Positions 1-64,000 of a stretch of DNA of 64,000 bases are shown in pieces. Each line of letters starts with the position of its first letter. Position 1 is the first letter of the stretch. The stretch lies in assembly GCF_000993825.1 (NCBI RefSeq), contig NZ_CP011114.1, positions 310,001-374,000 on the forward strand, written 5' to 3'. The position numbers were made by a program, and so were the translations under genes. The notes under the pieces are model-generated. The model had not been told where the DNA came from. It ran no database searches and saw only the letters and a list, made by a program, of their open reading frames with translations. Source of the DNA: Paenibacillus durus ATCC 35681 (GTDB lineage Bacteria; Bacillota; Bacilli; Paenibacillales; Paenibacillaceae).

Positions 1-785
1 ACCAGGTCGTCCGCATACCGGGTAAGTTCTCCAATCCCGCTGCCGTGACGCTCCCACAGGTTGTCGAAGTAATTCAGGTAGATATTCGCTAGAAGCGGCG
101 AAATGACTCCGCCTTGCGGTGTTCCAAGGTCTGAGCGCCGGACGCTTCCTTCTTCCAGAACCCCAGCCTTCAGCCACTTCCTCACCAGTTTTAGTACACG
201 TCTGTCGCTGATTCGCATTTCTACCAGCTTCATAAGCTTCTCCTGATTGATGTTGTCAAAGTAGCCTTGGATGTCGACGTCGACCACCCAATTGCCTTTC
301 CGGTTACAGGCTTTCCGAATTCGTTCCAGCGCCTGCTTGGCGCTCCGCTTCGGTCGAAATCCAAAAGAGGATTCTTGAAAATCCGCTTCAAAGATGGGTT
401 CCATGACCAGCTTCACTGCCATTTGTATGACCCGATCCCGGACAGTGGGGATGCCAAGCGGCCTCATTTTGCCATCCTTCTTCGGGATGTACTGCCGCCG
501 CACTGGCTGAGGATGATACTTGCCGTCTTTCAAAAGCTGCTCACATTCGTGCAGGAATAGCTGCTCGCCGTACATTTCAATGTCCGCCAGCGTCTCTCCG
601 TCCACGCCTACCGCTCCCTTGTTGCCCCGTACTCTCCGCCATGCTTCCCGCAAGATGTCCATCCGGTATACCTTGTCATACAGCGCGTGAAATCTGCGTT
701 TCTTGTTTTCCTTGGCCGCATGACCTAGTTTCATTTGGAGTTGTTGAACGTTTTCCTTTGGTGTTGTTAGCCGTTTGGCATTCAC
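1..785 (-). CDS. ltrA: Group II intron reverse transcriptase/maturase, C-terminus cut by window
   Basis: Intron-encoded protein that reverse transcribes the intron and assists its splicing. A GTG start at 785 has an AAGGAGG site upstream. The 261 visible codons show the RT fingers and palm: a PKKDGKMRPLGIPT-type segment, GFRPKRSA, a DVDIQGYFDNI catalytic block, the GTPQGGVISPLLANIYL block, and the YADD active site at bases 6-17, right at the edge. The maturase X domain and any endonuclease domain are outside the window. No frameshift is visible, so the protein may be functional. The family assignment is certain; the intron subclass is not determined here. Confidence 0.95.
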   Translation of the reverse strand, partial: MNAKRLTTPKENVQQLQMKLGHAAKENKKRRFHALYDKVYRMDILREAWRRVRGNKGAVGVDGETLADIEMYGEQLFLHECEQLLKDGKYHPQPVRRQYIPKKDGKMRPLGIPTVRDRVIQMAVKLVMEPIFEADFQESSFGFRPKRSAKQALERIRKACNRKGNWVVDVDIQGYFDNINQEKLMKLVEMRISDRRVLKLVRKWLKAGVLEEGSVRRSDLGTPQGGVISPLLANIYLNYFDNLWERHGSGIGELTRYADDL

Positions 786-1314
786 TGACTCGTACCTCCT
801 TGTGAAACCTGAACAAAGCAGGGCTCCTTCCCTCCCGCAGGTTGTGTTGTCCTGCGATTCTTCGGTACTATGAGCCCCTCGGACTCCCTTCCTGCAGACC
901 ACTCACTTCACCTGTTGAGCTTATAGAGCGTCTCTTTACGGTGTTTCAAAAAAAAACTCTGTGCAGGGGAGGGTATCCCCAGTTCACTGCATCCTCTTTC
1001 AGACCATGCCGCTCCCCATACGCCGGAGGATTCTTCGCTGTCGCTCCAAGTTCTAAACAGCTTCCGTGGCCTTCGTCCAATGATCCGAGACTCGGCTTCC
1101 TCTTCTCCCTCTTGCGAGGCCTTTTTGACGACGCGGCAGGATTCACTTTATGTTACGGCCTGGTATGTTGCTCGCCTTGTCTCTGACAAGTACTTTCGTC
1201 GATACGCTTCTACGCACAGATTTCGCCATACGCAGGTATCCTAGCTACACGGGGGCTTGGTCCCTCCCGTGACCGGACTTTCACCGGCTAGAAGATGCGT
1301 GCTTATCTGGGCAC
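1..1314 (-). mobile_element. Group II intron, 5' part (3' end outside window)
   Basis: Reading the minus strand from about 1314 there is a GTGC-type start followed by the AGCCGGTGAAAGTCCGG-like segment typical of domain I of bacterial group II introns, then about 500 bases of non-coding structured RNA, then the intron-encoded reverse transcriptase. The 5' splice point near 1314 is inferred from the GTGYG-like consensus and could be off by a few bases. Domains V and VI and the 3' splice site lie beyond base 1. Bases 786-1314 hold no protein gene; short open frames there are by-products of the intron RNA. Confidence 0.85.
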
Positions 1315-1329
1315 GCGAAAATGGAAAAA

Positions 1330-1389
1330 CATCTGCTATTCCTGTAAAGTTGTAAGTCCCCACCCACAACGAAAAGGAATAGACAGATG
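1330..1389 (+). promoter_or_regulatory. Inverted repeat sequestering the transposase start codon
   Basis: CATCTGCTATTCCT at 1330-1343 is complementary to 1375-1389 apart from one bulged A at 1383, and an inner GTTGT/ACAAC stem (1349-1353, 1366-1370) extends the fold. The right arm contains most of the AAAGGA ribosome binding site and the ATG at 1387. In RNA that starts outside the element, this fold would hide the start, a device known from IS10 and IS50. Confidence 0.6.
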
Positions 1390-2628
1390 CTGACTCAGTA
1401 TATCAATGAAATGCTCGATTTGCCAGAGCTAAAGATTCACCAAATCTTGTCCATCGGTACCGATGCCATTCACATAGAAGCGATACCACTTGGTGACAAG
1501 CAACGCTGCCCATACTGTAAGTCTGACCGAGATGTCATCCGTAAGGGAAGGAATGATGCACGGACCATCCGCCATCTTCCTGTGTTTGAAAAGAAAACGT
1601 ATCTGCACGTGCCGTCCATTCGGATGTATTGCACACGCTGCGAAGCCGGGTTTGTATGGGTATACGAATTTGTCGGACCCAAACAGCGCTACAGTAGACT
1701 TTTCCGCGCTCATACGGTTGAACTAGTGCTCGGTTCCACGGCTGCACACGGTGCCCGCATGCAGCAAGCGCCGGTCAGCACCGTACAGCGTATGCACAAC
1801 GAGGCGGTTCCGGGCCAGTGCGAGCAGATCTATGAGCAAGTATGGGAAGAAGCGAAAACAACCGCCGCCCTGGTTTTAGGTGTCGATGACTTTGCCATCA
1901 AAAAAGGCCATACGTATAACACAGGCATTCACAACCTCAAAGGTGAAACGATGCTGGACCTATTACCGGGTCGAAAGCTTGAAGATCTGCAGGCGTATGC
2001 CCAAGCGCATCCGGACTTTCTCTTGCTTAACCCCAAGGCTGTGGTTATGGATTTGGCGCAGGTTTATCATGTCTGGATCAGTGAATGTTTCCCGAATGCG
2101 ATTCGCATCGCGGACCGGTTTCATGTTCACGGCTACGTGATCGAAAGTGTACAGGAGGTTCGGAAAACGGTGCAACATACGCTGTCGCCACGGGCTAAGG
2201 CCTATCTGAAAGCGAACCATCGTTTATTGAATCCTCCTGCGGAATCGCTTGGCGAGGAAAGTAGAAATCGACTGGAAGTGCTGCTGAACTATTCCCCGCT
2301 GTTGCGCAGAGTATGGGAATGGAAGGAAGCGTTCACGACTTGGTATGACTGCTCGCCCAACTTTGCCGTAGCCAAACTGGGATTTGAGCGTTGGTGCAAG
2401 CAAGGCGCTCAGATCGAGCACACCGCCGTCCGAGGTACCTTAAAGACGATGTGCAATTGGAAAGAGGAGATTGTGAACTATCATCAATGCCGATGGACAA
2501 ATGCAACCGTAGAGGGTCGCCATAATCGTATCAAAGCTTTCCAACGCCGCCACTATTTCACACGAAATCGTAATCGCTATAGATCTGGTATTCTCGTCGA
2601 ATGCCATCGTCATCGGATGTTCAGCTAA
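1387..2628 (+). CDS. ISL3-family transposase, full length
   Basis: 413-residue DDE transposase of the ISL3 (IS204/IS1001/IS1096/IS1165) family. The N-terminus carries a zinc-ribbon-like pair of cysteines (CPYC near residue 41 and CTRC near residue 82). The catalytic core is seen in the GVDDFAIKKG segment (first Asp), the VVMDLAQVY segment and the IADRFHV block, and the C-terminal WTNATVEGRHNRIKAFQRR segment carries the conserved Glu. Length matches the family and no stop or frameshift is seen. AAAGGA lies just upstream of the ATG, inside a hairpin. A group II intron sits immediately upstream in the opposite orientation. Confidence 0.95.
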   Translation: MLTQYINEMLDLPELKIHQILSIGTDAIHIEAIPLGDKQRCPYCKSDRDVIRKGRNDARTIRHLPVFEKKTYLHVPSIRMYCTRCEAGFVWVYEFVGPKQRYSRLFRAHTVELVLGSTAAHGARMQQAPVSTVQRMHNEAVPGQCEQIYEQVWEEAKTTAALVLGVDDFAIKKGHTYNTGIHNLKGETMLDLLPGRKLEDLQAYAQAHPDFLLLNPKAVVMDLAQVYHVWISECFPNAIRIADRFHVHGYVIESVQEVRKTVQHTLSPRAKAYLKANHRLLNPPAESLGEESRNRLEVLLNYSPLLRRVWEWKEAFTTWYDCSPNFAVAKLGFERWCKQGAQIEHTAVRGTLKTMCNWKEEIVNYHQCRWTNATVEGRHNRIKAFQRRHYFTRNRNRYRSGILVECHRHRMFS

Positions 2629-2677
2629 TAGTCAAGCACTGATTTTATTCGAACGTGGTGAAAACAAAAAAATTACA

Positions 2678-2714
2678 AAATTGTCCTCCAGTATCTAAAA
2701 TTGGAGGACAATTT
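2678..2714 (-). terminator. Rho-independent terminator of the SDR gene
   Basis: Perfect 13-base arms (2678-2690 and 2702-2714) around an 11-base loop. On the minus strand the stem is followed by a T-rich stretch (TTTTGTAATTTTTTT), which fits termination of the dehydrogenase gene that ends at 2763. Confidence 0.8.
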
Positions 2715-2762
2715 CCTAATTACAAACCCTTTAACATCAAATTCCAGTTATTTTTATTGCTA

Positions 2763-3545
2763 TTATAGCCTACTTCCTCCGGTGGCATCAATAAATTGCC
2801 CCGTGATCCATCGCGCTTCCTCAGATGCTACAAACACAACTACATCAGCAACTTCTTCAGTGGTCCCAACTCTTCCAAAAGCAGAAATTGAAGCTGCTTC
2901 AGCATGAGCTTCTGGGTTTGCGAGCCAATCCTTGTTCATATCAGTAGCCGTAGTTCCAGGCCTTACTGCATTAACAGTAATACCTCTTGATGCAAAAAGT
3001 GGAGCTAAAGCCAAAGTAAGTGTCTCAATGGCTCCCTTGGAAGCCGAATAAATGGTATGTGTTGGACCGGCAACACGAGTAAAGCCAGTAGAAATGTTAA
3101 TGATTCGTCCACCGTTCCGTATAAACGGGCTAGCTGCTTGAGTAAGAAAGTATGGAGCTTTAAGGTTAACATTAATTACATCTTCAAACGTTTCAGTTGA
3201 CGTTTCTTCAAAAGGAATGGCCGGTGCAATTCCTGCGTTATTGATTAAGATGTCCAAGTGCACAGTTCCAAATTCCAAGCTAACAGCATCTTCAAATGCA
3301 GTCCAAAGCTTTTTTACACCGGAAATGCCAGTCGTTAATTCTGCTTGCAGAGCCACAGCCTTTGAGCCCAAAGCCTTAATATCATCAACAACTTTTAAAG
3401 CAGCATCCCTATTATTGGCGTAATGAACGCCTATAAATCCTGCTCCGCCAGCAGCTAATTTTTTGGCTGTTTCAGCCCCTATACCACGGCTTGCCCCTGT
3501 AACCAAGGCAACTTTACCACTGAATTTTCCTTCATTCGTCGACAT
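2763..3545 (-). CDS. Short-chain dehydrogenase/reductase (FabG-like)
   Basis: 260-residue NAD(P)-dependent oxidoreductase. The Rossmann signature TGASRGIG is near residue 18, NNAG near residue 93, and the catalytic Ser (INISTG), Tyr and Lys (YSASKG) are all present, followed by the PGTTATDM segment and a C-terminal ITGQFIDATGG. The start was set at 3545 because AAAGGAG lies 11 bases upstream; a frame extension to 3587 has no ribosome binding site. The substrate cannot be read from sequence. It is divergent from an HxlR regulator with a dyad between the two, an arrangement in which the regulator commonly controls the oxidoreductase in response to electrophiles or quinones. Confidence 0.92.
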   Translation of the reverse strand: MSTNEGKFSGKVALVTGASRGIGAETAKKLAAGGAGFIGVHYANNRDAALKVVDDIKALGSKAVALQAELTTGISGVKKLWTAFEDAVSLEFGTVHLDILINNAGIAPAIPFEETSTETFEDVINVNLKAPYFLTQAASPFIRNGGRIINISTGFTRVAGPTHTIYSASKGAIETLTLALAPLFASRGITVNAVRPGTTATDMNKDWLANPEAHAEAASISAFGRVGTTEEVADVVVFVASEEARWITGQFIDATGGSRL

Positions 3546-3617
3546 ATTATCCCTGCTCCTTTTAAGATAAATTTGATGCATAATCAATATTATTATAATA
3601 TAATAGATTTAAATAGT

Positions 3618-3635
3618 ACGATATTTTTGTATCGT
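3618..3635. promoter_or_regulatory. Candidate HxlR operator
   Basis: Perfect dyad ACGATA-N6-TATCGT in the A+T-rich divergent region between the SDR and HxlR genes. Position and symmetry suit a winged-helix dimer; the assignment is inference. Confidence 0.5.
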
Positions 3636-3749
3636 TAGGATCAAATGGGATACTTAAGAGGGGGATAACGGTTCAAACGTAGGGCTTGTTTTTTAGCATT
3701 ACTGATAGAGGGTTATATTAACTTAGAGCAAAAGAAGAGGTGAAGTTCC

Positions 3750-4085
3750 ATGATTGAATTAAAAAAGGCTGACTTAAGTTGTCCGTTCACTGCAGCTCAG
3801 AAAGTATTGTCTGGTAAATGGTCATTCATGATCATTTTTCATCTAAAGGACGGACCAATACGTTTTAACGAGCTGTTACGGAAATTTGACGGCTTAACGC
3901 ATGCGTCACTGACTAAACAACTGAAGCAGTTGGAAAGCTTTCAAATTATTCACCGTGAGGTTTATAATCAAGTTCCGCCAAAGGTGGAATATTCTTTAAC
4001 TGATTTGGGGAAAAAGCTTTATCCGATGATTAATGTGCTGACGGAATGGGGAAGCGAGTATATTGAGAATTGCAAGATAAACTGA
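3750..4085 (+). CDS. HxlR-family winged-helix regulator
   Basis: 111-residue MarR-superfamily DNA-binding protein of the HxlR type (YodB, HypR, CatR). The signature CPFTAAQKVLSGKWS is at residues 11-25, followed by the recognition-helix region FNELLRKFDGLTHASLTKQLKQL and a wing (PPKVEYSLTDLGKKL). A single N-terminal cysteine (Cys11) sits where redox-sensing HxlR proteins carry theirs; a second, non-conserved Cys occurs near the C-terminus. GAGGTGAAG precedes the ATG. It probably represses itself and the divergent dehydrogenase. Thiol sensing is inferred from the family. Confidence 0.9.
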   Translation: MIELKKADLSCPFTAAQKVLSGKWSFMIIFHLKDGPIRFNELLRKFDGLTHASLTKQLKQLESFQIIHREVYNQVPPKVEYSLTDLGKKLYPMINVLTEWGSEYIENCKIN

Positions 4086-4137
4086 AGCCAGATCGCTCTC
4101 GCATCACGCCCCGTAGTCGGTCTGTCGCAATAAATAA

Positions 4138-4160
4138 TCAAGCACTGATTTTTAGGTTGA
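4138..4160. repeat. ISL3-like terminal fragment
   Basis: TCAAGCACTGATTTT at 4138-4152 is identical to 2632-2646 just downstream of the transposase and continues into TAGGTTGAGCC. Read from the other strand this begins GGCTCAACCTA, the look of an ISL3-family end. It could be the original right end of the element, separated from it by the SDR/HxlR segment, or a relic of another copy. Confidence 0.5.
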
Positions 4161-4349
4161 GCCACATTTAGAGCAATTTTATTTATGAGTAGTCCTTCTT
4201 GTATTGACGATCGTAAAGCTAAGCATTAAAGTCATACTAAGTTAGTGTGAATAGTGTGAGAATTGATCCATCTAGACGACTAGAGGTCACTCAAACGCTG
4301 ACTTGCTGGCGGGATGAGTAATGAAATAAAAACCGACTTTACCAAAAGA

Positions 4350-4401
4350 GGTTAAGATACAAGGCATGCTGCGGGCTGCGCTTGTATGCTTAGCCTTTTT
4401 T
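4350..4401 (+). terminator. Rho-independent terminator in the 4086-4457 gap
   Basis: GGTTAAG and ATACAAG pair with CTTGTAT and CTTAGCC (one bulge, one G-U pair) and six T residues follow. No gene directly precedes it, so it may close the HxlR transcript or act as an attenuator for the DUF1847 gene 57 bases on. Apart from this hairpin and the IS-end fragment, the gap 4086-4457 shows no gene. Confidence 0.65.
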
Positions 4402-4457
4402 ATATTTAGCAGTTAGGCCGGCCGTTAGTTCATACATTCAAACTGGAGGAGGACATT

Positions 4458-5102
4458 ATGGCGGATTATAATTTTTCATGCACGAGCTGCGGCGTATACA
4501 ACTGCACAACAAGGGAAGCGGAATTTCCGAAAGCCTGCCCTACGACGAATTCCGATGAGGTGTTCCTCGAGGAAGCCCTAGATGCCTATAAAAAGGACGA
4601 GCTGGTGTCGAGAATTGCAAGGGCATCGGCGGAGGTCGAGGGACAATTTTACGGCAAGCTGACCCGGGTTGAAGAGATTATTGAATTTGCGAAAAAGTTA
4701 GGCGCTAAGAAGATCGGTATTGCAACCTGTGCCGGATTGATTCAGGAAAGCAAAGTTTTTGCGAAAATTTTAAAGGCCCGGGGTCTAGAATTCTATAGTG
4801 TCATATGCAAAGTCGGAGGCGTGGACAAGACCGAAATCGGCATTCCAGATGAGGATAAAGTGAGAAAAGGCGGCCATGAGTCGCTCTGCAATCCGCTTAT
4901 GCAGGCCAAAATCCTCAATGCGGAACAAACCGATCTGAATGTGGTGGTTGGACTTTGCGTCGGTCATGATTCGTTGTTTATGAAATATTCGGACGCCCCT
5001 GTAACAACGTTGGTAACGAAGGACCGCGTTATGGGTCATAATCCGGTTGCCGCTCTGTATACGACAGGCTCGTATTACGCCAAGCTTCTCCGTACGGAAT
5101 AA
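4458..5102 (+). CDS. DUF1847 cysteine-rich protein
   Basis: 214-residue soluble protein of the DUF1847 family, annotated as metal-binding because of its cysteines. An N-terminal cluster (CTSCGVYNC, then CPTT) suggests an Fe-S or zinc site. Further conserved-looking cysteines are at ATCAGL, VICKVGG, SLCNP and GLCVGHDS. GGAGGAGG lies seven bases before the ATG. The gene is followed at once by a decayed molybdopterin oxidoreductase fragment, which hints at a lost redox operon. The biochemical role is unknown. Confidence 0.85.
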   Translation: MADYNFSCTSCGVYNCTTREAEFPKACPTTNSDEVFLEEALDAYKKDELVSRIARASAEVEGQFYGKLTRVEEIIEFAKKLGAKKIGIATCAGLIQESKVFAKILKARGLEFYSVICKVGGVDKTEIGIPDEDKVRKGGHESLCNPLMQAKILNAEQTDLNVVVGLCVGHDSLFMKYSDAPVTTLVTKDRVMGHNPVAALYTTGSYYAKLLRTE

Positions 5103-5104
5103 AA

Positions 5105-5244
5105 AACTTGAAGGTGAGCGGATCGGCTGGGATGAGGCGCTGGATATCATTGCGGCCCAAACCCAAAAGATGATGCGGAGGTATGGGCCGGAGTCCATTT
5201 AATTGAATTATGCCAGCGGCATTCATAGCTTCTGGTGGTTGTGA
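5105..5244 (+). pseudogene. Remnant of a molybdopterin (DMSO reductase family) oxidoreductase
   Basis: From 5105 the frame reads KLEGERIGWDEALDIIA, the hallmark WDEALD segment near the N-terminus of molybdopterin-dinucleotide oxidoreductases. A frameshift near 5160 then leads to QKMMRRYGPESI, an in-frame stop at 5200, LNYASG, and another stop at 5242. Everything else of the gene is gone. The fragment starts directly after the stop of the DUF1847 gene. Confidence 0.75.
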
Positions 5245-5313
5245 ATCATCCATACATATGTAATGGAATAAGCGGTCTGAAGCGGATCGCTCCGGCTGCT
5301 CACTTTAAACAGC

Positions 5314-5347
5314 AAAGTAGCATCCCCATCAATGGAAATGCTGCTTT
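5314..5347 (-). terminator. Probable terminator of the stalk-domain protein gene
   Basis: AAAGTAGCAT pairs with ATGCTGCTTT (one G-U) around a 14-base loop just beyond the stop of the minus-strand gene ending at 5363. The T-tract is weak. Confidence 0.45.
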
Positions 5348-5362
5348 ATCAGTGTTCGCCGC

Positions 5363-7150
5363 TTATTTCACGACGAGCGTGAAGCTTACAATAGCGGCAA
5401 AAGCGTCGAACGGGAGGCTCCCTGGCGGATTAGACAGCGTGACGGTGTAGGTGCCTTTTCCCTGTTCCGGCTTGATTCGGTAGGTGAAGCTGCCGTCCTT
5501 GGCTACCGGAATGCTGACAGCCTTGCTCTCTCTTCCATGGGCCGGCCGCAGCGTGAGCCTCAGAGAGGAGAAGCCATTGCCGCCCGCTGTTATAGCGCCG
5601 CTTAAGTCGGCATAAGAGGATGTCTCCGCGTAGCCCGCCGGCCACGAGGTTCCGTCGCTTGAGGTCAGCTTCAGATCAAGGGCCAGGGAGTCATAGGACG
5701 GATCACCGCTGTAACGGAAAGATATATCGGCCGCAGTTAACGCGGATTGGACAGGAATGGTGTTGATGATGCGGTCAGTTATGGAGTCACGGTATACGAA
5801 TGCATTGTCCCCGGGCAAAAGAGGGATGCTGACCCGGTACATAGCGTATTTACGTCCGCTATAGCCCTGCGGAGGTTTGCTCTGGGTGTAGCTGTATGAA
5901 CCGAAAGAACCGAACCGGCTGCTCTCGTATGAAAAACTGCCGATACCGAATACCGATAGGGAGAGAGTGTCACTGGACGCCTGAAGTACCCGGTTGGTCG
6001 TGAACCAGCCGGTATGTTGGATTTTTCCCGTCTGCGTCGCAGGGGTATAGCTGAACACAAGGCCCAACTGCTCATGCAAAAAACGGAGCGGTACTAAGGT
6101 TGCGCCATTCGCTTTGTGGACCTTAATGGTGGCGATTTTTTGAGTTCCTTTATACACTTGGCCCGTTTTTAAATAAAGCTTAAGCTGATTGTAGTATCCT
6201 TCTTCCGAGAAATAAACGGCATTCTCCGCCGGGACGGTTTGCATATTCCCCTTAATAAATACAATGGCATCTTTTAAAGGAAAATAGGGAATCCCGTCAA
6301 TAAGAAGGGGAGCGACGCTGAGCGCCGTGCGCTTGTTCTCCCGGGGGTAAAAAGCGGTCTTACTGCCAATCCGCCAATTCAGCTCCGAATCCATCGGCAG
6401 CAGCACCACATCCGCCTGATCCAGCAGATTAATGACCGGCCGGAAGCTGTAAAGCACCGACAGGAAATCGGCGAAGGAAGTATGGCTTACCAGCTTGTAG
6501 CCCGTCTTGCCATCAAAAGACCAATAAGCGGAGTAGACGGCGCTGTTTCCCGTGCCCGATACGTTAACGATGCCTTTCGCGTCGGCAGATAAGGGTGTTG
6601 CGAATTTAACAGCCTGGGAGAAGGTCTGAACAAGCTGCCGTTTGCGGCTGACCGTCCCCGCTGCTGAGGAATCCGCATAAAAAGTCCAGCCGTTCTTTGC
6701 AAATAGAACCGTATCTCCATGCGGGAATGACGGTTGGGCTGCTCCGGCGGAAGTTTCCATCAAGGCGCTCCGGGAATGGCTGACAGGCGATGCCGCGCCG
6801 GGCAGTGTGCTGGCCGGGGATGGAGTTTTATCAGTCCTGTAAAGCCGGATGGCATAGCCCTCCTCCGTTAGCCGGCTTGAAATGCCGTAGTAAGACGAGC
6901 CGGAATCCGGCAGGCGGGTAGGAAGATAGGCGGTCACGGGACTGGACTTATACAGTTCATTCGCGAGCGTCTCCCAGATGCTGCGGTACCCGAAGCCGGG
7001 GTCCAGAACGACCGGTCGGCCGGCTGATCTAGGCGATGCTTCTGCGGCTGCGCTTCTTCCGGCGTAAGGAATCATCGCGGCTAGAAGAAATACAATTAGG
7101 ACTGCGGCTGTCCATTTGACGACGGGTTTAGTTTTATAAACGATGGTCAT
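5363..7150 (-). CDS. Secreted protein with a copper-amine-oxidase-N-like stalk domain
   Basis: 595 residues. The start was set at 7150 because GAGGAGGT lies seven bases upstream. Residues 1-36 form a signal peptide (lysines, hydrophobic core, AAA cleavage region). The middle holds a stretch resembling the copper amine oxidase N-terminal-like (PF07833) domain: IDGIPYFPLKDAIVFI, then ANGATLVPLRFLHEQLG. The C-terminal third looks like beta-rich Ig-type modules ending in a strand-rich tail. There is no SLH domain or LPXTG motif, so it is probably released or wall-associated through the stalk domain. Function is unknown. It stands alone between the pseudogene and catalase. Confidence 0.7.
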   Translation of the reverse strand: MTIVYKTKPVVKWTAAVLIVFLLAAMIPYAGRSAAAEASPRSAGRPVVLDPGFGYRSIWETLANELYKSSPVTAYLPTRLPDSGSSYYGISSRLTEEGYAIRLYRTDKTPSPASTLPGAASPVSHSRSALMETSAGAAQPSFPHGDTVLFAKNGWTFYADSSAAGTVSRKRQLVQTFSQAVKFATPLSADAKGIVNVSGTGNSAVYSAYWSFDGKTGYKLVSHTSFADFLSVLYSFRPVINLLDQADVVLLPMDSELNWRIGSKTAFYPRENKRTALSVAPLLIDGIPYFPLKDAIVFIKGNMQTVPAENAVYFSEEGYYNQLKLYLKTGQVYKGTQKIATIKVHKANGATLVPLRFLHEQLGLVFSYTPATQTGKIQHTGWFTTNRVLQASSDTLSLSVFGIGSFSYESSRFGSFGSYSYTQSKPPQGYSGRKYAMYRVSIPLLPGDNAFVYRDSITDRIINTIPVQSALTAADISFRYSGDPSYDSLALDLKLTSSDGTSWPAGYAETSSYADLSGAITAGGNGFSSLRLTLRPAHGRESKAVSIPVAKDGSFTYRIKPEQGKGTYTVTLSNPPGSLPFDAFAAIVSFTLVVK

Positions 7151-7271
7151 TGATGCTACCTCCTCAAATGCTTGTTTGTCATTTAATGAGCAGATCATTA
7201 CTGATTAGACGCACATAATTCCCAAAAGTTTCAAATTAATCAAAGGGGTCAGCGTCTTAGGATGGCAGCAC

Positions 7272-7301
7272 AAAGCCCCGAACCAGGCGGTTCAGGGCTT
7301 T
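7272..7301 (-). terminator. Catalase gene terminator (possibly bidirectional)
   Basis: AAAGCCCCGAACC and GGTTCAGGGCTTT form a GC-rich stem with one mismatch and a four-base loop, 24 bases past the catalase stop. It has T residues on the plus strand and a shorter run on the minus strand. Confidence 0.7.
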
Positions 7302-7324
7302 TCTTAGAATAAAAATGGGGGTTA

Positions 7325-8782
7325 TTAGTTCTCAGCCGCTACTGACAGTCCGAGTCCTTCGGCAATTCGGGTGCCGAACTCGGGATCGGCTTTGTAGAAA
7401 TGGCCAATCTGACGGAGCTTAATGTCATCTTGTTCCACCGGCTTCATCGCATCGACGATGTTGCGCACCAGTCTGGTGCGTTCGTCTTCACTCAGCAGGC
7501 GGTACAGATCACCCGGCTGGGTGTAATGATCGTGATGGTCATAGGCGACGCTGGCGGCCTGCCCGGAGACTTCATATGGGGCAATCTTATGCTCCGGAGA
7601 CTCTTTCGGTCCGCCGAAGCTGTTCGGCTCGTAGTATACGGAGGCGCCGCCGTTGTTGCCGTCGGCCATCGCGCCATCGCGCTGGTGGTTATGCACCGGG
7701 CACTGCGGACGGTTGATCGGGAGCTGGTTATGGTTCGGGCCTACCCGGTAGCGGTGGGCGTCGGCATAGGCGAACAGACGGCCCTGAAGCATTTTGTCGG
7801 GAGAAGCCTCGATGCCTGGAACGAAGGAACCTGGGGAGAAGGTGGCCTGCTCCACTTCGGCAAAATAGTTCTCCGGATTGCGGTCCAGAACCATGCGGCC
7901 GACCTCAATCAGCGGATAATCTTTTTGCGACCATACTTTGGTGACGTCGAACGGATCGAAGCGGTACGTATCCGCGTCTTCGATCGGCATAATCTGCACG
8001 TACAGCTTCCATGCCGGGAAATCGCCGTTTGCGATTGCGTTGAACAGGTCCTCCGTATGGTAATCCGGATTCTCGCCGGCGATTTTGGCCGCCACATCGA
8101 CATCCATGTTCTGAATGCCCTGCTCGGTTTTAAAATGGTATTTCACCCAAACCGCTTGTCCTTCGGCGTTGACCCATTTGAACGTATGGCTGCCGAAGCC
8201 GTGCATATGGCGCAGCGTTGCCGGAATGCCGCGGTCGGACATCAGAATGGTAACTTGATGCAGCGACTCGGGCGACAGGGACCAGAAATCCCAGACGGCT
8301 GTCGGATTTTTCAGATGGGTCTGAGGATGGCGCTTCTGCGTATGGATAAAGTCCGGGAATTTGATCGCATCACGGATGAAGAAGACCGGCGTGTTGTTGC
8401 CGACCAGATCATAGTTTCCTTCCTCGGTGTAGAACTTGACGGCAAAGCCGCGCGGGTCGCGGACGGTATCGGCCGAGCCCAGCTCACCGGCAACGGTGGA
8501 AAAGCGGATGAACATGGGCGTGCGTTTGCCGATGTCGGAGAGAAAGGCTGCCTTTGTATATTGGGAAAGATCCTGAGTGACTTCAAAATATCCGTGAGCT
8601 CCGGCTCCTTTGGCATGAACGACACGTTCCGGGATGCGTTCTCTGTTGAAGTGAGCCAGCTTTTCCAGCAGGTGGACGTCTTGGATCAAGGTCGGGCCTC
8701 GCGAGCCTGCGGTAAGTGAATTTTGGTTGTCTCCTACCGGAGCGCCCCAACTGGTCGTTAAGCGGTCATGGTTTGAACTCAT
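7325..8782 (-). CDS. katA: Catalase, small-subunit heme type
   Basis: 485-residue monofunctional catalase that dismutes hydrogen peroxide in the cytoplasm. Visible hallmarks are [15 protein letters not shown] with the catalytic His (residue 56), VGNNTPVFF with the catalytic Asn (about residue 129), and [12 protein letters not shown] with the proximal heme Tyr. The length is that of the small-subunit clade. ATG 8782 was chosen over ATG 8788 because GAGGTG is eight bases from the former and only two from the latter. The upstream region is A+T rich, but I could not find a convincing PerR box. Confidence 0.97.
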
Positions 8783-8953
8783 GTACATGTCACCTCATAT
8801 GATTAAATTTAGATTTAGTATAAGTATATGATAAATAGTGTTTTTGGAAAAAGCAATATTTTTAGATCATTTTTTTATAAAAGGTTTTTAAAAAATTGGC
8901 AGGCAGAGGGTGCAAGACGGTTAAAAAGGCGGAAAGTATACGGTGGCATTATA

Positions 8954-8979
8954 AACCCCGCCCGATTCGGACGGGGGTT
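8954..8979 (-). terminator. Terminator after glgP
   Basis: AACCCC...CCG-ATT-CGG...GGGGGTT stem 17 bases beyond the glgP stop, followed on the minus strand by a short TTTAT run. Confidence 0.6.
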
Positions 8980-8995
8980 GATGACGGGGAAACAG

Positions 8996-10612
8996 TCAGG
9001 AGGGGATATACATTTTGGCGTAGTACTCCTCCAGCATGCGCTTGGTTGCGAATTCCGTGCGGGTCGTCTCGATGCTTCTACGCATCATTTGCGTCCATTT
9101 CTCGCGGTTGTCGTAATAGGTCGGCAGGACGTGGTTCAAGAGAGTATCGTACAGCGCTTCGCTGTCATGACGGTCGAGTAGCTCAAAATCGGTCGTCTCG
9201 AAGCCGTCGCCGATCTGCCAGCCGTTCTCGCCGTCGATGCAGGCTTCCGGCCACCAGCCGTCCAGAATGGAGCAGTTGAGCACGCCGTTCATGGCGGCCT
9301 TCATCCCGGAGGTTCCGCTCGCTTCCAGCGGTCTCCGTGGATTGTTAAGCCATACGTCGGAGCCGCGGGTCAGCATTGCGCCAATCGTCATGTCGTAGTT
9401 CTCCAGGAACACGACGCTTTTCGGATACTTTTTCATCATGGCGACTAGGTTGCTGACAATTTTTTTGCCGGTGTCGTCCAGCGGATGCGCCTTGCCGGAG
9501 AAGACGATCTGCACTTTGCCCGATTCGAGGTAAGGCTCGATGATGTCCGGCCGCGAGAAGATGAGATCACTTCGTTTATAAGGGGCGGCTCTGCGGGAGA
9601 AGCCTAGCAACAAATTGTCCTCATTCAGCCGGATGCCGGAACGCTCTTCGATAAACCCGATCAGCTCGCTCTTGATCTCCGCATGGGCGCCCCACAGGTC
9701 GCCGTTCTCTTCGTAGGCGCGGGTGATGCGTTCGTCCACCCAAGTAGGCGTATGAATGGCATTGGTGATGGCAATGATCGGCGAGCGGCCGGGAACTTCC
9801 TTCCACATTTTATTCGCGGTCTCGGCATGGAGCTTGGCTACTCCGTTGGAAATGCGGGAGAGACGCAGACCGGCGACAGTCATGTTAAAGGGGTCTCCGC
9901 CGATGCGTTCCATCTGGCTGCGGGTCAGCCCGTTGAAGGCGCCCATATACTCCAGACGGCTCAGCGGATGCGACTCGTTGCCTTCCTTGATCGGCGTATG
10001 CGTGGTGAATACAACCTCCTGCCGGGTCGCTTTCCAGGCTTCCTCAAAGGTGTCGCCGCCGGCCATTTTTTCGCGGATTAGTTCAACCGCCGCCAGCGCG
10101 GCATGCCCTTCATTAAAATGATACACATCCACCGGGATTTCCAGCGCCCGCAAGGCTTTTACCCCGCCGATCCCGAGCACGATTTCCTGGGCGATCCGTT
10201 CTTCGCCGAACCAGCCGTACAGCTGGCCTGTAATCCATGCGTCGGCATTCTCCGGGATGTCCGTGTCCAGCAGGTAGAGTGGATTATTGCCAAAATGCTC
10301 CGTCTTCCAAACCTTGCAGATAACGTCTAACCCGCGGATCTTGACGGTGACTTTTACGCCGGTATCTTCGAGAAAGTCGTACACATAGTTGTGGTAAGAG
10401 TCATACGGATTGCCGTTCGCGTCGATCCTCTGGTCGGTATAGCCCTGCTTCCATTTCAGGCCGATGGGAATGATTGGGACATGGATATCCTTGGCGCCCT
10501 TGATGTAATCGCCGGCCAGAATGCCAAGCCCCCCGGCGTACATTTTGAAATCGGAATGCAGCCCGTACTCCATGCTGAAATAAGCGACTGACGGTAAGTT
10601 CTTCTCGTTCAA
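8996..10612 (-). CDS. glgP: Alpha-glucan phosphorylase (GT35, short form)
   Basis: 538-residue phosphorylase releasing glucose 1-phosphate from glycogen, starch or maltodextrin. Motifs include SMEYGLHSDFKMYAGGLGILAGD near the N-terminus, HFNEGHAAL, TTHTPIKEGN, GFSRRAAPYKR and the PLP region NNPRRPLEASGTSGMKAAMNG. TTG 10612 is chosen because AGGGAGG lies nine bases upstream and the usual N-terminus of this short form begins there; longer frames to 10684 or 10736 lack support. A cre site 100 bases upstream suggests CcpA control. There is no neighbouring glycogen operon, so it may act in maltodextrin use. Confidence 0.93.
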   Translation of the reverse strand: MNEKNLPSVAYFSMEYGLHSDFKMYAGGLGILAGDYIKGAKDIHVPIIPIGLKWKQGYTDQRIDANGNPYDSYHNYVYDFLEDTGVKVTVKIRGLDVICKVWKTEHFGNNPLYLLDTDIPENADAWITGQLYGWFGEERIAQEIVLGIGGVKALRALEIPVDVYHFNEGHAALAAVELIREKMAGGDTFEEAWKATRQEVVFTTHTPIKEGNESHPLSRLEYMGAFNGLTRSQMERIGGDPFNMTVAGLRLSRISNGVAKLHAETANKMWKEVPGRSPIIAITNAIHTPTWVDERITRAYEENGDLWGAHAEIKSELIGFIEERSGIRLNEDNLLLGFSRRAAPYKRSDLIFSRPDIIEPYLESGKVQIVFSGKAHPLDDTGKKIVSNLVAMMKKYPKSVVFLENYDMTIGAMLTRGSDVWLNNPRRPLEASGTSGMKAAMNGVLNCSILDGWWPEACIDGENGWQIGDGFETTDFELLDRHDSEALYDTLLNHVLPTYYDNREKWTQMMRRSIETTRTEFATKRMLEEYYAKMYIPS

Positions 10613-10714
10613 GCGGATAAGCCTCCCTAATCTTCGGATTAGATTGAATTGCAGCGAATTCTTGCGGCTGTATCGTAGATGCAAACGTTTGACTCATAAA
10701 CATGAATCGCTTAT

Positions 10715-10729
10715 TTGAAAACGATTTCA
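10715..10729. promoter_or_regulatory. cre site (CcpA) upstream of glgP
   Basis: TTGAAAACGATTTCA fits the catabolite-responsive element consensus WTGNAANCGNWNNCW at every fixed position. It lies about 103 bases before the glgP start, in a place where CcpA could block transcription. A poorer match (TGCAAACGTTTGA) is at 10680. Confidence 0.65.
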
Positions 10730-10820
10730 GGTACATTTTAACATAAAATAAACCGCGAGTGTAACAACGTTTTTGTGGAGATGTCGGCAGAGACCCAGCG
10801 CGATTCCGTGAAAATGAAAT

Positions 10821-10855
10821 GGCGGACTGAGGAGTAAACCTTGGACCGCCTTTTT
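10821..10855 (-). terminator. Terminator after the lysR-type gene
   Basis: GGCGG (10821-10825) and CCGCC (10846-10850) frame an imperfect hairpin 18 bases beyond the regulator's stop. T-rich sequence follows on the minus strand and TTTTT on the plus strand. Confidence 0.5.
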
Positions 10856-10867
10856 GCCTTGATATGG

Positions 10868-11779
10868 TTAGACATGTTTATGCGTTTTTAGAAAAAATTT
10901 CTTTCCATAATTGATGGCGAAATTCCGGAACTCCGTGGCGGCGGGAGATAAATAGCGGTTGCGGACGCTCGCGACGTAAATAAAGCGTTCGTAAGACGGG
11001 TTGCTGATATTGAGAATATCCACATCAAAATGGTTAAGGGCGGAGATACGGGGCATCACCGCAATGCCGTATCCTACCGATACAAGACCCGCCATAGCGG
11101 TGTCCTCTTCAATTTCGCATACGATCTTTGGTCTTGCGCCCACCCTGGCGAACAAGCTGTCGATGATCGGCCGCAGGCCGCTTTTTGGGTTGAAATAAAC
11201 CATAGGATAGGGAGTCGTCTCTTTAAGATCGATACTGCCCAGTTCAGATAAAGGATGATTCTTGGGCGTAATGACGACCAGTTCTTGCTCGGCCAAAGGA
11301 ATAAACTCGATTTCGGGTTCATGTTCCATATAAGAGCAGAAGGCGATATCGTATTGGTCGTCTTTTAAGCCTTGTATTATATTTTTCGTATTTCCCTGAT
11401 GAAAAGTGAAAGACATTTTCTTATGTTCATCGAGCAAGGAAAAAGACTGCACCAGCGCGGGTACAAAATGAGCGCCAAGTGTGTAGATAAAAGCAAGGTC
11501 GATCACCCCGGTTGATGGGCTGGTCAGTTCGCGGACCTTCTTCTCGCCTTTCTCCAGCTCGTCCAGAGCGCGGTTAACATAGCTAAGGAAGAGCTTGCCG
11601 TACTTGGTAAGCCGGATATTCCGTCCCTGCTTCTCAAATAAATAAGTTCCCAGTTCCTTCTCAAGCTCCGATATGGCATGGCTGAGGCTTGGCTGGGTAA
11701 TGGATAATTTGATCGCCGCCTGTGTGATATGTTCCGTTTCGGCAATGACCCGAAAATACTGCAAATGACGTAAGTTCAT
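10868..11779 (-). CDS. LysR-family regulator of the quinate/shikimate operon
   Basis: 303-residue LysR-type regulator: a winged HTH at residues 1-60 (MNLRHLQYFRVIAETEHITQ, then PSLSHAISELEKELG), a linker helix, then a periplasmic-binding-type effector domain from about residue 90. It is divergent from the oxidoreductase/aroE/MFS/aroD operon with a dyad and tandem -10 boxes between. The arrangement parallels the Listeria QuiR region (lmo0488-lmo0491), where shikimate is the inducer. That shikimate or quinate is the ligand here is inference from this order. Confidence 0.9.
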   Translation of the reverse strand: MNLRHLQYFRVIAETEHITQAAIKLSITQPSLSHAISELEKELGTYLFEKQGRNIRLTKYGKLFLSYVNRALDELEKGEKKVRELTSPSTGVIDLAFIYTLGAHFVPALVQSFSLLDEHKKMSFTFHQGNTKNIIQGLKDDQYDIAFCSYMEHEPEIEFIPLAEQELVVITPKNHPLSELGSIDLKETTPYPMVYFNPKSGLRPIIDSLFARVGARPKIVCEIEEDTAMAGLVSVGYGIAVMPRISALNHFDVDILNISNPSYERFIYVASVRNRYLSPAATEFRNFAINYGKKFFLKTHKHV

Positions 11780-11800
11780 AGGGGCTTCACTCCTTTATAC

Positions 11801-11866
11801 ATAGATAGATTCTATTAAAAAAGCTCGAAATATGAATTAGATTTATAATAACATGTCCTCTATAAT
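11801..11866 (+). promoter_or_regulatory. LysR box and promoter of the quinate/shikimate operon
   Basis: ATAGA-TAGAT-TCTAT at 11801-11815 is a perfect short dyad of the T-N11-A type bound by LysR regulators. Downstream lie TTAGAT (11837) and TATAAT (11861) with 18-base spacing, plus another TATAAT at 11844. The operon's first ATG follows at 11919, so an in-frame upstream start at 11853 would fall in the promoter and was rejected. Confidence 0.5.
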
Positions 11867-11918
11867 AAGCTGTGAAGATTTTCACTTGAACGTACGAGCT
11901 TATTATGGAGGGGACAAC

Positions 11919-13910
11919 ATGTATCAACATCTTTTTTCACCGCTGACCGTTAAAAGCATGACGATAAAGAATCGCATTGTAATGCCGCCGATGGGCACGA
12001 ACTACGGTGATCCGAACGGTGAATTTACCGAGGATCATCTGAAATATTACGAGCGGCGGGCAAAAGGCGGCGTTGGACTCATCATTGTGGAAAATGCATG
12101 TATTCAGTTCCCGATGGGCTCCAATGGAACGACGCAGATCCGCATCGACCACGACCGCTACATTCCGGGCATGTACAGAATGACCGAGAAGCTGCACAAG
12201 CACGGAGCCTGCGTCGCGCTGCAAATCAACCATGCCGGAGCTTCCGCAGTGCCTGAACGGATTGGCGGCCAGCCGGTATCTTCCTCGAACATTCCTTCGA
12301 AGACAGGGGGAGCCGTCCCCCGTCCGCTGGAGAAGGACGAGATTCTTGATATCGTCGAGCATTACGGCAAAGCGGCGAAGCGCGTGGTTGCCGCCGGCTT
12401 CGATGCGATTGAAATCCATGCCGGACACTCATACCTTCTCTGTCAGTTCCTGTCGCCGGTCTATAACAAGCGGACCGACGAGTTCGGCGGCAGCTTTGAG
12501 AACAGAGCGAGATTTGCGCGGACGGTTATCGACCGGATCAGAAAGGAAGTCGGACCTTTCTTCCCGATCATGATGCGCTTCAGCGCGGACGAGTTTATCG
12601 AGGGCGGTAATACGCTGGAGGATACGCTGCAAATTCTCGAGTTTTTGAATAACGAAGTCGATATCTTTAATGTTTCGGCGGCGCTGAACGATTCCCTGCA
12701 ATATCAGATCGACCAAATGAATCTGCCGGATGGCTGGCGTGCTTATCTGTCCAAAGCGGTCAGAGACAAGTTCGGTAAGCCGACCATTGCCACCGGCAAC
12801 TTCCGCGATCCGGCCGTACTCGAAAAGACGCTTGCAGATGGCGACGCGGACCTGATCGGTATCGGACGCGGACTGATCGCCGACCCGGATTGGGTGGGCA
12901 AGGTGCAGACCGGACATGAAGAAATGATTCGCAAATGCATCTCCTGCAACATCGGCTGCGCCGGACACCGGATCGCGCTCAACCGTCCGATCCGCTGCAC
13001 GATCAATCCTGAAGTCATTCACGGCGAGGATTACAAAGAACATAAAGTAACCCGGCAGACCAATGTTGTCGTTATCGGCAGCGGCACCGCCGGCCTTGAA
13101 GCGGCCTGCACGGCTGCCGAAGTGGGCTGCACCACCTTCCTGTTCGAGCAGAGACCGCGTGTAGGCGGGCTTGCACGGGAAATCGCCAAGCTCCCGGATA
13201 AGAAAAGAATCGTTGATTTCCCGAACTATCTGGAAAAGAGAAGCGAAAGGCTGAAAAACCTGATTACCTTTACCAACACGAAAGCCGACGCGCAGCTTAT
13301 TGAAAACTTCAAGCCGGATGTTATTATTAATGCTACCGGTTCGAAGCCGCTCCTGCCGCCGATTGCCGGACTGCTTGAGCATATTGACAAGGAAGGCGAG
13401 AACATTTTCTCTATCTTCGGTCTGCTGGGCCGCGTTGACGAATTCTCAGCCATGGATCTGGAAGGCAAAAAAATCGTCGTTATCGGCGGCGGAGCCGTTG
13501 GCCTGGACGTTGTGGAATTTTTCGCGGAACGGAAAGCCGAGGTAACGATCGTTGAACGGCTGCCGGAGCTTGGCAGAGACCTGGACCTGATCACCAAGCT
13601 GTCCATGATGCAGATGATCAAGGACAAGAATGTCTCCGTCCATACGCATACTGCGCTGGTGGAAGTGGCGGGAGATCATTTCAAAGTCAACTATGAGGGC
13701 GAGGATAAGAATTTCGCGTTTGACTACGGCTTTGTCTGCCTGGGCATGAAACCGGAGAATCCCGGTCTGGCCGAGCTGCAGAGCCATTTTCTGCAGCGCA
13801 ATGTCGAGGTTGTAAACATCGGCGACAGCTTCAGAACCCGCAAAATTCTCGACGGCATCCGTGAGGGACGCAACATTATTTCGACTTTAGAAAAAATCGG
13901 CGCATTGTAA
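11919..13910 (+). CDS. NADH:flavin oxidoreductase, 2-enoate/2,4-dienoyl-CoA reductase type
   Basis: 663 residues with the two-part layout of the family. An old-yellow-enzyme TIM barrel (SPLTVKSMTIKNRIVMPPM, INHAGAS, IEIHAGHSYLLCQFLSP) binds FMN; a CISCNIGC...C cluster (about residues 336-354) should hold a 4Fe-4S centre; and the C-terminal half carries two Rossmann motifs (VVIGSGTAGLEAA and VVIGGGAVGLDVVEF) for FAD and NAD(P)H. GGAGGGG precedes the ATG. Members reduce activated C=C bonds. First in an operon with YdiB-, MFS- and AroD-type genes, it may act on an unsaturated cyclic acid derived from quinate or shikimate. The substrate is unknown. Confidence 0.9.
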   Translation: MYQHLFSPLTVKSMTIKNRIVMPPMGTNYGDPNGEFTEDHLKYYERRAKGGVGLIIVENACIQFPMGSNGTTQIRIDHDRYIPGMYRMTEKLHKHGACVALQINHAGASAVPERIGGQPVSSSNIPSKTGGAVPRPLEKDEILDIVEHYGKAAKRVVAAGFDAIEIHAGHSYLLCQFLSPVYNKRTDEFGGSFENRARFARTVIDRIRKEVGPFFPIMMRFSADEFIEGGNTLEDTLQILEFLNNEVDIFNVSAALNDSLQYQIDQMNLPDGWRAYLSKAVRDKFGKPTIATGNFRDPAVLEKTLADGDADLIGIGRGLIADPDWVGKVQTGHEEMIRKCISCNIGCAGHRIALNRPIRCTINPEVIHGEDYKEHKVTRQTNVVVIGSGTAGLEAACTAAEVGCTTFLFEQRPRVGGLAREIAKLPDKKRIVDFPNYLEKRSERLKNLITFTNTKADAQLIENFKPDVIINATGSKPLLPPIAGLLEHIDKEGENIFSIFGLLGRVDEFSAMDLEGKKIVVIGGGAVGLDVVEFFAERKAEVTIVERLPELGRDLDLITKLSMMQMIKDKNVSVHTHTALVEVAGDHFKVNYEGEDKNFAFDYGFVCLGMKPENPGLAELQSHFLQRNVEVVNIGDSFRTRKILDGIREGRNIISTLEKIGAL

Positions 13911-13940
13911 CAATTGACCACGAAGGGAAGTAATTAAAAG

Positions 13941-14804
13941 ATGGCAGAGCGCATCACAGGTTATACGCAGCTTATAGGTTTGCTGGGAACTCCAATTGCC
14001 CACAGCCTATCCCCAACCATGCATAACGAAGCTTTTGCTAAACTTGGACTTGACTACGCATATATGGCCTTTGGCGTCGGCAACGAACAACTGCCTGACG
14101 TCATCAAGGGCTTTCGGGCACTGGGTCTTCGCGGCTTTAACGTTACCATGCCGAATAAATCGCTGGTGCTGGACTATCTGGACAAGCTGTCTCCTGCCGC
14201 TGAACTGGCGGGCTCGGTGAACACCGTGGTTAACGACGACGGTGTTCTGACCGGCCATATCACGGACGGCACGGGTTACATGCGTGCGCTTAAGGAGGAA
14301 GGCATCAATGTTATCGGCGAGAAAATGACGATTGCCGGTGGCGGCGGCGCAGCTACAGCGATCTGTATTCAAGCCGCTCTTGACGGAGTAAAGGAGATAT
14401 CCATCTTCAATAAGAAGGATAAGTTCTATCCCCGCGCTGAGGCGACCGTGGAGAAAATCCGCTCCAAGACCGACTGCAAAGTGCAGCTGTTCGATGTTGA
14501 CGATCAGGAAGCGCTCCGGCGGGAAATTGCCGACAGCGTCATTTTTACCAACGCTACCGGGGTAGGGATGAAGCCGCTTGAAGATCAATGCCTCATTTCC
14601 GACCCTTCAATGCTGCGTCCGGATTTGGTGGTATCGGATGTCGTTTATATTCCCAAGAAGACCAAATTGCTGGAAATGGCCGAAGCCAGAGGCTGCCGCA
14701 CAATCAACGGTCTGGGCATGATGCTGTGGCAGGGAGCCAGAGCCTTCGAGATCTGGACTGGCAAAGAAATGCCTGTCGGCTATATTAAAGAGCTGCTGTT
14801 CTAG
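13941..14804 (+). CDS. ydiB: Shikimate/quinate dehydrogenase, YdiB-like
   Basis: 287-residue NAD(P)-dependent dehydrogenase of the AroE superfamily. The substrate-site motif PIAHSLSPTMHN is at residues 17-28, then TMPNKSLVLDYLD with the catalytic Lys, and the nucleotide-binding AGGGGAATA. Several blocks (ITDGTGYMRALKE, SIFNKKDKFY, GVGMKPLEDQ, GLGMMLWQGA) follow E. coli YdiB closely rather than biosynthetic AroE, so oxidation of quinate or shikimate is the likely direction. It lies 30 bases behind the oxidoreductase and ahead of an MFS transporter and dehydroquinase. I cannot exclude that it is annotated simply as aroE. Confidence 0.9.
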   Translation: MAERITGYTQLIGLLGTPIAHSLSPTMHNEAFAKLGLDYAYMAFGVGNEQLPDVIKGFRALGLRGFNVTMPNKSLVLDYLDKLSPAAELAGSVNTVVNDDGVLTGHITDGTGYMRALKEEGINVIGEKMTIAGGGGAATAICIQAALDGVKEISIFNKKDKFYPRAEATVEKIRSKTDCKVQLFDVDDQEALRREIADSVIFTNATGVGMKPLEDQCLISDPSMLRPDLVVSDVVYIPKKTKLLEMAEARGCRTINGLGMMLWQGARAFEIWTGKEMPVGYIKELLF

Positions 14805-14844
14805 AAATTTTCGTAATAATGAAGAAAAGATTGGGTGAAGCCAG

Positions 14845-16059
14845 ATGAAAAATAAATATATGCCGACTGCAATTTCTCTGTATATCAACTACTTTGTGCA
14901 TGGGATGGGCGCCATTATTATGGCGCAGAATATGGATTACTTAACCAAACAGCTTCATACGGACACTACCGGCGTCGCTTATGTCATTTCGGCGCTCGGC
15001 ATTGGCCGGCTGCTTGTGCTCTTTGTATCCGGCGTATTATCTGATAAATTCGGACGCAAGCCGTTTGTGTTTACCGGAATGGCGATTTATGCGCTGTTCT
15101 TCGCCGGTATTTTGCTAGCTCCCAATGTGTCCGTCGCCTTTATTTTCGCCCTGCTCGCGGGGATGGCCAACTCGATATTGGATTCCGGAACCTATCCCGC
15201 GCTGATGGAATCCTTTCCAGAAACGCCAGGTACAGCCAATGTTATCATTAAGGCTTTCATTTCAGCCGGACAGTTTGCGCTGCCGCTGATTATCAGCTTC
15301 CTGATTTCCAATGATCTATACTACGGATATTCGTTCCTGCTGTGTATCGCAATCTTTATCGTGAACGGGCTGGTGCTATCTCGTCTTAAGTTCCCGGATC
15401 ATAAAGTCCAGGCGGCTTCGGCAGCCTCATCTGAAAGCGGCGGCGACAGCAAATTCAGAAACAAACCGAATTTTTGGATTGAGGGAATCTGCCTGATTCT
15501 AATCGGTTATACCGCAACAGCTACTTTTTATCTGATTTCCGTCTGGCTTCCCAAATACGGCGAACAGGTCGTGCAGATGTCCAAGACATCATCGCTTCAA
15601 CTAATCAGTTATTACAGTATCGGGTCGCTTCTGGCAGTATTCGTTACGTCTTATCTTGTCAAAAGCCTGGTTCGTCCCGTGACCTTCGTTCTGCTGTATC
15701 CGTTCATTTCTTTTGTGGCGCTGCTGGTGCTCTGGCAGGTAAGAACTCCGCTTGTCTGCGTTATCTCTGCCTTTGTGATCGGGTTCTCGGCTGCTGGCGG
15801 GGTGCTTCAATTGGCGCTGACTACGATGTCCGAACTATTTCCGAGCAGCAAGGGGAAAATTACAGGTATCGTCTATACGGCATCCAGTCTGGCTACGTTC
15901 TCCATCCCGGTAATTACCGGCATTTTGTCCAAGACGAGCATCAGCAATATTATTCTGTTTGACGCAATCATTACCTTTGTCGGCATCCTGCTGGCTATAA
16001 TCGTAAATATACGTTACCGTAGAGTTATTAACCCGGTTTCTACCGGGGTTCAAGCTTAA
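14845..16059 (+). CDS. MFS transporter, probable quinate/shikimate uptake
   Basis: 404-residue major facilitator with about 12 hydrophobic segments. The loop 2-3 signature appears as GVLSDKFGRKPFVF near residue 65. The opening MKNKYMPTAISLYINYFVHGMG and the LDSGTYPALMESFP segment recur almost unchanged in the transporter at 25821-27032, so the two are paralogues. Placement between a YdiB-like dehydrogenase and a dehydroquinase makes quinate or shikimate the likely substrate; that is contextual inference. Confidence 0.9.
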   Translation: MKNKYMPTAISLYINYFVHGMGAIIMAQNMDYLTKQLHTDTTGVAYVISALGIGRLLVLFVSGVLSDKFGRKPFVFTGMAIYALFFAGILLAPNVSVAFIFALLAGMANSILDSGTYPALMESFPETPGTANVIIKAFISAGQFALPLIISFLISNDLYYGYSFLLCIAIFIVNGLVLSRLKFPDHKVQAASAASSESGGDSKFRNKPNFWIEGICLILIGYTATATFYLISVWLPKYGEQVVQMSKTSSLQLISYYSIGSLLAVFVTSYLVKSLVRPVTFVLLYPFISFVALLVLWQVRTPLVCVISAFVIGFSAAGGVLQLALTTMSELFPSSKGKITGIVYTASSLATFSIPVITGILSKTSISNIILFDAIITFVGILLAIIVNIRYRRVINPVSTGVQA

Positions 16060-16090
16060 GTGTTATGAGAATGAGTAAGGAGTGAAATCA

Positions 16091-16855
16091 ATGACCGGCA
16101 CGGTTAAGGTTAAACAAGTCATCATCGGAGAGGGCATGCCGAAGATTTGCGTTCCGATGGTCGGGGCAACGGCAGCGGAGTTGAAAGAAGAAGCTGAAGC
16201 GCTAAAATCACTGGATCTCGATGTAGTGGAATGGCGGGTAGATTTCTTCGATCAGGTCGAAAATATTGAAGCAGTCAAAGCGGCGCTTGCCGACATCCGT
16301 AATATAATCCCGGATCTCCCGCTCGTCTTTACATTCCGCAGCGCCAAAGAAGGCGGGGAAAAGGAGATTGCCACGGAATATTATGAAGAACTGAACCGGG
16401 CGGCCGCCGCAACGGGTCTGGCCGATATTATCGACGTCGAGCTGTTTACCGGGGACGATACTGTAAAATCGCTTGTGGATTATGCGCATCAGCAGGGCGC
16501 CTATGTCATTATTTCCAATCATGATTTCCATAAAACGCCGCCTAAAGCGGAGATCGTTTCGCGCCTGGAAAAGGCTCGGGAGCTTGGCGGAGATTTGCCT
16601 AAGATTGCATTAATGCCGGCTGACGCCGGGGATGTGCTAACTCTGATTGAAGCAACTTATGCAATGAAGGAAAAATACCCGGATTGCCCGGTTATAACGA
16701 TGTCGATGGCGGGAAAAGGCATGATCAGCCGGATTGCCGGAGAGGTATTCGGCTCCGCTCTAACCTTCGGATCGGCGAAAAAGGCGTCGGCGCCGGGACA
16801 GATTCCGGTGTCCGAGCTGCGTACTGCTCTGGAACTGGTGCACCGCAGCCTCTAA
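16091..16855 (+). CDS. aroD: 3-dehydroquinate dehydratase, type I
   Basis: 254-residue class I dehydroquinase, which interconverts 3-dehydroquinate and 3-dehydroshikimate through a Schiff base. The Lys is in LPKIALMPAD (Lys171) and the general-base His in ISNHDFHKTP (His144). DVVEWRVDFF and FTFRSAKEGG are further family blocks. ATG 16091 was chosen because AAGGAG is eight bases upstream; the in-frame GTG at 16082 overlaps that site. It is the last gene of the operon, followed by a strong terminator. Confidence 0.95.
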   Translation: MTGTVKVKQVIIGEGMPKICVPMVGATAAELKEEAEALKSLDLDVVEWRVDFFDQVENIEAVKAALADIRNIIPDLPLVFTFRSAKEGGEKEIATEYYEELNRAAAATGLADIIDVELFTGDDTVKSLVDYAHQQGAYVIISNHDFHKTPPKAEIVSRLEKARELGGDLPKIALMPADAGDVLTLIEATYAMKEKYPDCPVITMSMAGKGMISRIAGEVFGSALTFGSAKKASAPGQIPVSELRTALELVHRSL

Positions 16856-16885
16856 TCCGGGAGGGCGGGAATCCTTACACCTGAA

Positions 16886-16922
16886 AAGAACCCATTATCC
16901 GTTAAAAAGGTAATGGGTTCTT
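16886..16922 (+). terminator. Terminator of the quinate/shikimate operon
   Basis: Perfect 12-base arms AAGAACCCATTA and TAATGGGTTCTT with a 13-base centre, between the convergent aroD and aroK genes. It probably serves both. Confidence 0.8.
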
Positions 16923-16944
16923 GCATTTTCTCAGGCAACCACCG

Positions 16945-17505
16945 CTAGCTATACAGCTCCCAGCCGAGCTTTAGCGTATCGATGATGTGATCCGCTATTT
17001 CTTCGGGGTCGAGCGAGTCGGTAGAGACTTTGGAATGATTGGTTTCGTAAATGGCCTGCCGGCTGTAGAACAGCTTCTCGATCTCCTCCAGCGTCTTGTT
17101 CTGCAGCACCGGGCGGCTGTCTATGATGAGCTGCAGCCGGTCTTTCCAGGAATCCCAGCTTAAATCGAGATAAAAGACGATGGAGTTGGCCAGGCAGACC
17201 TGCTTGATTTCCTCTTGGAGAAAGGAACCCCCGCCCAGAGAAATAATCTTCAGCCGGGTGGTGGTGCACAGCTTAATAATAAATTCTTTTTCCATTTGTC
17301 TGAAGGCTTTTTCACCCATCGATTCAAAGATCTTTGATACCGGCATGCCGTGAAGCTTCTCGATTTCCTGATCTATATCGATAAAATCGCGGTACAGCTT
17401 GTCGGAGAGATGTCGTCCGATTGTCGTTTTGCCGACGCCCATGAAGCCGATAAGCACAATATTCTTTTCCCGTAAAGGTATATCATTATTGATTTGCAAG
17501 CCCAT
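16945..17505 (-). CDS. aroK: Shikimate kinase
   Basis: 186-residue P-loop kinase phosphorylating shikimate at the 3-hydroxyl. Walker A is GFMGVGKTT (residues 20-28), the DIDQEIE acid pair follows, then an EKAFRQMEKEF segment, the SLGGGSF glycine motif and the lid region SRPVLQNKTLEEIEKLFYSR. An AAGGAGT site is upstream. It lies end to end with the quinate/shikimate operon, so shikimate made or taken up there could feed the aromatic pathway directly. Confidence 0.93.
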   Translation of the reverse strand: MGLQINNDIPLREKNIVLIGFMGVGKTTIGRHLSDKLYRDFIDIDQEIEKLHGMPVSKIFESMGEKAFRQMEKEFIIKLCTTTRLKIISLGGGSFLQEEIKQVCLANSIVFYLDLSWDSWKDRLQLIIDSRPVLQNKTLEEIEKLFYSRQAIYETNHSKVSTDSLDPEEIADHIIDTLKLGWELYS

Positions 17506-17641
17506 TCATTCCACTCCTTACTGCACGGAAGCTGATAACTTTTACATGAACTGCCGCTTTAAATGAATAAATTCATTATAAGGTCCACAGAAACTTACAG
17601 CAAGACAATGTGAATTTGTTCACCAACCGGTCGCTGAAAAA

Positions 17642-17673
17642 GAGAGGCGCGAAGGGTACCCCTCGCGCCTCTC
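17642..17673 (-). terminator. Terminator of the TipAS regulator gene
   Basis: Perfect 11-base arms GAGAGGCGCGA and TCGCGCCTCTC, with a T-rich tract (CTTTTTC) on the minus strand. Confidence 0.8.
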
Positions 17674-17690
17674 ATGCACGGTGGAATCAT

Positions 17691-18464
17691 TTAGTTTCGC
17701 TTTGCTGTGTAGATGAGTACGGCGTCTCTAAGGAACATGGCAAGGCCCGGCTTATGCTTATCATAGTATGCGGTGAAGCGTTCGTCGTCGACGTACATCT
17801 GCGCGACTCCGGCATGTGCTTCAGGAGAATAGTTGCCCCAGTGCGAAGTCAGCCACTGCCGGTGAAGATCGGCGGCATGCTGTGCCGGTTCGCCGGCAGG
17901 GTCGCCGGTCTTCATGCCTTCCTCAAGCGCAGCGAACATCTCCTGCTCCGCCTGTTGAACAGCTTTGAATTGTTCCTCCGTCATATTGAGCAGCTGTTTG
18001 TTGGAACGGTCAACGGCTTCGTCGCCGTATTTCTCGCGCACTTCCTTGCCATAGGCCTGCTCGTTATCGTCAATCAGCTTTTGCTTGAAGCCTGCAAATT
18101 TCTCGGTATCGCTCATTGAAATCCTTCCTTCCTTATCGGCCAGCGTCTTCTCCACATTCGAGATCAGCAGGTCGAGTTGTTTTCTTTTCTCCAGCAGCAT
18201 GCCATGATGCTCCCTCAGCGCTTTCGTTCCGTCGAATGAGGGCGAGGTTACGATTGCCTTGATGTTCTCCAGACTGAGGCCCAGCTCGCGGTAAAATAAA
18301 ATCTGCTGCAGCAGATCGACCTCGGGCCGGCCATAGATGCGGTAGCCGGAGGAGTTAATTCGGGCCGGTTTCAAAATCCCGAACTCATCGTAATAACGCA
18401 GCGTGCGCGCGCTGATTCCCGCAAGTGATGCGAGCTTTTGCACTGTGTATTCCGTGGGTGGCAC
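17691..18464 (-). CDS. MerR-family regulator with TipAS domain
   Basis: About 257 residues. The N-terminal MerR helix-turn-helix (YTVQKLASLAGISARTLRYY) is followed by a coiled coil and a C-terminal TipAS antibiotic-recognition domain from about residue 125 (NEQAYGKEVREKYGDEA, YVDDERFTAYYDK). TipA proteins bind thiopeptides or other cyclic compounds and activate efflux or resistance genes. The start is odd: AGGAGG directly abuts the GTG at 18464, whereas the expected first residue by family comparison corresponds to an ACG at 18455, exactly eight bases from the AGGAGG. Either the GTG or a non-standard ACG start is used. Confidence 0.88.
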   Translation of the reverse strand: MPPTEYTVQKLASLAGISARTLRYYDEFGILKPARINSSGYRIYGRPEVDLLQQILFYRELGLSLENIKAIVTSPSFDGTKALREHHGMLLEKRKQLDLLISNVEKTLADKEGRISMSDTEKFAGFKQKLIDDNEQAYGKEVREKYGDEAVDRSNKQLLNMTEEQFKAVQQAEQEMFAALEEGMKTGDPAGEPAQHAADLHRQWLTSHWGNYSPEAHAGVAQMYVDDERFTAYYDKHKPGLAMFLRDAVLIYTAKRN

Positions 18465-18541
18465 CTCCTCACAAGCTCAATGTACACCTTTACGCAGCGT
18501 CAATGTCAAACACTTTTATAGTGCAGGAGTATAGGGCAGGA

Positions 18542-18565
18542 GAAAAACCCTTGCTGGAGCAAGGG
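18542..18565 (-). terminator. Terminator of the exonuclease gene
   Basis: CCCTTGCT and AGCAAGGG arms with a two-base centre, followed on the minus strand by TTTTTCT, 33 bases beyond the stop of the KapD-like gene. Confidence 0.8.
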
Positions 18566-18597
18566 CTATGACGGAAAGGAAGGGCTGGAATCCGCGT

Positions 18598-19407
18598 TTA
18601 GCCTTCGGTTTTCGGATTTACCCGAGCGGGGCGGGCGGGGAAAGCGCCAGGGGCAGGCATCTTCTCAAGCTCTGCGGCAAAATAGCACTGAAGCTCCTCG
18701 ACCTTGCGCGGGTCGTCGAGCGGAATTTTTCCGGCAAAATAATGCTCTACAACCAGTTCCCAGGTAGGGATGATTTTTTGTGACAGTATCGCTTTGATCG
18801 CGATCTTGACCGTCTTGCGCTCCCGGGCGTTGGAGAAGGTATCTTTGTAATATTTCACCTGATCCAGATCAAGCTCGCCGTAGAGTGCGCGGAAAATGTC
18901 CGACGTCATGCGCGCATCGCCGAGCGCACGGTGGGCGGAGCCGGCGGATTCAAGGCCGAGAAGCTCCATAGAGCCCTCCACGCTGATATCATTCTTCAGT
19001 CCCCGGGCGCGCAAGAGACCTTTCAGCAGATCGTAGTAAGGCGTCTTCATCCAGTAGGTGTCGTCCATCTTATGCATGCGGGTATCCTGGATAATGCGCT
19101 TCATATCCTCACCGCCCCAGGTCAGCAGCAGCACACCGTCCGGGCTTTGGTCCAGCCAGCGCCGGAAGGCGGAAATGACTTTGGGAAAACGGGGGGCGAT
19201 ATCGATTTCTTCCTGCGGGATGCCCGTTTTTTTCTTTATGAATGAATTTAGAGTGGCAAAATAGACGGGTCTGATCAGCGAAGTGAACTCGTCGACAGGG
19301 CGCAGCGAAGCGTCCAGCCGTACGGCGCCGATCTCGATGACCTCCATCGGATGCTCGCTGGCAAACTTGCGGCCGTTGAATTCAATGTCCAGAATGATAT
19401 AATCCAC
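18598..19407 (-). CDS. DEDDh 3'-5' exonuclease, KapD/Eri1-like
   Basis: 269 residues. The exonuclease motifs are ILDIEFNG (Asp and Glu, residues 6-9), the LLLTWGGEDMKR region with the second Asp, and AHRALGDARMT with the catalytic His and last Asp. This spacing is that of the Eri1/KapD branch of DnaQ-like nucleases. B. subtilis KapD (about 205 residues) delays sporulation through the KinA pathway. The extra 60 or so C-terminal residues are basic and proline-rich. It stands alone between the TipAS regulator and the divergent CYTH gene. Confidence 0.85.
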   Translation of the reverse strand: MDYIILDIEFNGRKFASEHPMEVIEIGAVRLDASLRPVDEFTSLIRPVYFATLNSFIKKKTGIPQEEIDIAPRFPKVISAFRRWLDQSPDGVLLLTWGGEDMKRIIQDTRMHKMDDTYWMKTPYYDLLKGLLRARGLKNDISVEGSMELLGLESAGSAHRALGDARMTSDIFRALYGELDLDQVKYYKDTFSNARERKTVKIAIKAILSQKIIPTWELVVEHYFAGKIPLDDPRKVEELQCYFAAELEKMPAPGAFPARPARVNPKTEG

Positions 19408-19551
19408 AAAAGTTGCCTCCGTATACGCTTAGACTGATACGATTTCTCGCACCGATTACTCTATTTTAACAAATTGTTCCCGGATTGACTTCCTTTCAGC
19501 GCCATTTTACAATTTACTAACCTGACACACGCGAAAAGGAGAGAAATATAG

Positions 19552-20052
19552 ATGGCAATGGAAATCGAGCGCAAGTTCCTGCTTCCTGAGTTTCCGCAGC
19601 AGCTTGTTCAAGAAGGGAAGCTGAGCATTCACAGCCGGCAGCGCATCGAACAGACTTATTTGGCGATTGACGGGCCGCAGGAGCTTCGTGTGCGCAAGCT
19701 TGAAGACCTCAGTTCCGGCGAGCTGCATTACACCCATACTTTCAAGAACGGCCTCGGCATCAGCCGCGAGGAGATCGAATATGAAATCTCGCAGGGCTTG
19801 TACGAACAAATGATTCGCGCCGTCCGGGCCGTGCCGCTGATCAAGGAACGCATTACCGGCGAATGGAACGGCATAACAGTTGAAATTGACATCTATGACC
19901 AGTTGAAGCTGTCGGTTGTCGAGGTCGAATTTCATTCCCTGGAGGAAGCCCAAAGCTTCACACCGCCGGATTGGTTCGGCCTGGATATCAGCGAAGAGAA
20001 GAAATACAGCAATAAGACGGTCTGGAAAGAATTGCAGAATCCGGCCCGCTAG
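19552..20052 (+). CDS. CYTH domain protein (triphosphate tunnel metalloenzyme)
   Basis: 166 residues. The N-terminal MEIERKFLL signature (ExExK) identifies the CYTH superfamily. Alternating charged strands (RVRKLED, YTHTFKNG, EEIEYEIS, KERITGEWNG, VEIDIYD, VVEVEFHS, EEKKYSNK) give the eight-stranded tunnel lined with Arg, Lys and Glu. Bacterial short CYTH enzymes usually hydrolyse tripolyphosphate or other triphosphates with a divalent metal. A GAGAGAAAT region lies upstream of the ATG. It is monocistronic; there is no adjacent adenylate cyclase or CHAD gene. Confidence 0.9.
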   Translation: MAMEIERKFLLPEFPQQLVQEGKLSIHSRQRIEQTYLAIDGPQELRVRKLEDLSSGELHYTHTFKNGLGISREEIEYEISQGLYEQMIRAVRAVPLIKERITGEWNGITVEIDIYDQLKLSVVEVEFHSLEEAQSFTPPDWFGLDISEEKKYSNKTVWKELQNPAR

Positions 20053-20110
20053 CGAAGGAATTGCGAAAATTGGCGGAAAACTGGCGAAAGCATGCAGAAT
20101 ACAACGGACT

Positions 20111-20130
20111 TTAACACATAAACGTGTTAA
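20111..20130. promoter_or_regulatory. Dyad upstream of the thrC operon
   Basis: TTAACAC-N6-GTGTTAA is a perfect 7-base inverted repeat 50 bases before the threonine synthase start, overlapping the likely promoter (TATATA follows at about 20131). It looks like an operator for a dimeric repressor; no regulator can be named. Confidence 0.45.
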
Positions 20131-20180
20131 TATATAGGGTGAATTCGAAAGCGCGAAATATTCAGGGGGCTGAGTAGAAA

Positions 20181-21590
20181 ATGAAATATATTAGCACAAG
20201 AGGCAAGGTTGAACCGAAAGGTTTTATTGATACGGTCTTGATGGGGCTGGCCGATGACGGCGGATTGATGATTCCGGATGTCATTCCTTCCGTATCCGCA
20301 CAGACGCTGGAGGAATGGCGGTCTTTGAGCTTTCAGGAGCTGTTCCTGAAGATTTTCTCCTATTATACAAACGGTGAGATCCCGGACGAAGACCTGAAGG
20401 AATTGGTCGAGCGGAGCTATTCTTCCTTCCGCCATCCGGAAGTGACGCCGCTTAAAGAAATCAATGATTCGCTATATGTGCTTGAGCTGTTCCACGGGCC
20501 GACCTTTGCATTCAAGGACGTCGCGCTGCAGTTTATGGGTGAGCTGTACTCTTATATTTCCAGAGTGCGCGGCGAAATTATTCATATTCTCGGCGCAACC
20601 TCCGGCGATACCGGTGCGGCGGCCATTGCGGGCGTGCGCGGCAAGGAAGGCATCAAGATCTGTATTCTGCATCCGCATAACAAAGTCAGCAAAGTGCAGG
20701 AGCTGCAAATGACGACGGTGGATGACGCCAATGTGCTGAACCTGTCGGTCAAGGGCAACTTCGACGACTGCCAGAAGATCATCAAGGAACTGTTCGCCGA
20801 TCTGGACTTCAAGAGCCGGTATCATTTGCGCGCGATCAACTCGATCAACTTTGTGCGGATTTTGGCGCAGACGGTCTATTATTTCTACGCTTACCTGCAT
20901 CTGCCGCAGGCGGCGCAAGGCAAGACGGTCAACATCAGCGTGCCGTCCGGCAACTTCGGGAATATCTTCTCGGGCTACCTTGCCAAAAAGATGGGGCTGC
21001 CTCTCGGCAAGCTGATCATTGCCACGAACGAGAACAACATTCTGGAGCGCTTCGTCAAGACCGGAGAGTACAAGCCCGGCGGTTTCAAAAGCACGTACAG
21101 CCCTTCGATGGACATCCAGGTGGCAAGCAACTTCGAACGTTATCTGTATTATCTGCTTGGCGAGGACTCCGCGAAGGTGTCCGATTATATGGCGAAGCTG
21201 CAGCGTGAAGGAGCCATTACGGTTGATCCGGCGCTGCTTGAGCAGGTACAGTCCGAATTTGCCGCGCTCGGCGTGAAAAATGAAGAGTGTCTTAACGTAA
21301 TCGGTAAATACGAGAAGGAAACCGGCTACTTACTTGACCCGCATACCGCTTGCGGCATTGCCGCCTATGAAGAACATAACGGGCCGGGCGAGATTGGCAT
21401 TACGTTCGCGACGGCGCATCCCGCCAAGTTCGACGAAGCGATTTCCCTGCTTGGCATCAAACAGGAATTCCCCGCGCAAATCGCCGGTCTGTCGGCGCTG
21501 CCGCAGCACATGACCGTGACCGAGCATGACAAGGCGGAGATCGCCAGACAGCTTGAGACCTTCTATACGCTTTCCGCAGAAATCGGATAG
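20181..21590 (+). CDS. thrC: Threonine synthase
   Basis: 469-residue PLP enzyme converting O-phosphohomoserine to threonine, of the longer yeast/E. coli-like class. The PLP lysine is Lys112 in HGPTFAFKDVALQ. The N-terminus MKYISTRG and the GATSGDTGAAAI phosphate loop are typical, and VPSGNFGNIFSGY binds the cofactor ring. GGGGGCTGAG lies upstream of the ATG. hom and thrB are not next to it. A Gfo/Idh/MocA dehydrogenase and a radical SAM gene follow at 41- and 19-base spacing, apparently in one operon. Confidence 0.96.
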   Translation: MKYISTRGKVEPKGFIDTVLMGLADDGGLMIPDVIPSVSAQTLEEWRSLSFQELFLKIFSYYTNGEIPDEDLKELVERSYSSFRHPEVTPLKEINDSLYVLELFHGPTFAFKDVALQFMGELYSYISRVRGEIIHILGATSGDTGAAAIAGVRGKEGIKICILHPHNKVSKVQELQMTTVDDANVLNLSVKGNFDDCQKIIKELFADLDFKSRYHLRAINSINFVRILAQTVYYFYAYLHLPQAAQGKTVNISVPSGNFGNIFSGYLAKKMGLPLGKLIIATNENNILERFVKTGEYKPGGFKSTYSPSMDIQVASNFERYLYYLLGEDSAKVSDYMAKLQREGAITVDPALLEQVQSEFAALGVKNEECLNVIGKYEKETGYLLDPHTACGIAAYEEHNGPGEIGITFATAHPAKFDEAISLLGIKQEFPAQIAGLSALPQHMTVTEHDKAEIARQLETFYTLSAEIG

Positions 21591-21631
21591 GGATCGATGA
21601 TGAAACAGCCTTTAAAGGGAGAGATAGCTGC

Positions 21632-22621
21632 ATGACTATTCGATTTGGCGTAGTGGGAACCAACTGGATTACGGACCGGTTCTTGGAGTCGGGACTGGAA
21701 AATGAGGATTTTCTGCTGACTGCCGTGTACTCCCGCAGCGAGGAGAAAGGCAAGGCGTTCGCCGCGAAGTACGCCGGGGCCTCCGTTTATACCGACCTGG
21801 AAGCTATGGCGGCAAGCAACGAGATCGACGCCGTCTATATTGCAAGCCCTAATTCGCTGCATGCTGAGCAGGCGCTGATTTGTATTAACCACGGCAAGCA
21901 TGTGCTGTGCGAGAAACCCGCCGCGTCCAACGCGGCGGAGCTGAGACGCGTAACCGAGGCTGCGCGGCGCAATAATGTGCTGTTCATGGAAGCGATGAAA
22001 TCGACATTGGTTCCGAACTTCGGGATGATCAAAGAGAACCTATATAAAATCGGCCGGGTCCGGCGCTATTTCGCCAGCTACTGCCAGTATTCCTCCAGGT
22101 ATGACGCCTTCCTGCAGGGGAAGGTGCTGAATGCCTTTAACCCGGCGTTCTCCAACGGCGCCCTGATGGATCTCGGCATTTACTGTCTCTACCCCATGGT
22201 GGTACTGTTCGGCAAGCCGGATACGGTGAAGGCTACCGGCGTTATGCTGTCCTCCGGCGTTGACGGCGAGGGCAGCATCGTCATGCATTACGACGATATG
22301 GATGCGGCCGTGATATATTCCAAGATTACCGAATCCTATCTGCCGGCGGAAATCCAGGGCGAGAACGGAACAATGATAATCGATAAAATCAGTCAGCCGT
22401 ATGAGGTTAAGATTCGTTACAGGGACGGAATCGTTGAAGAACTGACCGTGCCGCAGACTTACGAGTCGATGTTCTACGAAGCTCAGGAATTCATCCGCCT
22501 GCTGAAGTCGGGGGAACGCGAGAGCTCCGTCAATTCGCATGCCTGCTCGCTGGCGGCGGCGGAAATTATGGAGGAAGCGCGGAGGCAGATCGGACTGAGA
22601 TACGCCTCGGATCAATGGTAA
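21632..22621 (+). CDS. Gfo/Idh/MocA-family oxidoreductase
   Basis: 329-residue NAD(P)-dependent dehydrogenase. The Rossmann start FGVVGTNWITDRFL is followed by the family motif VLCEKPAASNAAE (catalytic Lys region, about residue 92) and the substrate domain with ALMDLGIYCLYPMV. Substrates are usually sugars, inositols or dipyrromethane-type compounds and cannot be read here. It has an AAAGGGAGAG site and sits between thrC and the radical SAM gene. Confidence 0.9.
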   Translation: MTIRFGVVGTNWITDRFLESGLENEDFLLTAVYSRSEEKGKAFAAKYAGASVYTDLEAMAASNEIDAVYIASPNSLHAEQALICINHGKHVLCEKPAASNAAELRRVTEAARRNNVLFMEAMKSTLVPNFGMIKENLYKIGRVRRYFASYCQYSSRYDAFLQGKVLNAFNPAFSNGALMDLGIYCLYPMVVLFGKPDTVKATGVMLSSGVDGEGSIVMHYDDMDAAVIYSKITESYLPAEIQGENGTMIIDKISQPYEVKIRYRDGIVEELTVPQTYESMFYEAQEFIRLLKSGERESSVNSHACSLAAAEIMEEARRQIGLRYASDQW

Positions 22622-22640
22622 GAGAAACGGAGAGCGGAGC

Positions 22641-23552
22641 TTGAAGACATTTAAAAAGGTATACATCGAGATTACAAGCGTCTGCAATCTGGCCTGCAGC
22701 TTTTGCCCGCAAACGGCGCGGCAGGCCAAGTTTATGAATACGGAAACGTTCCGTGTCATTCTGGATGAGATTAAGCCGCATACCTCGCATATTTATCTGC
22801 ATGTCAAAGGCGAGCCGCTGCTGCATCCGAGAATCCACGAACTGCTGGATGCCGCGCATGACAAAGGCTTTAAGGTCAACATTACGACCAACGGCACGCT
22901 GATCCGTAAAGCGGGGCACAAGCTGCTGGGGAAGCCGGCGCTGCGGCAGATGAACTTCTCGCTGCACAGCTTTGACGGACACGAGGGCTCCGAGGACCGC
23001 GCAGGGTATCTTTCGCATATCATTGGATTTGCCAAGGAAGCTGCGGCGCAGGGCGTCTTCATCTCCTTCCGGCTGTGGAATCTCACGCCGGATAATCTGA
23101 CGAATCTGCAAAGAAACCGGAACAGAGAGACGCTGTCCGTACTGGAATCGGCATTCGGGCTGAACTACCGGATCGAGGAAAAGATCGTTCCCGGCAGCAG
23201 CGTGAAGATCGCCGAGCGGATCTTTCTGAACCAGGACCATGAGTTTGAGTGGCCCAGTCTTAGTGCTCCCGAAGACGCTGGCATAGGGTTCTGCCATGCC
23301 CTTCGCAGCCAGGCCGCCGTGCTGGTTGACGGGACGGTGGTGCCCTGCTGTCTGGATGGAGAGGGCGTCATTAATCTCGGCAATATCCACCAGACGCCAT
23401 TCTCCGAAATCGTAGAGGGAGAACGGGCGAACAATCTCTTCTACGGCTTCTCCCGCAGGGAAGCGGTGGAGGAACTGTGCCGCAAATGCGGATACAGACA
23501 GCGGTTCGGTTCGAGTGAACCGAGTAGAACGGCTTCAGGCATGAGCCTTTGA
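22641..23552 (+). CDS. Radical SAM protein with SPASM-like C-terminus
   Basis: 303 residues from a TTG start with GGAGAGCGGAG just upstream. The SAM-binding cluster is CNLACSFC (residues 14-21). HVKGEPLLHPRIHELL and NITTNGTLI follow the usual radical SAM barrel pattern. Several C-terminal cysteines (GFCHALRS, PCCLDGEG, LCRKCGY) and the phrase VDGTVVPCCLDGEGVINLGNI look like a SPASM auxiliary Fe-S cluster. Such enzymes modify peptides, proteins or sugars. No precursor peptide gene is visible next to it, so the substrate is open. It is last of the thrC operon, before a strong terminator. Confidence 0.88.
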   Translation: MKTFKKVYIEITSVCNLACSFCPQTARQAKFMNTETFRVILDEIKPHTSHIYLHVKGEPLLHPRIHELLDAAHDKGFKVNITTNGTLIRKAGHKLLGKPALRQMNFSLHSFDGHEGSEDRAGYLSHIIGFAKEAAAQGVFISFRLWNLTPDNLTNLQRNRNRETLSVLESAFGLNYRIEEKIVPGSSVKIAERIFLNQDHEFEWPSLSAPEDAGIGFCHALRSQAAVLVDGTVVPCCLDGEGVINLGNIHQTPFSEIVEGERANNLFYGFSRREAVEELCRKCGYRQRFGSSEPSRTASGMSL

Positions 23553-23620
23553 GCCGCAAGGAGAGCTGGCCGGGATGACAGGGAACGGATGGACTATATA
23601 GGGACTGTCCCATAAGTGAA

Positions 23621-23663
23621 GAAGCCGGCAGGTCTTTCGGTTATTGAAAGACTTGCCGGCTTC
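23621..23663 (+). terminator. Terminator of the thrC operon
   Basis: 18-base arms GAAGCCGGCAGGTCTTTC and GAAAGACTTGCCGGCTTC (one G-T position) with a seven-base loop, then TATTGTTCTGTTTG. Confidence 0.85.
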
Positions 23664-24073
23664 TATTGTTCTGTTTGTCGCCCCCTCCATCGAATCAGGT
23701 TAGGAATCAGGGCAATCGTGGTTGTGATTTAAGTTCAGCGTCTTGCAAAACAGCTAAGATGCAGGCTTTTTTACTCAAAGCGCTTATTCACAGGGAAATC
23801 CTGCTATCATACAGGAATTTGAGGCTGTGCTGACTGAATTTGAGGCTGAGCGGAGAAAAACCTGTATTTCCGTAGGCATGTTATACATGGCTATTCTCAG
23901 GCGACCAAAAGATGCACAATCTCAGGTTTTTTGCATACTTTGCTTCATCATGCCCCAGGACTGGAAATACCTTACCCTGTACACCTGCCTAAATTGCCCC
24001 TCAAAAAAGATCGTCCCGCAGCCATTTCCATGGTATATGATACCCCTTCTTTTGCACGATGAATGTATGGAAA
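23664..24073. other. Intergenic stretch with a short direct repeat
   Basis: No convincing gene. It contains two copies of GAATTTGAGGCTG (23815-23827 and 23836-23848, period 21) next to an imperfect AAATCCTG/CAGGAATTT hairpin. The open frame at 23827-24267 has no ribosome binding site and overlaps the ArsR gene on the other strand. Confidence 0.5.
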
Positions 24074-24418
24074 TCAGCCCGGCTCGATTAACCGCTCTGC
24101 CTCCCCTGAAGCATGATAGGCATCCATTATCGATGCCAGCAGTCCGGGGAAACGGGCTTCCAAATCCTCCGTACGGATGCTGGAGAAGCGCTGGGTGCCT
24201 TGCACGCGAACGTGAAGAATGCCTGCCTCCCGCAGCGTCCGGTAATGATGGGAGAGGGTGGATTTGACGACGGGAACAGCGATATCGCCGCATCTCCGCT
24301 CTCCTGATTTATGGATTACATCAACCAGATATAACCGGATGGGGTCGCTTAGGGCGTACAGCACAGAGGACAACTGTATATCTTGGCGGTCCGGATGATG
24401 GGGCATTTTCATATCCAA
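24074..24418 (-). CDS. ArsR-family regulator
   Basis: 114-residue winged-helix repressor. The HTH spans roughly residues 15-75: LYALSDPIRLYLVDVI, then a helix-turn-helix with VKSTLSHHYRTLREAGILHV. No paired metal-binding cysteines like those of ArsR/SmtB are present (a single Cys in RRCGDI), so it is unlikely to be a classical metal sensor. It starts 48 bases after the rarD stop in the same direction and is probably cotranscribed with it. The dyad at 25406 may be its operator. Confidence 0.85.
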   Translation of the reverse strand: MDMKMPHHPDRQDIQLSSVLYALSDPIRLYLVDVIHKSGERRCGDIAVPVVKSTLSHHYRTLREAGILHVRVQGTQRFSSIRTEDLEARFPGLLASIMDAYHASGEAERLIEPG

Positions 24419-24466
24419 AGCCTCCTTCGTCTGTTACTGTTAGAATTTCCGTTACCCTGCTAAGAG

Positions 24467-25366
24467 TCAAAGAGCATCAGCCTGACTGACCGGTACGACC
24501 CTCTCTTTGGACTTCTTGAATGTAACGAAGGAATAAATAATTAGGGCCAGCCAGATGAATGAAAAGCTGATTAAATTCCCTTCCGTAAACGGTTCGTTAA
24601 ATAAGAAAATGGCAAGCAGCAGACTCGTAGTCGGCGCGATATATTGGATAAACCCGACGAGTGAAAGCGGAAGCAGCTGCATGGACTTGGCGAACCAGAA
24701 TAAAGGCATCGCTGTCGCTACACCGGAAAGCATGAGAAGCAGGATCGAGAAAAACGGTAAAGAAGCGAAGGTTCCCGTTCCCTGCGATTGTATGTAGAAC
24801 AGGTAGCCTAATGCGACGGGCAGCGCAACAATCGTTTCTCCGGTCAGACCGAGCAGAACATCCAGCTTCGCTATCTTTTTAGCAAGACCGTACAGGGCAA
24901 AAGTAACCGCCAAAGAAATGGCCACCCACGGAATATGCCCGTATTGAACAGCCATAATCAGAACGCCGGTGCCCGCCAAACAGAGAGACAGCCATTGTCC
25001 CGGCGACAGCCGTTCTTTCAGGAAGACGACGGCGAACAATACGCTGATCAGCGGGTTCATATAGTACCCCAGGCTCGTTTCGATCACATGATTGTTGTTA
25101 ACGGCCCAAATGAAGAGAAACCAGTTCAGGCTGATAAAAATGGAGCAGAGAACAATGGCGGCCGCGCTTCTTCGGCTTGATCCAACACTCTTTAGCCGTT
25201 TCCACTGCTTGGACACCGTAACGAGAACCGCTACGAATACAAAAGACCAGGTAATCCGCTGCGCCAAAATTTCCCACGCGGGCATCGCTGTAAACAGGCG
25301 CCAATATAAAGGCAAAAACCCCCATGATAAATAGGCCAAGACGGCATAAATGATACCCTTCTTCAT
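24467..25366 (-). CDS. rarD: RarD-type EamA-family transporter
   Basis: 299-residue inner-membrane protein with ten hydrophobic segments (two EamA repeats). The N-terminus MKKGIIYAVLAYLSWGFLPLYW and the segments NWFLFIWAVNNNHVIETSLGYYMNPL and FIQYIAPTTSLLLAIFLFNEPF are hallmarks of RarD, a drug/metabolite-superfamily exporter linked to chloramphenicol sensitivity in Pseudomonas. The start was moved from 25387 to 25366 because a GGGGGAT site fits the latter. An ArsR regulator gene follows. Confidence 0.93.
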   Translation of the reverse strand: MKKGIIYAVLAYLSWGFLPLYWRLFTAMPAWEILAQRITWSFVFVAVLVTVSKQWKRLKSVGSSRRSAAAIVLCSIFISLNWFLFIWAVNNNHVIETSLGYYMNPLISVLFAVVFLKERLSPGQWLSLCLAGTGVLIMAVQYGHIPWVAISLAVTFALYGLAKKIAKLDVLLGLTGETIVALPVALGYLFYIQSQGTGTFASLPFFSILLLMLSGVATAMPLFWFAKSMQLLPLSLVGFIQYIAPTTSLLLAIFLFNEPFTEGNLISFSFIWLALIIYSFVTFKKSKERVVPVSQADAL

Positions 25367-25405
25367 CAATTGATCCCCCAGTAACAATCGAGAATATGAT
25401 TAGTG

Positions 25406-25427
25406 AAGTTCGACTGTAATCGAACTT
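25406..25427. promoter_or_regulatory. Operator-like dyad upstream of rarD
   Basis: AAGTTCGA-N6-TCGAACTT, perfect 8-base arms, 40 bases upstream of the rarD start. Position suggests a repressor site, possibly for the ArsR protein of the same operon. Confidence 0.5.
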
Positions 25428-25820
25428 ATGAATAATGGAAATTTAGCACACAATCAGATGAAATGCAACTAGATTTGATAATGACCCTATCCGGAATGAA
25501 GAGAGCTGTATCGAGTGGTGCGACAGGGTAATCGAAGCGCTGGGCAGGAATGAAATTTAAAAAAGAGGAATAAGGGCTGGTCACAATAGAGAATTATTGA
25601 TAAAATTTATAAATAACTAAGGTATTTTCAATTTGTTTTTATAAAACCCGCTTACTACAATAAAGAGAGAAGATATTTCAATGTGAAAATATTCTCCTTA
25701 AACAACCGGTGCGGCATGCCTTGTGAAAAAGAACACAAGAACCTCTGTCAAAAGCCAAGGGGATTTTGTAATCGGAATGCTTGCAGGGCGGTGCACAACC
25801 GAGCGAAATGGAGGGAGAGC
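25428..25820. other. Gap with a gene scrap and an A+T-rich leader
   Basis: Bases 25480-25560 read as 26 sense codons and a stop without any start or ribosome site, probably the tail of a lost gene. At 25667-25696 an imperfect GAGAAGATATTTC/GAAAATATTCTC hairpin lies in the leader of the next MFS gene. Upstream codons from 25683 to 25820 are in frame with that gene but unlike its paralogue, so they are treated as leader. Confidence 0.4.
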
Positions 25821-27032
25821 ATGAAGAACAAGTATTTGTCAGCATCTTTGGGATTGTACATTAACTATTTCGTTCACGGCATGGCATTGATCATTATTGC
25901 TCAAAATATCGATTTCTTATCTAAGCAGTGGAATACGGATAATGCCGGTGCCGCTGCGGTCGTCTCTTCTTTGGGCATTGGGAAGCTGGTCGCCGTCTTT
26001 TTTTCGGGCAAGCTGTCCGACCGGTTCGGGCGGAAGCCATCGGTAGTGCTGGGAATCTTTTTTTATGTATTATTCCTGGCCGGTATTCTGATCAGCCCGA
26101 ATGTCGCGGTTGCTTATATGTTCGGCATATCCGCCGGTGTGGCAAATTCCTTCCTGGATACAGGGACGTATCCGGCATTGATGGAGGCCTTTCCCAAGAA
26201 GTCCGCGCCCGCGAATATCATCATAAAAGCCTTTATCCAAGGCGGACAGTTTGTGCTGCCTTATCTCATCGGATTTTTGATACTGCGGGATTTATGGTTT
26301 GGATGGAGCTTTATTTTTCTAATTGCGGTTCTCTCTGTCAATCTGGTATTTATCCTTACCCGCACGTTCCCGCCTATGACTGACATTTCTCAGGCAAGTG
26401 AAGAATCGAGGCCGCAAAGGGTAAGAACCTTTCATTTCAGCTTGAATGAAATTTGCCTGATCTTATTCGGATTCGTTGCGCAAACCTTGCTCTACATCCT
26501 GGGACAATGGATTGCCAAGTACGGCTCGGAGGTTGTGCATATGAGCGAAGGCTCATCGCGGCTTCTCGTTAGCTACGGAAGTCTTGGCGCGATCTGTTGT
26601 GTGTTAGTCACTTTTACACTGGGCAACCGGGGTATTAAGTCGATCTATTTTATGATGCTTTATACAGTTATGACAGCGGTCATTTCACTCGTGATTTGGG
26701 CGTTTCCGGTGCCGGTGGTCTGCACTGCAGGGGCCGTGCTGCTGGGTTATTTCTCTAGCGGCGGACTGATCCAGCTCGGACTTACGCTGCTGGCCGAGAA
26801 ATCTTCGCGGGGGAAAGGGCTGGTAACGAGCTTGTACACGATCGCGGAGGGAGTCGCTATTTTCACCATTCCCCTTGTAGCGTCTGCCATCTCCAGAGTT
26901 AATATCGGGGGGATCTTCCTGCTGAACGGGGCGATCGCTTTGTTCGGATTTACGCTGACTCTGATTATTTTTACCCGGGATAAACGGCCCATTAATGAAG
27001 CAAGCGTCCAAGTAGAACAAGTTCAGTGCTAG
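25821..27032 (+). CDS. MFS transporter, paralogue of the quinate-operon transporter
   Basis: 403 residues, 12 predicted membrane segments. The start ATG 25821 has GGAGGGAGAGC directly upstream and gives MKNKYLSASLGLYINYFVHGM, matching the start of the 14845-16059 protein. The MFS signature appears as GKLSDRFGRKPSVV. The two proteins share long blocks through the N-terminal half (AGILISPNV, LDTGTYPALMEAFP, NIIIKAFI). Here there are no metabolic neighbours, so the substrate is only guessed to be a related hydroxylated cyclic acid. Confidence 0.88.
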   Translation: MKNKYLSASLGLYINYFVHGMALIIIAQNIDFLSKQWNTDNAGAAAVVSSLGIGKLVAVFFSGKLSDRFGRKPSVVLGIFFYVLFLAGILISPNVAVAYMFGISAGVANSFLDTGTYPALMEAFPKKSAPANIIIKAFIQGGQFVLPYLIGFLILRDLWFGWSFIFLIAVLSVNLVFILTRTFPPMTDISQASEESRPQRVRTFHFSLNEICLILFGFVAQTLLYILGQWIAKYGSEVVHMSEGSSRLLVSYGSLGAICCVLVTFTLGNRGIKSIYFMMLYTVMTAVISLVIWAFPVPVVCTAGAVLLGYFSSGGLIQLGLTLLAEKSSRGKGLVTSLYTIAEGVAIFTIPLVASAISRVNIGGIFLLNGAIALFGFTLTLIIFTRDKRPINEASVQVEQVQC

Positions 27033-27079
27033 AGAGGAAAGTCCGCAGAGATCATAGCAGCATTTGCGGCATTTTTTTA

Positions 27080-27117
27080 AAATATAAGACTTAATAAGCT
27101 TCGCGCCTATCGTTTAA
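27080..27117. repeat. Dispersed repeat, copy A (left half only)
   Basis: AAATATAAGAC (27080-27090) and the core AAGCTTCGCGC (27096-27106) followed by CTATCGTTT match the copy at 61903. The right arm of the palindrome is missing. As at the other copies, it begins directly after a T run that may belong to a weak terminator of the MFS gene. Confidence 0.75.
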
Positions 27118-27121
27118 AATC

Positions 27122-27187
27122 AGCCCTTCCTAATGATTCTCAGGCGGCCTATGCGGCCCTGATCTTAGGAGGCGGCTTTTTTTGCGC
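27122..27187 (+). terminator. Extended terminator hairpin after the MFS gene
   Basis: AGCC, CCTAA and TCAGG/GGCC segments pair in order with GGCC/CCTGA, TTAGG and GGCT, giving a long interrupted stem followed by TTTTTTTT. Confidence 0.75.
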
Positions 27188-27362
27188 TGCGGGCAAAGAA
27201 TTCATAGATTTTTAAATAACTGAATTGGTTGGCTGTAAAGGGAAACGGGTAAAAGAATTTAGGGTTTCACCGGGAGACTCACGGATAAAAAATAGATCTA
27301 TTTTAGCTATTGGACGCAGCAGGATAGGGTAGCCCGGAAAGAAAGTGGAGGAGTGCTTGACT

Positions 27363-29204
27363 ATGGATGGAGAGAGACCAGCGCCGGTGCCGTTAAACCT
27401 GATCAACGAGATTGCTAAGGTAGGGCATATTTTATACACGTACGATGACTGCGACAGCTATATCGACAATGCTCTGTCCTATGTTACGACCGGTATTCAT
27501 CAAGGATACCAGATCTTGTTCATTGACAATGAGGTTAAGTACCGCAGGCTGCTTGGCAGGCTTGAGGAGGCGCTGTCCGCCGAGCAGTTGGAGGATGTTC
27601 ATTACATCGACAATTTTGAATTTTACCGTCAATACGGGGATTTCCATTGCGATAGCATTATTCATCATTTTGAGAGAATTTTGAGGCCTTTCCTGGACCG
27701 GCAGATCCCGGTTAGAACCTGGGCTCATGTCCAGTGGAATGAGAAAGAGCGGGACAACATTCACATTACGCTTGAGGAATTTGAAAGAAAGGCGGACGGT
27801 CCCGTCATCGGCAACGGTCTTATGTCCGTCTGTGCCTATAACGCTCGGGAAATCTCCGCATCGCTGCAAAATGTTCTGCTAGAGACGCATGAATATTTGA
27901 TGACCGACAGGGAATTCATCGCCTCTCCCCTGTATAAGAGTTCTCAAGTGCTTGAAGGAACTTTTCCTTCGCTCTCGGTCCAGAGCCAGCTTCTGAATGA
28001 GCAAAAGCAGCTTCTGATCGAGAAGGAAACGGCTGAACAAATGAGCAAGATCAAGAATGAATTTATCGCTATGATGAATCATGAGATACGGACCCCGATG
28101 AATGGCGTGCTTGGGATGACGGAACTGCTGTCCGAAACGAATCTGGATCACGAGCAGACGGAGTATTTGGATGCCATCCGCAAAAGCGGGGAATCCCTGC
28201 TCCGAATCATCAACGACATTCTGGATTTCTCCAAGATTGAATCGGGCCGCGCCTATGCCGTAAACGAGCCTTTTCGGATTAGGGACTGCATTGCGGAAGT
28301 GCTGGATGTACTGCTGCTGAAGATTTTGGAGAAAGACCTGGACATCAAAGTATCCGTCGACCCCGACATCCCGGAAAGGATTACAGGTGACTACAATCGC
28401 CTGAGACAGGTGCTCCTCAATCTGATTGAGAATGCTGTGAAATTTACTGAAGATGGTGGCATTAATATCTCGGTCAGCAGTCTGTTCCAGAGCGGCCGCA
28501 GGATTCAGCTTCAGGTGACCATCAGGGATACCGGAATCGGAATACCGGAGGAGGCGCTTAAAAATCTTTTTCAGCCGTTCTATCAAGTGGATAATGGCTT
28601 GACGCGAAAGGTGGAAGGAACCGGCCTCGGTCTGGCCATCTCCAAAAAGCTCGTGGAATTGATGGGCGGCGAGATCATGGTGCGGGTGCCGGAAGAGCCG
28701 GGAACCGCCTTTTTATTCACTGCGGAATTCGGAATGATTCCTACGGAGAGCCGCGCTGCGGCTGCGGAAGAAGGCTCCGGCAAGTTCCCTTATTCCATGC
28801 GGGTGCTTGTAGCCGAAGATAATGAGATCAACCAGCTTATCCTGAAAAAACGCCTTGAAAAGCTCGGGCATACCGTGACCATCGCGGCAAATGGAAGGGA
28901 GGCGGTCCGGTCCGCCGTCAGCATACCTTACGACATCATTCTGATGGATGTCCGAATGCCGGTGATGGATGGGCTCGAAGCGGCGCAGGTAATCCGAAAT
29001 ACGCTTGCCCCCGGTCAAGTGCCTTACATGGTGGCGTTGACGGCCAATTCCCTGCGGGACGACCGCGGCAAATGTCTGGACAACGGGATGGATGAATATT
29101 TGACAAAACCGGTCAATAATGAGGAGTTGGCTGCCGTGCTGGAAAAAGCGGCGGGCCGAAAAGCCGATCGGGACAAAGCCCTCAATATGCCGGAAAATCG
29201 ATAA
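27363..29204 (+). CDS. Hybrid sensor histidine kinase with MEDS sensory domain and receiver
   Basis: 613 residues. The N-terminal 190 ([39 protein letters not shown]) look like the MEDS domain of DcmR-type sensors. A coiled linker leads to HisKA ([10 protein letters not shown] with the phosphorylated His, about residue 239), HATPase_c ([37 protein letters not shown]) and a C-terminal receiver ([24 protein letters not shown] with the phospho-Asp, LTANS, YLTKPV). There is no membrane segment, so it is cytoplasmic. ATG 27363 fits GGAGGAG nine bases upstream. No response regulator is next to it. Confidence 0.9.
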
Positions 29205-29244
29205 TCAGAAAGTAATGCGATGATGATAGGATAGGAAAGCACAA

Positions 29245-29288
29245 AAGGCAGGCTCTTCGCTTGTAAGCGAGGGAGCCTGCCTTTTTTT
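29245..29288. terminator. Terminator between the hybrid kinase and LacI genes
   Basis: AGGCAGGCTC...CGCT-TGTA-AGCG...GAGCCTGCCT followed by TTTTTTT on the plus strand, ending the kinase gene. It may also serve the convergent LacI gene. Confidence 0.85.
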
Positions 29289-29399
29289 AATCAGGAACTT
29301 TCGGGATAGCGCTTCATTACGGGCATGCGCCCCTTAAGCTGATCTGCGAAAATCATCTTTGGCAGCGTGTGCGGCATGTGTGGCGTGCAGCGGGACAGC

Positions 29400-30446
29400 C
29401 TAGGATTGGCGGGCAGAGATTCCGCTTGCCGACTCTGCCGCCTGCCTGGTCGATCCCCGCAGGACAACGCTTGATTCCAAATAGATGATTTCCTTATGGC
29501 GGTCCGGCTGCTCAATCCGGTTAAGAAGCGTCTCGACGACGCGCGTTCCGAGCTCATAGGGGTAAGTATGAACCGTAGTTAGCGGCGGGTCGATGATTTT
29601 AGCGTTCGGGACGTCGTCAAACCCTGTCACTTCAATCTGCCTTGGCACTTGCACCTTCAGTTCCTTGAGCGCGCGGATCGCGCATATGCCGATATCGTCA
29701 TTGGCGCAAACAAACGCGGTGGGCAGCTTAGTGAGAGCCTCCAGCCTCTCTGTCATCCATTCAACGGAAAGGTAGGGCTGTGTGTCGTCCGGCGTTATGC
29801 TGAAAGCGAGGTCGGGCCCCTGGCCGGATTCCCTCATCGCGCGCTCGAAACCGAGCCATCTCTCGTAAAAGCTTCGGCAGTGGTACAAATCTCCGATGAA
29901 GCCGATATTCTCGTGCCCCTCTTCGAGCAACGTCTTGGTGAGGGTGTAGGCGGAATATTCATTCTCGACCATAACAATATCGTACTTGTGGCTGCCAAAG
30001 ACGGTCCTTGGAAGGAAATCGATGAATACGGTCGGGATTCCGGCGCCAAGAATCGTTTCGACATAAGGTTCATGAAAAATCTCCATGCAGACGATCCCGT
30101 CGATATTGAACGGATTGATATTGGACGGCAGCACATTGCTGCGGATATCATCAGGCTTCACCAGCATCAGAATTAGATTGAAGCCCTGGGCGCTGAGGCC
30201 CGTTTCCATTCCTTTAATCGTCTCGGCATAGAAGCTGATGGCGTTGATATCTCCCCGGGTGAGCAGCGCGATGTTTCCCATATTCATGCTGGAGAAATTC
30301 TTATACTTAAGCTCGGCCGCTTTTTGCAGAATCTTCTCTCTGGTTGCATCGGGAATTTGCGGATGATTATTCAGTGCTTTGGACACGGTGTTGCGCGACA
30401 ATCCCAAAGCATCGGCGATATGTTGAATGGTCACTCTCTCGGCCAT
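29400..30446 (-). CDS. LacI-family regulator of the fructan locus
   Basis: 348 residues. The HTH (MAERVTIQHIADALGLSRNTVSKALN) is at residues 1-26 and is followed by the hinge and a periplasmic-binding-type sugar domain (DGIVCMEIFHEPYVE, GFIGDLYHCRSFYERWLGFERAM, FVCANDDIGICAIRALKE, TGFDDVPNAKIIDPPLTTVH). ATG 30446 has AAAGGAG ten bases upstream. It is divergent from two GH32 genes whose promoter carries a dyad, so it most likely represses them and responds to sucrose, fructose or a fructo-oligosaccharide; the ligand is inferred from context. Confidence 0.9.
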   Translation of the reverse strand: MAERVTIQHIADALGLSRNTVSKALNNHPQIPDATREKILQKAAELKYKNFSSMNMGNIALLTRGDINAISFYAETIKGMETGLSAQGFNLILMLVKPDDIRSNVLPSNINPFNIDGIVCMEIFHEPYVETILGAGIPTVFIDFLPRTVFGSHKYDIVMVENEYSAYTLTKTLLEEGHENIGFIGDLYHCRSFYERWLGFERAMRESGQGPDLAFSITPDDTQPYLSVEWMTERLEALTKLPTAFVCANDDIGICAIRALKELKVQVPRQIEVTGFDDVPNAKIIDPPLTTVHTYPYELGTRVVETLLNRIEQPDRHKEIIYLESSVVLRGSTRQAAESASGISARQS

Positions 30447-30717
30447 AGGCAGCAAGCTCCTTTTTGACTCATGACTTTTACATAAGTATTTACACTAGTT
30501 ATAAAAATGCGACAATAAATTGCACAAACACAAATATGAATGTAAAGAGGAGAATTGGGAGATTGAGCTAATATATGCCCGTTACATTTAATGTGCATAC
30601 ACTTTACGGTAAATAAACATCTTTTGCTTTCTTAATTATATAATTTTTTTCAGGTACTGCATAGTTTGCCCCCAGGATCGGCTTGCCACTCTATGAAAAC
30701 AAGAATAAACCTTGGTA
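30447..30717. other. A+T-rich divergent regulatory region
   Basis: No gene. This half of the 467-base gap between the lacI-type gene and the first GH32 gene should contain the regulator's own promoter (TTGTCG and TAAATA-like boxes near 30490-30515 on the minus strand). I see no further recognisable site. Confidence 0.4.
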
Positions 30718-30732
30718 TGGAAACGAAAACAT
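30718..30732. promoter_or_regulatory. cre site upstream of the fructan operon promoter
   Basis: ATGGAAACGAAAACA matches all fixed positions of the CcpA cre consensus. It lies 38 bases before the -35 box at 30770. Confidence 0.6.
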
Positions 30733-30769
30733 GGAAGACAAACGGATAAAATAAATACCTAAAAAAGGA

Positions 30770-30804
30770 TTGACACTCTGAATTGAAAGCGCTATACTTC
30801 AATT
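30770..30804 (+). promoter_or_regulatory. SigA promoter with overlapping operator of the GH32 operon
   Basis: TTGACA at 30770-30775 and TATACT at 30793-30798 with exactly 17 bases between them. A dyad AATTGAA (30781-30787) and TTCAATT (30798-30804) with the GCGC-containing centre AGCGCTATAC overlaps the spacer and -10, the expected place for a LacI-family repressor. Confidence 0.7.
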
Positions 30805-30913
30805 GCAATAATTTAGTTTACATTTGTAATGTATTATGTAAATCAAATGACGTTAAGATGAATAACCGCACTTTTGAGTGGATCTGAAAAAGGCGGAGGA
30901 CAGGAGGGGGAAC

Positions 30914-32359
30914 ATGGCTGAAACGTATCGCGAGCTTTACCGCCCGCAATTTCATTTGACGCCGCCGGAGGGGCCGATGAGCGATCCGAACGGGATGGTG
31001 TTCTACGAAGGAGAATACCACCAATTCTATCAGTTCACGGGCAGATGGGGCCATGCGGTGAGCCGTGATCTGCTGCACTGGGAGCATCTGCCGCTGGCGC
31101 TCGTAGCCGACGAACTGGGCGACGTCTGGTCGGGCAGCGCCGTGGTGGACTGGCGGGACAGCAGCGGTTTCTTCGGCGGAGGGAGCGGTTTGGTAGCGAT
31201 ATTTACCCATTTTAAAGAAGGCCTCCAATCTCAAAGCATCGCGTATAGCCTGGACAAGGGAAGAAGCTGGGTGAAGTATGCGGGCAATCCAGTCATCCCC
31301 AATCCCGGCCTTCAGGATTTTCGCGATCCGAAGGTGCTGTGGCATGAGGGGACGGGACGCTGGGTCATGGCGGTCAGCGTAGACAGAGCCATTCATTTCT
31401 ACAGCTCGCCCAATTTGCGGGAATGGCGGTTTGAGAGCAACTTCAGCGGTGCCGGTTGTCAGGACGCCGTATGGGAGTGTCCCGATTTGTTCCGTCTTCC
31501 CGTCTTGGGCGAGGACGGCGAGAGCCGCTGGGTGCTGCATGTCAGCGTCGGCGACAACGAAATTACGGACGGTTCCACCGCCCAGTATTTCGTCGGACAC
31601 TTCGACGGCCGCCGCTTTGTTTGCGAGCATGAGGACGACCGCCCGCGATGGACCGATTTCGGGCAGGACTTCTACGCCGCCGTTTCGTATTCGGATATTC
31701 CGCAGGAAGACGGCCGGACAATCTGGCTTGCCTGGACCTCCAACTGGCAGTATCCGTTCCATTCTCCGACCGAGCCTTGGAAAGGCGGCATGTCGATTCC
31801 AAGGACGCTCGGGCTAGCAAGAAACGGCAGCGGAGAGCTCCGCCTTGTACAGCAGCCGATAAGGGAGCTTTCAACGCTGCGCGAAGAACCGCTCGAGTAC
31901 GGTCCGGTGGAGATTAAGGATGAAATCCTCCGCCTTCCATTCAAGGGACTGTCGTACGAATTCGAGGCCGAAGTTAGCTGGGACAGCGCAGCGGAATTTG
32001 GTATTCGTGTCAGGGTATCGGATGATGAGCACACTGTTCTCGGGGTAAGCCCGCCGCGCGGCGAATTGTTCCTCGACCGGCGCAGCTCGGGATTCAGCGA
32101 ACTGCCGAAGCGTACCGGAGGAACGGCGAATTTCGCCAAGGTACTCCGGGCGCCGCGAAGCTTGGAAGCGGGTAGGCTGACCATGCGGGGCTTTGTGGAC
32201 GATTCGGTCATTGAATGGTTTATCGGCAATGGCGAGGAAGTATTTACGTCGCTTGTCTACCCCCGGCCGGATAGCGCCGGACTCGAATTGTTCGCCTATG
32301 GAGGAAACGTATCGTTCAGCCAATTTACGGTGTACCCCCTGAAACCTGTCTGGATATAA
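30914..32359 (+). CDS. GH32 fructan hydrolase, cytoplasmic
   Basis: 481-residue glycoside hydrolase family 32 enzyme: N-terminal five-bladed propeller and C-terminal beta-sandwich (from about residue 345). The catalytic nucleophile is Asp24 in MSDPNG, the transition-state stabiliser Asp138 in FRDPK, and the acid/base Glu188 in WECPDLF. AGGAGGGGG precedes ATG 30914; there is no signal peptide. The SDPNG form instead of NDPNG, shared with the giant enzyme downstream, points to a levanase/fructanase branch rather than classical sucrase. It is first gene behind the LacI-controlled promoter. Confidence 0.93.
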   Translation: MAETYRELYRPQFHLTPPEGPMSDPNGMVFYEGEYHQFYQFTGRWGHAVSRDLLHWEHLPLALVADELGDVWSGSAVVDWRDSSGFFGGGSGLVAIFTHFKEGLQSQSIAYSLDKGRSWVKYAGNPVIPNPGLQDFRDPKVLWHEGTGRWVMAVSVDRAIHFYSSPNLREWRFESNFSGAGCQDAVWECPDLFRLPVLGEDGESRWVLHVSVGDNEITDGSTAQYFVGHFDGRRFVCEHEDDRPRWTDFGQDFYAAVSYSDIPQEDGRTIWLAWTSNWQYPFHSPTEPWKGGMSIPRTLGLARNGSGELRLVQQPIRELSTLREEPLEYGPVEIKDEILRLPFKGLSYEFEAEVSWDSAAEFGIRVRVSDDEHTVLGVSPPRGELFLDRRSSGFSELPKRTGGTANFAKVLRAPRSLEAGRLTMRGFVDDSVIEWFIGNGEEVFTSLVYPRPDSAGLELFAYGGNVSFSQFTVYPLKPVWI

Positions 32360-32405
32360 ACGGAAGAATAGAAAAATATCATTTCGAACAGGATGGTGAG
32401 CTGCT

Positions 32406-33869
32406 GTGAGTAACACACTGGAAAAAGAGACAATACCGATTACCAATGCAAGGTACCGGCTTCAATATCATTTAATGCCGCCCGTCGGCTGGATGAACGA
32501 TCCTAACGGACTTATTTATTATAAAGGCGAATACCATGCCTTCTACCAGCATTATCCTTACGGCCCCTGGCAGGGACCGATGCACTGGGGACATGCGAAG
32601 AGCAAAGACCTTGTGCATTGGGAGCATCTCCCGATCGCCCTGACTCCCTCAATGCCCTACGACTACGCGGAGAACACGGTGTACGGCTGCTGGTCGGGCA
32701 GCGCGGTTGACGATGACGGATTGCTGACTCTGATTTATACGGGACATGTGGAGAGCAACGATCCGGTGGAGGTGCAGTGCATCGCGCGCAGTACGGACGG
32801 CATCCATTTTAAAAAGGGCGCGGCTTCCATCATTGCCGGTCCTCCGGACGCGGAATGCTTCGGTTTCCGCGATCCGAAGGTATGGAAGCACGGCGAGGTC
32901 TGGCATCTGGTCGTCGGTTACGGCACAGATGGCAAAGGCAAGGCACTGCACTACACCTCAAGCGATCTGGACGAATGGACCTACGAGGGAATTGCGGCGG
33001 AGAGCGACGGAACGATGGGCGATATGTGGGAATGCCCTGATATGTTCCCGATTGGGGAAGCCCCGGACAGTCATGTGCTCCTCTTCTCTCCGATGAATAT
33101 TGCGCCTGTCAAGACGCTCTATCTGTCCGGACAATTCGACTACGGTACGGGGAAATTCAGTACGCAGCATAAGGACCGGGTGGACTACGGATTCGATTTC
33201 TACGCTCCGCAGACCTTCGAGGATGCGTCCGGACGGCGGATCTTGTTCGGCTGGATGAACATTTGGGGCGCGGAGATGCCCGAGAAGGAAGACGGCTGGA
33301 TGGGCGCCTTCACCCTGCCGCGTGTGCTGACGCTCGCTGAAGATGGCAGCCTGCTTGCCAATCCTGCGGAAGAATTGAAGGCGCTGCGCGGCGAGCATGT
33401 GAACGCGGCTAACGTCCTGCTTAAAGACGGCGAAGAATTTTCATTGGCGGGAGCGGAAGGAAGCGCGCTGGAAATTGAAGCCGTCTTTCTGGCGGACGCT
33501 TCATCCGGCGCCGAATTCGGTCTGCGCGTACGCTGCTCGGATGACGGCTTGCAGTATACGGAAGTTTCCTATAAGGCATCCGAGGGTGTGCTGCGGATGA
33601 ACCGGGATCATGCCGGAGCAGGCGAGGGCGGCGTCAATGAGGCTTCGCTTATTCCGATGGAGGACGGACGGGTTAAGCTGCGCCTGTTCCTGGACAGTTC
33701 CTCGGTGGAATTATTTGCAAATGACGGCCGCCGGACGATTACGAACCGGATTTATCCGCTGGAAAGCAGCTTAGGGCTCAAGCTGTTCTCGAGAAATGGG
33801 GACACGGTGCTTGAATCGCTTAATGTATGGCGGATTCAGCCGACTCTTCCGGCTAATTCGGTAGAGTAA
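32406..33869 (+). CDS. GH32 beta-fructofuranosidase (sucrase-like)
   Basis: 487-residue GH32 enzyme without signal peptide. WMNDPNG with nucleophile Asp32, GFRDPKV with Asp156 and WECPDMF with Glu209 form the active site. The general layout (YRLQYHLMPPVGWMNDPNG, FGWMNIWGAEMPEKEDGWMGA) resembles ScrB/SacA sucrose or sucrose-6-phosphate hydrolases. A GTG start lies 47 bases after the previous GH32 gene, so the two are cotranscribed. It would split sucrose or short fructo-oligosaccharides inside the cell. No transporter gene is in this locus. Confidence 0.93.
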   Translation: MSNTLEKETIPITNARYRLQYHLMPPVGWMNDPNGLIYYKGEYHAFYQHYPYGPWQGPMHWGHAKSKDLVHWEHLPIALTPSMPYDYAENTVYGCWSGSAVDDDGLLTLIYTGHVESNDPVEVQCIARSTDGIHFKKGAASIIAGPPDAECFGFRDPKVWKHGEVWHLVVGYGTDGKGKALHYTSSDLDEWTYEGIAAESDGTMGDMWECPDMFPIGEAPDSHVLLFSPMNIAPVKTLYLSGQFDYGTGKFSTQHKDRVDYGFDFYAPQTFEDASGRRILFGWMNIWGAEMPEKEDGWMGAFTLPRVLTLAEDGSLLANPAEELKALRGEHVNAANVLLKDGEEFSLAGAEGSALEIEAVFLADASSGAEFGLRVRCSDDGLQYTEVSYKASEGVLRMNRDHAGAGEGGVNEASLIPMEDGRVKLRLFLDSSSVELFANDGRRTITNRIYPLESSLGLKLFSRNGDTVLESLNVWRIQPTLPANSVE

Positions 33870-33948
33870 TTATGGCGGATGTGGTAAAAGTATCGGAGGA
33901 TGAACGGGAATTCCTGACGGGATCTGCGAAAGGAGTTGTACGGGATGA

Positions 33949-33976
33949 AGCGGCCTGAAGTTTGGGCCGGTTTTTT
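33949..33976 (+). terminator. Small terminator after the two-gene GH32 operon
   Basis: CGGCC and GGCCG arms with a nine-base loop followed by GTTTTTT. The hairpin lies within a possible 23-codon reading frame (33945-34016) that has its own AAAGGAG. Confidence 0.5.
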
Positions 33977-34088
33977 AAACAAGCGCAGCCTGCCGGTCAG
34001 TAAGAAAGGCTTATAAGTTTTCAGTAGAGCGGAACAATTCTCTAATCGCAAGAAGACTGCCGCTAATGAAGGATTCGGCGGCATCTTC

Positions 34089-34113
34089 GAAAGGCACCAA
34101 TCGGTGCTTTTCT
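34089..34113 (+). terminator. Hairpin with T-tract before the giant GH32 gene
   Basis: AAGGCACC-AATC-GGTGCTTT then TCTT, 44 bases upstream of the GTG start. It could isolate the gene from readthrough or act as an attenuator in its leader. Confidence 0.5.
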
Positions 34114-34126
34114 TAATGCACTAATA

Positions 34127-34141
34127 AGGTAACGCTTACAT
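34127..34141. promoter_or_regulatory. cre site in the leader of the giant GH32 gene
   Basis: The reverse complement ATGTAAGCGTTACCT matches the CcpA consensus at all fixed positions. It lies 16 bases before the start codon, so it would act as a roadblock or overlap the promoter. Confidence 0.6.
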
Positions 34142-34156
34142 TTCAAAGGGACGGAA

Positions 34157-37100
34157 GTGAGCGAAGTGAGAAAAGGGAAGAAGCATCCAGGGAGTCGCTG
34201 GTTAAACGTGTTTGTTGTATTTCTGCTGCTTGGGACCGTTATGTTCCCAGGTTCATACGCGGCGGCGTCGGAGGCCGGTGGCGAAAATGATACAGGCAAT
34301 AATGGAAGCGCTTCAACTAATGGTGTCGGCAGCAACCTAAGTGGCTGGACGGCGAAGGACAAGGGAACGATCGAAGAAACGCCGGAAGGATTGAAGCTGT
34401 CCTCGGCGGAGAACGGATTTGCGCTGTCAGCAGAACAGGGGGAGAGCTTCAGCTACGAAGCGGATGTAACCCTGCTGCAGGACAGCGGCGTGGTATCGCT
34501 TGTCTTCCGCTCGAACGACAGCGGCTGGGGCTCTTACATGGCCCAGCTTGACCCGGGAGCGGATATCCTGAAGCTGAAGGACGCGAACGGCGACCGGGTG
34601 CTGAAGATGGAGAGCGTGACACTCAGCGCCGGAGAGACGTACCATCTCAAGGTGACGGCGGAGGGCCCGTCGCTGAAGGTGTACTGGAACGGCGGAGCGG
34701 AGCCGCTGCTGGCCGCGCTCGATACCGCCTACACGAGCGGGTACTTCGGGATGCATGTCTGGAACAGCGCAGCGGTGTTCCAGAATATACACATGGAAGT
34801 CATGAATACGGAGACGAAGCCGGGAACGGTGAACAGCAACCTAAGCGGCTGGGCAGCGAAGGACAAGGGAACGATCGAAGAGACACCGGAAGGATTGAAG
34901 CTGTCCTCGGCGGAGAACGGGTTTGCGCTGTCAGCAGAACAGGGGGAGAGCTTCAGCTACGAAGCGGATGTGACCCTGCTGCAAGACAGCGGCGTGGTAT
35001 CGCTTGTCTTCCGTTCGAATGACAGCGGCTGGAGCTCATACATGGCCCAGCTTGACCCGGGAGCAGATATTCTGAAGCTGAAGGACACGAACGGCGACCG
35101 GGTGCTGAAGACGGAGAGCGTGACGCTCAGCGCCGGAGAGACGTACCATCTCAAGGTGACGGCGGAGGGTGCGTCGCTGAAGGTGTACTGGAACGGTGGA
35201 GCGGAGCCGCTGCTTGAGGCGGAGGATACCGCCTACACGGGCGGGTACTTTGGGATGCATGTCTGGAATAGCGCAGCGGTATTCCAGAATATTTATGCGG
35301 GTCAGCCGGGTAAAGCAGAGCCGGTAGAGATGGCCGGCGTCAGCAGCAATCTTACAGGCTGGTCGCAGCGCGGTGTTGGAACCGCTTCCTCAAATCTTGA
35401 AGGTCTTCAGCTGACGGCATCGGGCGAAGCTACGGTCATGTCGGAAACCTATGCTCAGGACTTCACTTATGAGAGCGACGTGACGCTGAAGTCTGCGGAC
35501 TCGGCAGGCTCCTTGCTGCTGCGTTCGGATGAGACGGGGCGGAACGGATTTCTGGTCCAGGTGGATGGAAAAGCAGGCAAGATCAGATTGCTTGACGCGA
35601 ACAGCGCGCATCCGGACCGGCTGTGGATCGAGAAGAGTATCGCCGTTCTGCCGGATGTCAGCTACCACGTCAAAGTCAAGGCGGATGGGAAGCGGATAAA
35701 GGTCTATTGGAACGGCAAATACGATCCCATAATCAGCGCCGAAACGGAGCTTTACTCCGATAACAGGCGGCTGGGGCTTCGCGCAAGCGGCACTACGGTG
35801 TTCCAGAATATCGAGGTGAGCGATCTGCTCACGAATATAGAAGAGCTGAACACCGAAGCCAGCGGATGGATGAAGGATCTGCAAGGCCTCAAGGGAACGT
35901 CGGAAGGAGCGCAGTGGTCGCTGCATCTTTTCGGCTCGGAGGCGAAGGATTTTGTTCTGGAGAGCAACGTTACGATTGCCGTGTATTCACCGTCCGCCGA
36001 AGCGGCGCTGCTGTTCCGGGCAAACGAAGACGGTTCCGGCTACTGGCTTCAATTGAACGCGAATGAAGGCACGGTTAAGCTGGTGAAGTCGGGTTCGGCA
36101 GGACGGGAGGTGCTGGCTTCCACTTCGGATATTCCGCTTGCTCCCGGGAAGAAGCATCATATTGAGATTCATGCAGCGGGATCACAAATCTCGGCTTATG
36201 TGGACGGCTATAAAGGAGCGGCTGCCCAGCTTGAGGATACCGGTTATGCCTCGGGCCTGACCGGTCTTGCCGTAACCGGCGGCAGCGCTTATTTTCAGGA
36301 TGTCTATTTGACGCCTTCCGTCGGTTACTACAATGAAATTTACCGTCCGGCGTATCATTATACGCCTGCTCGCGGCTCGGCAAGCGATCCGAACGGGCTG
36401 GTCTATTTTGAAGGGGAATATCATCTCTTTCACCAGAGCGCCGGACAATGGGCCCACGCGGTCAGCACCGACCTGGTTCACTGGCGGCGTCTGCCGCTTG
36501 CGCTAAACTGGAATGATCTGGGCCATGTCTGGTCCGGGGCTGCAATTGCCGATGAGCATAACGCTTCGGGGCTCTTCGGCGATTCGGGCGGTAAGGGGCT
36601 TGTTGCTTACTACACCTCCTTTAATCCGGACAAAACGGGCGGCAATCAACAGATCGGGCTCGCTTACAGCAAGGACAAAGGCCGTACCTGGCAGTATTAC
36701 GGGAACGAAGCGATTATCAAAAATCCGGGTTATACAAGCGGAAATGAGCCAGTAGTCTGGGATTTCCGCGATCCGAAGGTGGTGCGCGACGAAGCGGGCA
36801 ACCGCTGGATCATGGTCGTCTCCGGCGGCGATCATATCCGCTTCTACACCTCGGAGAATCTGATCGACTGGACGCTGACCGACAGCTTCGGTTACGGCAG
36901 TTATATACGGGGCGGCGTGTGGGAATGTCCTGACCTGTTCCCGCTGAAGGTGGACGGGGATGCCTCGAAGCAAAAATGGGTGCTGATGATTAGCATGGGC
37001 GCTAATCCGAAGACGACCGGATCGGACGCCGAATATTTTATCGGCGAGTTGACGCCTGACGGTAAGTTTGTGAACGACAATCCGCCCGGGACCGTACTCA

Positions 37101-40100
37101 GGACCGACTTTGGCAAGGAAATGTACGCTGCGACTTCCTTTGCGAACGTACCCGGCAACCGGCGAATTATGCTGGCCTGGATGACGAACTGGGACTATCC
37201 GTTCAGCTTCCCGACCTCACCGTGGAAAGGGCAAATGACGATTCCGCGCGAATTGTCGCTCAGGACGACGCCGGAAGGCATCCGTTTGGCGCAGAACCCG
37301 ATTGCCGAGCTTGAGGTTCTCCGGGGTACGCCATTCACGGTCAGCGATACGGACGTCTCCTCGGATACGGAAAATATTCTGGCCCCATCCTTCGGCAATG
37401 CCTACGAAATTGAGGCCGAGCTTGAACTGCCTGAGAAGAGAGCCGCTTCAGAATTCGGATTCCGTCTGCGTGAAGGCGGGGCACAGCGGACCGTTGTCGG
37501 TTACCGCACAGGAAGCGGCAAGCTGTTCGTTGACCGTTCCGCTTCCGGGCGGACCGATTTCTCATCCAAGTTCTCGTCTGTGCATGAAGCCAAGGTGCAG
37601 CCGGAGAACTCCGCGCTGAAGCTTCATATTCTGGTGGACGAATCCTCTGTCGAGGTGTTTGCGGCGGACGGCAGGACGGTATTCTCCGACGTTATTTTCC
37701 CGGATAAGGCGCGCAGCGGCATGAGCTTCTACGCCAAGGGCGGCACAGTGAAGGTGAAGTCGATTAAGGTCTATCCGCTTAAAAATATTTGGAACGAAGG
37801 TTTGCAGCCGGACGCATCGGCCGGCCGGATCATTCTGGACCGCAGCCTACTGGAGCTGGGGGCCGGGGAATCCAAAGAGATATTCGCTGGTGTGCAGCCG
37901 CATGAGTCCGCTCAGGAGCTCGTCTGGACCTCCGGCGACGAATCGGTTGTAACAGCCGCCCCGTCCGGTTCCGCCAGCGCTGTGCTGAAAGCGGTTGCGC
38001 CCGGCACGGCAGCCGTTACTGTAAAGACGCGGGACGGCAGCGTGTCCGCCGTTATCACGGTAACCGTAGGGACCTTCAATACGAATCTGAAGAACTGGAA
38101 GGCGAATTCCAGCTGGGCCGTTACGTCCGAAGGCATCAGGGGTACCTTTGACACCGACTCGAGCTATATGTCCGGGGAACGGGCGGCCGATTTCACCTAT
38201 GAAGCGGATGTTATGCTTCCGCGCACAGGCGGGGCCGGATCGATCCTGTTCAGGTCGAATGCCGACGGAACGAGCGGGTACTATTTCAACCTTGACCCGA
38301 ATCTGAAGTTGGCAAGGCTGTTCTATATGGCCGACGGCCAGTTCCAGGACCGGCAGGTGCTGGCGAAAGTGCCGATGGCTCTAACGACTGGAGTGAAGCA
38401 TCATGCCAAAATCACAGCCGCAGGCACGCGGATAACCATCGAGCTGGACGGCCGGCGGATTATTGATGTGGATGACGACACTTTCCGCCAGGGCACATTC
38501 GGCGTGAACGTATTCGGCGGCGACGCCTATTACCAGAACGTTAACGTGTCCGATACAATACCGGCCGACGATACGCTGTACAGTTTCGTTAATGCAGGTA
38601 CCGGAGCGGCGCTTACCGCCGACAGCCAGAGTTCCTTGGCTAAACTTAAAGCGCTGCCGCAGCAGGAGACGATTAATCAATACTGGAGCTATTATCCGAT
38701 CAAAAATAACACCTACACGATCCGGACGGGAGAAAGCGGCAAATCGCTCGACTGGGATACGGGAGCCAACACGATCCAGCTATACGCTTATCTTGGTTAT
38801 GACAACCAGCGTTGGCTGGTGCATAACAACGCCGACGGAACGATAACGATCCTGTCCAAGTTCAAGCCGGACAAAGCGCTGGAAGCCCGGGAGGACGGGA
38901 CGGTCGGATTGGAAAATGCCAATGGTTCCGCTCTTCAAAAATGGCGGGCCGTGAAAGTGGAAGCCGGCGGTCAGCAGCCGAGTCCGCTGCCTTCGGCAGC
39001 GCCGTCCGCGGCGCCATCTGCCGTAACGTCAGCAGCCCCGTCAGCCGGGGAATCAGCGGCGCCATCGGCCACGCCATCAGCGACGCCGCCGGCCGAACCG
39101 ATCCCGGCGCCGGCGCCGACACCATCGCCGGTGCAGCAGCCGGACATTGGCGTAACGGGAACCGCTGATCAGGCGGCGGCATCTTTCTTTTCCGCCGCCA
39201 AGACGGAGCAGGGGGACCGCTCGGTGCTGGAGATCAAGCTCGACAAAGCCGCGCTGGAGCAGTTGGCTGCGGATAAGGCAGCCGACCTGCAGATCAAGGT
39301 TAGCGGCAAGGAGGATGTTGTGGTGGGCGGCTTGTCGGCAGCGGAGTGGAACAGACTGTTTCAAGGAGGCAGCCGCCTTACCGTTAGCACGCCTGAGCTT
39401 ATTGTGCCGCTGCCTGTACTCTCGCTCGGAGATTCCATCGAAGGGCTGGGCGCAGGCGCAAGGGCGGAGGATATCGGAGTGCGCCTATCTATTGAGCACA
39501 GTCCGGCGGCATCCGATGCGGAGAAGACGGCCGCCAGCCAAGGCTATCGGTTGTTGGCTAATCCGCTGGCCGTCAAGCTGACGCTTAGCTACAAGGATAA
39601 GAGTGTATCCGCGCCTTTGAAGGCCCCGGTTGAACTGCTGATTACGGTCCCGGCGGAGCAGGCGGGAACCCAAGGCGGGATTGCCGCAGTTACGGTTCAG
39701 GATGAAGGGAAGCTGTTCGCTGTGCCCGCTTCGCTGAAGACGGTTGATCATATCCGGTATGCCGTGATCCATGAGGCTGCCGGTTACCGGACTTACGCGC
39801 TGCTGAGCGGCAGGACTTCCTTCTCCGACACCCGGAACCACTGGGTCCAAGGGATCGCCGCAGACTTAGCGGACCGTATGATGCTTACCGGCGGCGGGGA
39901 CGGCCGTTTTGCGCCGGACCGCACGGTTACGCGAGCCGAGCTGGCGGCGCTCTCCGTGCGAAGCCTTGGGCTCATGGGCGGAAAGATACCTTCCGCTGCC
40001 TTCAGTGACGTGCCCGCCTCCTCTTGGGCCTATGGGCCGACGGCGCTTGCGCAGCGGTTCGGCCTGATGTCCGGTTATCCCGGCGGCGTCTTTGGCGGCA

Positions 40101-40390
40101 GCGGCGAGGTGACCAGGGAGCAGGCCATGATGGTCGCTTATAACGCCGTCCGCCTGATCCAAGGGGGTGGCGCCGCACCCGATGCTGCGAAGACGACTAG
40201 CAGCCTGTCCTCTTTCGCGGATCGGACCGAGCTGTCTTCATGGGCTTCGGAAGCGGCGGCCTATCTTATTGACAGCGGCATTGTCAAGGGAGACGGCTCA
40301 CGCGAGCTCCGGCCAAAGGATACGCTGACTAGAGCGGAAGCAGCCGCCTTGATTCATCGCATGCTTCAGGCAAACGGCTGGATCGACTGA
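34157..40390 (+). CDS. Giant SLH-anchored multimodular GH32 fructanase
   Basis: 2077 residues from a GTG start. In order: signal peptide (to about residue 38); four CBM66/LamG-like repeats (about 59-226, 227-394, 395-565, 566-720), the first two nearly identical; GH32 domain (about 725-1215) with nucleophile in ASDPNG (about 744), WDFRDPKVV and GVWECPDLF; a bacterial Ig-like domain (1222-1306); a fifth CBM66-like module (1308-1472); a ricin-type trefoil (1475-1615); a Pro/Ala/Ser linker; an unassigned domain (1665-1885); and three SLH motifs (1888-2077) that bind the cell wall polymer. It should cut levan or inulin at the cell surface, feeding the two intracellular GH32 enzymes. CBM66 binds fructan ends in B. 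subtilis SacC. Confidence 0.93.
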   Translation: MSEVRKGKKHPGSRWLNVFVVFLLLGTVMFPGSYAAASEAGGENDTGNNGSASTNGVGSNLSGWTAKDKGTIEETPEGLKLSSAENGFALSAEQGESFSYEADVTLLQDSGVVSLVFRSNDSGWGSYMAQLDPGADILKLKDANGDRVLKMESVTLSAGETYHLKVTAEGPSLKVYWNGGAEPLLAALDTAYTSGYFGMHVWNSAAVFQNIHMEVMNTETKPGTVNSNLSGWAAKDKGTIEETPEGLKLSSAENGFALSAEQGESFSYEADVTLLQDSGVVSLVFRSNDSGWSSYMAQLDPGADILKLKDTNGDRVLKTESVTLSAGETYHLKVTAEGASLKVYWNGGAEPLLEAEDTAYTGGYFGMHVWNSAAVFQNIYAGQPGKAEPVEMAGVSSNLTGWSQRGVGTASSNLEGLQLTASGEATVMSETYAQDFTYESDVTLKSADSAGSLLLRSDETGRNGFLVQVDGKAGKIRLLDANSAHPDRLWIEKSIAVLPDVSYHVKVKADGKRIKVYWNGKYDPIISAETELYSDNRRLGLRASGTTVFQNIEVSDLLTNIEELNTEASGWMKDLQGLKGTSEGAQWSLHLFGSEAKDFVLESNVTIAVYSPSAEAALLFRANEDGSGYWLQLNANEGTVKLVKSGSAGREVLASTSDIPLAPGKKHHIEIHAAGSQISAYVDGYKGAAAQLEDTGYASGLTGLAVTGGSAYFQDVYLTPSVGYYNEIYRPAYHYTPARGSASDPNGLVYFEGEYHLFHQSAGQWAHAVSTDLVHWRRLPLALNWNDLGHVWSGAAIADEHNASGLFGDSGGKGLVAYYTSFNPDKTGGNQQIGLAYSKDKGRTWQYYGNEAIIKNPGYTSGNEPVVWDFRDPKVVRDEAGNRWIMVVSGGDHIRFYTSENLIDWTLTDSFGYGSYIRGGVWECPDLFPLKVDGDASKQKWVLMISMGANPKTTGSDAEYFIGELTPDGKFVNDNPPGTVLRTDFGKEMYAATSFANVPGNRRIMLAWMTNWDYPFSFPTSPWKGQMTIPRELSLRTTPEGIRLAQNPIAELEVLRGTPFTVSDTDVSSDTENILAPSFGNAYEIEAELELPEKRAASEFGFRLREGGAQRTVVGYRTGSGKLFVDRSASGRTDFSSKFSSVHEAKVQPENSALKLHILVDESSVEVFAADGRTVFSDVIFPDKARSGMSFYAKGGTVKVKSIKVYPLKNIWNEGLQPDASAGRIILDRSLLELGAGESKEIFAGVQPHESAQELVWTSGDESVVTAAPSGSASAVLKAVAPGTAAVTVKTRDGSVSAVITVTVGTFNTNLKNWKANSSWAVTSEGIRGTFDTDSSYMSGERAADFTYEADVMLPRTGGAGSILFRSNADGTSGYYFNLDPNLKLARLFYMADGQFQDRQVLAKVPMALTTGVKHHAKITAAGTRITIELDGRRIIDVDDDTFRQGTFGVNVFGGDAYYQNVNVSDTIPADDTLYSFVNAGTGAALTADSQSSLAKLKALPQQETINQYWSYYPIKNNTYTIRTGESGKSLDWDTGANTIQLYAYLGYDNQRWLVHNNADGTITILSKFKPDKALEAREDGTVGLENANGSALQKWRAVKVEAGGQQPSPLPSAAPSAAPSAVTSAAPSAGESAAPSATPSATPPAEPIPAPAPTPSPVQQPDIGVTGTADQAAASFFSAAKTEQGDRSVLEIKLDKAALEQLAADKAADLQIKVSGKEDVVVGGLSAAEWNRLFQGGSRLTVSTPELIVPLPVLSLGDSIEGLGAGARAEDIGVRLSIEHSPAASDAEKTAASQGYRLLANPLAVKLTLSYKDKSVSAPLKAPVELLITVPAEQAGTQGGIAAVTVQDEGKLFAVPASLKTVDHIRYAVIHEAAGYRTYALLSGRTSFSDTRNHWVQGIAADLADRMMLTGGGDGRFAPDRTVTRAELAALSVRSLGLMGGKIPSAAFSDVPASSWAYGPTALAQRFGLMSGYPGGVFGGSGEVTREQAMMVAYNAVRLIQGGGAAPDAAKTTSSLSSFADRTELSSWASEAAAYLIDSGIVKGDGSRELRPKDTLTRAEAAALIHRMLQANGWID
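34331..35338 (+). repeat. Tandem 504-base coding duplication
   Basis: Bases 34331-34834 and 34835-35338 encode the first two CBM66-like modules and are nearly identical at the DNA level over most of their length, with a period of 168 codons. The third and fourth modules are far more diverged, so this is a recent in-frame duplication. Confidence 0.85.
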
Positions 40391-40412
40391 ATGTAATATC
40401 AAGCACGAAGCG

Positions 40413-40460
40413 GAGCCGTCCGCAGGGTTTCTGGAACCTTGCGGGCGGCTCTATTTTTTT
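40413..40460 (+). terminator. Terminator of the giant GH32 gene
   Basis: GAGCCGTCCGCAGGGTT and AACCTTGCGGGCGGCTC arms with mismatches and a CTGG-type loop, followed by TATTTTTTT. Confidence 0.85.
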
Positions 40461-40515
40461 CGATGAGAAATGGCGGATTTCGCGCCTTGGCTGCGGGCAG
40501 AGTCCGGGAACGGCT

Positions 40516-40523
40516 GGTATAAT
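40516..40523 (+). promoter_or_regulatory. Extended -10 promoter of the DUF1273 gene
   Basis: TGG-TATAAT just upstream of the 40559 start forms an extended -10 element; no good -35 box is seen at the right distance. Confidence 0.45.
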
Positions 40524-40558
40524 GGAAGGACCGACTGAAACGAGGAAAGAGGCATGGC

Positions 40559-41116
40559 ATGAAAACACTGCTTGTTACCGGCTACCGGGCACATGAGCTG
40601 GGTATTTTTGACCGGAAGCATCCCGGCATTCCCTATATCAAAAAAGCGCTCGCTTCTCGAATGGTCCCGCTGCTGGAAGAGGGGCTGGAGTGGATCATTA
40701 CCCCCGGCCAGTACGGGGTTGACCTGTGGGCGTGCGAGACCGTGCTGGAGCTAAAAGAACACTATCCCGGCCTGAAGCTGGGCATTATCGCGGCCCATGC
40801 CGCTCCCGAGGAAAGATGGAAGGAAGAGAAGCAGGACGAGTTCCGCCGGATTGCGGCGGCGGCCGATTATTATGGGGCAGTGAGCAACCGGCCCTACGAA
40901 GGAAGCTGGCAGTTTAAGGCGAGGGATGAGCTGCTGATGCGCAAAAGCGACGGGCTGCTCCTAGTGTATGACGCGGAAGCGCAGGAAGGAAGCCCGAAGT
41001 ACATCAAGGAGCGGGCGCTCAAGCTTAGCGAAGAGAGCGGGTATGCGCTGCTGACGATTTCGATGGATGATATCCAGAGGATGGCAGAAGAGGAGCATCT
41101 GTCGTCATACGACTGA
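40559..41116 (+). CDS. DUF1273 (YpsA-like) protein
   Basis: 185 residues of the DUF1273 family, to which B. subtilis YpsA belongs. The start MKTLLVTGYRAHELGIF, the TPGQYGVDLWA segment and the PYEGSWQFKARDELL region are typical. The fold is Rossmann-like and related to DprA/SLOG nucleotide-binding proteins; YpsA has been linked to cell division and stress in Firmicutes. A GAGGAAAGAGG region precedes the ATG. It is monocistronic. Confidence 0.92.
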   Translation: MKTLLVTGYRAHELGIFDRKHPGIPYIKKALASRMVPLLEEGLEWIITPGQYGVDLWACETVLELKEHYPGLKLGIIAAHAAPEERWKEEKQDEFRRIAAAADYYGAVSNRPYEGSWQFKARDELLMRKSDGLLLVYDAEAQEGSPKYIKERALKLSEESGYALLTISMDDIQRMAEEEHLSSYD

Positions 41117-41281
41117 TACAAATGGGCAGAAAAATGCGTATTTCATCAAAAAAGCCAGTTGTCTTTTTTTTAGGTGCAAAAGTTGAGTTCGTATAACCGC
41201 GCCTTTTGATCGGTTTCAATGCTATAATTGTGGCATAACCAAGTGAAACTTCTTACAAATTCAATTCAGGGGTGAACCAAC

Positions 41282-42079
41282 TTGAGAATCGTAAAAATGG
41301 AACCTAAGCTGTATGCCAGCATGGAATCACGGGTATCCCGCAGGAAGTATACGGCACCACCCGCTGCGGAGCAGCTTGATGAATTGAAGCGCTATGCGGA
41401 GGAGCTCAATGAAGACGCAGGAGGAGCCGTACGGATTGGGCTTTGGGCGGATGGAGCCGAAGATGTATTCGGCGGATTGAGCAACAGCTACGGCATGTTT
41501 AGCGGTGTGAAGGCTTTTGCCGCTTTTATCGGCAGAGAGAAGGGGGAAGAGGCGCGAGTCAAGACTCTGTGCGGTTATTACGGGGAGCAGTTCGTCCTGA
41601 AGGCTAATGCGCTGGGCTTAGGAACATGCTGGGTTGCAGGCACCTTTGACAAGGCGATGGCGAAGCGGATCGCCGGGGTGGGCGAGGGTGAACTGCTCAT
41701 TTGTGTGGCTCCGCTCGGAGCTGTACCGGATAGCCTCAGCCTGAGGGAGAAGATGGTAAAAGGCTTCTCAGCCGGACGCAAGCGCAAGCCGCTTGAGCAA
41801 TTGCTCCGCAATCCCGGGGAATTGGAGACGGCTCCCGACTGGATGAAATCGGCGCTCGCTGCGGCACGGACCGCCCCGTCGGCGATGAATTCTCAGCCGT
41901 GGAGATTTACCCTCTTACCGGCGCAAAATGCGCTTGCCGCGCAGGCGGAAGGTCGTACCCACCTGGGGTCGGTCGATCTCGGAATTTCTATGGCGCATAT
42001 CGAGATAGCTGCGCTTCAGGCCGGTGTTTCCGGAGTGTGGACGGAAGAGGCGGGAACCTGGACGTTTACGGCAAAATAA
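41282..42079 (+). CDS. Nitroreductase-family protein (putative TM nitroreductase)
   Basis: 265 residues from TTG 41282 with GGGGTG seven bases upstream. The N-terminal RVSRRKYTAPP and the later AARTAPSAMNSQPWRF motif are those of the nitroreductase fold, here as a tandem, single-chain version in which both halves contribute to one FMN site (COG TM-nitroreductase type). A GLGTCWVAGTFDKA segment sits between. The substrate is unknown. It is monocistronic, with a long A+T-rich leader. Confidence 0.85.
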   Translation: MRIVKMEPKLYASMESRVSRRKYTAPPAAEQLDELKRYAEELNEDAGGAVRIGLWADGAEDVFGGLSNSYGMFSGVKAFAAFIGREKGEEARVKTLCGYYGEQFVLKANALGLGTCWVAGTFDKAMAKRIAGVGEGELLICVAPLGAVPDSLSLREKMVKGFSAGRKRKPLEQLLRNPGELETAPDWMKSALAAARTAPSAMNSQPWRFTLLPAQNALAAQAEGRTHLGSVDLGISMAHIEIAALQAGVSGVWTEEAGTWTFTAK

Positions 42080-42251
42080 GAAGGATTAAGGATGAAGGAT
42101 AAAGGAGCGCATCAGAACATGGCGACTCATTTGCGCCTTAATCGCTCAGGCCTAAATGCAGATCGTGGCCGCCGCCGTGGTCTGAATGTACTCCCGAAGA
42201 CAATAAGCCGCAAACTGAAGGATTGCTTGGTCCCTGACAAGAAATCTAATC

Positions 42252-42734
42252 TTACAGCTGAGAAAAGCCCTCTTCCGCCAAATACTCCTTCGCTTCATCC
42301 GGCGTCTCAAACGCCATTTCCAGACTCAGGCCCGAATAGAGATACCACAGATCGTCTTCAGCTTTAAGCGTAAGCTTCTCGCCTTTTCCGTTCACCCAGT
42401 TCGTCTCGGCTGCAAGCCGCTTACGCTTTTTGGCTGTCGGCGTAGCTTCGGGCAAAGGCTCAGAGAGCGAAGCGATGGAAGCGTCCAGCAGGGAGCGCAG
42501 CTCCTCCTCGGAGAAGTCGCGGATATTGACAAATCCCTTGTCGTCCATTTTATAACCTGTCAGCAGACCCGCGTATACATAGCCGTTGCCGTTCGGATGG
42601 AGATGAAAAGCGACGGTTTTTTTGTCGTGCAGGCTTTCTTCGTAGTGATAGTTGACCCTTCCCAAAGATACATCTTTGCGCTGAAGCTGTGGATAGGAGT
42701 CAAGAATCTCGATTTTTTGTTGAAAAGTAAGCAT
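42252..42734 (-). CDS. Conserved hypothetical protein (Paenibacillus-type)
   Basis: 160 residues. The start was moved from 42809 to 42734, where GGAGG is eight bases away. It reads as a small soluble mixed alpha/beta protein: KIEILDSYPQLQRKDVSLGRVNYHYEE-like opening, HLHPNGNGYVYAGLLTGY centre, FSEEELRSLLDASI helix, a KKRKR basic linker, and a C-terminal module ending in EYLAEEGFS. I recognise it as the kind of protein found across related genomes but no function is known. It is monocistronic. Confidence 0.75.
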   Translation of the reverse strand: MLTFQQKIEILDSYPQLQRKDVSLGRVNYHYEESLHDKKTVAFHLHPNGNGYVYAGLLTGYKMDDKGFVNIRDFSEEELRSLLDASIASLSEPLPEATPTAKKRKRLAAETNWVNGKGEKLTLKAEDDLWYLYSGLSLEMAFETPDEAKEYLAEEGFSQL

Positions 42735-42789
42735 AAGGATAGCCTCCGTTGTTCGTATCGGTTCAGCTGGGACGGGAGAAGTGAAGCGT

Positions 42790-42925
42790 TTATCCCCAGC
42801 TTTCGCCATTTGATTATATCATGCTGCAAGCGCCAGCGCCGCTTTCGATTCGTCTATCCCCAGATTGTGGAAAATCATGTGGATAATATGGGATAACCCG
42901 GCCTTTATTGTTTATTTGTGGATAT
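42790..42925. promoter_or_regulatory. Cluster of DnaA-box-like motifs
   Basis: Within 136 bases there are TTATCCCCA (42790), CTATCCCCA (42853), TGTGGAAAA (42866), a perfect TGTGGATAA (42878-42886) and TGTGGATAT (42917), all the DnaA box TTATCCACA or its complement with zero to two mismatches. The segment is the divergent upstream region of the hypothetical gene and mutT. No dnaA or dnaN is near, so this is not an origin; it could titrate DnaA or regulate the flanking genes. Confidence 0.45.
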
Positions 42926-43009
42926 AATGTATATTATTTATAAAATAATCCACTGGATATTCACAATTTCCAGCGTTATATTTCAATTATACCTTCGGAG
43001 GTGACGGCA

Positions 43010-43408
43010 ATGATTCAAGTAGCGGCGGCTATCATTTATAATAAAGAAGGCAAAGTTCTCATTGCGCGCCGCAGAGAAGGCAAGTCCCAAGCGGGGCTGT
43101 GGGAATTTCCAGGCGGCAAAATCGAGGACGGAGAAGACGTCAGCGCCTGCCTCCGGCGGGAATTGACCGAGGAGATGGGCATCGACATCGTTCCATACGA
43201 ATATTTTGGAGTAAACGAGCACAGCTACGGCGGTGGTCTGCATATCCGGCTGATCGCTTGGAAAGCGGAATACCGGGGAGGCGAAATCGTGCTGATAGAC
43301 CACGACGACTACCGCTGGGAGAGTCCGGGAGAGCTGGAACGTTTTATTTTTGCGCCCGCGGATATCCCGTTTGTGCAGAAGCTGAGCTTGGAACACGGCA
43401 GACAGTGA
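43010..43408 (+). CDS. mutT: MutT-type Nudix hydrolase
   Basis: 132 residues. The Nudix box GGKIEDGEDVSACLRRELTEEMGI is complete in pattern (G-x5-E-x7-R-E-x2-E-E-x-G). The opening IQVAAAIIYNKEGKVLIARR and the WWE-like end (YRWESPGELERF) match 8-oxo-dGTP diphosphatase or the related CTP-cleaving enzymes. It cleans oxidised nucleotides. TCGGAGGTGACGGCA precedes ATG 43010; an in-frame GTG at 43001 lies inside the ribosome site. The upstream region carries the DnaA-like motifs. Confidence 0.93.
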   Translation: MIQVAAAIIYNKEGKVLIARRREGKSQAGLWEFPGGKIEDGEDVSACLRRELTEEMGIDIVPYEYFGVNEHSYGGGLHIRLIAWKAEYRGGEIVLIDHDDYRWESPGELERFIFAPADIPFVQKLSLEHGRQ

Positions 43409-43469
43409 GACGGTTTGGGAATATCCAGGCACACGCTCCTGCCGAACGTAAACAGGGCGGCATTTTATG

Positions 43470-43490
43470 CCGATGGTAAATCGGTTTTGT
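43470..43490 (+). terminator. Short terminator after mutT
   Basis: CCGAT-GGTAA-ATCGG followed by TTTTGT. The rest of the 43409-43704 gap shows no gene. Confidence 0.4.
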
Positions 43491-43704
43491 ACTGCCCTTG
43501 AGCATTCTTAATCCTCATTTGTGTTACCGCTTTCATCAATATTGGCCTTTGTTCCGCACAAATCACGCTGCTTTGAACAGCATTTTTTCTGGTATTGGAC
43601 CAATCGCTGCGGCGAGAGTAAACCATTTACCTCTTTTGGTGCTATATTTAGCATTCCACAAACGGTATTATATAGAAGAAGAACCATTCATAGGGGGAGA
43701 TCAT

Positions 43705-44058
43705 TTGAACCGGGAGTCTAAAAGAATTTTGCTGCATACGGCCGTATACGCAATTCTATTCTTCCTCCTGCCTTTATACTTTCGGAACCGGACGGGTACG
43801 ATGAGCGATCTGGGCGCGTTGGTAACGCTGCTGCTCATGGTTAATCCGGCGGTTATCCTGGTTCTGTCCGGAGAGCTAGGGCTTCGGCTCGGCTTCAGAC
43901 CGCTATCCGCACTGCAGCCCGCGTTTCTGTTTGCACTTTCGGTCTTCATCGTTTTTGAAGCTAGTAGCACGGCTCTTATATATACGGCTGCATATGGTCT
44001 GATCTCGCTGCTCGGGAACGCGGTCGGCGCTTTCATCAGGAAGCGTAAGATGGGATAA
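43705..44058 (+). CDS. Small integral membrane protein of unknown function
   Basis: 117 residues from TTG 43705, preceded by AGGGGGAGATCAT. An in-frame extension back to 43498 has no ribosome site and unlike composition. There are four hydrophobic segments (LLHTAVYAILFFLLPLYF, LGALVTLLLMVNPAVILVL, FLFALSVFIVF, ALIYTAAYGLISLLGNAV) and a basic C-terminal tail. It is 29 bases from the histidine kinase gene and may be cotranscribed, perhaps as an accessory membrane partner; that is speculation. Confidence 0.7.
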   Translation: MNRESKRILLHTAVYAILFFLLPLYFRNRTGTMSDLGALVTLLLMVNPAVILVLSGELGLRLGFRPLSALQPAFLFALSVFIVFEASSTALIYTAAYGLISLLGNAVGAFIRKRKMG

Positions 44059-44087
44059 AATATATTCGATTTGGGAGGGAAGTCAAG

Positions 44088-45668
44088 GTGAACAAGGACG
44101 AGAACAGCTTTAAGCTCTTAGTTTTGTCTGAAGCGGGACAGGAGCTCATCTTGAATGAAAACCCGAAGAAGCTCCTGGATAATCTGTTCGATAAGCTCTC
44201 CGCCCATTTGGATCTGGATCTTTATCTTAATTATATTTTTGACGAAGAGATTCAGCGGCTTCGATTAATGAATTATCACGGAATTACCTGGCGTGAACAA
44301 GCGCTTATTGAGTGGGTTGATCTTGGAGAAGCCGTGTGCGGAGAAGCCGCGCAGAAGCTTACGAGAATAATCGTCGAAGACATTCAAAACTCCTCGGACC
44401 CGAGGGTCGGGATTATCAAGGGCTTCGGGCTGCAGGCTTATGTAAGCCATCCTCTGATATCCTATGGAAAATTTGTGGGCACTTTGTCTTTTGGATTGCG
44501 CAAACGCCCTTCTTTTTCCGCTATTGAATTGGATATTCTGCAAAATATATGCAGTCAAGTGTCGATCGTGCTGGATCGTATCCTGTTAATTTCCGCTCTG
44601 AAAAAAAAGAATTGGGAGCTCGCCCAAAAGAATAAAGAACTCAGACACTCGGAAGAGCAATTATCTGCCATTTTTTCCGTAATCCCGAGTCCCATGCTTG
44701 TCGTTTCTCTTTACAATAACCAAATCATTGAATACAACGATCCTCTATTATCTATGCTGGGCATAAGCGGAGAAGAACTGGCCGACCGGTACTGGCCTGA
44801 ACGGCATAGCGAGAATTCATTGCTCAAACGGATAATGGAGGCTTCTTTGCAGTCTTTGTATGGGGGCCATATTGAAGTTACTTTTAAGAACGCTTTGGGG
44901 CAGCAAAAGATTTGTCTATGCCAAACCGTTACGGTTGACATCAACCAAAGTCCCTGCATGCTTACCGTCTTCAGTGATCTTACGGAGCATAAGGAGTACG
45001 AAAAGGAAATGGTGCGGCTCGATCAGCTTCATCTCATCGGAGAAATGGCGGCGGGCATCGGTCATGAGGTGAGGAATCCGTTAACTACGGTTCGAGGGTT
45101 TCTGCAGCTCATGAGCAAAAAGGAATCCGGCAAACAGTCCTATCTGGAGATCATGATTGAGGAACTGGACCGGGCCAACTCCATCATCTCCGAATTTCTC
45201 GGGCTGGCGAAAAATCAAAGAATCGACATGAAATACGATCAACTGAATGAACTGATTGTAAAAATTCTTCCATTGATTCAAGCGGACGCGACGGTTGCGG
45301 GGAAGACGGTAAACGCCGAGCTGGGGCAAATTCCGTCTATGTATATGGATGAGCGGATGATCCGCCAGCTTATATTGAATATGGTTCGCAACGGGCTGGA
45401 AGCCATGCCGCCGCAAGGACGCTTAATCATTAGAACCTTTGCTGAAGAGGATGCAATTATACTGTCCGTCGAAGACAACGGCAAAGGGATTCCTTCTGAC
45501 CAGATTGAGCATATATGGAAACCATTTTATACGACCAAGGAAAGCGGCTCCGGTCTGGGACTAGCCGTATGCTTCAACGTTGCCAACAAGCATGGCGCCA
45601 AAATCGACGTCGCCACGGGACCGAACGGAACTACCTTTTCAGTTAAGTTTAAGCGGCTGCCCGCCTGA
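44088..45668 (+). CDS. Sensor histidine kinase with GAF and PAS domains (KinA-like)
   Basis: 526 residues from GTG 44088 with GGGAGGGAAG upstream. Residues 10-165 resemble GAF; a PAS domain (LSAIFSVIPSPMLVVSLYNN) spans about 190-300. HisKA has GHEVRNPLTTVRGFLQLM with the phosphorylated His near residue 326, and HATPase_c has NMVRNGLEAMP, DNGKGIP and GSGLGLAVC. It has no membrane segment. The HEVRNPLTTVRGFLQL motif is that of Bacillus sporulation-type kinases (KinA-KinE) and their relatives, so a role in the phosphorelay is plausible. No regulator gene adjoins it. Confidence 0.88.
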   Translation: MNKDENSFKLLVLSEAGQELILNENPKKLLDNLFDKLSAHLDLDLYLNYIFDEEIQRLRLMNYHGITWREQALIEWVDLGEAVCGEAAQKLTRIIVEDIQNSSDPRVGIIKGFGLQAYVSHPLISYGKFVGTLSFGLRKRPSFSAIELDILQNICSQVSIVLDRILLISALKKKNWELAQKNKELRHSEEQLSAIFSVIPSPMLVVSLYNNQIIEYNDPLLSMLGISGEELADRYWPERHSENSLLKRIMEASLQSLYGGHIEVTFKNALGQQKICLCQTVTVDINQSPCMLTVFSDLTEHKEYEKEMVRLDQLHLIGEMAAGIGHEVRNPLTTVRGFLQLMSKKESGKQSYLEIMIEELDRANSIISEFLGLAKNQRIDMKYDQLNELIVKILPLIQADATVAGKTVNAELGQIPSMYMDERMIRQLILNMVRNGLEAMPPQGRLIIRTFAEEDAIILSVEDNGKGIPSDQIEHIWKPFYTTKESGSGLGLAVCFNVANKHGAKIDVATGPNGTTFSVKFKRLPA

Positions 45669-45798
45669 GATTCTTAAATATTGAAAGCTCTCGCCCCGGT
45701 AGACAATCGGGAGAGGTACATATAATTATCACAATTTGCTGCAGGATTCGTAAAGTTTTGATCGTCATATAAAGTAGCCCCTTTTAGCGTCATGCCTC

Positions 45799-46737
45799 TT
45801 AAGGCTGGGCTTGCCCGAAATCAGGGTCCCAGCGGTACTTGGCTTCCCGGATTTCCTGGACCCGGATATCGAGGCCGTTCCAGGACTCATCCGGGTAGGC
45901 GGAGATCAACTGATGCAGGCGGAGAAACCGGTCGCGCGGAAGCGAATGGGCGTAACGGCTGATGAATCCGGAGTAGAGCAGGGCGTAGCGCTTCATGCGG
46001 ACTGCCGCTCCGGCCACTGCGGCGAGGATCGCGGAGCCGCCCTTCATTTCAAGAATTTGGGCCTCATACCGCTGCACATAGCGCAGGGTGCGGTCCTTGA
46101 TCAAATCGCGGCGGAGTCTTGCGACTTCGCCGATGTATTCCGCGAGCAGCGGTTCAAAATCTCTTAGCAGCAGCTGCTCCATCTCAAGATCCATGTCCTT
46201 GCGCAGCCGGAAGCCGTGCAGCAGGGCGACGCGCTGCCTGGCGACGCGGTCGCCCCGGAGCAGCACGGCGATTTCGCGCAGCTTCTCATAGGCAAGCGTA
46301 TCATTCTCCCGCAGCACGGACACGGCTTCCTGCCGGTTGACCTCCAGGCCCTCTTTGACCGCGGCGATATTCCGGCCGAGCAGTTCGTCCAGGGTGCGCA
46401 GATTTTCGGCCGGACGCGCTTTCCGCTGGGCGGCGAAGAGCGCCGCCAGCAGGGCGAGCCCGCCCAACGCGCACAAGGCACGCTGCAGGGAGTCCGCGGC
46501 GAAATAGACCGCCGCCGCCGTCAGCAAGGCGACGATCAGCAGGGATACCGTCATGCGGCGTCCGGCAAGCGAAACCGCCCGCTCCTCCACGGAGACAAGG
46601 GCGGCTCTGCCGCAGTAGAGGCAGCGCTCTTCCGACAGGGCGGTGAACCGTCCGCATCGCTTGCATACACGCAATTTGCCGAAGGAATAGCGGGGGGCTT
46701 TGAAGGGACGGAGAACGACCGGTTTTTTCTTAGTCAT
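45799..46737 (-). CDS. Zinc-ribbon membrane protein next to the tubulin-like cluster
   Basis: 312 residues. The N-terminus holds a zinc ribbon (CKRCGRF...CLYCGRA, about residues 25-45), then two hydrophobic segments (about 63-80 and 83-101), and a long helical cytoplasmic C-terminus rich in Arg and Leu (MEQLLLRDFEPLLAEYIGE, DRFLRLHQLISAYP). ATG 46737 overlaps the stop of the small upstream gene by eight bases, so translation is coupled; GGAGG is ten bases away. It is divergent from the VWA/tubulin operon with back-to-back promoters. I do not recognise the family; context suggests a component or regulator of that system. Confidence 0.75.
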   Translation of the reverse strand: MTKKKPVVLRPFKAPRYSFGKLRVCKRCGRFTALSEERCLYCGRAALVSVEERAVSLAGRRMTVSLLIVALLTAAAVYFAADSLQRALCALGGLALLAALFAAQRKARPAENLRTLDELLGRNIAAVKEGLEVNRQEAVSVLRENDTLAYEKLREIAVLLRGDRVARQRVALLHGFRLRKDMDLEMEQLLLRDFEPLLAEYIGEVARLRRDLIKDRTLRYVQRYEAQILEMKGGSAILAAVAGAAVRMKRYALLYSGFISRYAHSLPRDRFLRLHQLISAYPDESWNGLDIRVQEIREAKYRWDPDFGQAQP

Positions 46738-46882
46738 GAGTTCTGTCGCCTCCATTCAGCGAGGCCAGCAGCCGCCCGTCGATCTCTTCCCGGGCAACCG
46801 GCCTGCGTCCCCGAAGGAAATAGCGGAGAATTTGGATGACGGTATAGAGAAACGTAATTCCGAGTATAACGTATGAAATCAT
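46730..46882 (-). CDS. Small membrane protein coupled to the zinc-ribbon protein
   Basis: 50 residues, too short for most gene callers. ATG at 46882 has AAAGGA eight bases upstream and a good promoter 120 bases before it. One hydrophobic segment (residues 2-22, MISYVILGITFLYTVIQILR-like) is followed by a basic RGRRP stretch and an acidic tail, so it is an N-out or N-in single-pass peptide. Its TAA overlaps the ATG of the next gene (ATGACTAA), strong evidence of translation. Function is unknown; it is likely a partner of the zinc-ribbon protein. Confidence 0.65.
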   Translation of the reverse strand: MISYVILGITFLYTVIQILRYFLRGRRPVAREEIDGRLLASLNGGDRTHD

Positions 46883-46998
46883 GGAGCTGTCCTTTCTTAG
46901 GGGAACGGTGCGCGCTCGAATAGGGTTCGAAAAAGGCTGACGGATGCCGCCCGTCCCTGCCTGCTCAGCGTTCCTTAAGTTGAAGTTTACAGGGTTTA

Positions 46999-47027
46999 AT
47001 TATATCATAATGGCATGCTATTGACAG
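46999..47027 (-). promoter_or_regulatory. Promoter of the small membrane/zinc-ribbon operon
   Basis: On the minus strand CTGTCA (47027-47022) and TATAAT (47004-46999) are separated by 17 bases. Confidence 0.55.
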
Positions 47028-47039
47028 AATTTAGCTGCC

Positions 47040-47068
47040 TTGACCCGGTCTAAGATGCCGTCTATCAA
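47040..47068 (+). promoter_or_regulatory. Promoter of the VWA/tubulin-like operon
   Basis: TTGACC (47040-47045) and TATCAA (47063-47068) are 17 bases apart, about 20 bases before GAGGAG and the start at 47089. The opposite promoter begins only 13 bases away, so the two may share regulation. Confidence 0.5.
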
Positions 47069-47088
47069 ATATAAGAGGAGTTATAATC

Positions 47089-48915
47089 ATGCTTCGTAAC
47101 GATGTCCGAAATAGAAGGTTATTGTCTTGGTTCACGCGGCGCCTTGCCGCGCTGCTGTTGGTATTCTGCTTCGCGGCGGGTCCGTTTGCGGCGTTACCGG
47201 CCTATGCTGCCCAGTCTGCTCCGCCGGGCGCGTCGTCGCAAATTGACGCCGTGCTGGTGCTCGACGTCAGCAATTCCATGAAGACGAGCGATAAGAACAA
47301 CATCGCCGGCGAGGCGATGAAGATGTTCATAGATATGCTGTCCGCGAAGGGGGACAAGGTCGGCGTCGTCGCCTACACCGACAAGGTGCAGCGCGAGAAG
47401 GCGCTCCTGACGATTAACTCGCCTTCGGATAAGCAGGATTTGAAGGATTTTATCGTCGGTCTGGATAGGGGCTCCTACACGGATATTGCCGTCGGGGTAG
47501 ATGAGGCGGTCAAGGTTCTTGAGAACGGCAGCGATCCTGCCCATGAGCCGATGATCGTGCTGTTGGCCGACGGTAACAATGACCTGAATGAAGCGACCGG
47601 CCGGACGCAGAGCGAGTCGGACCAGGAGTTGACCGCGGCGGTAGACACCGCCAAGAAGAAAGGTTATCCGATTTACACGATCGGCCTGAATGCGGACGGC
47701 AAGCTCAATAAGGCAAGTCTTGCCAAGCTGTCCGACCAGACGGGCGGCAAAGCGTTCGCGACGAATACCGCAGACGATCTGCCCGAGATTTTGAGCGAGA
47801 TTTTTGCCGATCATCTGAAGCTTAAAGTGGTGCCGGTGCAGTCGATAACGGCCAGCGGCGAGTACCAGGAGGTAACGGTGACCGTCCCGAATGCAAGCGT
47901 CCTGGAGGCCAACATTTCCATCATCTCGTCGAAGCCGGTAACGGCGAAGCTGACCGACCCGTCAGGGGCGGACGTGGCGATTCCTTCGAACAATGTGCTG
48001 CTGTCCAAGTCGTCGACGTACAGTCTGCTGAAGCTGCTGTCCCCGAAGGAAGGAGATTGGAAGCTCCAGATCAAGGGCGTTCCGAAGGATAAAATCGACA
48101 TCAATCTGATTTTCAACTACGATCTTGAGCTTAAAATGGACGCTGTGCCGTCCAAGACCTACAAGAAAGGCGATACGGTAGACATCTCCGCCCATTTATT
48201 CAACAATGGTACGCAGGTGAATGAAGCGGCACTGTACGGGAACATGAAGGCGGTGCTGCTGGCGACCGACCTGGACACCGGAAAGACGGAAGAGCTTCCG
48301 CTGGACAATTCAGGCGGCGAGTTCAAAGGGAGCTTCGAAGTTAAGGACAGCCACAATTACGAATTGAAAGTCCGGGCGGAAGAGAGCAGCTTCTACCGCG
48401 AGAGCCAAGTAGTGAAAGTGAACGCGGGCGGAGCGGCCACCCAGGCGCCTGTCACCGCAGGTACGGCCGGCAGCGAGCAGCAGGACGGCGGCAGGTCGTG
48501 GACCTTGATTCTGATTATTGCCGGAATCCTGCTGGTTCTGGCGGCTGCCGCCTTTATCTGGATGCTGCGGAAGAAAGCGAACCGCGGTTTTGTCGGCCAG
48601 CTGGTCATTGAGGTGCTGGACGGGAACACCGGCGAGAAGACGTATCCGCAGTATAAGAAGCTGACGGGCTTCCGGGGCAGATTCAATCTGCACCAGCTGC
48701 TTCAGCTTGCTCCGGAATTTAGGGAAAGCGAGAAGCTGGTCTTCACGCCGGGCAACCACGACCGGCTGCAGCTTCGCGGCGGCGACGGGATCGCCGTTGA
48801 GAAATCGGGCCGGGCCGTCGACGCCTCCCGGGGGCTGGAACTGAAGAGCGGAGACCGCATTTCGGTTCCGCTCAGCAGCGTGGACAAGACGATTATGCTG
48901 GAATATTTGGTATAG
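47089..48915 (+). CDS. Secreted/membrane VWA-domain protein, first gene of the tubulin-like cluster
   Basis: 608 residues. The signal peptide (residues 1-40) ends AYA-AQ. A von Willebrand A domain follows with a complete MIDAS (DVSNS at residues 59-63, the Thr region GSYTDIAVGV, and LLADGNND). Two beta-sandwich regions (about 250-450) lead to a Thr/Ala linker and one membrane segment (about 470-492), and about 110 cytoplasmic residues end the chain, with an FHA-like look (GNHDRLQLRGGDGIAV). It would bind a metal-dependent ligand outside while talking to the cytoplasmic tubulin-like and GTPase partners. GAGGAG is eight bases before the ATG. The next gene starts 17 bases on. Confidence 0.88.
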   Translation: MLRNDVRNRRLLSWFTRRLAALLLVFCFAAGPFAALPAYAAQSAPPGASSQIDAVLVLDVSNSMKTSDKNNIAGEAMKMFIDMLSAKGDKVGVVAYTDKVQREKALLTINSPSDKQDLKDFIVGLDRGSYTDIAVGVDEAVKVLENGSDPAHEPMIVLLADGNNDLNEATGRTQSESDQELTAAVDTAKKKGYPIYTIGLNADGKLNKASLAKLSDQTGGKAFATNTADDLPEILSEIFADHLKLKVVPVQSITASGEYQEVTVTVPNASVLEANISIISSKPVTAKLTDPSGADVAIPSNNVLLSKSSTYSLLKLLSPKEGDWKLQIKGVPKDKIDINLIFNYDLELKMDAVPSKTYKKGDTVDISAHLFNNGTQVNEAALYGNMKAVLLATDLDTGKTEELPLDNSGGEFKGSFEVKDSHNYELKVRAEESSFYRESQVVKVNAGGAATQAPVTAGTAGSEQQDGGRSWTLILIIAGILLVLAAAAFIWMLRKKANRGFVGQLVIEVLDGNTGEKTYPQYKKLTGFRGRFNLHQLLQLAPEFRESEKLVFTPGNHDRLQLRGGDGIAVEKSGRAVDASRGLELKSGDRISVPLSSVDKTIMLEYLV

Positions 48916-48931
48916 AATTAGGGGGATAAAT

Positions 48932-51900
48932 ATGAAACCGGTCGTAAGAGAACATATTCAGCAGCTTGACGTTTCGCTTGGCGGAGGTATCGTCAGCGAC
49001 AAAATCAGAGTTGACACGATCGACAATCCGATTCTGATTATCGGTCTTGGAGGAACGGGCATCGACGCCCTGCTTCGCCTGAAATACCAGATCAACCGCC
49101 GGTTTAAGCTGCCGGAGGACCCGATTTCCAAGAAGAAGCGGGATAAGCCGGACAATGTGGAGTTCCTCGCTTTCGAGACGAATGAGCAGGACCTCGGCAA
49201 GAAATACAGAGGCATCGGCCTCGACCCGCAGAACGAGTTCGTGAGACTGTCCAACGCCGAAATCGGCGGACTGCTGCAGAACCGCAGCATCCTTGACCCC
49301 TACATTACGGAATGGCTGTCGCCCGAGCTCAGCATTACGGACGGCATGAACGGCGCCGCCGGCGTACGGCAGGCGGGACGGCTGCTGCTGTTCACGAAGA
49401 TCAACCAGGTTGTGGGCGCGATCGACAAGAAGATCAAAACTTTGTCGGTCGGTACGAACAAGAAGCTGATGGTCTTCCTGCTGACGGGGTTGTCCGGCGG
49501 CACGGGCAGCGGCTCTTTTCTCGACATCGCCTACATTGTGCGGGGCATCATCGAGCGTGATTACGGCTCTGCCGGAATCGACCGCGTCAATACACTCGGG
49601 TATCTGTTCACGCCGGATGTGAACCTGTCGAACAAGAGCCTCAGCGAGCATACCCGCGAGTACATCCGAAAGAATGGCTATGCTGCGCTCAAGGAGCTGG
49701 ACTACTGGATGAACGTGGACAGCCGGGGCGAGCGTTTCCGCCAGCAGTATGGCAATATTTTGACCGTCAATTCACCGCTTCCTCCGTTCAATTTGTGCCA
49801 CCTCATTTCGGCGACGAACACGGAAGGCAAGCTGCTGGAGAACGCATACGACTACTGCATGAACGTGACGGCGGAGAACATTACGAACTTTATGGCGAGC
49901 GAGGAGAAGCAGTCGGGCGAGGAGTTCGCCATCCACGACTATATCAGCAACATCCGCACGAACATCGCGCAGATGCACAAGAGCTATCCGGCCAACTACG
50001 AATACAACATTATCGGGGCTTCGTCCGCCGTACTACCGATTGAGGAAATGACGACGTACCTTGCTTACCGTCTGTTTGACAAAATGGATAAAATGTTCCA
50101 TCAGGCGCCAGGGCAGGAGGATGTCGAAAAAATAGCCCGCAAGCTCGGCATCGATCTGGAGAGCGTAATCAAGTCGTTCGAAGCCCGTGTGCAGGAGCCG
50201 CTGCCCGGCTATGAGAACAGTGAACGGCTGAGCCATTCCAATGTTATTAAGCATCAGGTTGTCGATATGGACACCGAACTGGAGCAGAGCTTTCTATCGC
50301 GCGTAAGAGAAGAGTACATCAAGGTGAGAAAGCAGCTTCCCGGCGAAATCGTCGGACGCTTCGGCGAGGAGATGGAGCGGACGTTCCTGCATCCCGAGCA
50401 GGGGCCGTTCTATGTGTCGCGGCTGATCTATACGGAAAAAGGCTTCTGCATCCTGAAGCTGATCCAGTCCTACATTGAAGCGCTGCGCGAGAATCTGCTG
50501 CGTCTGCCGCGTGATATCGAGACGGCCCGGGAGTCGGCGGAGGACAAACTGGGCGATGCGCGGAGCGCTTTTGTCTCGAAAGAGAAGAAGAAGAACGCTT
50601 ATATCGACGCGAAAATCAACGAATATTGGCTGCATGCCGACACCGAGCGCACCGAGCGGATGATCGAGTTCTACGAGGATCTCTACGAGCTGCTGAACGA
50701 GGAGAACAGCCGGATTTACGGCGTGTTTACGGAGATTTTGAACGCGCTCAGCTCGATTTTTTCCAAGAATGGGGATATCCTCACAAGCGGCGAAGAACAG
50801 ACCGACCACAAGGGCAACAAGACGTATTACTGGAATATCGTAAGCGTGCCGGACATTGCGCAGACGATCTCGAAGATTATGGATCAAAAAGACGGCGACG
50901 ACCTGATCCGCGACTTTTCCCGGGAAATGCTGCGAAATTCCAGCCGCTGGGTCAGAGAGCAGGAGATCGACATTGTCCGCTCCATTTCCGAGTTCCTTAG
51001 CGACAAGTTCGGGGATCTGATCACCCGGTCGATGGAGGATTTTCTGACGATGAAATACGGCAGCGAGGAGCCGCTTGACAAGCTGGTGGAACGTACGGTT
51101 GCCGGGAAGCTTGACGAGGAGGCCGTGCCGGTCTTCCATCTCAGCAACAGCTCGGGCAGCCTGCACTTCCCTTCATGGGGCTTCGTATCGGTGCCTGTGA
51201 AGGCGCCGGGCATTCTGAAGGGGATTCGCAATTACCAGAACAACGCGCTCGGCAAATCGCATTTTACGGTCAAGGAGAGCGAAGTCAAGAACCGGATATT
51301 CTGGCTGAATACGCGCAACGGCGTGCCGCTGTTCGTCTATACGCCGCTGCGGGTATATGAAGAGAACTACGAGCGTACCATTCTCGACAAGGAAGGAATC
51401 GGCCGCCATCTGGTGCAGACGGACAAGAACAACTGGACGTATCTGCCGTCGCCGATTCCGGAGCAATCCTGGGGTGATACTTACAGCAACGCGCGGGTAC
51501 GCGAGTACAATGCCAGAGTGCGCGCAGACTTCGCCAAGGCGCTGGAAGCCGGAATCATTGTTGAAAAAGGCTTGGATGAGAATACGAGCAACCGCTATTC
51601 GGTCGTGTTCAGAAAGCCGTTCGATATTGAAGCGTTCCTGCGCGGCTACGACCTTCAGCTTCATGCGCCCCGGCCGAATCTGGGGGAAGTGAAGAAAGCG
51701 GCGGACGAGCTGAGAAGGCTGCGTGAGAATGGGCTGGAGCGCGAAGTCGCGAAGGATATCTTCGGAAGCATTAGCCGGGAGCTGGCCCAGGAAAATCTGA
51801 TCCGCTCGCCGCAGCTTACAACAAGAGTGCGCGAGGAGCTGGCGAAGGTTGAGGCGATCTCGGCCAAAGCGGAAGAGCTGGATGCGGTGCTGCGCCAGTA

Positions 51901-52321
51901 TCTGGACGAGGAGAAATGGCTGGACCAGTTCTTGGAGTCCCTCTACACCGATGTTATTGTGAAAAAAGGGGCGCTCTTCGTCTACGACAAAGACGAGGAA
52001 GAGGACGCTTGGGAGCCGTTCGCCAATCTGATGAAGGAACGCAGCTACGTGGAATATGCGGTCTACAGCCGTTTCCGCTCGCTGGATGAGAAGAGCCGCA
52101 GCGTACTGCTGCGGAAGACGGCTCGGCGCGCTGCGGAAATGACCGCGTCCGAGGATGTGTCCCCGCTGCTGAATAAGCTGGATAGCCTGTATGAAGCCTT
52201 CCTGGAATCGCGGGACAGCCTGGAATACGAGCGGGTGGAGCATGCTGATGGCGACGAAATGTACGCTTTCTACAAGGGTATGACCGGAAAGCTCGGCAGC
52301 ATCCGCAGAAAGCTGAAGTAA
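48932..52321 (+). CDS. Tubulin-like GTP-binding protein (Tubulin_2 type)
   Basis: 1129 residues. The N-terminal 400 or so read like the tubulin/FtsZ superfamily: IIGLGGTGIDALLRLK (residues 33-48) opens the nucleotide fold, and LLTGLSGGTGSGSFLD has the tubulin signature loop GGTGSGS at residues 189-195. Residues about 430-1100 are mostly helical with coiled-coil stretches, unlike FtsZ or TubZ. This matches the Pfam Tubulin_2 class rather than cell-division FtsZ. There is no membrane segment. Polymerisation and GTP hydrolysis are inferred from the family. AGGGGG precedes the ATG, and the next gene begins four bases after its stop. Confidence 0.88.
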   Translation: MKPVVREHIQQLDVSLGGGIVSDKIRVDTIDNPILIIGLGGTGIDALLRLKYQINRRFKLPEDPISKKKRDKPDNVEFLAFETNEQDLGKKYRGIGLDPQNEFVRLSNAEIGGLLQNRSILDPYITEWLSPELSITDGMNGAAGVRQAGRLLLFTKINQVVGAIDKKIKTLSVGTNKKLMVFLLTGLSGGTGSGSFLDIAYIVRGIIERDYGSAGIDRVNTLGYLFTPDVNLSNKSLSEHTREYIRKNGYAALKELDYWMNVDSRGERFRQQYGNILTVNSPLPPFNLCHLISATNTEGKLLENAYDYCMNVTAENITNFMASEEKQSGEEFAIHDYISNIRTNIAQMHKSYPANYEYNIIGASSAVLPIEEMTTYLAYRLFDKMDKMFHQAPGQEDVEKIARKLGIDLESVIKSFEARVQEPLPGYENSERLSHSNVIKHQVVDMDTELEQSFLSRVREEYIKVRKQLPGEIVGRFGEEMERTFLHPEQGPFYVSRLIYTEKGFCILKLIQSYIEALRENLLRLPRDIETARESAEDKLGDARSAFVSKEKKKNAYIDAKINEYWLHADTERTERMIEFYEDLYELLNEENSRIYGVFTEILNALSSIFSKNGDILTSGEEQTDHKGNKTYYWNIVSVPDIAQTISKIMDQKDGDDLIRDFSREMLRNSSRWVREQEIDIVRSISEFLSDKFGDLITRSMEDFLTMKYGSEEPLDKLVERTVAGKLDEEAVPVFHLSNSSGSLHFPSWGFVSVPVKAPGILKGIRNYQNNALGKSHFTVKESEVKNRIFWLNTRNGVPLFVYTPLRVYEENYERTILDKEGIGRHLVQTDKNNWTYLPSPIPEQSWGDTYSNARVREYNARVRADFAKALEAGIIVEKGLDENTSNRYSVVFRKPFDIEAFLRGYDLQLHAPRPNLGEVKKAADELRRLRENGLEREVAKDIFGSISRELAQENLIRSPQLTTRVREELAKVEAISAKAEELDAVLRQYLDEEKWLDQFLESLYTDVIVKKGALFVYDKDEEEDAWEPFANLMKERSYVEYAVYSRFRSLDEKSRSVLLRKTARRAAEMTASEDVSPLLNKLDSLYEAFLESRDSLEYERVEHADGDEMYAFYKGMTGKLGSIRRKLK

Positions 52322-52325
52322 GCCT

Positions 52326-54818
52326 ATGATCAGATCACTGGCAATGCATTATGCGGCGGAATACGCCGCCCGGGAGGACCGACTGCAGGATCAGGGTGAC
52401 AGGCGCAGCAGCATTCATTACCCTGCTCTGTTTCTGTTTGTAGGAGAGAAGACGGCGCCCGCAATCCGGCCCGTGCTGGATAGCTGCCGCCGCAAATGGG
52501 ATAACGCCGGCGGCGTTCTGGCGGTGCATGCCGTTCCAGAAGGCTGGGAGGCGGAGGAATCCGGCGGCCGGAAGGATGATGCGTCATTCGCTGGAGCCGG
52601 GAAGCCTGCATATGGCGGCACCGCTCCCGGCGGCGTACATGACCGGAGCTGGGTTCCGGCGTCCGCCGTGACAGACTGGCTTTCAGGCCAAGTGAGAACG
52701 ATGATTCTTCCCCGGTCTGAAGGCCGCGATCCCCGCACGCTCCGCCGGGATCTGTACCGGGAATTTCACGGAGAGCAGCGCTATCTGGCGGAGATGAACA
52801 CCGTACTGCGGCGCTTGACGGACGGCATAGCGGATTACGGCCGTCTGTATTCCTCCTTCGATGTCATTCATCTCTCCATTATTACGCGGGTCGACGACCC
52901 GCTTAATGTGCTGCTGCCGGAAATCACGCTGCTGACCCGCGCCGTGCTCGGCCAGTCGTTCAAATCGGTGCAGACCGACCTGTTCGCCCTGATCAGCGAA
53001 CGGGAACAAGCCGAGAGCTTCGGGCTTTCCAGCTCTGTGGGATTGGCTTTCTTGCGTGAGCTGGAGGGAATGCAGGCACCGGATTATGAATATACCGCTC
53101 CGCTGCTCGTCACGGAAGACGGGCTGTCCATTCCGGTCAGCCACGGTCCTTCGCCGCTGTTCGACCTTGTTTACGTCCTATCGGATAAGAACGAGCACGG
53201 CACGTCTCCGGCGGGCGGAATGGAGGACAATTACGAAATTATTTCCCATATCAGCCTGCTGAAGAATGTGATGCGGCCTTCCGGCGGCTTCGGCCCGGAA
53301 CAGGCCGGCTACAACAATATGGCGTTCAAAAGCGGAATCAGGGGCAGCACGGGCCGGCAGGGATACGCCTCTGCCGGCTTCTCCGGCGTCAAACGGCCGA
53401 ACCGGCAGATTGCGCTGGCTGTGCTGTACTCTACGTTCCGCCGGATCAGGGAGGATATGTCCCGCGAGAGCCGGCTCAGCCCGCGTGAACGGCTGGAGCT
53501 GCTGGGCTTAAGCCCTGACAGTCTGCGGGAGCTGGCTCGGCGGCTGCTCCCGGATAAGGAAGGAATCCTTGAGATGACGGGCTTGATGAGCCATGGACGC
53601 CCTTCCTACCATGAGCTTAGAAGGCTGTCTCTTCGCGAAGCGGAAGAGCTGATCTTCGGCGGCGGCGGCGAAGCCTACTTTCAGAGCAATTTCGCTTCGC
53701 CCGCAGCTAAGCGGCTGGAAGCCGCCGATCCCCTGCGGGAATGGGCGCCGCTGCTAGCTTCACCAGATGGAGCAAATCCGGGAATCACGTTCTTCCAGTT
53801 GGCGGAGTGGACCGCTGACAGGGACGATGCCGGCAGCGTGCTGCACGGGCTTCGCCAGCATATGGCCGGCCTCAGAGCAGCGATTGTCTCATCACGGGAA
53901 GAACTGGAGCTGCTGTACGGGGACAGTGTGGACCGGCTGCCTTTTCAGCGGGTGCCGCTGATGGATAAGCGGACGGTCCGGAATTTCATCCATTATCTGT
54001 TTGCCGAAGGCTACGGCGCAAAGTATGAGCTGCTGCTGCTAGAGAGCGAGCTGGCGCTGTGCGCCCGCCTTGAAGCCGGACTGGAGTCGCTCCATTCAGC
54101 AAGCGTCCAGCGGGTGAAGACGATGGAGCGGCTGGAGGAGGAGCTGAAGGCGGCGGCGCTGGACAGCATCGGCCGGGCCGAAAGCGATATTGGCCGAAAC
54201 ATTATGGAGTATTACCGCATCGTTACCGATGAAGTGATCGGCGAGATCGAAGCTCGGCGCGGTCTCGGCGCCCTGGTGAGCGAGCGTTATATGGGAAGCA
54301 TGCCGGACCTGCTGGACCAGGGCATTGTTACGGTGCTGGAACGGCTGATCGAGGTATGCGGCCGGGAAATTCTGACGGCGGAGCCTTTTGCGCTTTCCTT
54401 CGAGGAAGAACTGCTGCGGCGTGCAAATGTCGCGGCGGCGTACGACAACCGGGAGGTATTATCTAAGGAGGAGCTGTTCCGGCGCCTGTACCGCTCGCTG
54501 GAAGAGGAGGCGGCCATCCATGTCCGTCTCTTCGAGTACACCCAGGAGCACCGGCATGAGGAAAAATATTTCTTCGGCGACAGCGGCTCGGAATTTATGC
54601 GCTATGCGCTTTCTGCGGACGAGAAGACGCGCATCTACCGGCTGGGCTATGTGCATGAGCTGCGGCGCAGCGGCGTGGAGAAGCTGAACCTGATGGGCGG
54701 GTTCCATCTGGAGGACCTGTTATACTACCGCAACGGCCGGATCTATTATGAGACTTATTTACAGAATGGCTATGAACTGCATGGCGTGGACGAAGAGTCG
54801 CTTCCCGCTCTGCGCTAG
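52326..54818 (+). CDS. Large unrecognised cytoplasmic partner of the tubulin-like protein
   Basis: 830 residues with no signal peptide or membrane span. I recognise no catalytic motif. Residues about 1-330 are alpha/beta (HYPALFLFVGEK, FDVIHLSIITRVDDPLNVLLPEITLL) and could be a diverged nucleotide-binding or tubulin-like fold without the glycine loop; 330-400 is Gly-rich; the rest is strongly helical (ELRRLSLREAEELIF, RLEEELKAAALDSIGRAES). Its start lies four bases after the tubulin-like stop with a weak ribosome site, which suggests translational coupling and a fixed stoichiometry with that protein. Confidence 0.75.
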   Translation: MIRSLAMHYAAEYAAREDRLQDQGDRRSSIHYPALFLFVGEKTAPAIRPVLDSCRRKWDNAGGVLAVHAVPEGWEAEESGGRKDDASFAGAGKPAYGGTAPGGVHDRSWVPASAVTDWLSGQVRTMILPRSEGRDPRTLRRDLYREFHGEQRYLAEMNTVLRRLTDGIADYGRLYSSFDVIHLSIITRVDDPLNVLLPEITLLTRAVLGQSFKSVQTDLFALISEREQAESFGLSSSVGLAFLRELEGMQAPDYEYTAPLLVTEDGLSIPVSHGPSPLFDLVYVLSDKNEHGTSPAGGMEDNYEIISHISLLKNVMRPSGGFGPEQAGYNNMAFKSGIRGSTGRQGYASAGFSGVKRPNRQIALAVLYSTFRRIREDMSRESRLSPRERLELLGLSPDSLRELARRLLPDKEGILEMTGLMSHGRPSYHELRRLSLREAEELIFGGGGEAYFQSNFASPAAKRLEAADPLREWAPLLASPDGANPGITFFQLAEWTADRDDAGSVLHGLRQHMAGLRAAIVSSREELELLYGDSVDRLPFQRVPLMDKRTVRNFIHYLFAEGYGAKYELLLLESELALCARLEAGLESLHSASVQRVKTMERLEEELKAAALDSIGRAESDIGRNIMEYYRIVTDEVIGEIEARRGLGALVSERYMGSMPDLLDQGIVTVLERLIEVCGREILTAEPFALSFEEELLRRANVAAAYDNREVLSKEELFRRLYRSLEEEAAIHVRLFEYTQEHRHEEKYFFGDSGSEFMRYALSADEKTRIYRLGYVHELRRSGVEKLNLMGGFHLEDLLYYRNGRIYYETYLQNGYELHGVDEESLPALR

Positions 54819-54872
54819 GGGCGAGACGGCCCTGGATCAGGGACCCGTATTACCTGAAAGGATGATGAACTA

Positions 54873-56147
54873 ATGCAGCGAAAATTAAATCTGCTACTCC
54901 TCTTGTTTAGTCTGATTGGCGGAGCGGTCGCCTTTTGTTTAGGCGAGCTGCTGCTGGGGCGTCTGCTCGGAGAATGGCCTTCCATTCTGGTCATCGGCCT
55001 TTATTTTGCCATTGTGGCGCTTGGCATGGGGCTCGGCTGTCTGCTGGCGGAGATGATTTCGCCCAGACTGAACGGCTGGTCATGGCGCCAGCGCTACCTT
55101 GGCTTATCGTGGAAGCTGCTCCCGCTGGCCGTTGTTATACTGCTGGGCGTGGGGATATTGATGGAGTTCGTATATGAACTCAATTTTGGCGGTCTAAAGA
55201 CGGTCAAGGATGTCGTGATGGTCATTGACGATTCCGGCAGCATGGAGCAGAGCGATCCCGGCAACAGCCGCTACTCGGCAGCCCGGGACCTCGTGATGCG
55301 GATGGATGGGGATAACAAGGTAGCCGTACTGACGTTCAGCGATGAGGCGATGGTCGTTCAGCCTCTGACTTCGCTTGCGAAGGCGGGGAACCGGGAGCAG
55401 GTGACGTCAGCCATTAACAATCTGCGGACGACTCAAGGCGGAACGAATCTCAGCGGCGCGCTGTCGGAGGCGCTGAATGTCATTAACGGCGACAGTGCCG
55501 CCGACCGTGGAGCGATGGTTATTCTGCTGTCGGACGGAGTAAGCCGGCTTGATACCAGTACGGAGCTTCAGGCGTACGTGGACCGCGGTATCGCAGTTAA
55601 CACCATCGGACTCAGCCTGAGCGATCCTTCCGGTCCTGCCCTGCTGAAGTCAATCGCCGCGACAACCGGCGGACAATATTATGATGTGGAGGACGCGAAC
55701 CGGCTGGCCGACATTTTCCGCCAGATTTACGACCGTCTCGGCGACCGGACGCTGGTTACGGAGCGGACGGACAACACGCAGCATAGTCCTTACTACGGGG
55801 CCCTGCGTATTCTGTCGCTTGTATTGATCGGCGCCGCGCTCGGGCTCGGGCTCGGCATCGTCTTCGACAACCGCCATCTGGCCAAGAGCTTCGGCCTGGG
55901 AGGGATCGTGTCTGGCCTCCTGGCCGGCCTCACGCTGGAATACGGCCTAAGCAGCCATGGCTTCCTGAATGCGATGGTGCGGCTGCTAGCCGTGCTGCTT
56001 CTGACCGGAGTAATCGCGCTGTTCACCGCAATCGTTCCGGTGGGAGAAGGGCGCCTGACCCGGAGGGGGCGGGGAGAAGCACAGCCGTCCCAGCGACCGT
56101 CGCAGGGTTTTCCGACACGCGGGAATCGAAGCAGCAAAGGCTTCTAG
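54873..56147 (+). CDS. Polytopic membrane VWA-domain protein
   Basis: 424 residues. Three membrane segments (about 5-25, 33-58, 76-98) precede a VWA domain with intact MIDAS (DDSGS at residues 119-123, TQGGTNLSGALSE, LLSDGVSRL). After it come three or four more hydrophobic segments (about 305-395) and a basic C-terminal tail. The VWA domain is followed by NTIGLSLSDP and GGQYYDVEDANRLADIF, typical of BatA/YehP-like domains. By the hydropathy count the VWA domain probably faces outside, like that of the first gene. AAAGGATG lies upstream; the previous stop is 54 bases away. Confidence 0.85.
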   Translation: MQRKLNLLLLLFSLIGGAVAFCLGELLLGRLLGEWPSILVIGLYFAIVALGMGLGCLLAEMISPRLNGWSWRQRYLGLSWKLLPLAVVILLGVGILMEFVYELNFGGLKTVKDVVMVIDDSGSMEQSDPGNSRYSAARDLVMRMDGDNKVAVLTFSDEAMVVQPLTSLAKAGNREQVTSAINNLRTTQGGTNLSGALSEALNVINGDSAADRGAMVILLSDGVSRLDTSTELQAYVDRGIAVNTIGLSLSDPSGPALLKSIAATTGGQYYDVEDANRLADIFRQIYDRLGDRTLVTERTDNTQHSPYYGALRILSLVLIGAALGLGLGIVFDNRHLAKSFGLGGIVSGLLAGLTLEYGLSSHGFLNAMVRLLAVLLLTGVIALFTAIVPVGEGRLTRRGRGEAQPSQRPSQGFPTRGNRSSKGF

Positions 56148-56186
56148 CAGCAAGGTGAAGATTACTTGGAAAGGGGCTGTGCGGCG

Positions 56187-56828
56187 ATGAGGTACATCGA
56201 GCATTCACCGGACTTGCCGGCGATCACGGATATAACCTCGCGCGTGGAGGATCGGACCTGCACGCTCCGGTGGCGCTGGCCGGACGGCCTGCAGGCGGTC
56301 TATATCCACAAAGGCCCAGGCGGCGGAGAGCATCCGGAAGAGGACAGCCGTCCGCCCGGTAGTTTGAAGCTGTATACGCGTGAAGAATACAAGGCGGGCG
56401 GCGGTTATTATGACCGTCTGGAAGAAATCGGTCTGGTCGTCTATACTGTGTTTGCCCGGGTGACGGAGAATGGGGAGACTCTGCTGGTCCGCCAGAGGGA
56501 CGGCGAGAACCGTACGACCGTCAGCGCGGGCAAAGCCCGGATCTATTACGCGATTGACCGCAAACGGGGCTTGTTCCGCAAGGAACAGACCGTACATATG
56601 ACCATTACGGCGGAAGTTCCCGTCGGCAGGGAAGTCCTGTGCTATGTCAAAAAACGCGGCGGTTATCCGGCGGATAAAGAGGATGGCATCCGCTTTCCCT
56701 TTGTCCAGGATTTCGCGCCCGGACGGAACGCTCTTCCGCCGATTGAGATCGGTAAGGATGATCACATCCGTATCTTTTTTACCGACGGGCCGAAATATGG
56801 CCGGTACTATGAGCTTGTGCCGGAATGA
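56187..56828 (+). CDS. Small beta-rich protein of the tubulin-like cluster
   Basis: 213 residues from ATG 56187 (AAAGGGG ten bases before); a TTG at 56166 with AGGTGA upstream is an equal alternative. Alternating strands (CTLRWRWPDGLQAVYIHK, LVVYTVFARVTENGETLLVR, ARIYYAIDRK) suggest two fibronectin- or Ig-like beta domains. There is no signal peptide or membrane span. The name cannot be given. It is last of the first tight block of the cluster, before a 311-base gap with repeats. Confidence 0.7.
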   Translation: MRYIEHSPDLPAITDITSRVEDRTCTLRWRWPDGLQAVYIHKGPGGGEHPEEDSRPPGSLKLYTREEYKAGGGYYDRLEEIGLVVYTVFARVTENGETLLVRQRDGENRTTVSAGKARIYYAIDRKRGLFRKEQTVHMTITAEVPVGREVLCYVKKRGGYPADKEDGIRFPFVQDFAPGRNALPPIEIGKDDHIRIFFTDGPKYGRYYELVPE

Positions 56829-56973
56829 TCGGGGCAGGGGGTCTGCGCCGTCCGCATGGAAGCCGTGTCCTGTAGGGCGGTCTTCTATTATGCATAGAAC
56901 TTATGATTTTTCGGGGTCCTCGCAAAGTACCTGAGTATGCTTCGAGGCCATGGCTTGCACTTTGTAGGGCTAT

Positions 56974-57125
56974 TTTGAAATATAACGTACCTGCGTTTTG
57001 AAAAGACGCCGTCAGGCGTTTCTTCTTAAAATATAAGAAAGTATAAGCTTCGCGCTTAGCATTTGCCTTATATTTCTACGAGAAACGATACCGTCCCTAA
57101 CAGGACGGCGCAGCCGTTTCTTCTT
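56974..57125. repeat. Dispersed repeat, copy B (two hairpin modules flanking the palindrome)
   Basis: Order: a hairpin GCGTTTT/AAGACGC ending in CGTTTCTTCTT (56974-57027); the palindrome AAATATAAG...CTTATATTT (57029-57075) with core AAGCTTCGCGC; then GAGAAACG...CGTTTCTTC (57080-57123) with a different inner stem CCGTCC/GGACGG. It fills most of the 311-base gap 56829-57139, in which no gene is visible, and ends at the ribosome site of the GTPase gene. Confidence 0.8.
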
Positions 57126-57139
57126 GGGAGGGAGAATAT

Positions 57140-58396
57140 ATGTCCTTTTTCAGCCGCTTTTTAAAAAAGAATCAGCCGCAGCCGCGCCCGCTTTTTTATG
57201 ATATTGTATGCCCGTACTGCTTCAGCAAATTTGCTCCTTCGGACGTGGTCTTTCGGGCCGCGCACAGCCGGGATGACGATGAAGATTACGCGCTGGGCGA
57301 AGACGATGTGCTCAATAAATACCGCGAGCGGTTCGGACTCGATTCGGTGGACGATCTCGAAGCGATCATTCCGCCGTCCGACATTCCGGAGGAGCATCAT
57401 CATTATACCGATCATGTGCTGACCGGACTTACCGACCGCTACGGAAAGCTTACCCGCAGACGTCTCTGCCCACACTGCCACAACGAGCTGCCGGTGACCG
57501 CGGGGAAGGTGCCGAGCAACATCATTTCGATTATTGGCGCATCTCAGGTCGGCAAATCGGTCTACATGACCTCGCTGATCCACACGCTTCAGCATACGAC
57601 GGCCGGACATTTCGACGCGGCCTGCATGCCGCTGAACGCCGAAATCAGCCGCAAATTCCGCAGTTTGTACGAGGACCCGCTGTTCGAGCGCGGTGATCTG
57701 CTGTCTTCGACCCAGAAGGAGAAGATGCAGGAGCCGTTTATTTTTCAATTCGTGTTCAAGAATGAGGAGAAGCCTCCGCTGACGCTCGTCTTCTTCGATG
57801 TCGCGGGAGAGGGCATGGTCGATCAGGACTACCTCGGGCTGCACGGCCAGCATATCAAGAATTCGGCGGGCATCCTGTTCATGGTCGATCCGCTGCAAAT
57901 TCGTTCAATCCGCGAGAAAATCCACATCAACATTGGCGACCGTCCCGGCGAATGGGTCTCGCAGTATGATGAGCCGCGCGACGTGGTGCTGACGATGTTC
58001 GGCGATTTCATCGCCTATCAGGAGAAGAGCAGAACGGATATTCCAACCGCCGTTGTACTGACCAAGAGCGATATGCTGCACTCGCTGAAGGACGAGGACG
58101 GGGATTACATTAAAGCGAACAGCAACGTATTCAACAATTACGTTCACCGCGGGACGCTGAATATGGACGAGGTCGGCAATATCGACGGCGAGATCAGCTA
58201 TTTTATCGGGAAGGTGGACCGTCCGTTCAAGGATACGATGGATGTGTATTTCTCCAATACCGCCTACTTCGCGGTTTCGGCACTTGGCAGCAATCCCGTC
58301 GATCAGAAAATCGAAGGCGTCGTCAGCCCCATCCGGGTGGATGAACCGTTCCTGTGGCTGCTGCACAAGCTGAAATTCATCGAGGGGAGCGATTAA
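57140..58396 (+). CDS. P-loop GTPase with split zinc ribbon
   Basis: 418 residues. A zinc ribbon is split around an acidic insert (CPYC at 24-27, CPHC near 110). The nucleotide site follows: Walker A GASQVGKS (133-140), the DxxG-type motif FFDVAGEG (about residue 220) and LTKSD (about residue 312) for guanine recognition, i.e. G1, G3 and G4 of a TRAFAC GTPase. It resembles the DO-GTPase-type proteins found beside GAP1 genes; that link is from memory of the family. No membrane span. GGGAGGGAG lies before the ATG. It overlaps nothing but is three bases from the next gene. Confidence 0.85.
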   Translation: MSFFSRFLKKNQPQPRPLFYDIVCPYCFSKFAPSDVVFRAAHSRDDDEDYALGEDDVLNKYRERFGLDSVDDLEAIIPPSDIPEEHHHYTDHVLTGLTDRYGKLTRRRLCPHCHNELPVTAGKVPSNIISIIGASQVGKSVYMTSLIHTLQHTTAGHFDAACMPLNAEISRKFRSLYEDPLFERGDLLSSTQKEKMQEPFIFQFVFKNEEKPPLTLVFFDVAGEGMVDQDYLGLHGQHIKNSAGILFMVDPLQIRSIREKIHINIGDRPGEWVSQYDEPRDVVLTMFGDFIAYQEKSRTDIPTAVVLTKSDMLHSLKDEDGDYIKANSNVFNNYVHRGTLNMDEVGNIDGEISYFIGKVDRPFKDTMDVYFSNTAYFAVSALGSNPVDQKIEGVVSPIRVDEPFLWLLHKLKFIEGSD

Positions 58397-58399
58397 GCG

Positions 58400-61300
58400 G
58401 TGAGTATTCATTCGGAAGCCGGCATCGCCCAGCAGATGTACACCCGTGAACGGCGCGGTGTCTACCGCTCCACTGAGGGTTTTGACACGGTGGCGAAGTC
58501 GGAGAGTCTGGACAATAATTTTGTCAAAAAAATCCTGCACCCCTTCTGCCTGTACGACGCTCCGGCGGAGCTGGCCGCAAAAGGCGAGAAGGACGAGTCG
58601 CTGTATCCGCCCGCGCTGCATCTGTTCCATCTCGAGAGCGGGGAGACCGTGCTTGGGCAAAGCGTCTTCCAGGCGGCGGATTTCACGGGTCTGCGCAGCG
58701 CTTTTTTCACCCACAACTATGTTCTTCCCGCCTCGCGAGCCGAAGAAATCGTCCGGGATTACGGCGGTTATCTGCACGCGGACTTTGCGAATGGGTTCAG
58801 TGGAGAACCGGGGGAAGCCCTGCCGGTGCTAAGCGGCATTCCGGTACCGCGCCGAAATCGCCCAAGGCCGGCGGAAGTCTTGAAATCGCTGGGCATTAGC
58901 GAGGAAATGTTCAAAAGCCTGCTCCAGGCGGTCATGCAATCGGTGTCCGGCAAAAAGAAGATCTACATATCGCTGAACACGCCCGTAAAGGAGCTGTCCG
59001 CACGGGCAGCCGATTTGACCGAAGTGCTGCTGTGCTGTCTTCCGTTTGAATTCCGGCGCAGACTCGGGGTCATCACATATGCGAAGGAGCCGCAAAGCCG
59101 TAAATACATCCACCTGACGTTCGTGGAGACAGGCTCGCTGCGCCCCGGAGACCGGGCGACGGAGAAGGATTTTATCTTCGATTTCGCCGCCGGACGGACG
59201 CTGAACGCGGATTTTGCCTCCGCTCCGCAGCCATTTCTGGAGCTTGCCTGGGAGCTGCTGCGCGAACCCAAGGCTGCAGAAGATTTTGCCGTGTTTGCGG
59301 ATATTATGCTGGGGGGAACGAGCGCGGAGCGGAAGCTGTCGCTTGGGGCTTATAACGAGCTGGCTGTTTTTTACCGGATTGAGCAGGGAAATGAAGCTTT
59401 ATATACGGAGAACAAAAGCGCTGTGCTCAGCGGGCTGCTGGGCTATCTGGATGGAGAAGGAGCGCTGGAATCGAAAATCCGGCTAAATGATCTGTTCCTG
59501 GAGCGCTTTGACCGCGAGTTCGATGCCGTGCGGCAGAAAAACATTCCGGAGAAGGCAGTGCTGGAGAGCTTCCGGGACTACTTTTCGCTGAAGGGACATA
59601 ACTACCGGACGCGCATTGTGGATTATTTCATCAACGGGATGCTGAACGCGCAAAATGCGGGCCGCGTGGATGCGCTGTCGGCGGCGTACAGCGTGATTGA
59701 AAGCAGCGGGGAACTGGCCGCCGCCTTTTTCGGCAAGCTGCTGACGACGCCGGTCTTTGCCCGGCTGCTGTTCCAGCCTTATGTGGAACTTAGGCTTGCA
59801 TCCGCCGCGAGAGCTGCGGACCTGCTGGAATTTGTCGTGCATTGGGACAGGTTCATGCCGGAAGCGCTGGGACAGCCTGCCGTCGTTGACAGCCTTAGGG
59901 ACTATTTGCCCGAGAAACTGGCGCGGGAACGCGATCCTGTTGCGGCTGTGGCGGCGATCCATGATTACATCGAGCAAGCGGAGAAAGACCGCCGCCGGAG
60001 GGGCGGAATCCGCCCGGAAGCGTTGGCGCTTCAGAAGGAGCTGGCCGCTGCGGCGGACCGGTATCTGCTGGACCGGCTTTCGCTTGACGACATTACCGAG
60101 GAGCAGCTGCTAGAGCTGTCGTTCGTCCGTTTTTCGCTTGATATGGGCGAGTGGGACCCGCCGCTTGATCTGCAGAGCAGACGGAAGGCGAACGTGCTCC
60201 GCGCGGCGTACCGCTGGTTCGGTGAAGAGAATCCGGACGAGCATATTTTTGACGGGTTGTCCCCGCAGGAGATGGATGATGTGCAGCTACTCGGACGGCG
60301 CTGGCTGAAGGAGGGCCGGGGTGCGGAGCCGTTCGCCCGCCTGCCGCTTGCCTTTTACCACAGCCGTTCCCGCGAGGGAGGGCCGCTGGAGTATGTCGCG
60401 CTGCTGGAGCATATCCGCCGCAATGCGGATGGCGATAAGGAGGCGGTGTACCGCTTCCTGGCCTGGTCGCAGGACAGTCCGCTATTTTCCATTTCCTCCA
60501 AGAAGCTTCATCCAGGCTACCGGCGGGCGATTCTGAAATATTTTGCGGGCCATGACCGTGATGCGTTCAAGAACCGCGATTTCCGTAAAAATTACATGGC
60601 CGCAGCCGGACCCGCTCTGCAAGGCGTATACGGCGAAGCCCGGTCGCAGGCAGCCTCGCCGCTCGCGCAGTGGGTACGCCGCAGCCGGTCTCGGCTGATG
60701 CTCCTCGGAACGGCCGTCATCTTTCTACTGGCCGCCGGAGTTCTGGCCGCCAGCTTGCTGAAAGGCGGCGGAGACGAAGCCGCTCCGGCAGCCTCGCCGG
60801 AGCCTTCCCCTTCGCAGGGGGCGGGGATCGTAAGTTATCCCGAAGCCGCCGCGTATCTTGAGCAAGGCGACGGTAAGGGCGGAAGCTCACTGATGTTCGC
60901 CTTCGCCTCTGCAGACGCCTGCCGAAAGTTTAACCCTGCGGAGATTAAAGTGGATTCCGGTGCAGGAAAGGCTGTCATCTATAAAGTTGGCGGTCTGGAC
61001 CATAGCTGTGGGGCTCCGGAATCCCCAGCTCCTTCGGGCGCTGCGGACGCGGGGGATTCAAGCACAGCAGGCGGTGCGGTTGCGGCAGCAGACGGAAGCG
61101 GCGGAACAGGTGGGAATGGAACGGATGGAAATCCGGCGGACGCAGAGACCCATGCGGAAGGAGCGGCATCCGGCGGAGCGTCTTCGCCTGCTTCGGCTGC
61201 TCCAACGGATTCTATGGAAGATGCGGCCGGAGCAGCCGGTTCGCCGTCACCGTCAGGGGAGCCGCTTGCCGCTTCAAGCACGCCGGTATCTCCGCTCCCA

Positions 61301-61492
61301 TCTGATAACGGCTCCGCATCGCCAGAACCTGCGCCATACCAGGTGAGGGTAACGCTGGTATCTTCCCCCAAGCTGACTGCCGGAAGCATGATTGAGGCCG
61401 AAGATTACACGCTGGTTCTGAAGGATGATCCGCGTGCGGCATCATCTCCGGCGGCTTCCGCAAGCGCGAGCCCGAGCCCGGCGGCGAAGTAA
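58400..61492 (+). CDS. GAP1-like GTPase-associated membrane protein
   Basis: 1030 residues from GTG 58400, three bases after the GTPase stop. The N-terminus (QMYTRERRGVYRSTEGFDTVAKS, then LHPFCLYDAP and FFTHNYVLP) resembles the GAP1-N2 domain of GTPase-associated protein 1; the long helical middle would be GAP1-M/C. One membrane segment (about 770-792) is followed by a small outer domain, a 110-residue Ala/Gly/Ser/Pro-rich low-complexity stretch and a final beta segment. So the GTPase-facing part is inside and the tail outside. Its function is not known; the domain names are from family resemblance, not a search. Confidence 0.8.
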   Translation: MSIHSEAGIAQQMYTRERRGVYRSTEGFDTVAKSESLDNNFVKKILHPFCLYDAPAELAAKGEKDESLYPPALHLFHLESGETVLGQSVFQAADFTGLRSAFFTHNYVLPASRAEEIVRDYGGYLHADFANGFSGEPGEALPVLSGIPVPRRNRPRPAEVLKSLGISEEMFKSLLQAVMQSVSGKKKIYISLNTPVKELSARAADLTEVLLCCLPFEFRRRLGVITYAKEPQSRKYIHLTFVETGSLRPGDRATEKDFIFDFAAGRTLNADFASAPQPFLELAWELLREPKAAEDFAVFADIMLGGTSAERKLSLGAYNELAVFYRIEQGNEALYTENKSAVLSGLLGYLDGEGALESKIRLNDLFLERFDREFDAVRQKNIPEKAVLESFRDYFSLKGHNYRTRIVDYFINGMLNAQNAGRVDALSAAYSVIESSGELAAAFFGKLLTTPVFARLLFQPYVELRLASAARAADLLEFVVHWDRFMPEALGQPAVVDSLRDYLPEKLARERDPVAAVAAIHDYIEQAEKDRRRRGGIRPEALALQKELAAAADRYLLDRLSLDDITEEQLLELSFVRFSLDMGEWDPPLDLQSRRKANVLRAAYRWFGEENPDEHIFDGLSPQEMDDVQLLGRRWLKEGRGAEPFARLPLAFYHSRSREGGPLEYVALLEHIRRNADGDKEAVYRFLAWSQDSPLFSISSKKLHPGYRRAILKYFAGHDRDAFKNRDFRKNYMAAAGPALQGVYGEARSQAASPLAQWVRRSRSRLMLLGTAVIFLLAAGVLAASLLKGGGDEAAPAASPEPSPSQGAGIVSYPEAAAYLEQGDGKGGSSLMFAFASADACRKFNPAEIKVDSGAGKAVIYKVGGLDHSCGAPESPAPSGAADAGDSSTAGGAVAAADGSGGTGGNGTDGNPADAETHAEGAASGGASSPASAAPTDSMEDAAGAAGSPSPSGEPLAASSTPVSPLPSDNGSASPEPAPYQVRVTLVSSPKLTAGSMIEAEDYTLVLKDDPRAASSPAASASASPSPAAK

Positions 61493-61540
61493 CGAGTACG
61501 CTTCCCGTTTATTTTTCACGGCTGAATGGCTGGCAATGTA

Positions 61541-61569
61541 TGGACAACCCCTACGATAACCGATATGAT
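61541..61569 (+). promoter_or_regulatory. Promoter of the cobalamin-riboswitch transcript
   Basis: TGGACA (61541-61546) and TATGAT (61564-61569) are exactly 17 bases apart, about 30 bases before the aptamer. Confidence 0.6.
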
Positions 61570-61601
61570 ATAGATTGCCTAAAATTTAATAGAGTCTTAA
61601 A

Positions 61602-61812
61602 AAAGGTGCGGGCCTAGAAAGCCCGCTTAAAAGGGAAGCCGGTTGAAGTCCGGCGCGGTCCCGCCACTGTATATGCGGAGCGATCCTCTGAAATCTGCCA
61701 CTGTTCATGTAGAACGGGAAGGCGAGAGGGAGCGATGAGGCATGAGCCAGGAGACCTGCCTTTTCTAGTCGAGGCCTGGGTGCCCTTCGGGGGGTGAGGA
61801 CACCCGGACATT
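61602..61812 (+). promoter_or_regulatory. Cobalamin riboswitch aptamer
   Basis: The conserved landmarks are present in order: GGTGC near 61605, GGGAAGCCGG, CCGGCGCGGTCCCGCCACTGT, GGGAGCGATGAGGC and the B12 box GAGCCAGGAGACCTGCC (about 61744-61760), then the GGGTG...CACCC hairpin. Binding of adenosylcobalamin or a related corrinoid should shut off the gene downstream. Confidence 0.95.
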
Positions 61813-61868
61813 TATGCGCGGCTGATGCTGAGGATGCTATAAGGCATCGGTTCCGGCCCGGATTACGG

Positions 61869-61901
61869 AAAGACCGTCCCTCTATGGGGCGGTCTTTTTT
61901 T
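61869..61901 (+). terminator. Attenuator terminator of the riboswitch
   Basis: AAAGACCGTCCC and GGGGCGGTCTTT with a five-base loop, then TTTTT. It lies 57 bases behind the aptamer and 143 before the coding start, so it is the probable expression platform (formed when cobalamin is bound). Confidence 0.8.
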
Positions 61902-61902
61902 G

Positions 61903-62002
61903 AAATATAAGACTCTATAAGCTTCGCGCCTATCGTTTGGTCTTATATTTTAACGAGAAACGCACCTGCGTCTTAAAAAGACGCTGTCATTCGTTTCTTC
62001 TT
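61903..62002. repeat. Dispersed repeat, copy C (best preserved)
   Basis: Perfect 11-base arms AAATATAAGAC (61903-61913) and GTCTTATATTT (61940-61950) around the core AAGCTTCGCGC, followed by the second module GAGAAACG (61955)...CGTTTC (61992-61997) with inner stem GCGTCTT/AAGACGC (61968-61984). It occupies the leader between the attenuator and the coding start. Confidence 0.85.
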
Positions 62003-62044
62003 ACTTGAGAGACTCCCATAAATTCAGGAGAAAGAGGTTGAGGA

Positions 62045-64000
62045 ATGAAGAGCAGGATTTCTTCCAAAATGTTTAAGCTGGGAATGGCCTTATTGATGAT
62101 TTTCTCATTGCTGAGCGCGTCGTTTGCTCCGGGGGGACGGGTGTTTGCCGAGACAGCGGCTGCCAGTTATCAGGAAGCGGGCGTTACGGATGCCTTATAC
62201 GCTGCGGACGCGGGTTTATCATCACAGCCGGTCAGTGTAACCGATGCCGTCTATTCTGCGGCCGAGTATATTCTGAAGCAGGGCGTAGCCTCGGATTGGC
62301 AGGCAATCGGCTTGGCCCAGGCCGGGTATAAAGTGCCGGATTCCTACGGGGCCGCGCTTCAGAATACAGTAAAGAACGCAGGGGGGAATTTCTCCGCAGT
62401 AACGGACTACGCCAGAATCGCTTTGGCAGTTAAGGCGATCGGCCAGGACCCGGCGAATTTCGCCGGCAGCAACCTGATTGCGGCCATTTATAACAACGAA
62501 GGAATGTCCGGCCAAAGTCTAAACAATCCCGTCTATGGACTAATTGCACTGGATTCCGGCAGCTATACGGTGCCGTCCGATGCAAAATGGACCAGAGACA
62601 AGCTCGTTCAAGAGATTCTGTCCGCACAAAATGTTGATGGGGGATTCCCTCTCAACGCCGGAGGACCAAGCGGGCCTGACACTACGGCCATGGCCTTGGC
62701 CGCCCTATCTCCATACAAGAGCGAGCCTGCTGTTGCCACTGCGGGGGAAAGAGCGGTACAGTGGCTGTCCGCTCAGCAGAATGCGACTCACGGAGGCTAT
62801 GGAGACAGCAGCGAAAGCGTCTCGCAGGCGATTATCGGGCTGACCGCATACGGCGTTGATCCAGCCGGTTCCGGCTTCACCAAGAACGGCAGCAATCTGA
62901 TCAGCCGTTTGATGAGCTTCAGGGTAGCGGACGGAAGCTTCGCCCATACGCTAGGCGGAGGCAGCAACTCTCTAGCAACGGAGCAGGCGCTGCAGGCGCT
63001 GGTCGCCTACAACCTGTACAGCCGCGGCGGCGACAGCAACCTGTATGATTTTATCGATAATCCGCCTGCCGTGCACCCGCTAGTCCATGTCACTGTAGCC
63101 ATCGAAGGACCAACGGCGTCCTTGGGCGAGGGCAGTGTGTACGGCAGCAGCGCTTTGGACGCGCTGAACAAGCTGGCGGAAGACAAGGGAATTGCAGTTG
63201 TTAGCAAAATGACCGCTTACGGCGCGTATATTACCGAAATAGCTGGCATCAAAGAGAAGAAGTACGGCGGCTATGACGGCTGGATGTATATTGTCCAGCG
63301 CGGCGGTCAATGGGTTAGCGGTTATGCCGCGATTAACGACTTTGCGCTTCAGGACGGAGACCGGCTCTATGTCTATTATGGAGACTATGGTGTCACCCAA
63401 CTGGTGGATTCCGTAACATTCTCGCCGCTTCAGCCGAAGGAAGGCAAGCCTCTGGAAGTAACGGTTCATAAAAAGACATGGGACTTAAACGGAAATCCTG
63501 TAGTCGCGGCGGCTTCTGGCGTCTCCGTCTCCATCGGCGGCAAAACGGCTGTTACGAACGACCAGGGCATAGCGTCCTTTGGAACCGATCTGACGCCCGG
63601 AACGCAGGCGCTCCAAATTACCGGCTATCAGGACAATGCCGCGCCGACAGTAGTGCGTTACACCGGGACGGCTGCGGTTCTGCCGAAGGAAGTGCCGGTG
63701 TCTTTGGCGGTAGAAGGACCGCAGGGAACGCTTGCAGAAGGCCCGGTAGGTGCATCTAATGCGCTTGAGGCGCTGCAACGGCTGGCTGAAGCCAAACACA
63801 TTGCGCTGGATATTACGCAATCGTCGTTCGGCAGCTTTATTAGCGGCATTGGCGGAATCAGCGGCGACATGAACAACTGGTGGTCGTTTGTCGTTCAGCG
63901 CGGCGGCCAGTGGATTTATCCGAGCGTAGGAATAGGCGACTTCGAACTTCAGGTTTCGGACAAGGTGCTGGTCTATTACGGCGGCTACTCGACCCAGGTT
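62045..64000 (+). CDS. Secreted transcobalamin-like protein under B12 riboswitch control (3' end outside window)
   Basis: 652 codons are visible from ATG 62045, which has GAGGTTGAGG upstream. A signal peptide (cut after VFA, about residue 35) is followed by a helical region (about 55-340) with repeated YGLIALDSG, NVDGGFPL and ATHGGYGD-type motifs, as in alpha/alpha-barrel prenyltransferase-like folds. Then come a DUF4430/transcobalamin C-like domain (about 345-455; GGYDGWMYIVQRGGQW), an Ig-like domain (about 460-548), and a second DUF4430 (from about 553; NNWWSFVVQRGGQW). This barrel-plus-beta order is that of vertebrate intrinsic factor and transcobalamin. A surface cobalamin-binding role is inferred from architecture and riboswitch. 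Confidence 0.85.
   Translation, partial: MKSRISSKMFKLGMALLMIFSLLSASFAPGGRVFAETAAASYQEAGVTDALYAADAGLSSQPVSVTDAVYSAAEYILKQGVASDWQAIGLAQAGYKVPDSYGAALQNTVKNAGGNFSAVTDYARIALAVKAIGQDPANFAGSNLIAAIYNNEGMSGQSLNNPVYGLIALDSGSYTVPSDAKWTRDKLVQEILSAQNVDGGFPLNAGGPSGPDTTAMALAALSPYKSEPAVATAGERAVQWLSAQQNATHGGYGDSSESVSQAIIGLTAYGVDPAGSGFTKNGSNLISRLMSFRVADGSFAHTLGGGSNSLATEQALQALVAYNLYSRGGDSNLYDFIDNPPAVHPLVHVTVAIEGPTASLGEGSVYGSSALDALNKLAEDKGIAVVSKMTAYGAYITEIAGIKEKKYGGYDGWMYIVQRGGQWVSGYAAINDFALQDGDRLYVYYGDYGVTQLVDSVTFSPLQPKEGKPLEVTVHKKTWDLNGNPVVAAASGVSVSIGGKTAVTNDQGIASFGTDLTPGTQALQITGYQDNAAPTVVRYTGTAAVLPKEVPVSLAVEGPQGTLAEGPVGASNALEALQRLAEAKHIALDITQSSFGSFISGIGGISGDMNNWWSFVVQRGGQWIYPSVGIGDFELQVSDKVLVYYGGYSTQV

What the first reader, a model, noticed from the sequence alone, without database searches (positions are those of the whole stretch)
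45799..61492. Membrane-linked tubulin-like/VWA/GTPase/GAP1 assembly
Seen directly: a 16 kb divergent cluster with a tubulin-signature protein (GGTGSGS), two proteins with intact VWA MIDAS motifs and membrane spans, a P-loop GTPase with G1, G3 and G4 motifs, a GAP1-like membrane protein, a large unrecognised partner and a zinc-ribbon membrane protein, most genes separated by 3-60 bases. From family knowledge: Tubulin_2 and GAP1/GTPase proteins are known only from comparative genomics. Inference: extracellular VWA domains sense or bind a ligand, and GTP-driven filament or complex formation responds inside. The combination in one locus appears undescribed experimentally.
Basis: partly seen in the sequence, partly recalled or inferred. 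Interest (0 to 1): 0.9.

Follow-up and report, generated by a model that had tools for sequence, protein, structure and literature searches.

The report
Membrane-tethered bacterial tubulin–GTPase gene module
A Paenibacillus-type soil bacterium carries a tightly kept set of about nine genes for what looks like a membrane machine built around tubulin-like proteins, a molecular switch and surface-facing domains; gene-comparison papers described the set before, but its job has not been shown.

Summary
At 45799-61492 lie eight genes in two divergent arms: a zinc-ribbon membrane protein; two VWA membrane proteins with intact MIDAS; a Tubulin_2 protein (258.6 bits); its large partner; a small protein; a DO-GTPase2-type GTPase; and GAP1-N2/GAP1-M with one TM. 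I add a ninth, 50-aa membrane gene and a conserved divergent promoter block. The 'unrecognised partner' is probably a second, degenerate tubulin-like protein without the GTP loop.

The combination is not new: Makarova & Koonin 2010 described FtsZl1/vWA/GTPase operons, and Kaur et al. 2020 described this Firmicutes GAP1-N2 layout, predicting a conflict system. I found no experimental paper in the open-licence library.

New here: three marker proteins occur together in the same 71 of 148 Paenibacillaceae genomes. Content and order are identical in the 77 of 80 named loci long enough. The Tubulin_2 protein was not found in plasmid, phage and viral collections. The tubulin domain is about 94% identical, the GAP1 outer tail 17%. 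This fits a core-like membrane signalling or scaffold machine better than a variable-effector defence system, but function is unproven. Both structure models were poor.

The parts
   Evidence: orthologues in 78 of 80 loci; the four Cys kept in 79 of 79 sequences, window included
46730..46882 (-).
   Evidence: (matches in 61 of 80 loci at E<=1e-3)
46980..47035 (.). conserved divergent promoter-like block: + strand TTGAAG-17-TATCAT and - strand CTGTCA-17-TATAAT, with overlapping -10 boxes
   Evidence: (2 promoter-like sites, shuffles 0.4 +- 0.6); core TATATCAT in 67 of 78 divergent regions, against 1.8% of letter shuffles
47089..48915 (+). VWA protein 1: signal/TM, VWA (53-235) and beta-type domains predicted outside, TM 466-495, conserved tail 496-608 predicted inside
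48932..52321 (+). Tubulin_2 (FtsZl1) protein, 1129 aa, with T1 GLGGTG and T4 GGTGSGS; long C-terminal region
52326..54818 (+). probable second, degenerate tubulin-like protein, 830 aa; the place of the T4 loop reads TRVDDPLN instead of GGTGSG
54873..56147 (+). VWA protein 2: polytopic, VWA (113-285) predicted outside the membrane
   Evidence: topology inferred from hydropathy and charge
56187..56828 (+). 213-aa protein without TM span or known domain; could be the FNIII-type component of the published description, but FNIII was not detected
57023..57126 (+). copy of a dispersed ~105-bp repeat in the gap before the GTPase gene; not part of the machine
57140..58396 (+). DO-GTPase2-type GTPase with two CxxC knuckles (24, 110) and G1/G3/G4
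58400..61492 (+). GAP1 protein: GAP1-N2, GAP1-M, long middle part, one TM (763-791), Ser/Ala/Pro-rich variable tail predicted outside

Best explanation
One membrane-spanning complex, expressed from a shared divergent promoter. Two VWA proteins and the GAP1 tail face outside; the cytosolic face holds a GTP-binding Tubulin_2 protein with a GTP-loop-less tubulin-like partner, plus a GTPase with its cognate GAP1. Proposed working: binding or a mechanical/envelope change outside (VWA, GAP1 tail) is passed through the VWA1 inner tail and GAP1 to the GTPase switch, which controls assembly of the tubulin-like pair into a scaffold at the membrane (signalling or membrane/wall remodelling). Shown: genes, families, motifs, co-occurrence, order, conservation. 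Inferred: shared expression, complex formation, heteromer, topology, GTP cycling, stimulus and output. It is the Firmicutes 'tubulin theme' GAP1-N2 system of Kaur et al. 2020, read here as a lineage-core machine rather than a variable defence island.
For: The same 71 of 148 family genomes hold the partner, GAP1-N2 and the close Tubulin_2 protein (sets compared). In 70 of these 71 the Tubulin_2 and GAP1-N2 matches lie 8.9-12.7 kb apart on one strand of one contig; the 71st is split over two contigs. All eight genes keep order and strand in 77 of 80 named loci, the other three being cut by contig ends. The whole + arm is also in 10 of 12 stretches taken from further genera. The two tubulin-like genes are a median of 4 bases apart (IQR 2-4, n=78). 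Key MIDAS, G1, G3, T1, T4 and Cys positions are kept at 96-100%; the G4 Thr is Ala in 15 of 78. Mean identities: tubulin domain 94%, GTPase domain 86%, VWA1 inner tail 71%, GAP1-N2 and -M 59%, GAP1 outer tail 17%. Promoter block. No match to the Tubulin_2 protein in 72,556 plasmid and 50,697 phage records or in viral contigs. Its identity tracks that of FtsZ, Spearman 0.65, n=70, not corrected for shared descent. DO-GTPases were elsewhere predicted to act in membrane-related stress (PMC11237479, one passage).
Against: No structure supports the folds: AlphaFold models have mean pLDDT 57.7 (Tubulin_2 protein) and 64.8 (partner), and the fold search, run on the partner's model only, gave no match at E<=0.001. 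P0004 itself does not reach Tubulin_2, and hhalign probabilities are 2.6-3.8%. 77 of 148 family genomes lack the module, so it is dispensable at family level. The fast GAP1 tail would also fit an arms race. The left flank changes between clades, which allows relocation. The locus survey is biased to near relatives. No interaction, localisation or phenotype is known.
Confidence: 0.5

Rival explanations
1. A biological-conflict (antiphage or abortive) system, as Kaur et al. 2020 predict for GAP1-N2 systems: sensing triggers the GTPase/tubulin assembly, which harms or kills the infected cell.
For: Close match to their Firmicutes layout. Their table gives GAP1-N2 a strong association with multicellular habit. 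GAP1-N2 is absent from 77 of 148 family genomes. The outer tail of GAP1 is fast-evolving.
Against: No known effector domain over its cut-off. PADLOC gives one match in eight proteins, at E 0.04. Content is constant in 77 of 77 uncut loci instead of variable effectors. The tubulin and GTPase domains are nearly frozen. The Tubulin_2 protein is not on the plasmids, phages or viral contigs searched.
Confidence: 0.25
2. A membrane-remodelling or vesicle-forming machine in the sense of Makarova & Koonin 2010, in which the tubulin-like filament does mechanical work.
For: Tubulin_2 with intact T1 and T4 loops, and five proteins with hydrophobic spans in one module. This is their explicit proposal.
Against: They could not find T6-H7 in the family and left open whether it forms filaments. 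The probable second tubulin-like protein lacks the GTP loop. No fold evidence.
Confidence: 0.15
3. An unrecognised transport or secretion machine that uses the VWA proteins as outer receptors.
For: Polytopic VWA protein and several membrane proteins; a transport role was raised by a reviewer of the 2010 paper. Weak hints only: NCBIfam's chloride-channel model TIGR00868 matches both VWA proteins over the VWA part (39.1 and 46.9 bits against a cut-off of 900.85), and 1 of 20 VWA1 relatives matches EssA at E 0.0022.
Against: No transporter, channel or secretion family reaches its cut-off in any of the eight proteins.
Confidence: 0.07

Closest known systems
GAP1-N2-type GTPase-centric system, tubulin theme, Firmicutes version (Kaur, Burroughs, Iyer & Aravind 2020, PMC7159879)
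   Same: DO-GTPase with N-terminal Cys knuckles, GAP1-N2 with TM and polar tail, two tubulin-type genes, two vWA genes of which one is polytopic with an outside vWA (read: 12 passages and section 29)
   Different: YtkA and FNIII were not detected here; the parts read do not mention the minus-arm genes, the divergent promoter, the lost GTP loop of the second protein or constancy of content; no effector was found here for the conflict role
FtsZl1 / Tubulin_2 operons (Makarova & Koonin 2010, PMC2875224)
   Same: Tubulin_2 protein with long C-terminal part, vWA membrane proteins with MIDAS, diverged P-loop GTPase with Cys-rich part (read: outline and parts 1-3 of 5)
   Different: no OmpA-like protein or protein kinase among the eight genes; GAP1 was named only in 2020
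FtsZ
   Same: tubulin/FtsZ superfamily GTP-loop motif; this genome has both
   Different: FtsZ is in 148 of 148 family genomes and short; the Tubulin_2 protein is in about half, 1129 aa, with other domains and partners

Membership tests
Tubulin_2 / FtsZl1 | Tubulin_2 profile over the N-terminal domain with T1 and T4 GGxGxG loops | tested here: met
   258.6 bits, residues 35-385; T1 GGTG and T4 GGTGSG in 81 of 81 sequences, window included
Tubulin_2 / FtsZl1 | tubulin fold and ability to bind GTP and polymerise | tested here: inconclusive
   model mean pLDDT 57.7, not fold-searched; no PDB relative by profile at E<=0.1; binding and polymerisation not testable here
Tubulin_2 / FtsZl1 (for the 52326 protein) | homology to Tubulin_2 | tested here: inconclusive
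   12 of 71 family orthologues ring in the Tubulin_2 genome search, 4 over the cut-off; 23 of 47 members at E<=0.01, best 3e-6, but not P0004 itself. hhalign score 25.7 in register; 0 of 30 column shuffles reach it (largest 23.7), yet the probability is only 2.6%. Favoured, not proven.
Tubulin_2 / FtsZl1 (for the 52326 protein) | T4 GTP loop GGxGxG | tested here: not met
   TRVDDPLN-type sequence at the presumed equivalent place in 79 sequences; no GGTGxG in the protein. The equivalence rests on order of elements, since the Tubulin_2 matches cover only the part behind T4.
GAP1-N2 GTPase-centric system, Firmicutes tubulin theme | GAP1-N2 and GAP1-M domains, TM and polar C-terminal extension | tested here: met
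   145.4 and 93.0 bits; TM 763-791; tail 792-1030
GAP1-N2 GTPase-centric system, Firmicutes tubulin theme | GAP1-C domain | tested here: inconclusive
   none listed for P0008 at E<=0.1; I did not check that the library holds a GAP1-C model
GAP1-N2 GTPase-centric system, Firmicutes tubulin theme | DO-GTPase | tested here: met
   DO-GTPase2 30.3 bits over cut-off 27; 21 of 21 members match at E<=0.01
GAP1-N2 GTPase-centric system, Firmicutes tubulin theme | two N-terminal zinc ribbons on the GTPase | tested here: inconclusive
   two CxxC knuckles, kept in 78 of 78: enough for one four-Cys site; two full ribbons are not shown
GAP1-N2 GTPase-centric system, Firmicutes tubulin theme | two vWA genes, one polytopic with an outside vWA | tested here: met
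   outside location inferred
GAP1-N2 GTPase-centric system, Firmicutes tubulin theme | YtkA domain on one vWA protein | tested here: not met
   YtkA PF13115 rings in this genome only at 2458397-2458642, far from the module; not listed for P0002 nor among families matched by 20 members at E<=0.01, where GBD_Hemicentin (18) and MG2 (11) appear
GAP1-N2 GTPase-centric system | FNIII-repeat component | tested here: inconclusive
   0 of 25 members of the 56187 family match any Pfam family at E<=0.01; only a beta-spectrin chain at E 0.38 in the PDB
biological-conflict system | variable effector components between close relatives | tested here: not met
   the same eight genes in 77 of 77 uncut loci; the one optional neighbour found is a membrane-anchored protein family in 38 of 77. 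Unknown genes inserted in wider gaps (up to 1561 bases) were not examined.
biological-conflict system | protection against phage or a rival | not testable with these tools
   needs experiment

The most novel reading that the evidence does not exclude
A GTP-driven transmembrane cytoskeleton that runs beside FtsZ: an obligate pair of one GTP-competent and one GTP-loop-less tubulin-like protein, made in fixed ratio from adjacent genes, docked to outside-facing VWA receptors and switched by a second, TRAFAC-clade GTPase with its own GAP1 partner; a core envelope system of Paenibacillus and its order rather than a defence system.
Probability: 0.25. Interest if true: 0.85.

Novelty: new member of a known kind. 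Interest (0 to 1): 0.45.

Why it matters
The Tubulin_2/vWA/GTPase systems were predicted in 2010 and again in 2020, and I found no experimental test in the library searched. This locus is a compact, single-copy example in culturable soil bacteria. Its module boundaries, divergent promoter and candidate active/inactive tubulin-like pair are now defined, so the three proposed roles (membrane signalling, membrane remodelling, defence) can be told apart with deletions and purified proteins. If the pair polymerises, it adds a cytoskeletal branch tied to outside sensors.

Tried and rejected
Rejected as best reading, kept as rival: a plain antiphage island (one PADLOC match at E 0.04, no effector family over cut-off, constant content, Tubulin_2 protein absent from plasmid, phage and viral collections). 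Rejected: 'large unrecognised partner' as an unrelated protein.

Led nowhere: AlphaFold models of both tubulin-like proteins were too weak. Foldseek of the partner's model gave mostly helical pore-forming proteins and exportin/Ran entries at E>=0.088, meaningless at this confidence; the Tubulin_2 model was not fold-searched. PDB profile searches with A2 and A3 gave nothing. FNIII in the 56187 protein, YtkA in VWA protein 1 and a convincing family for the zinc-ribbon protein or for the optional membrane neighbour were not found. hhalign of the full alignments gave probability 3.8%. A T7-like spot around D336 of the Tubulin_2 protein (EEFAIHDYISNI, in 81 of 81 sequences) is a comparison by eye with recalled FtsZ T7 and is not claimed. 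The most widespread left-flank family besides the optional neighbour is in 16 of 77 loci.

Dropped before counts: in the 80-locus survey L033 and L034 (contigs of 6.2 and 5.2 kb) and L037 (contig ends inside the module) lack genes for that reason; the 27% hit of VWA protein 2 in L037 falls on VWA protein 1. Orthologue sets for motif and identity counts are smaller than 80 where an ORF could not be read to its stop or was cut, and the VWA1 set holds three truncated readings. L037 was not in the promoter alignment. Protein P0198, labelled with a Yersinia pestis source but 79% identical to the window protein (probably a mislabelled record), was listed and left out of all alignments. Only the best 120 of 257 and of 635 protein hits were listed, and the best 80 of 287 confirmed loci, so the locus survey is biased to near relatives; all 80 records are titled Paenibacillus or 'Bacillus sp. 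FJAT' (3).
Full report
OBSERVATION. The window is positions 310001-374000 of a single-contig 5.58-Mb genome. Its proteins are nearest to Paenibacillus ones: P. zanthoxyli (98% for the Tubulin_2 protein; 96% for the partner, locus L033) and P. durus (93% for the partner). All eight ORFs of the finding exist as stated. Pfam places the 48932 product in Tubulin_2 (258.6 bits), the 47089 and 54873 products in VWA, the 57140 product in DO-GTPase2 (30.3 bits; cut-off 27) and the 58400 product in GAP1-N2 and GAP1-M. The 45799, 52326 and 56166/56187 products have no family over its cut-off. Motifs were located by script: two MIDAS DxSxS, P-loop, DxxG, TKSD, GGTGSG, CxxC pairs and hydrophobic spans.

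CORRECTIONS AND ADDITIONS. The zinc-ribbon gene most likely starts at ATG 46737, behind a GGAGG. Between the two arms, a block at 46980-47035 is nearly unchanged in the window and 15 near relatives while its surroundings differ. It carries one sigma-70-like match on each strand with overlapping -10 boxes; two were found where shuffles give 0.4 (a consensus match is not proof). Its core TATATCAT is in 67 of 78 divergent regions examined, against 1.8% of letter-shuffled regions; the regions are related, so the count is not of independent events. Shared expression of the two arms is an inference. The 311-base gap before the GTPase gene holds a copy of a dispersed repeat: 44 matched pieces at about 40 places in this genome, a lower bound because 40 of 100 candidates were scored.

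CONSERVATION AS ONE UNIT. In 148 genomes of the family, the window's own included, GAP1-N2 was found in 71, the 52326 protein in 71 and the Tubulin_2 protein at 75-100% identity in 71, plus one 29% partial match in G088. These are the same 71. Tubulin_2 as a profile rings in 73 of 148; the two extra genomes, G088 and G031, hold other proteins. In 70 of the 71, the Tubulin_2 and GAP1-N2 matches lie 8.9-12.7 kb apart on one strand of one contig; in the draft G102 they are on two contigs. A scan of named genomes confirmed 287 relatives and kept the best 80. Of these, 77 hold all eight genes in the same order and on the same strands; the other three are cut by contig ends. Twelve further stretches were taken from genomes of the order. 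Ten (L133-L142) hold the whole + arm, nine of these the zinc-ribbon gene as well (not found in L133). L143 holds the module with a broken-looking tubulin frame, and L144 (G088) holds a different Tubulin_2 locus. Tubulin_2 rings in 174 of 296 genomes of the order; GAP1-N2 in 6 of 249 of the phylum.

RATES. Mean identity to the window: tubulin domain 94% and its N-terminus 97% (80 loci), GTPase domain 86% (77), VWA1 domain 72% and its inner tail 71% (78), GAP1-N2 and GAP1-M 59% (71), VWA2 domain 51% (77), GAP1 outer tail 17% (71). For comparison, FtsZ has a median of 89% (86-96) and the whole Tubulin_2 protein 80% (75-90) in the 70 other genomes with the module; the two correlate (Spearman 0.65), as mostly vertical descent would give, but this is not corrected for relatedness. 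The sets differ (80 named loci against 70 genomes, whole FtsZ against one domain), so the 94% and 89% are only roughly comparable; as a whole protein the Tubulin_2 protein is less conserved than FtsZ. No match to it was found in 72,556 plasmid records, 50,697 phage records or the viral contigs.

THE PARTNER. The 52326 family shows weak but repeated signs of being tubulin-like. Twelve of the 71 family orthologues ring in the Tubulin_2 search of whole genomes, four over the curated cut-off, over the part of the profile behind the T4 loop. 23 of 47 members match Tubulin_2 at E<=0.01, best 3e-6. Profile-profile comparison aligns 144 columns in register with score 25.7; none of 30 column shuffles reach it (largest 23.7), and six other module families, in seven comparisons, give at most 16.7. 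Against: P0004 itself does not match, hhalign probabilities are only 2.6-3.8%, and the model is poor. Kaur et al. state two tubulin-domain genes for the Firmicutes version, which fits. At the presumed place of the T4 loop the family reads TRVDDPLN with T, D, D, P and N at 96-100%, so GTP binding there is unlikely (inference). The two genes are a median of 4 bases apart (IQR 2-4, largest 182, n=78), in line with a fixed-ratio pair.

OPTIONAL NEIGHBOUR. In 38 of 77 loci with enough left flank a protein of about 600 residues with an N-terminal hydrophobic stretch follows the zinc-ribbon gene on the minus strand, 36 within 250 bases and two more than 2 kb away; in L043 it is split in two ORFs and in L094 only a short match remains. 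Homologues at 23-28% lie there in 9 of 11 module stretches of further genera: found in L134-L141 and L143, not in L133 and L142. It is not found in the window's genome (that search had no positive control). It is probably an ancestral part lost here (inference).

WHAT IT IS AND HOW IT MAY WORK. This is the Firmicutes tubulin-theme GAP1-N2 system of Kaur et al. 2020 (12 passages and section 29 read) and an FtsZl1 operon of Makarova & Koonin 2010 (parts 1-3 of 5 read). Two published features were not confirmed: YtkA is not in the module (its profile rings elsewhere in this genome) and FNIII was not detected. The first paper predicts biological conflict, the second membrane remodelling. The constancy of content, the near-frozen tubulin and GTPase domains, the lack of effectors and the absence from mobile records speak for a core-like membrane signalling or scaffold machine. 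The patchy presence and the fast GAP1 tail leave the conflict rival open. A 2024 paper notes a DO-GTPase in phage-shock-protein operons with a predicted role in membrane stress (one passage read), which suits an envelope role. Complex formation, GTP cycling, stimulus and output are inferred.

LITERATURE. Ten searches were counted; one search was an argument error. Their listings showed no experimental study of this module; the library holds open-licence papers only. PMC9871819 (four passages) sets Tubulin_2 proteins apart from the main FtsZ/tubulin tree.

VERDICT. A real and well-conserved module, correctly read by the first stage, but a new member of a published kind. The added points (ninth gene, divergent promoter, degenerate partner, constant content) sharpen the tests.

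Noticed in passing
61587-61777 (+): Cobalamin riboswitch (131.5 bits) directly after the module; the next ORF, from about 62045 by eye, looks secreted and runs off the window.
   Followed up: partly
57023-57126: Dispersed intergenic repeat of about 105 bp at about 40 places in the genome (44 matched pieces); a similar-looking stretch lies at about 61900-62010 (by eye).
   Followed up: partly
L144 (G088:C1:1375000-1394000): A different Tubulin_2 locus in the same family: 1123-aa Tubulin_2 protein (223 bits) between two large proteins of 728 and 747 aa without a Pfam family at E<=0.01; no GAP1-N2 match in that genome.
   Followed up: partly
L143 (G433:C1:930800-948800): Module with a broken-looking Tubulin_2 gene: matches split over separate frames, apparently also in the partner gene; decay or assembly error not resolved.
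   Followed up: no
G031:C22:61086-61370 and G130:C10:60981-61364: Weak Tubulin_2 matches in frames of 457 and 448 aa outside the module; the first overlaps a 35% FtsZ match: possible extra FtsZ paralogues.
   Followed up: no
protein P0198: A Paenibacillus-like Tubulin_2 protein filed under Yersinia pestis, probably a mislabelled or contaminated record; not used.
   Followed up: no
44088-45668 (+): GAF/PAS histidine kinase left of the module; among the loci a close match (81%) lies beside it only in L035, four others give 24% matches, so it is not part of the module.
   Followed up: yes
G000:C1:2458397-2458642 (-): YtkA-profile match (40.8 bits) in a frame with one TAG inside, far from the module.
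   Followed up: no
proteins P0010-P0129: Many orthologues of the 52326 protein carry the public name 'transcription initiation factor TFIID', which no result here supports; probably a propagated misannotation.
   Followed up: no
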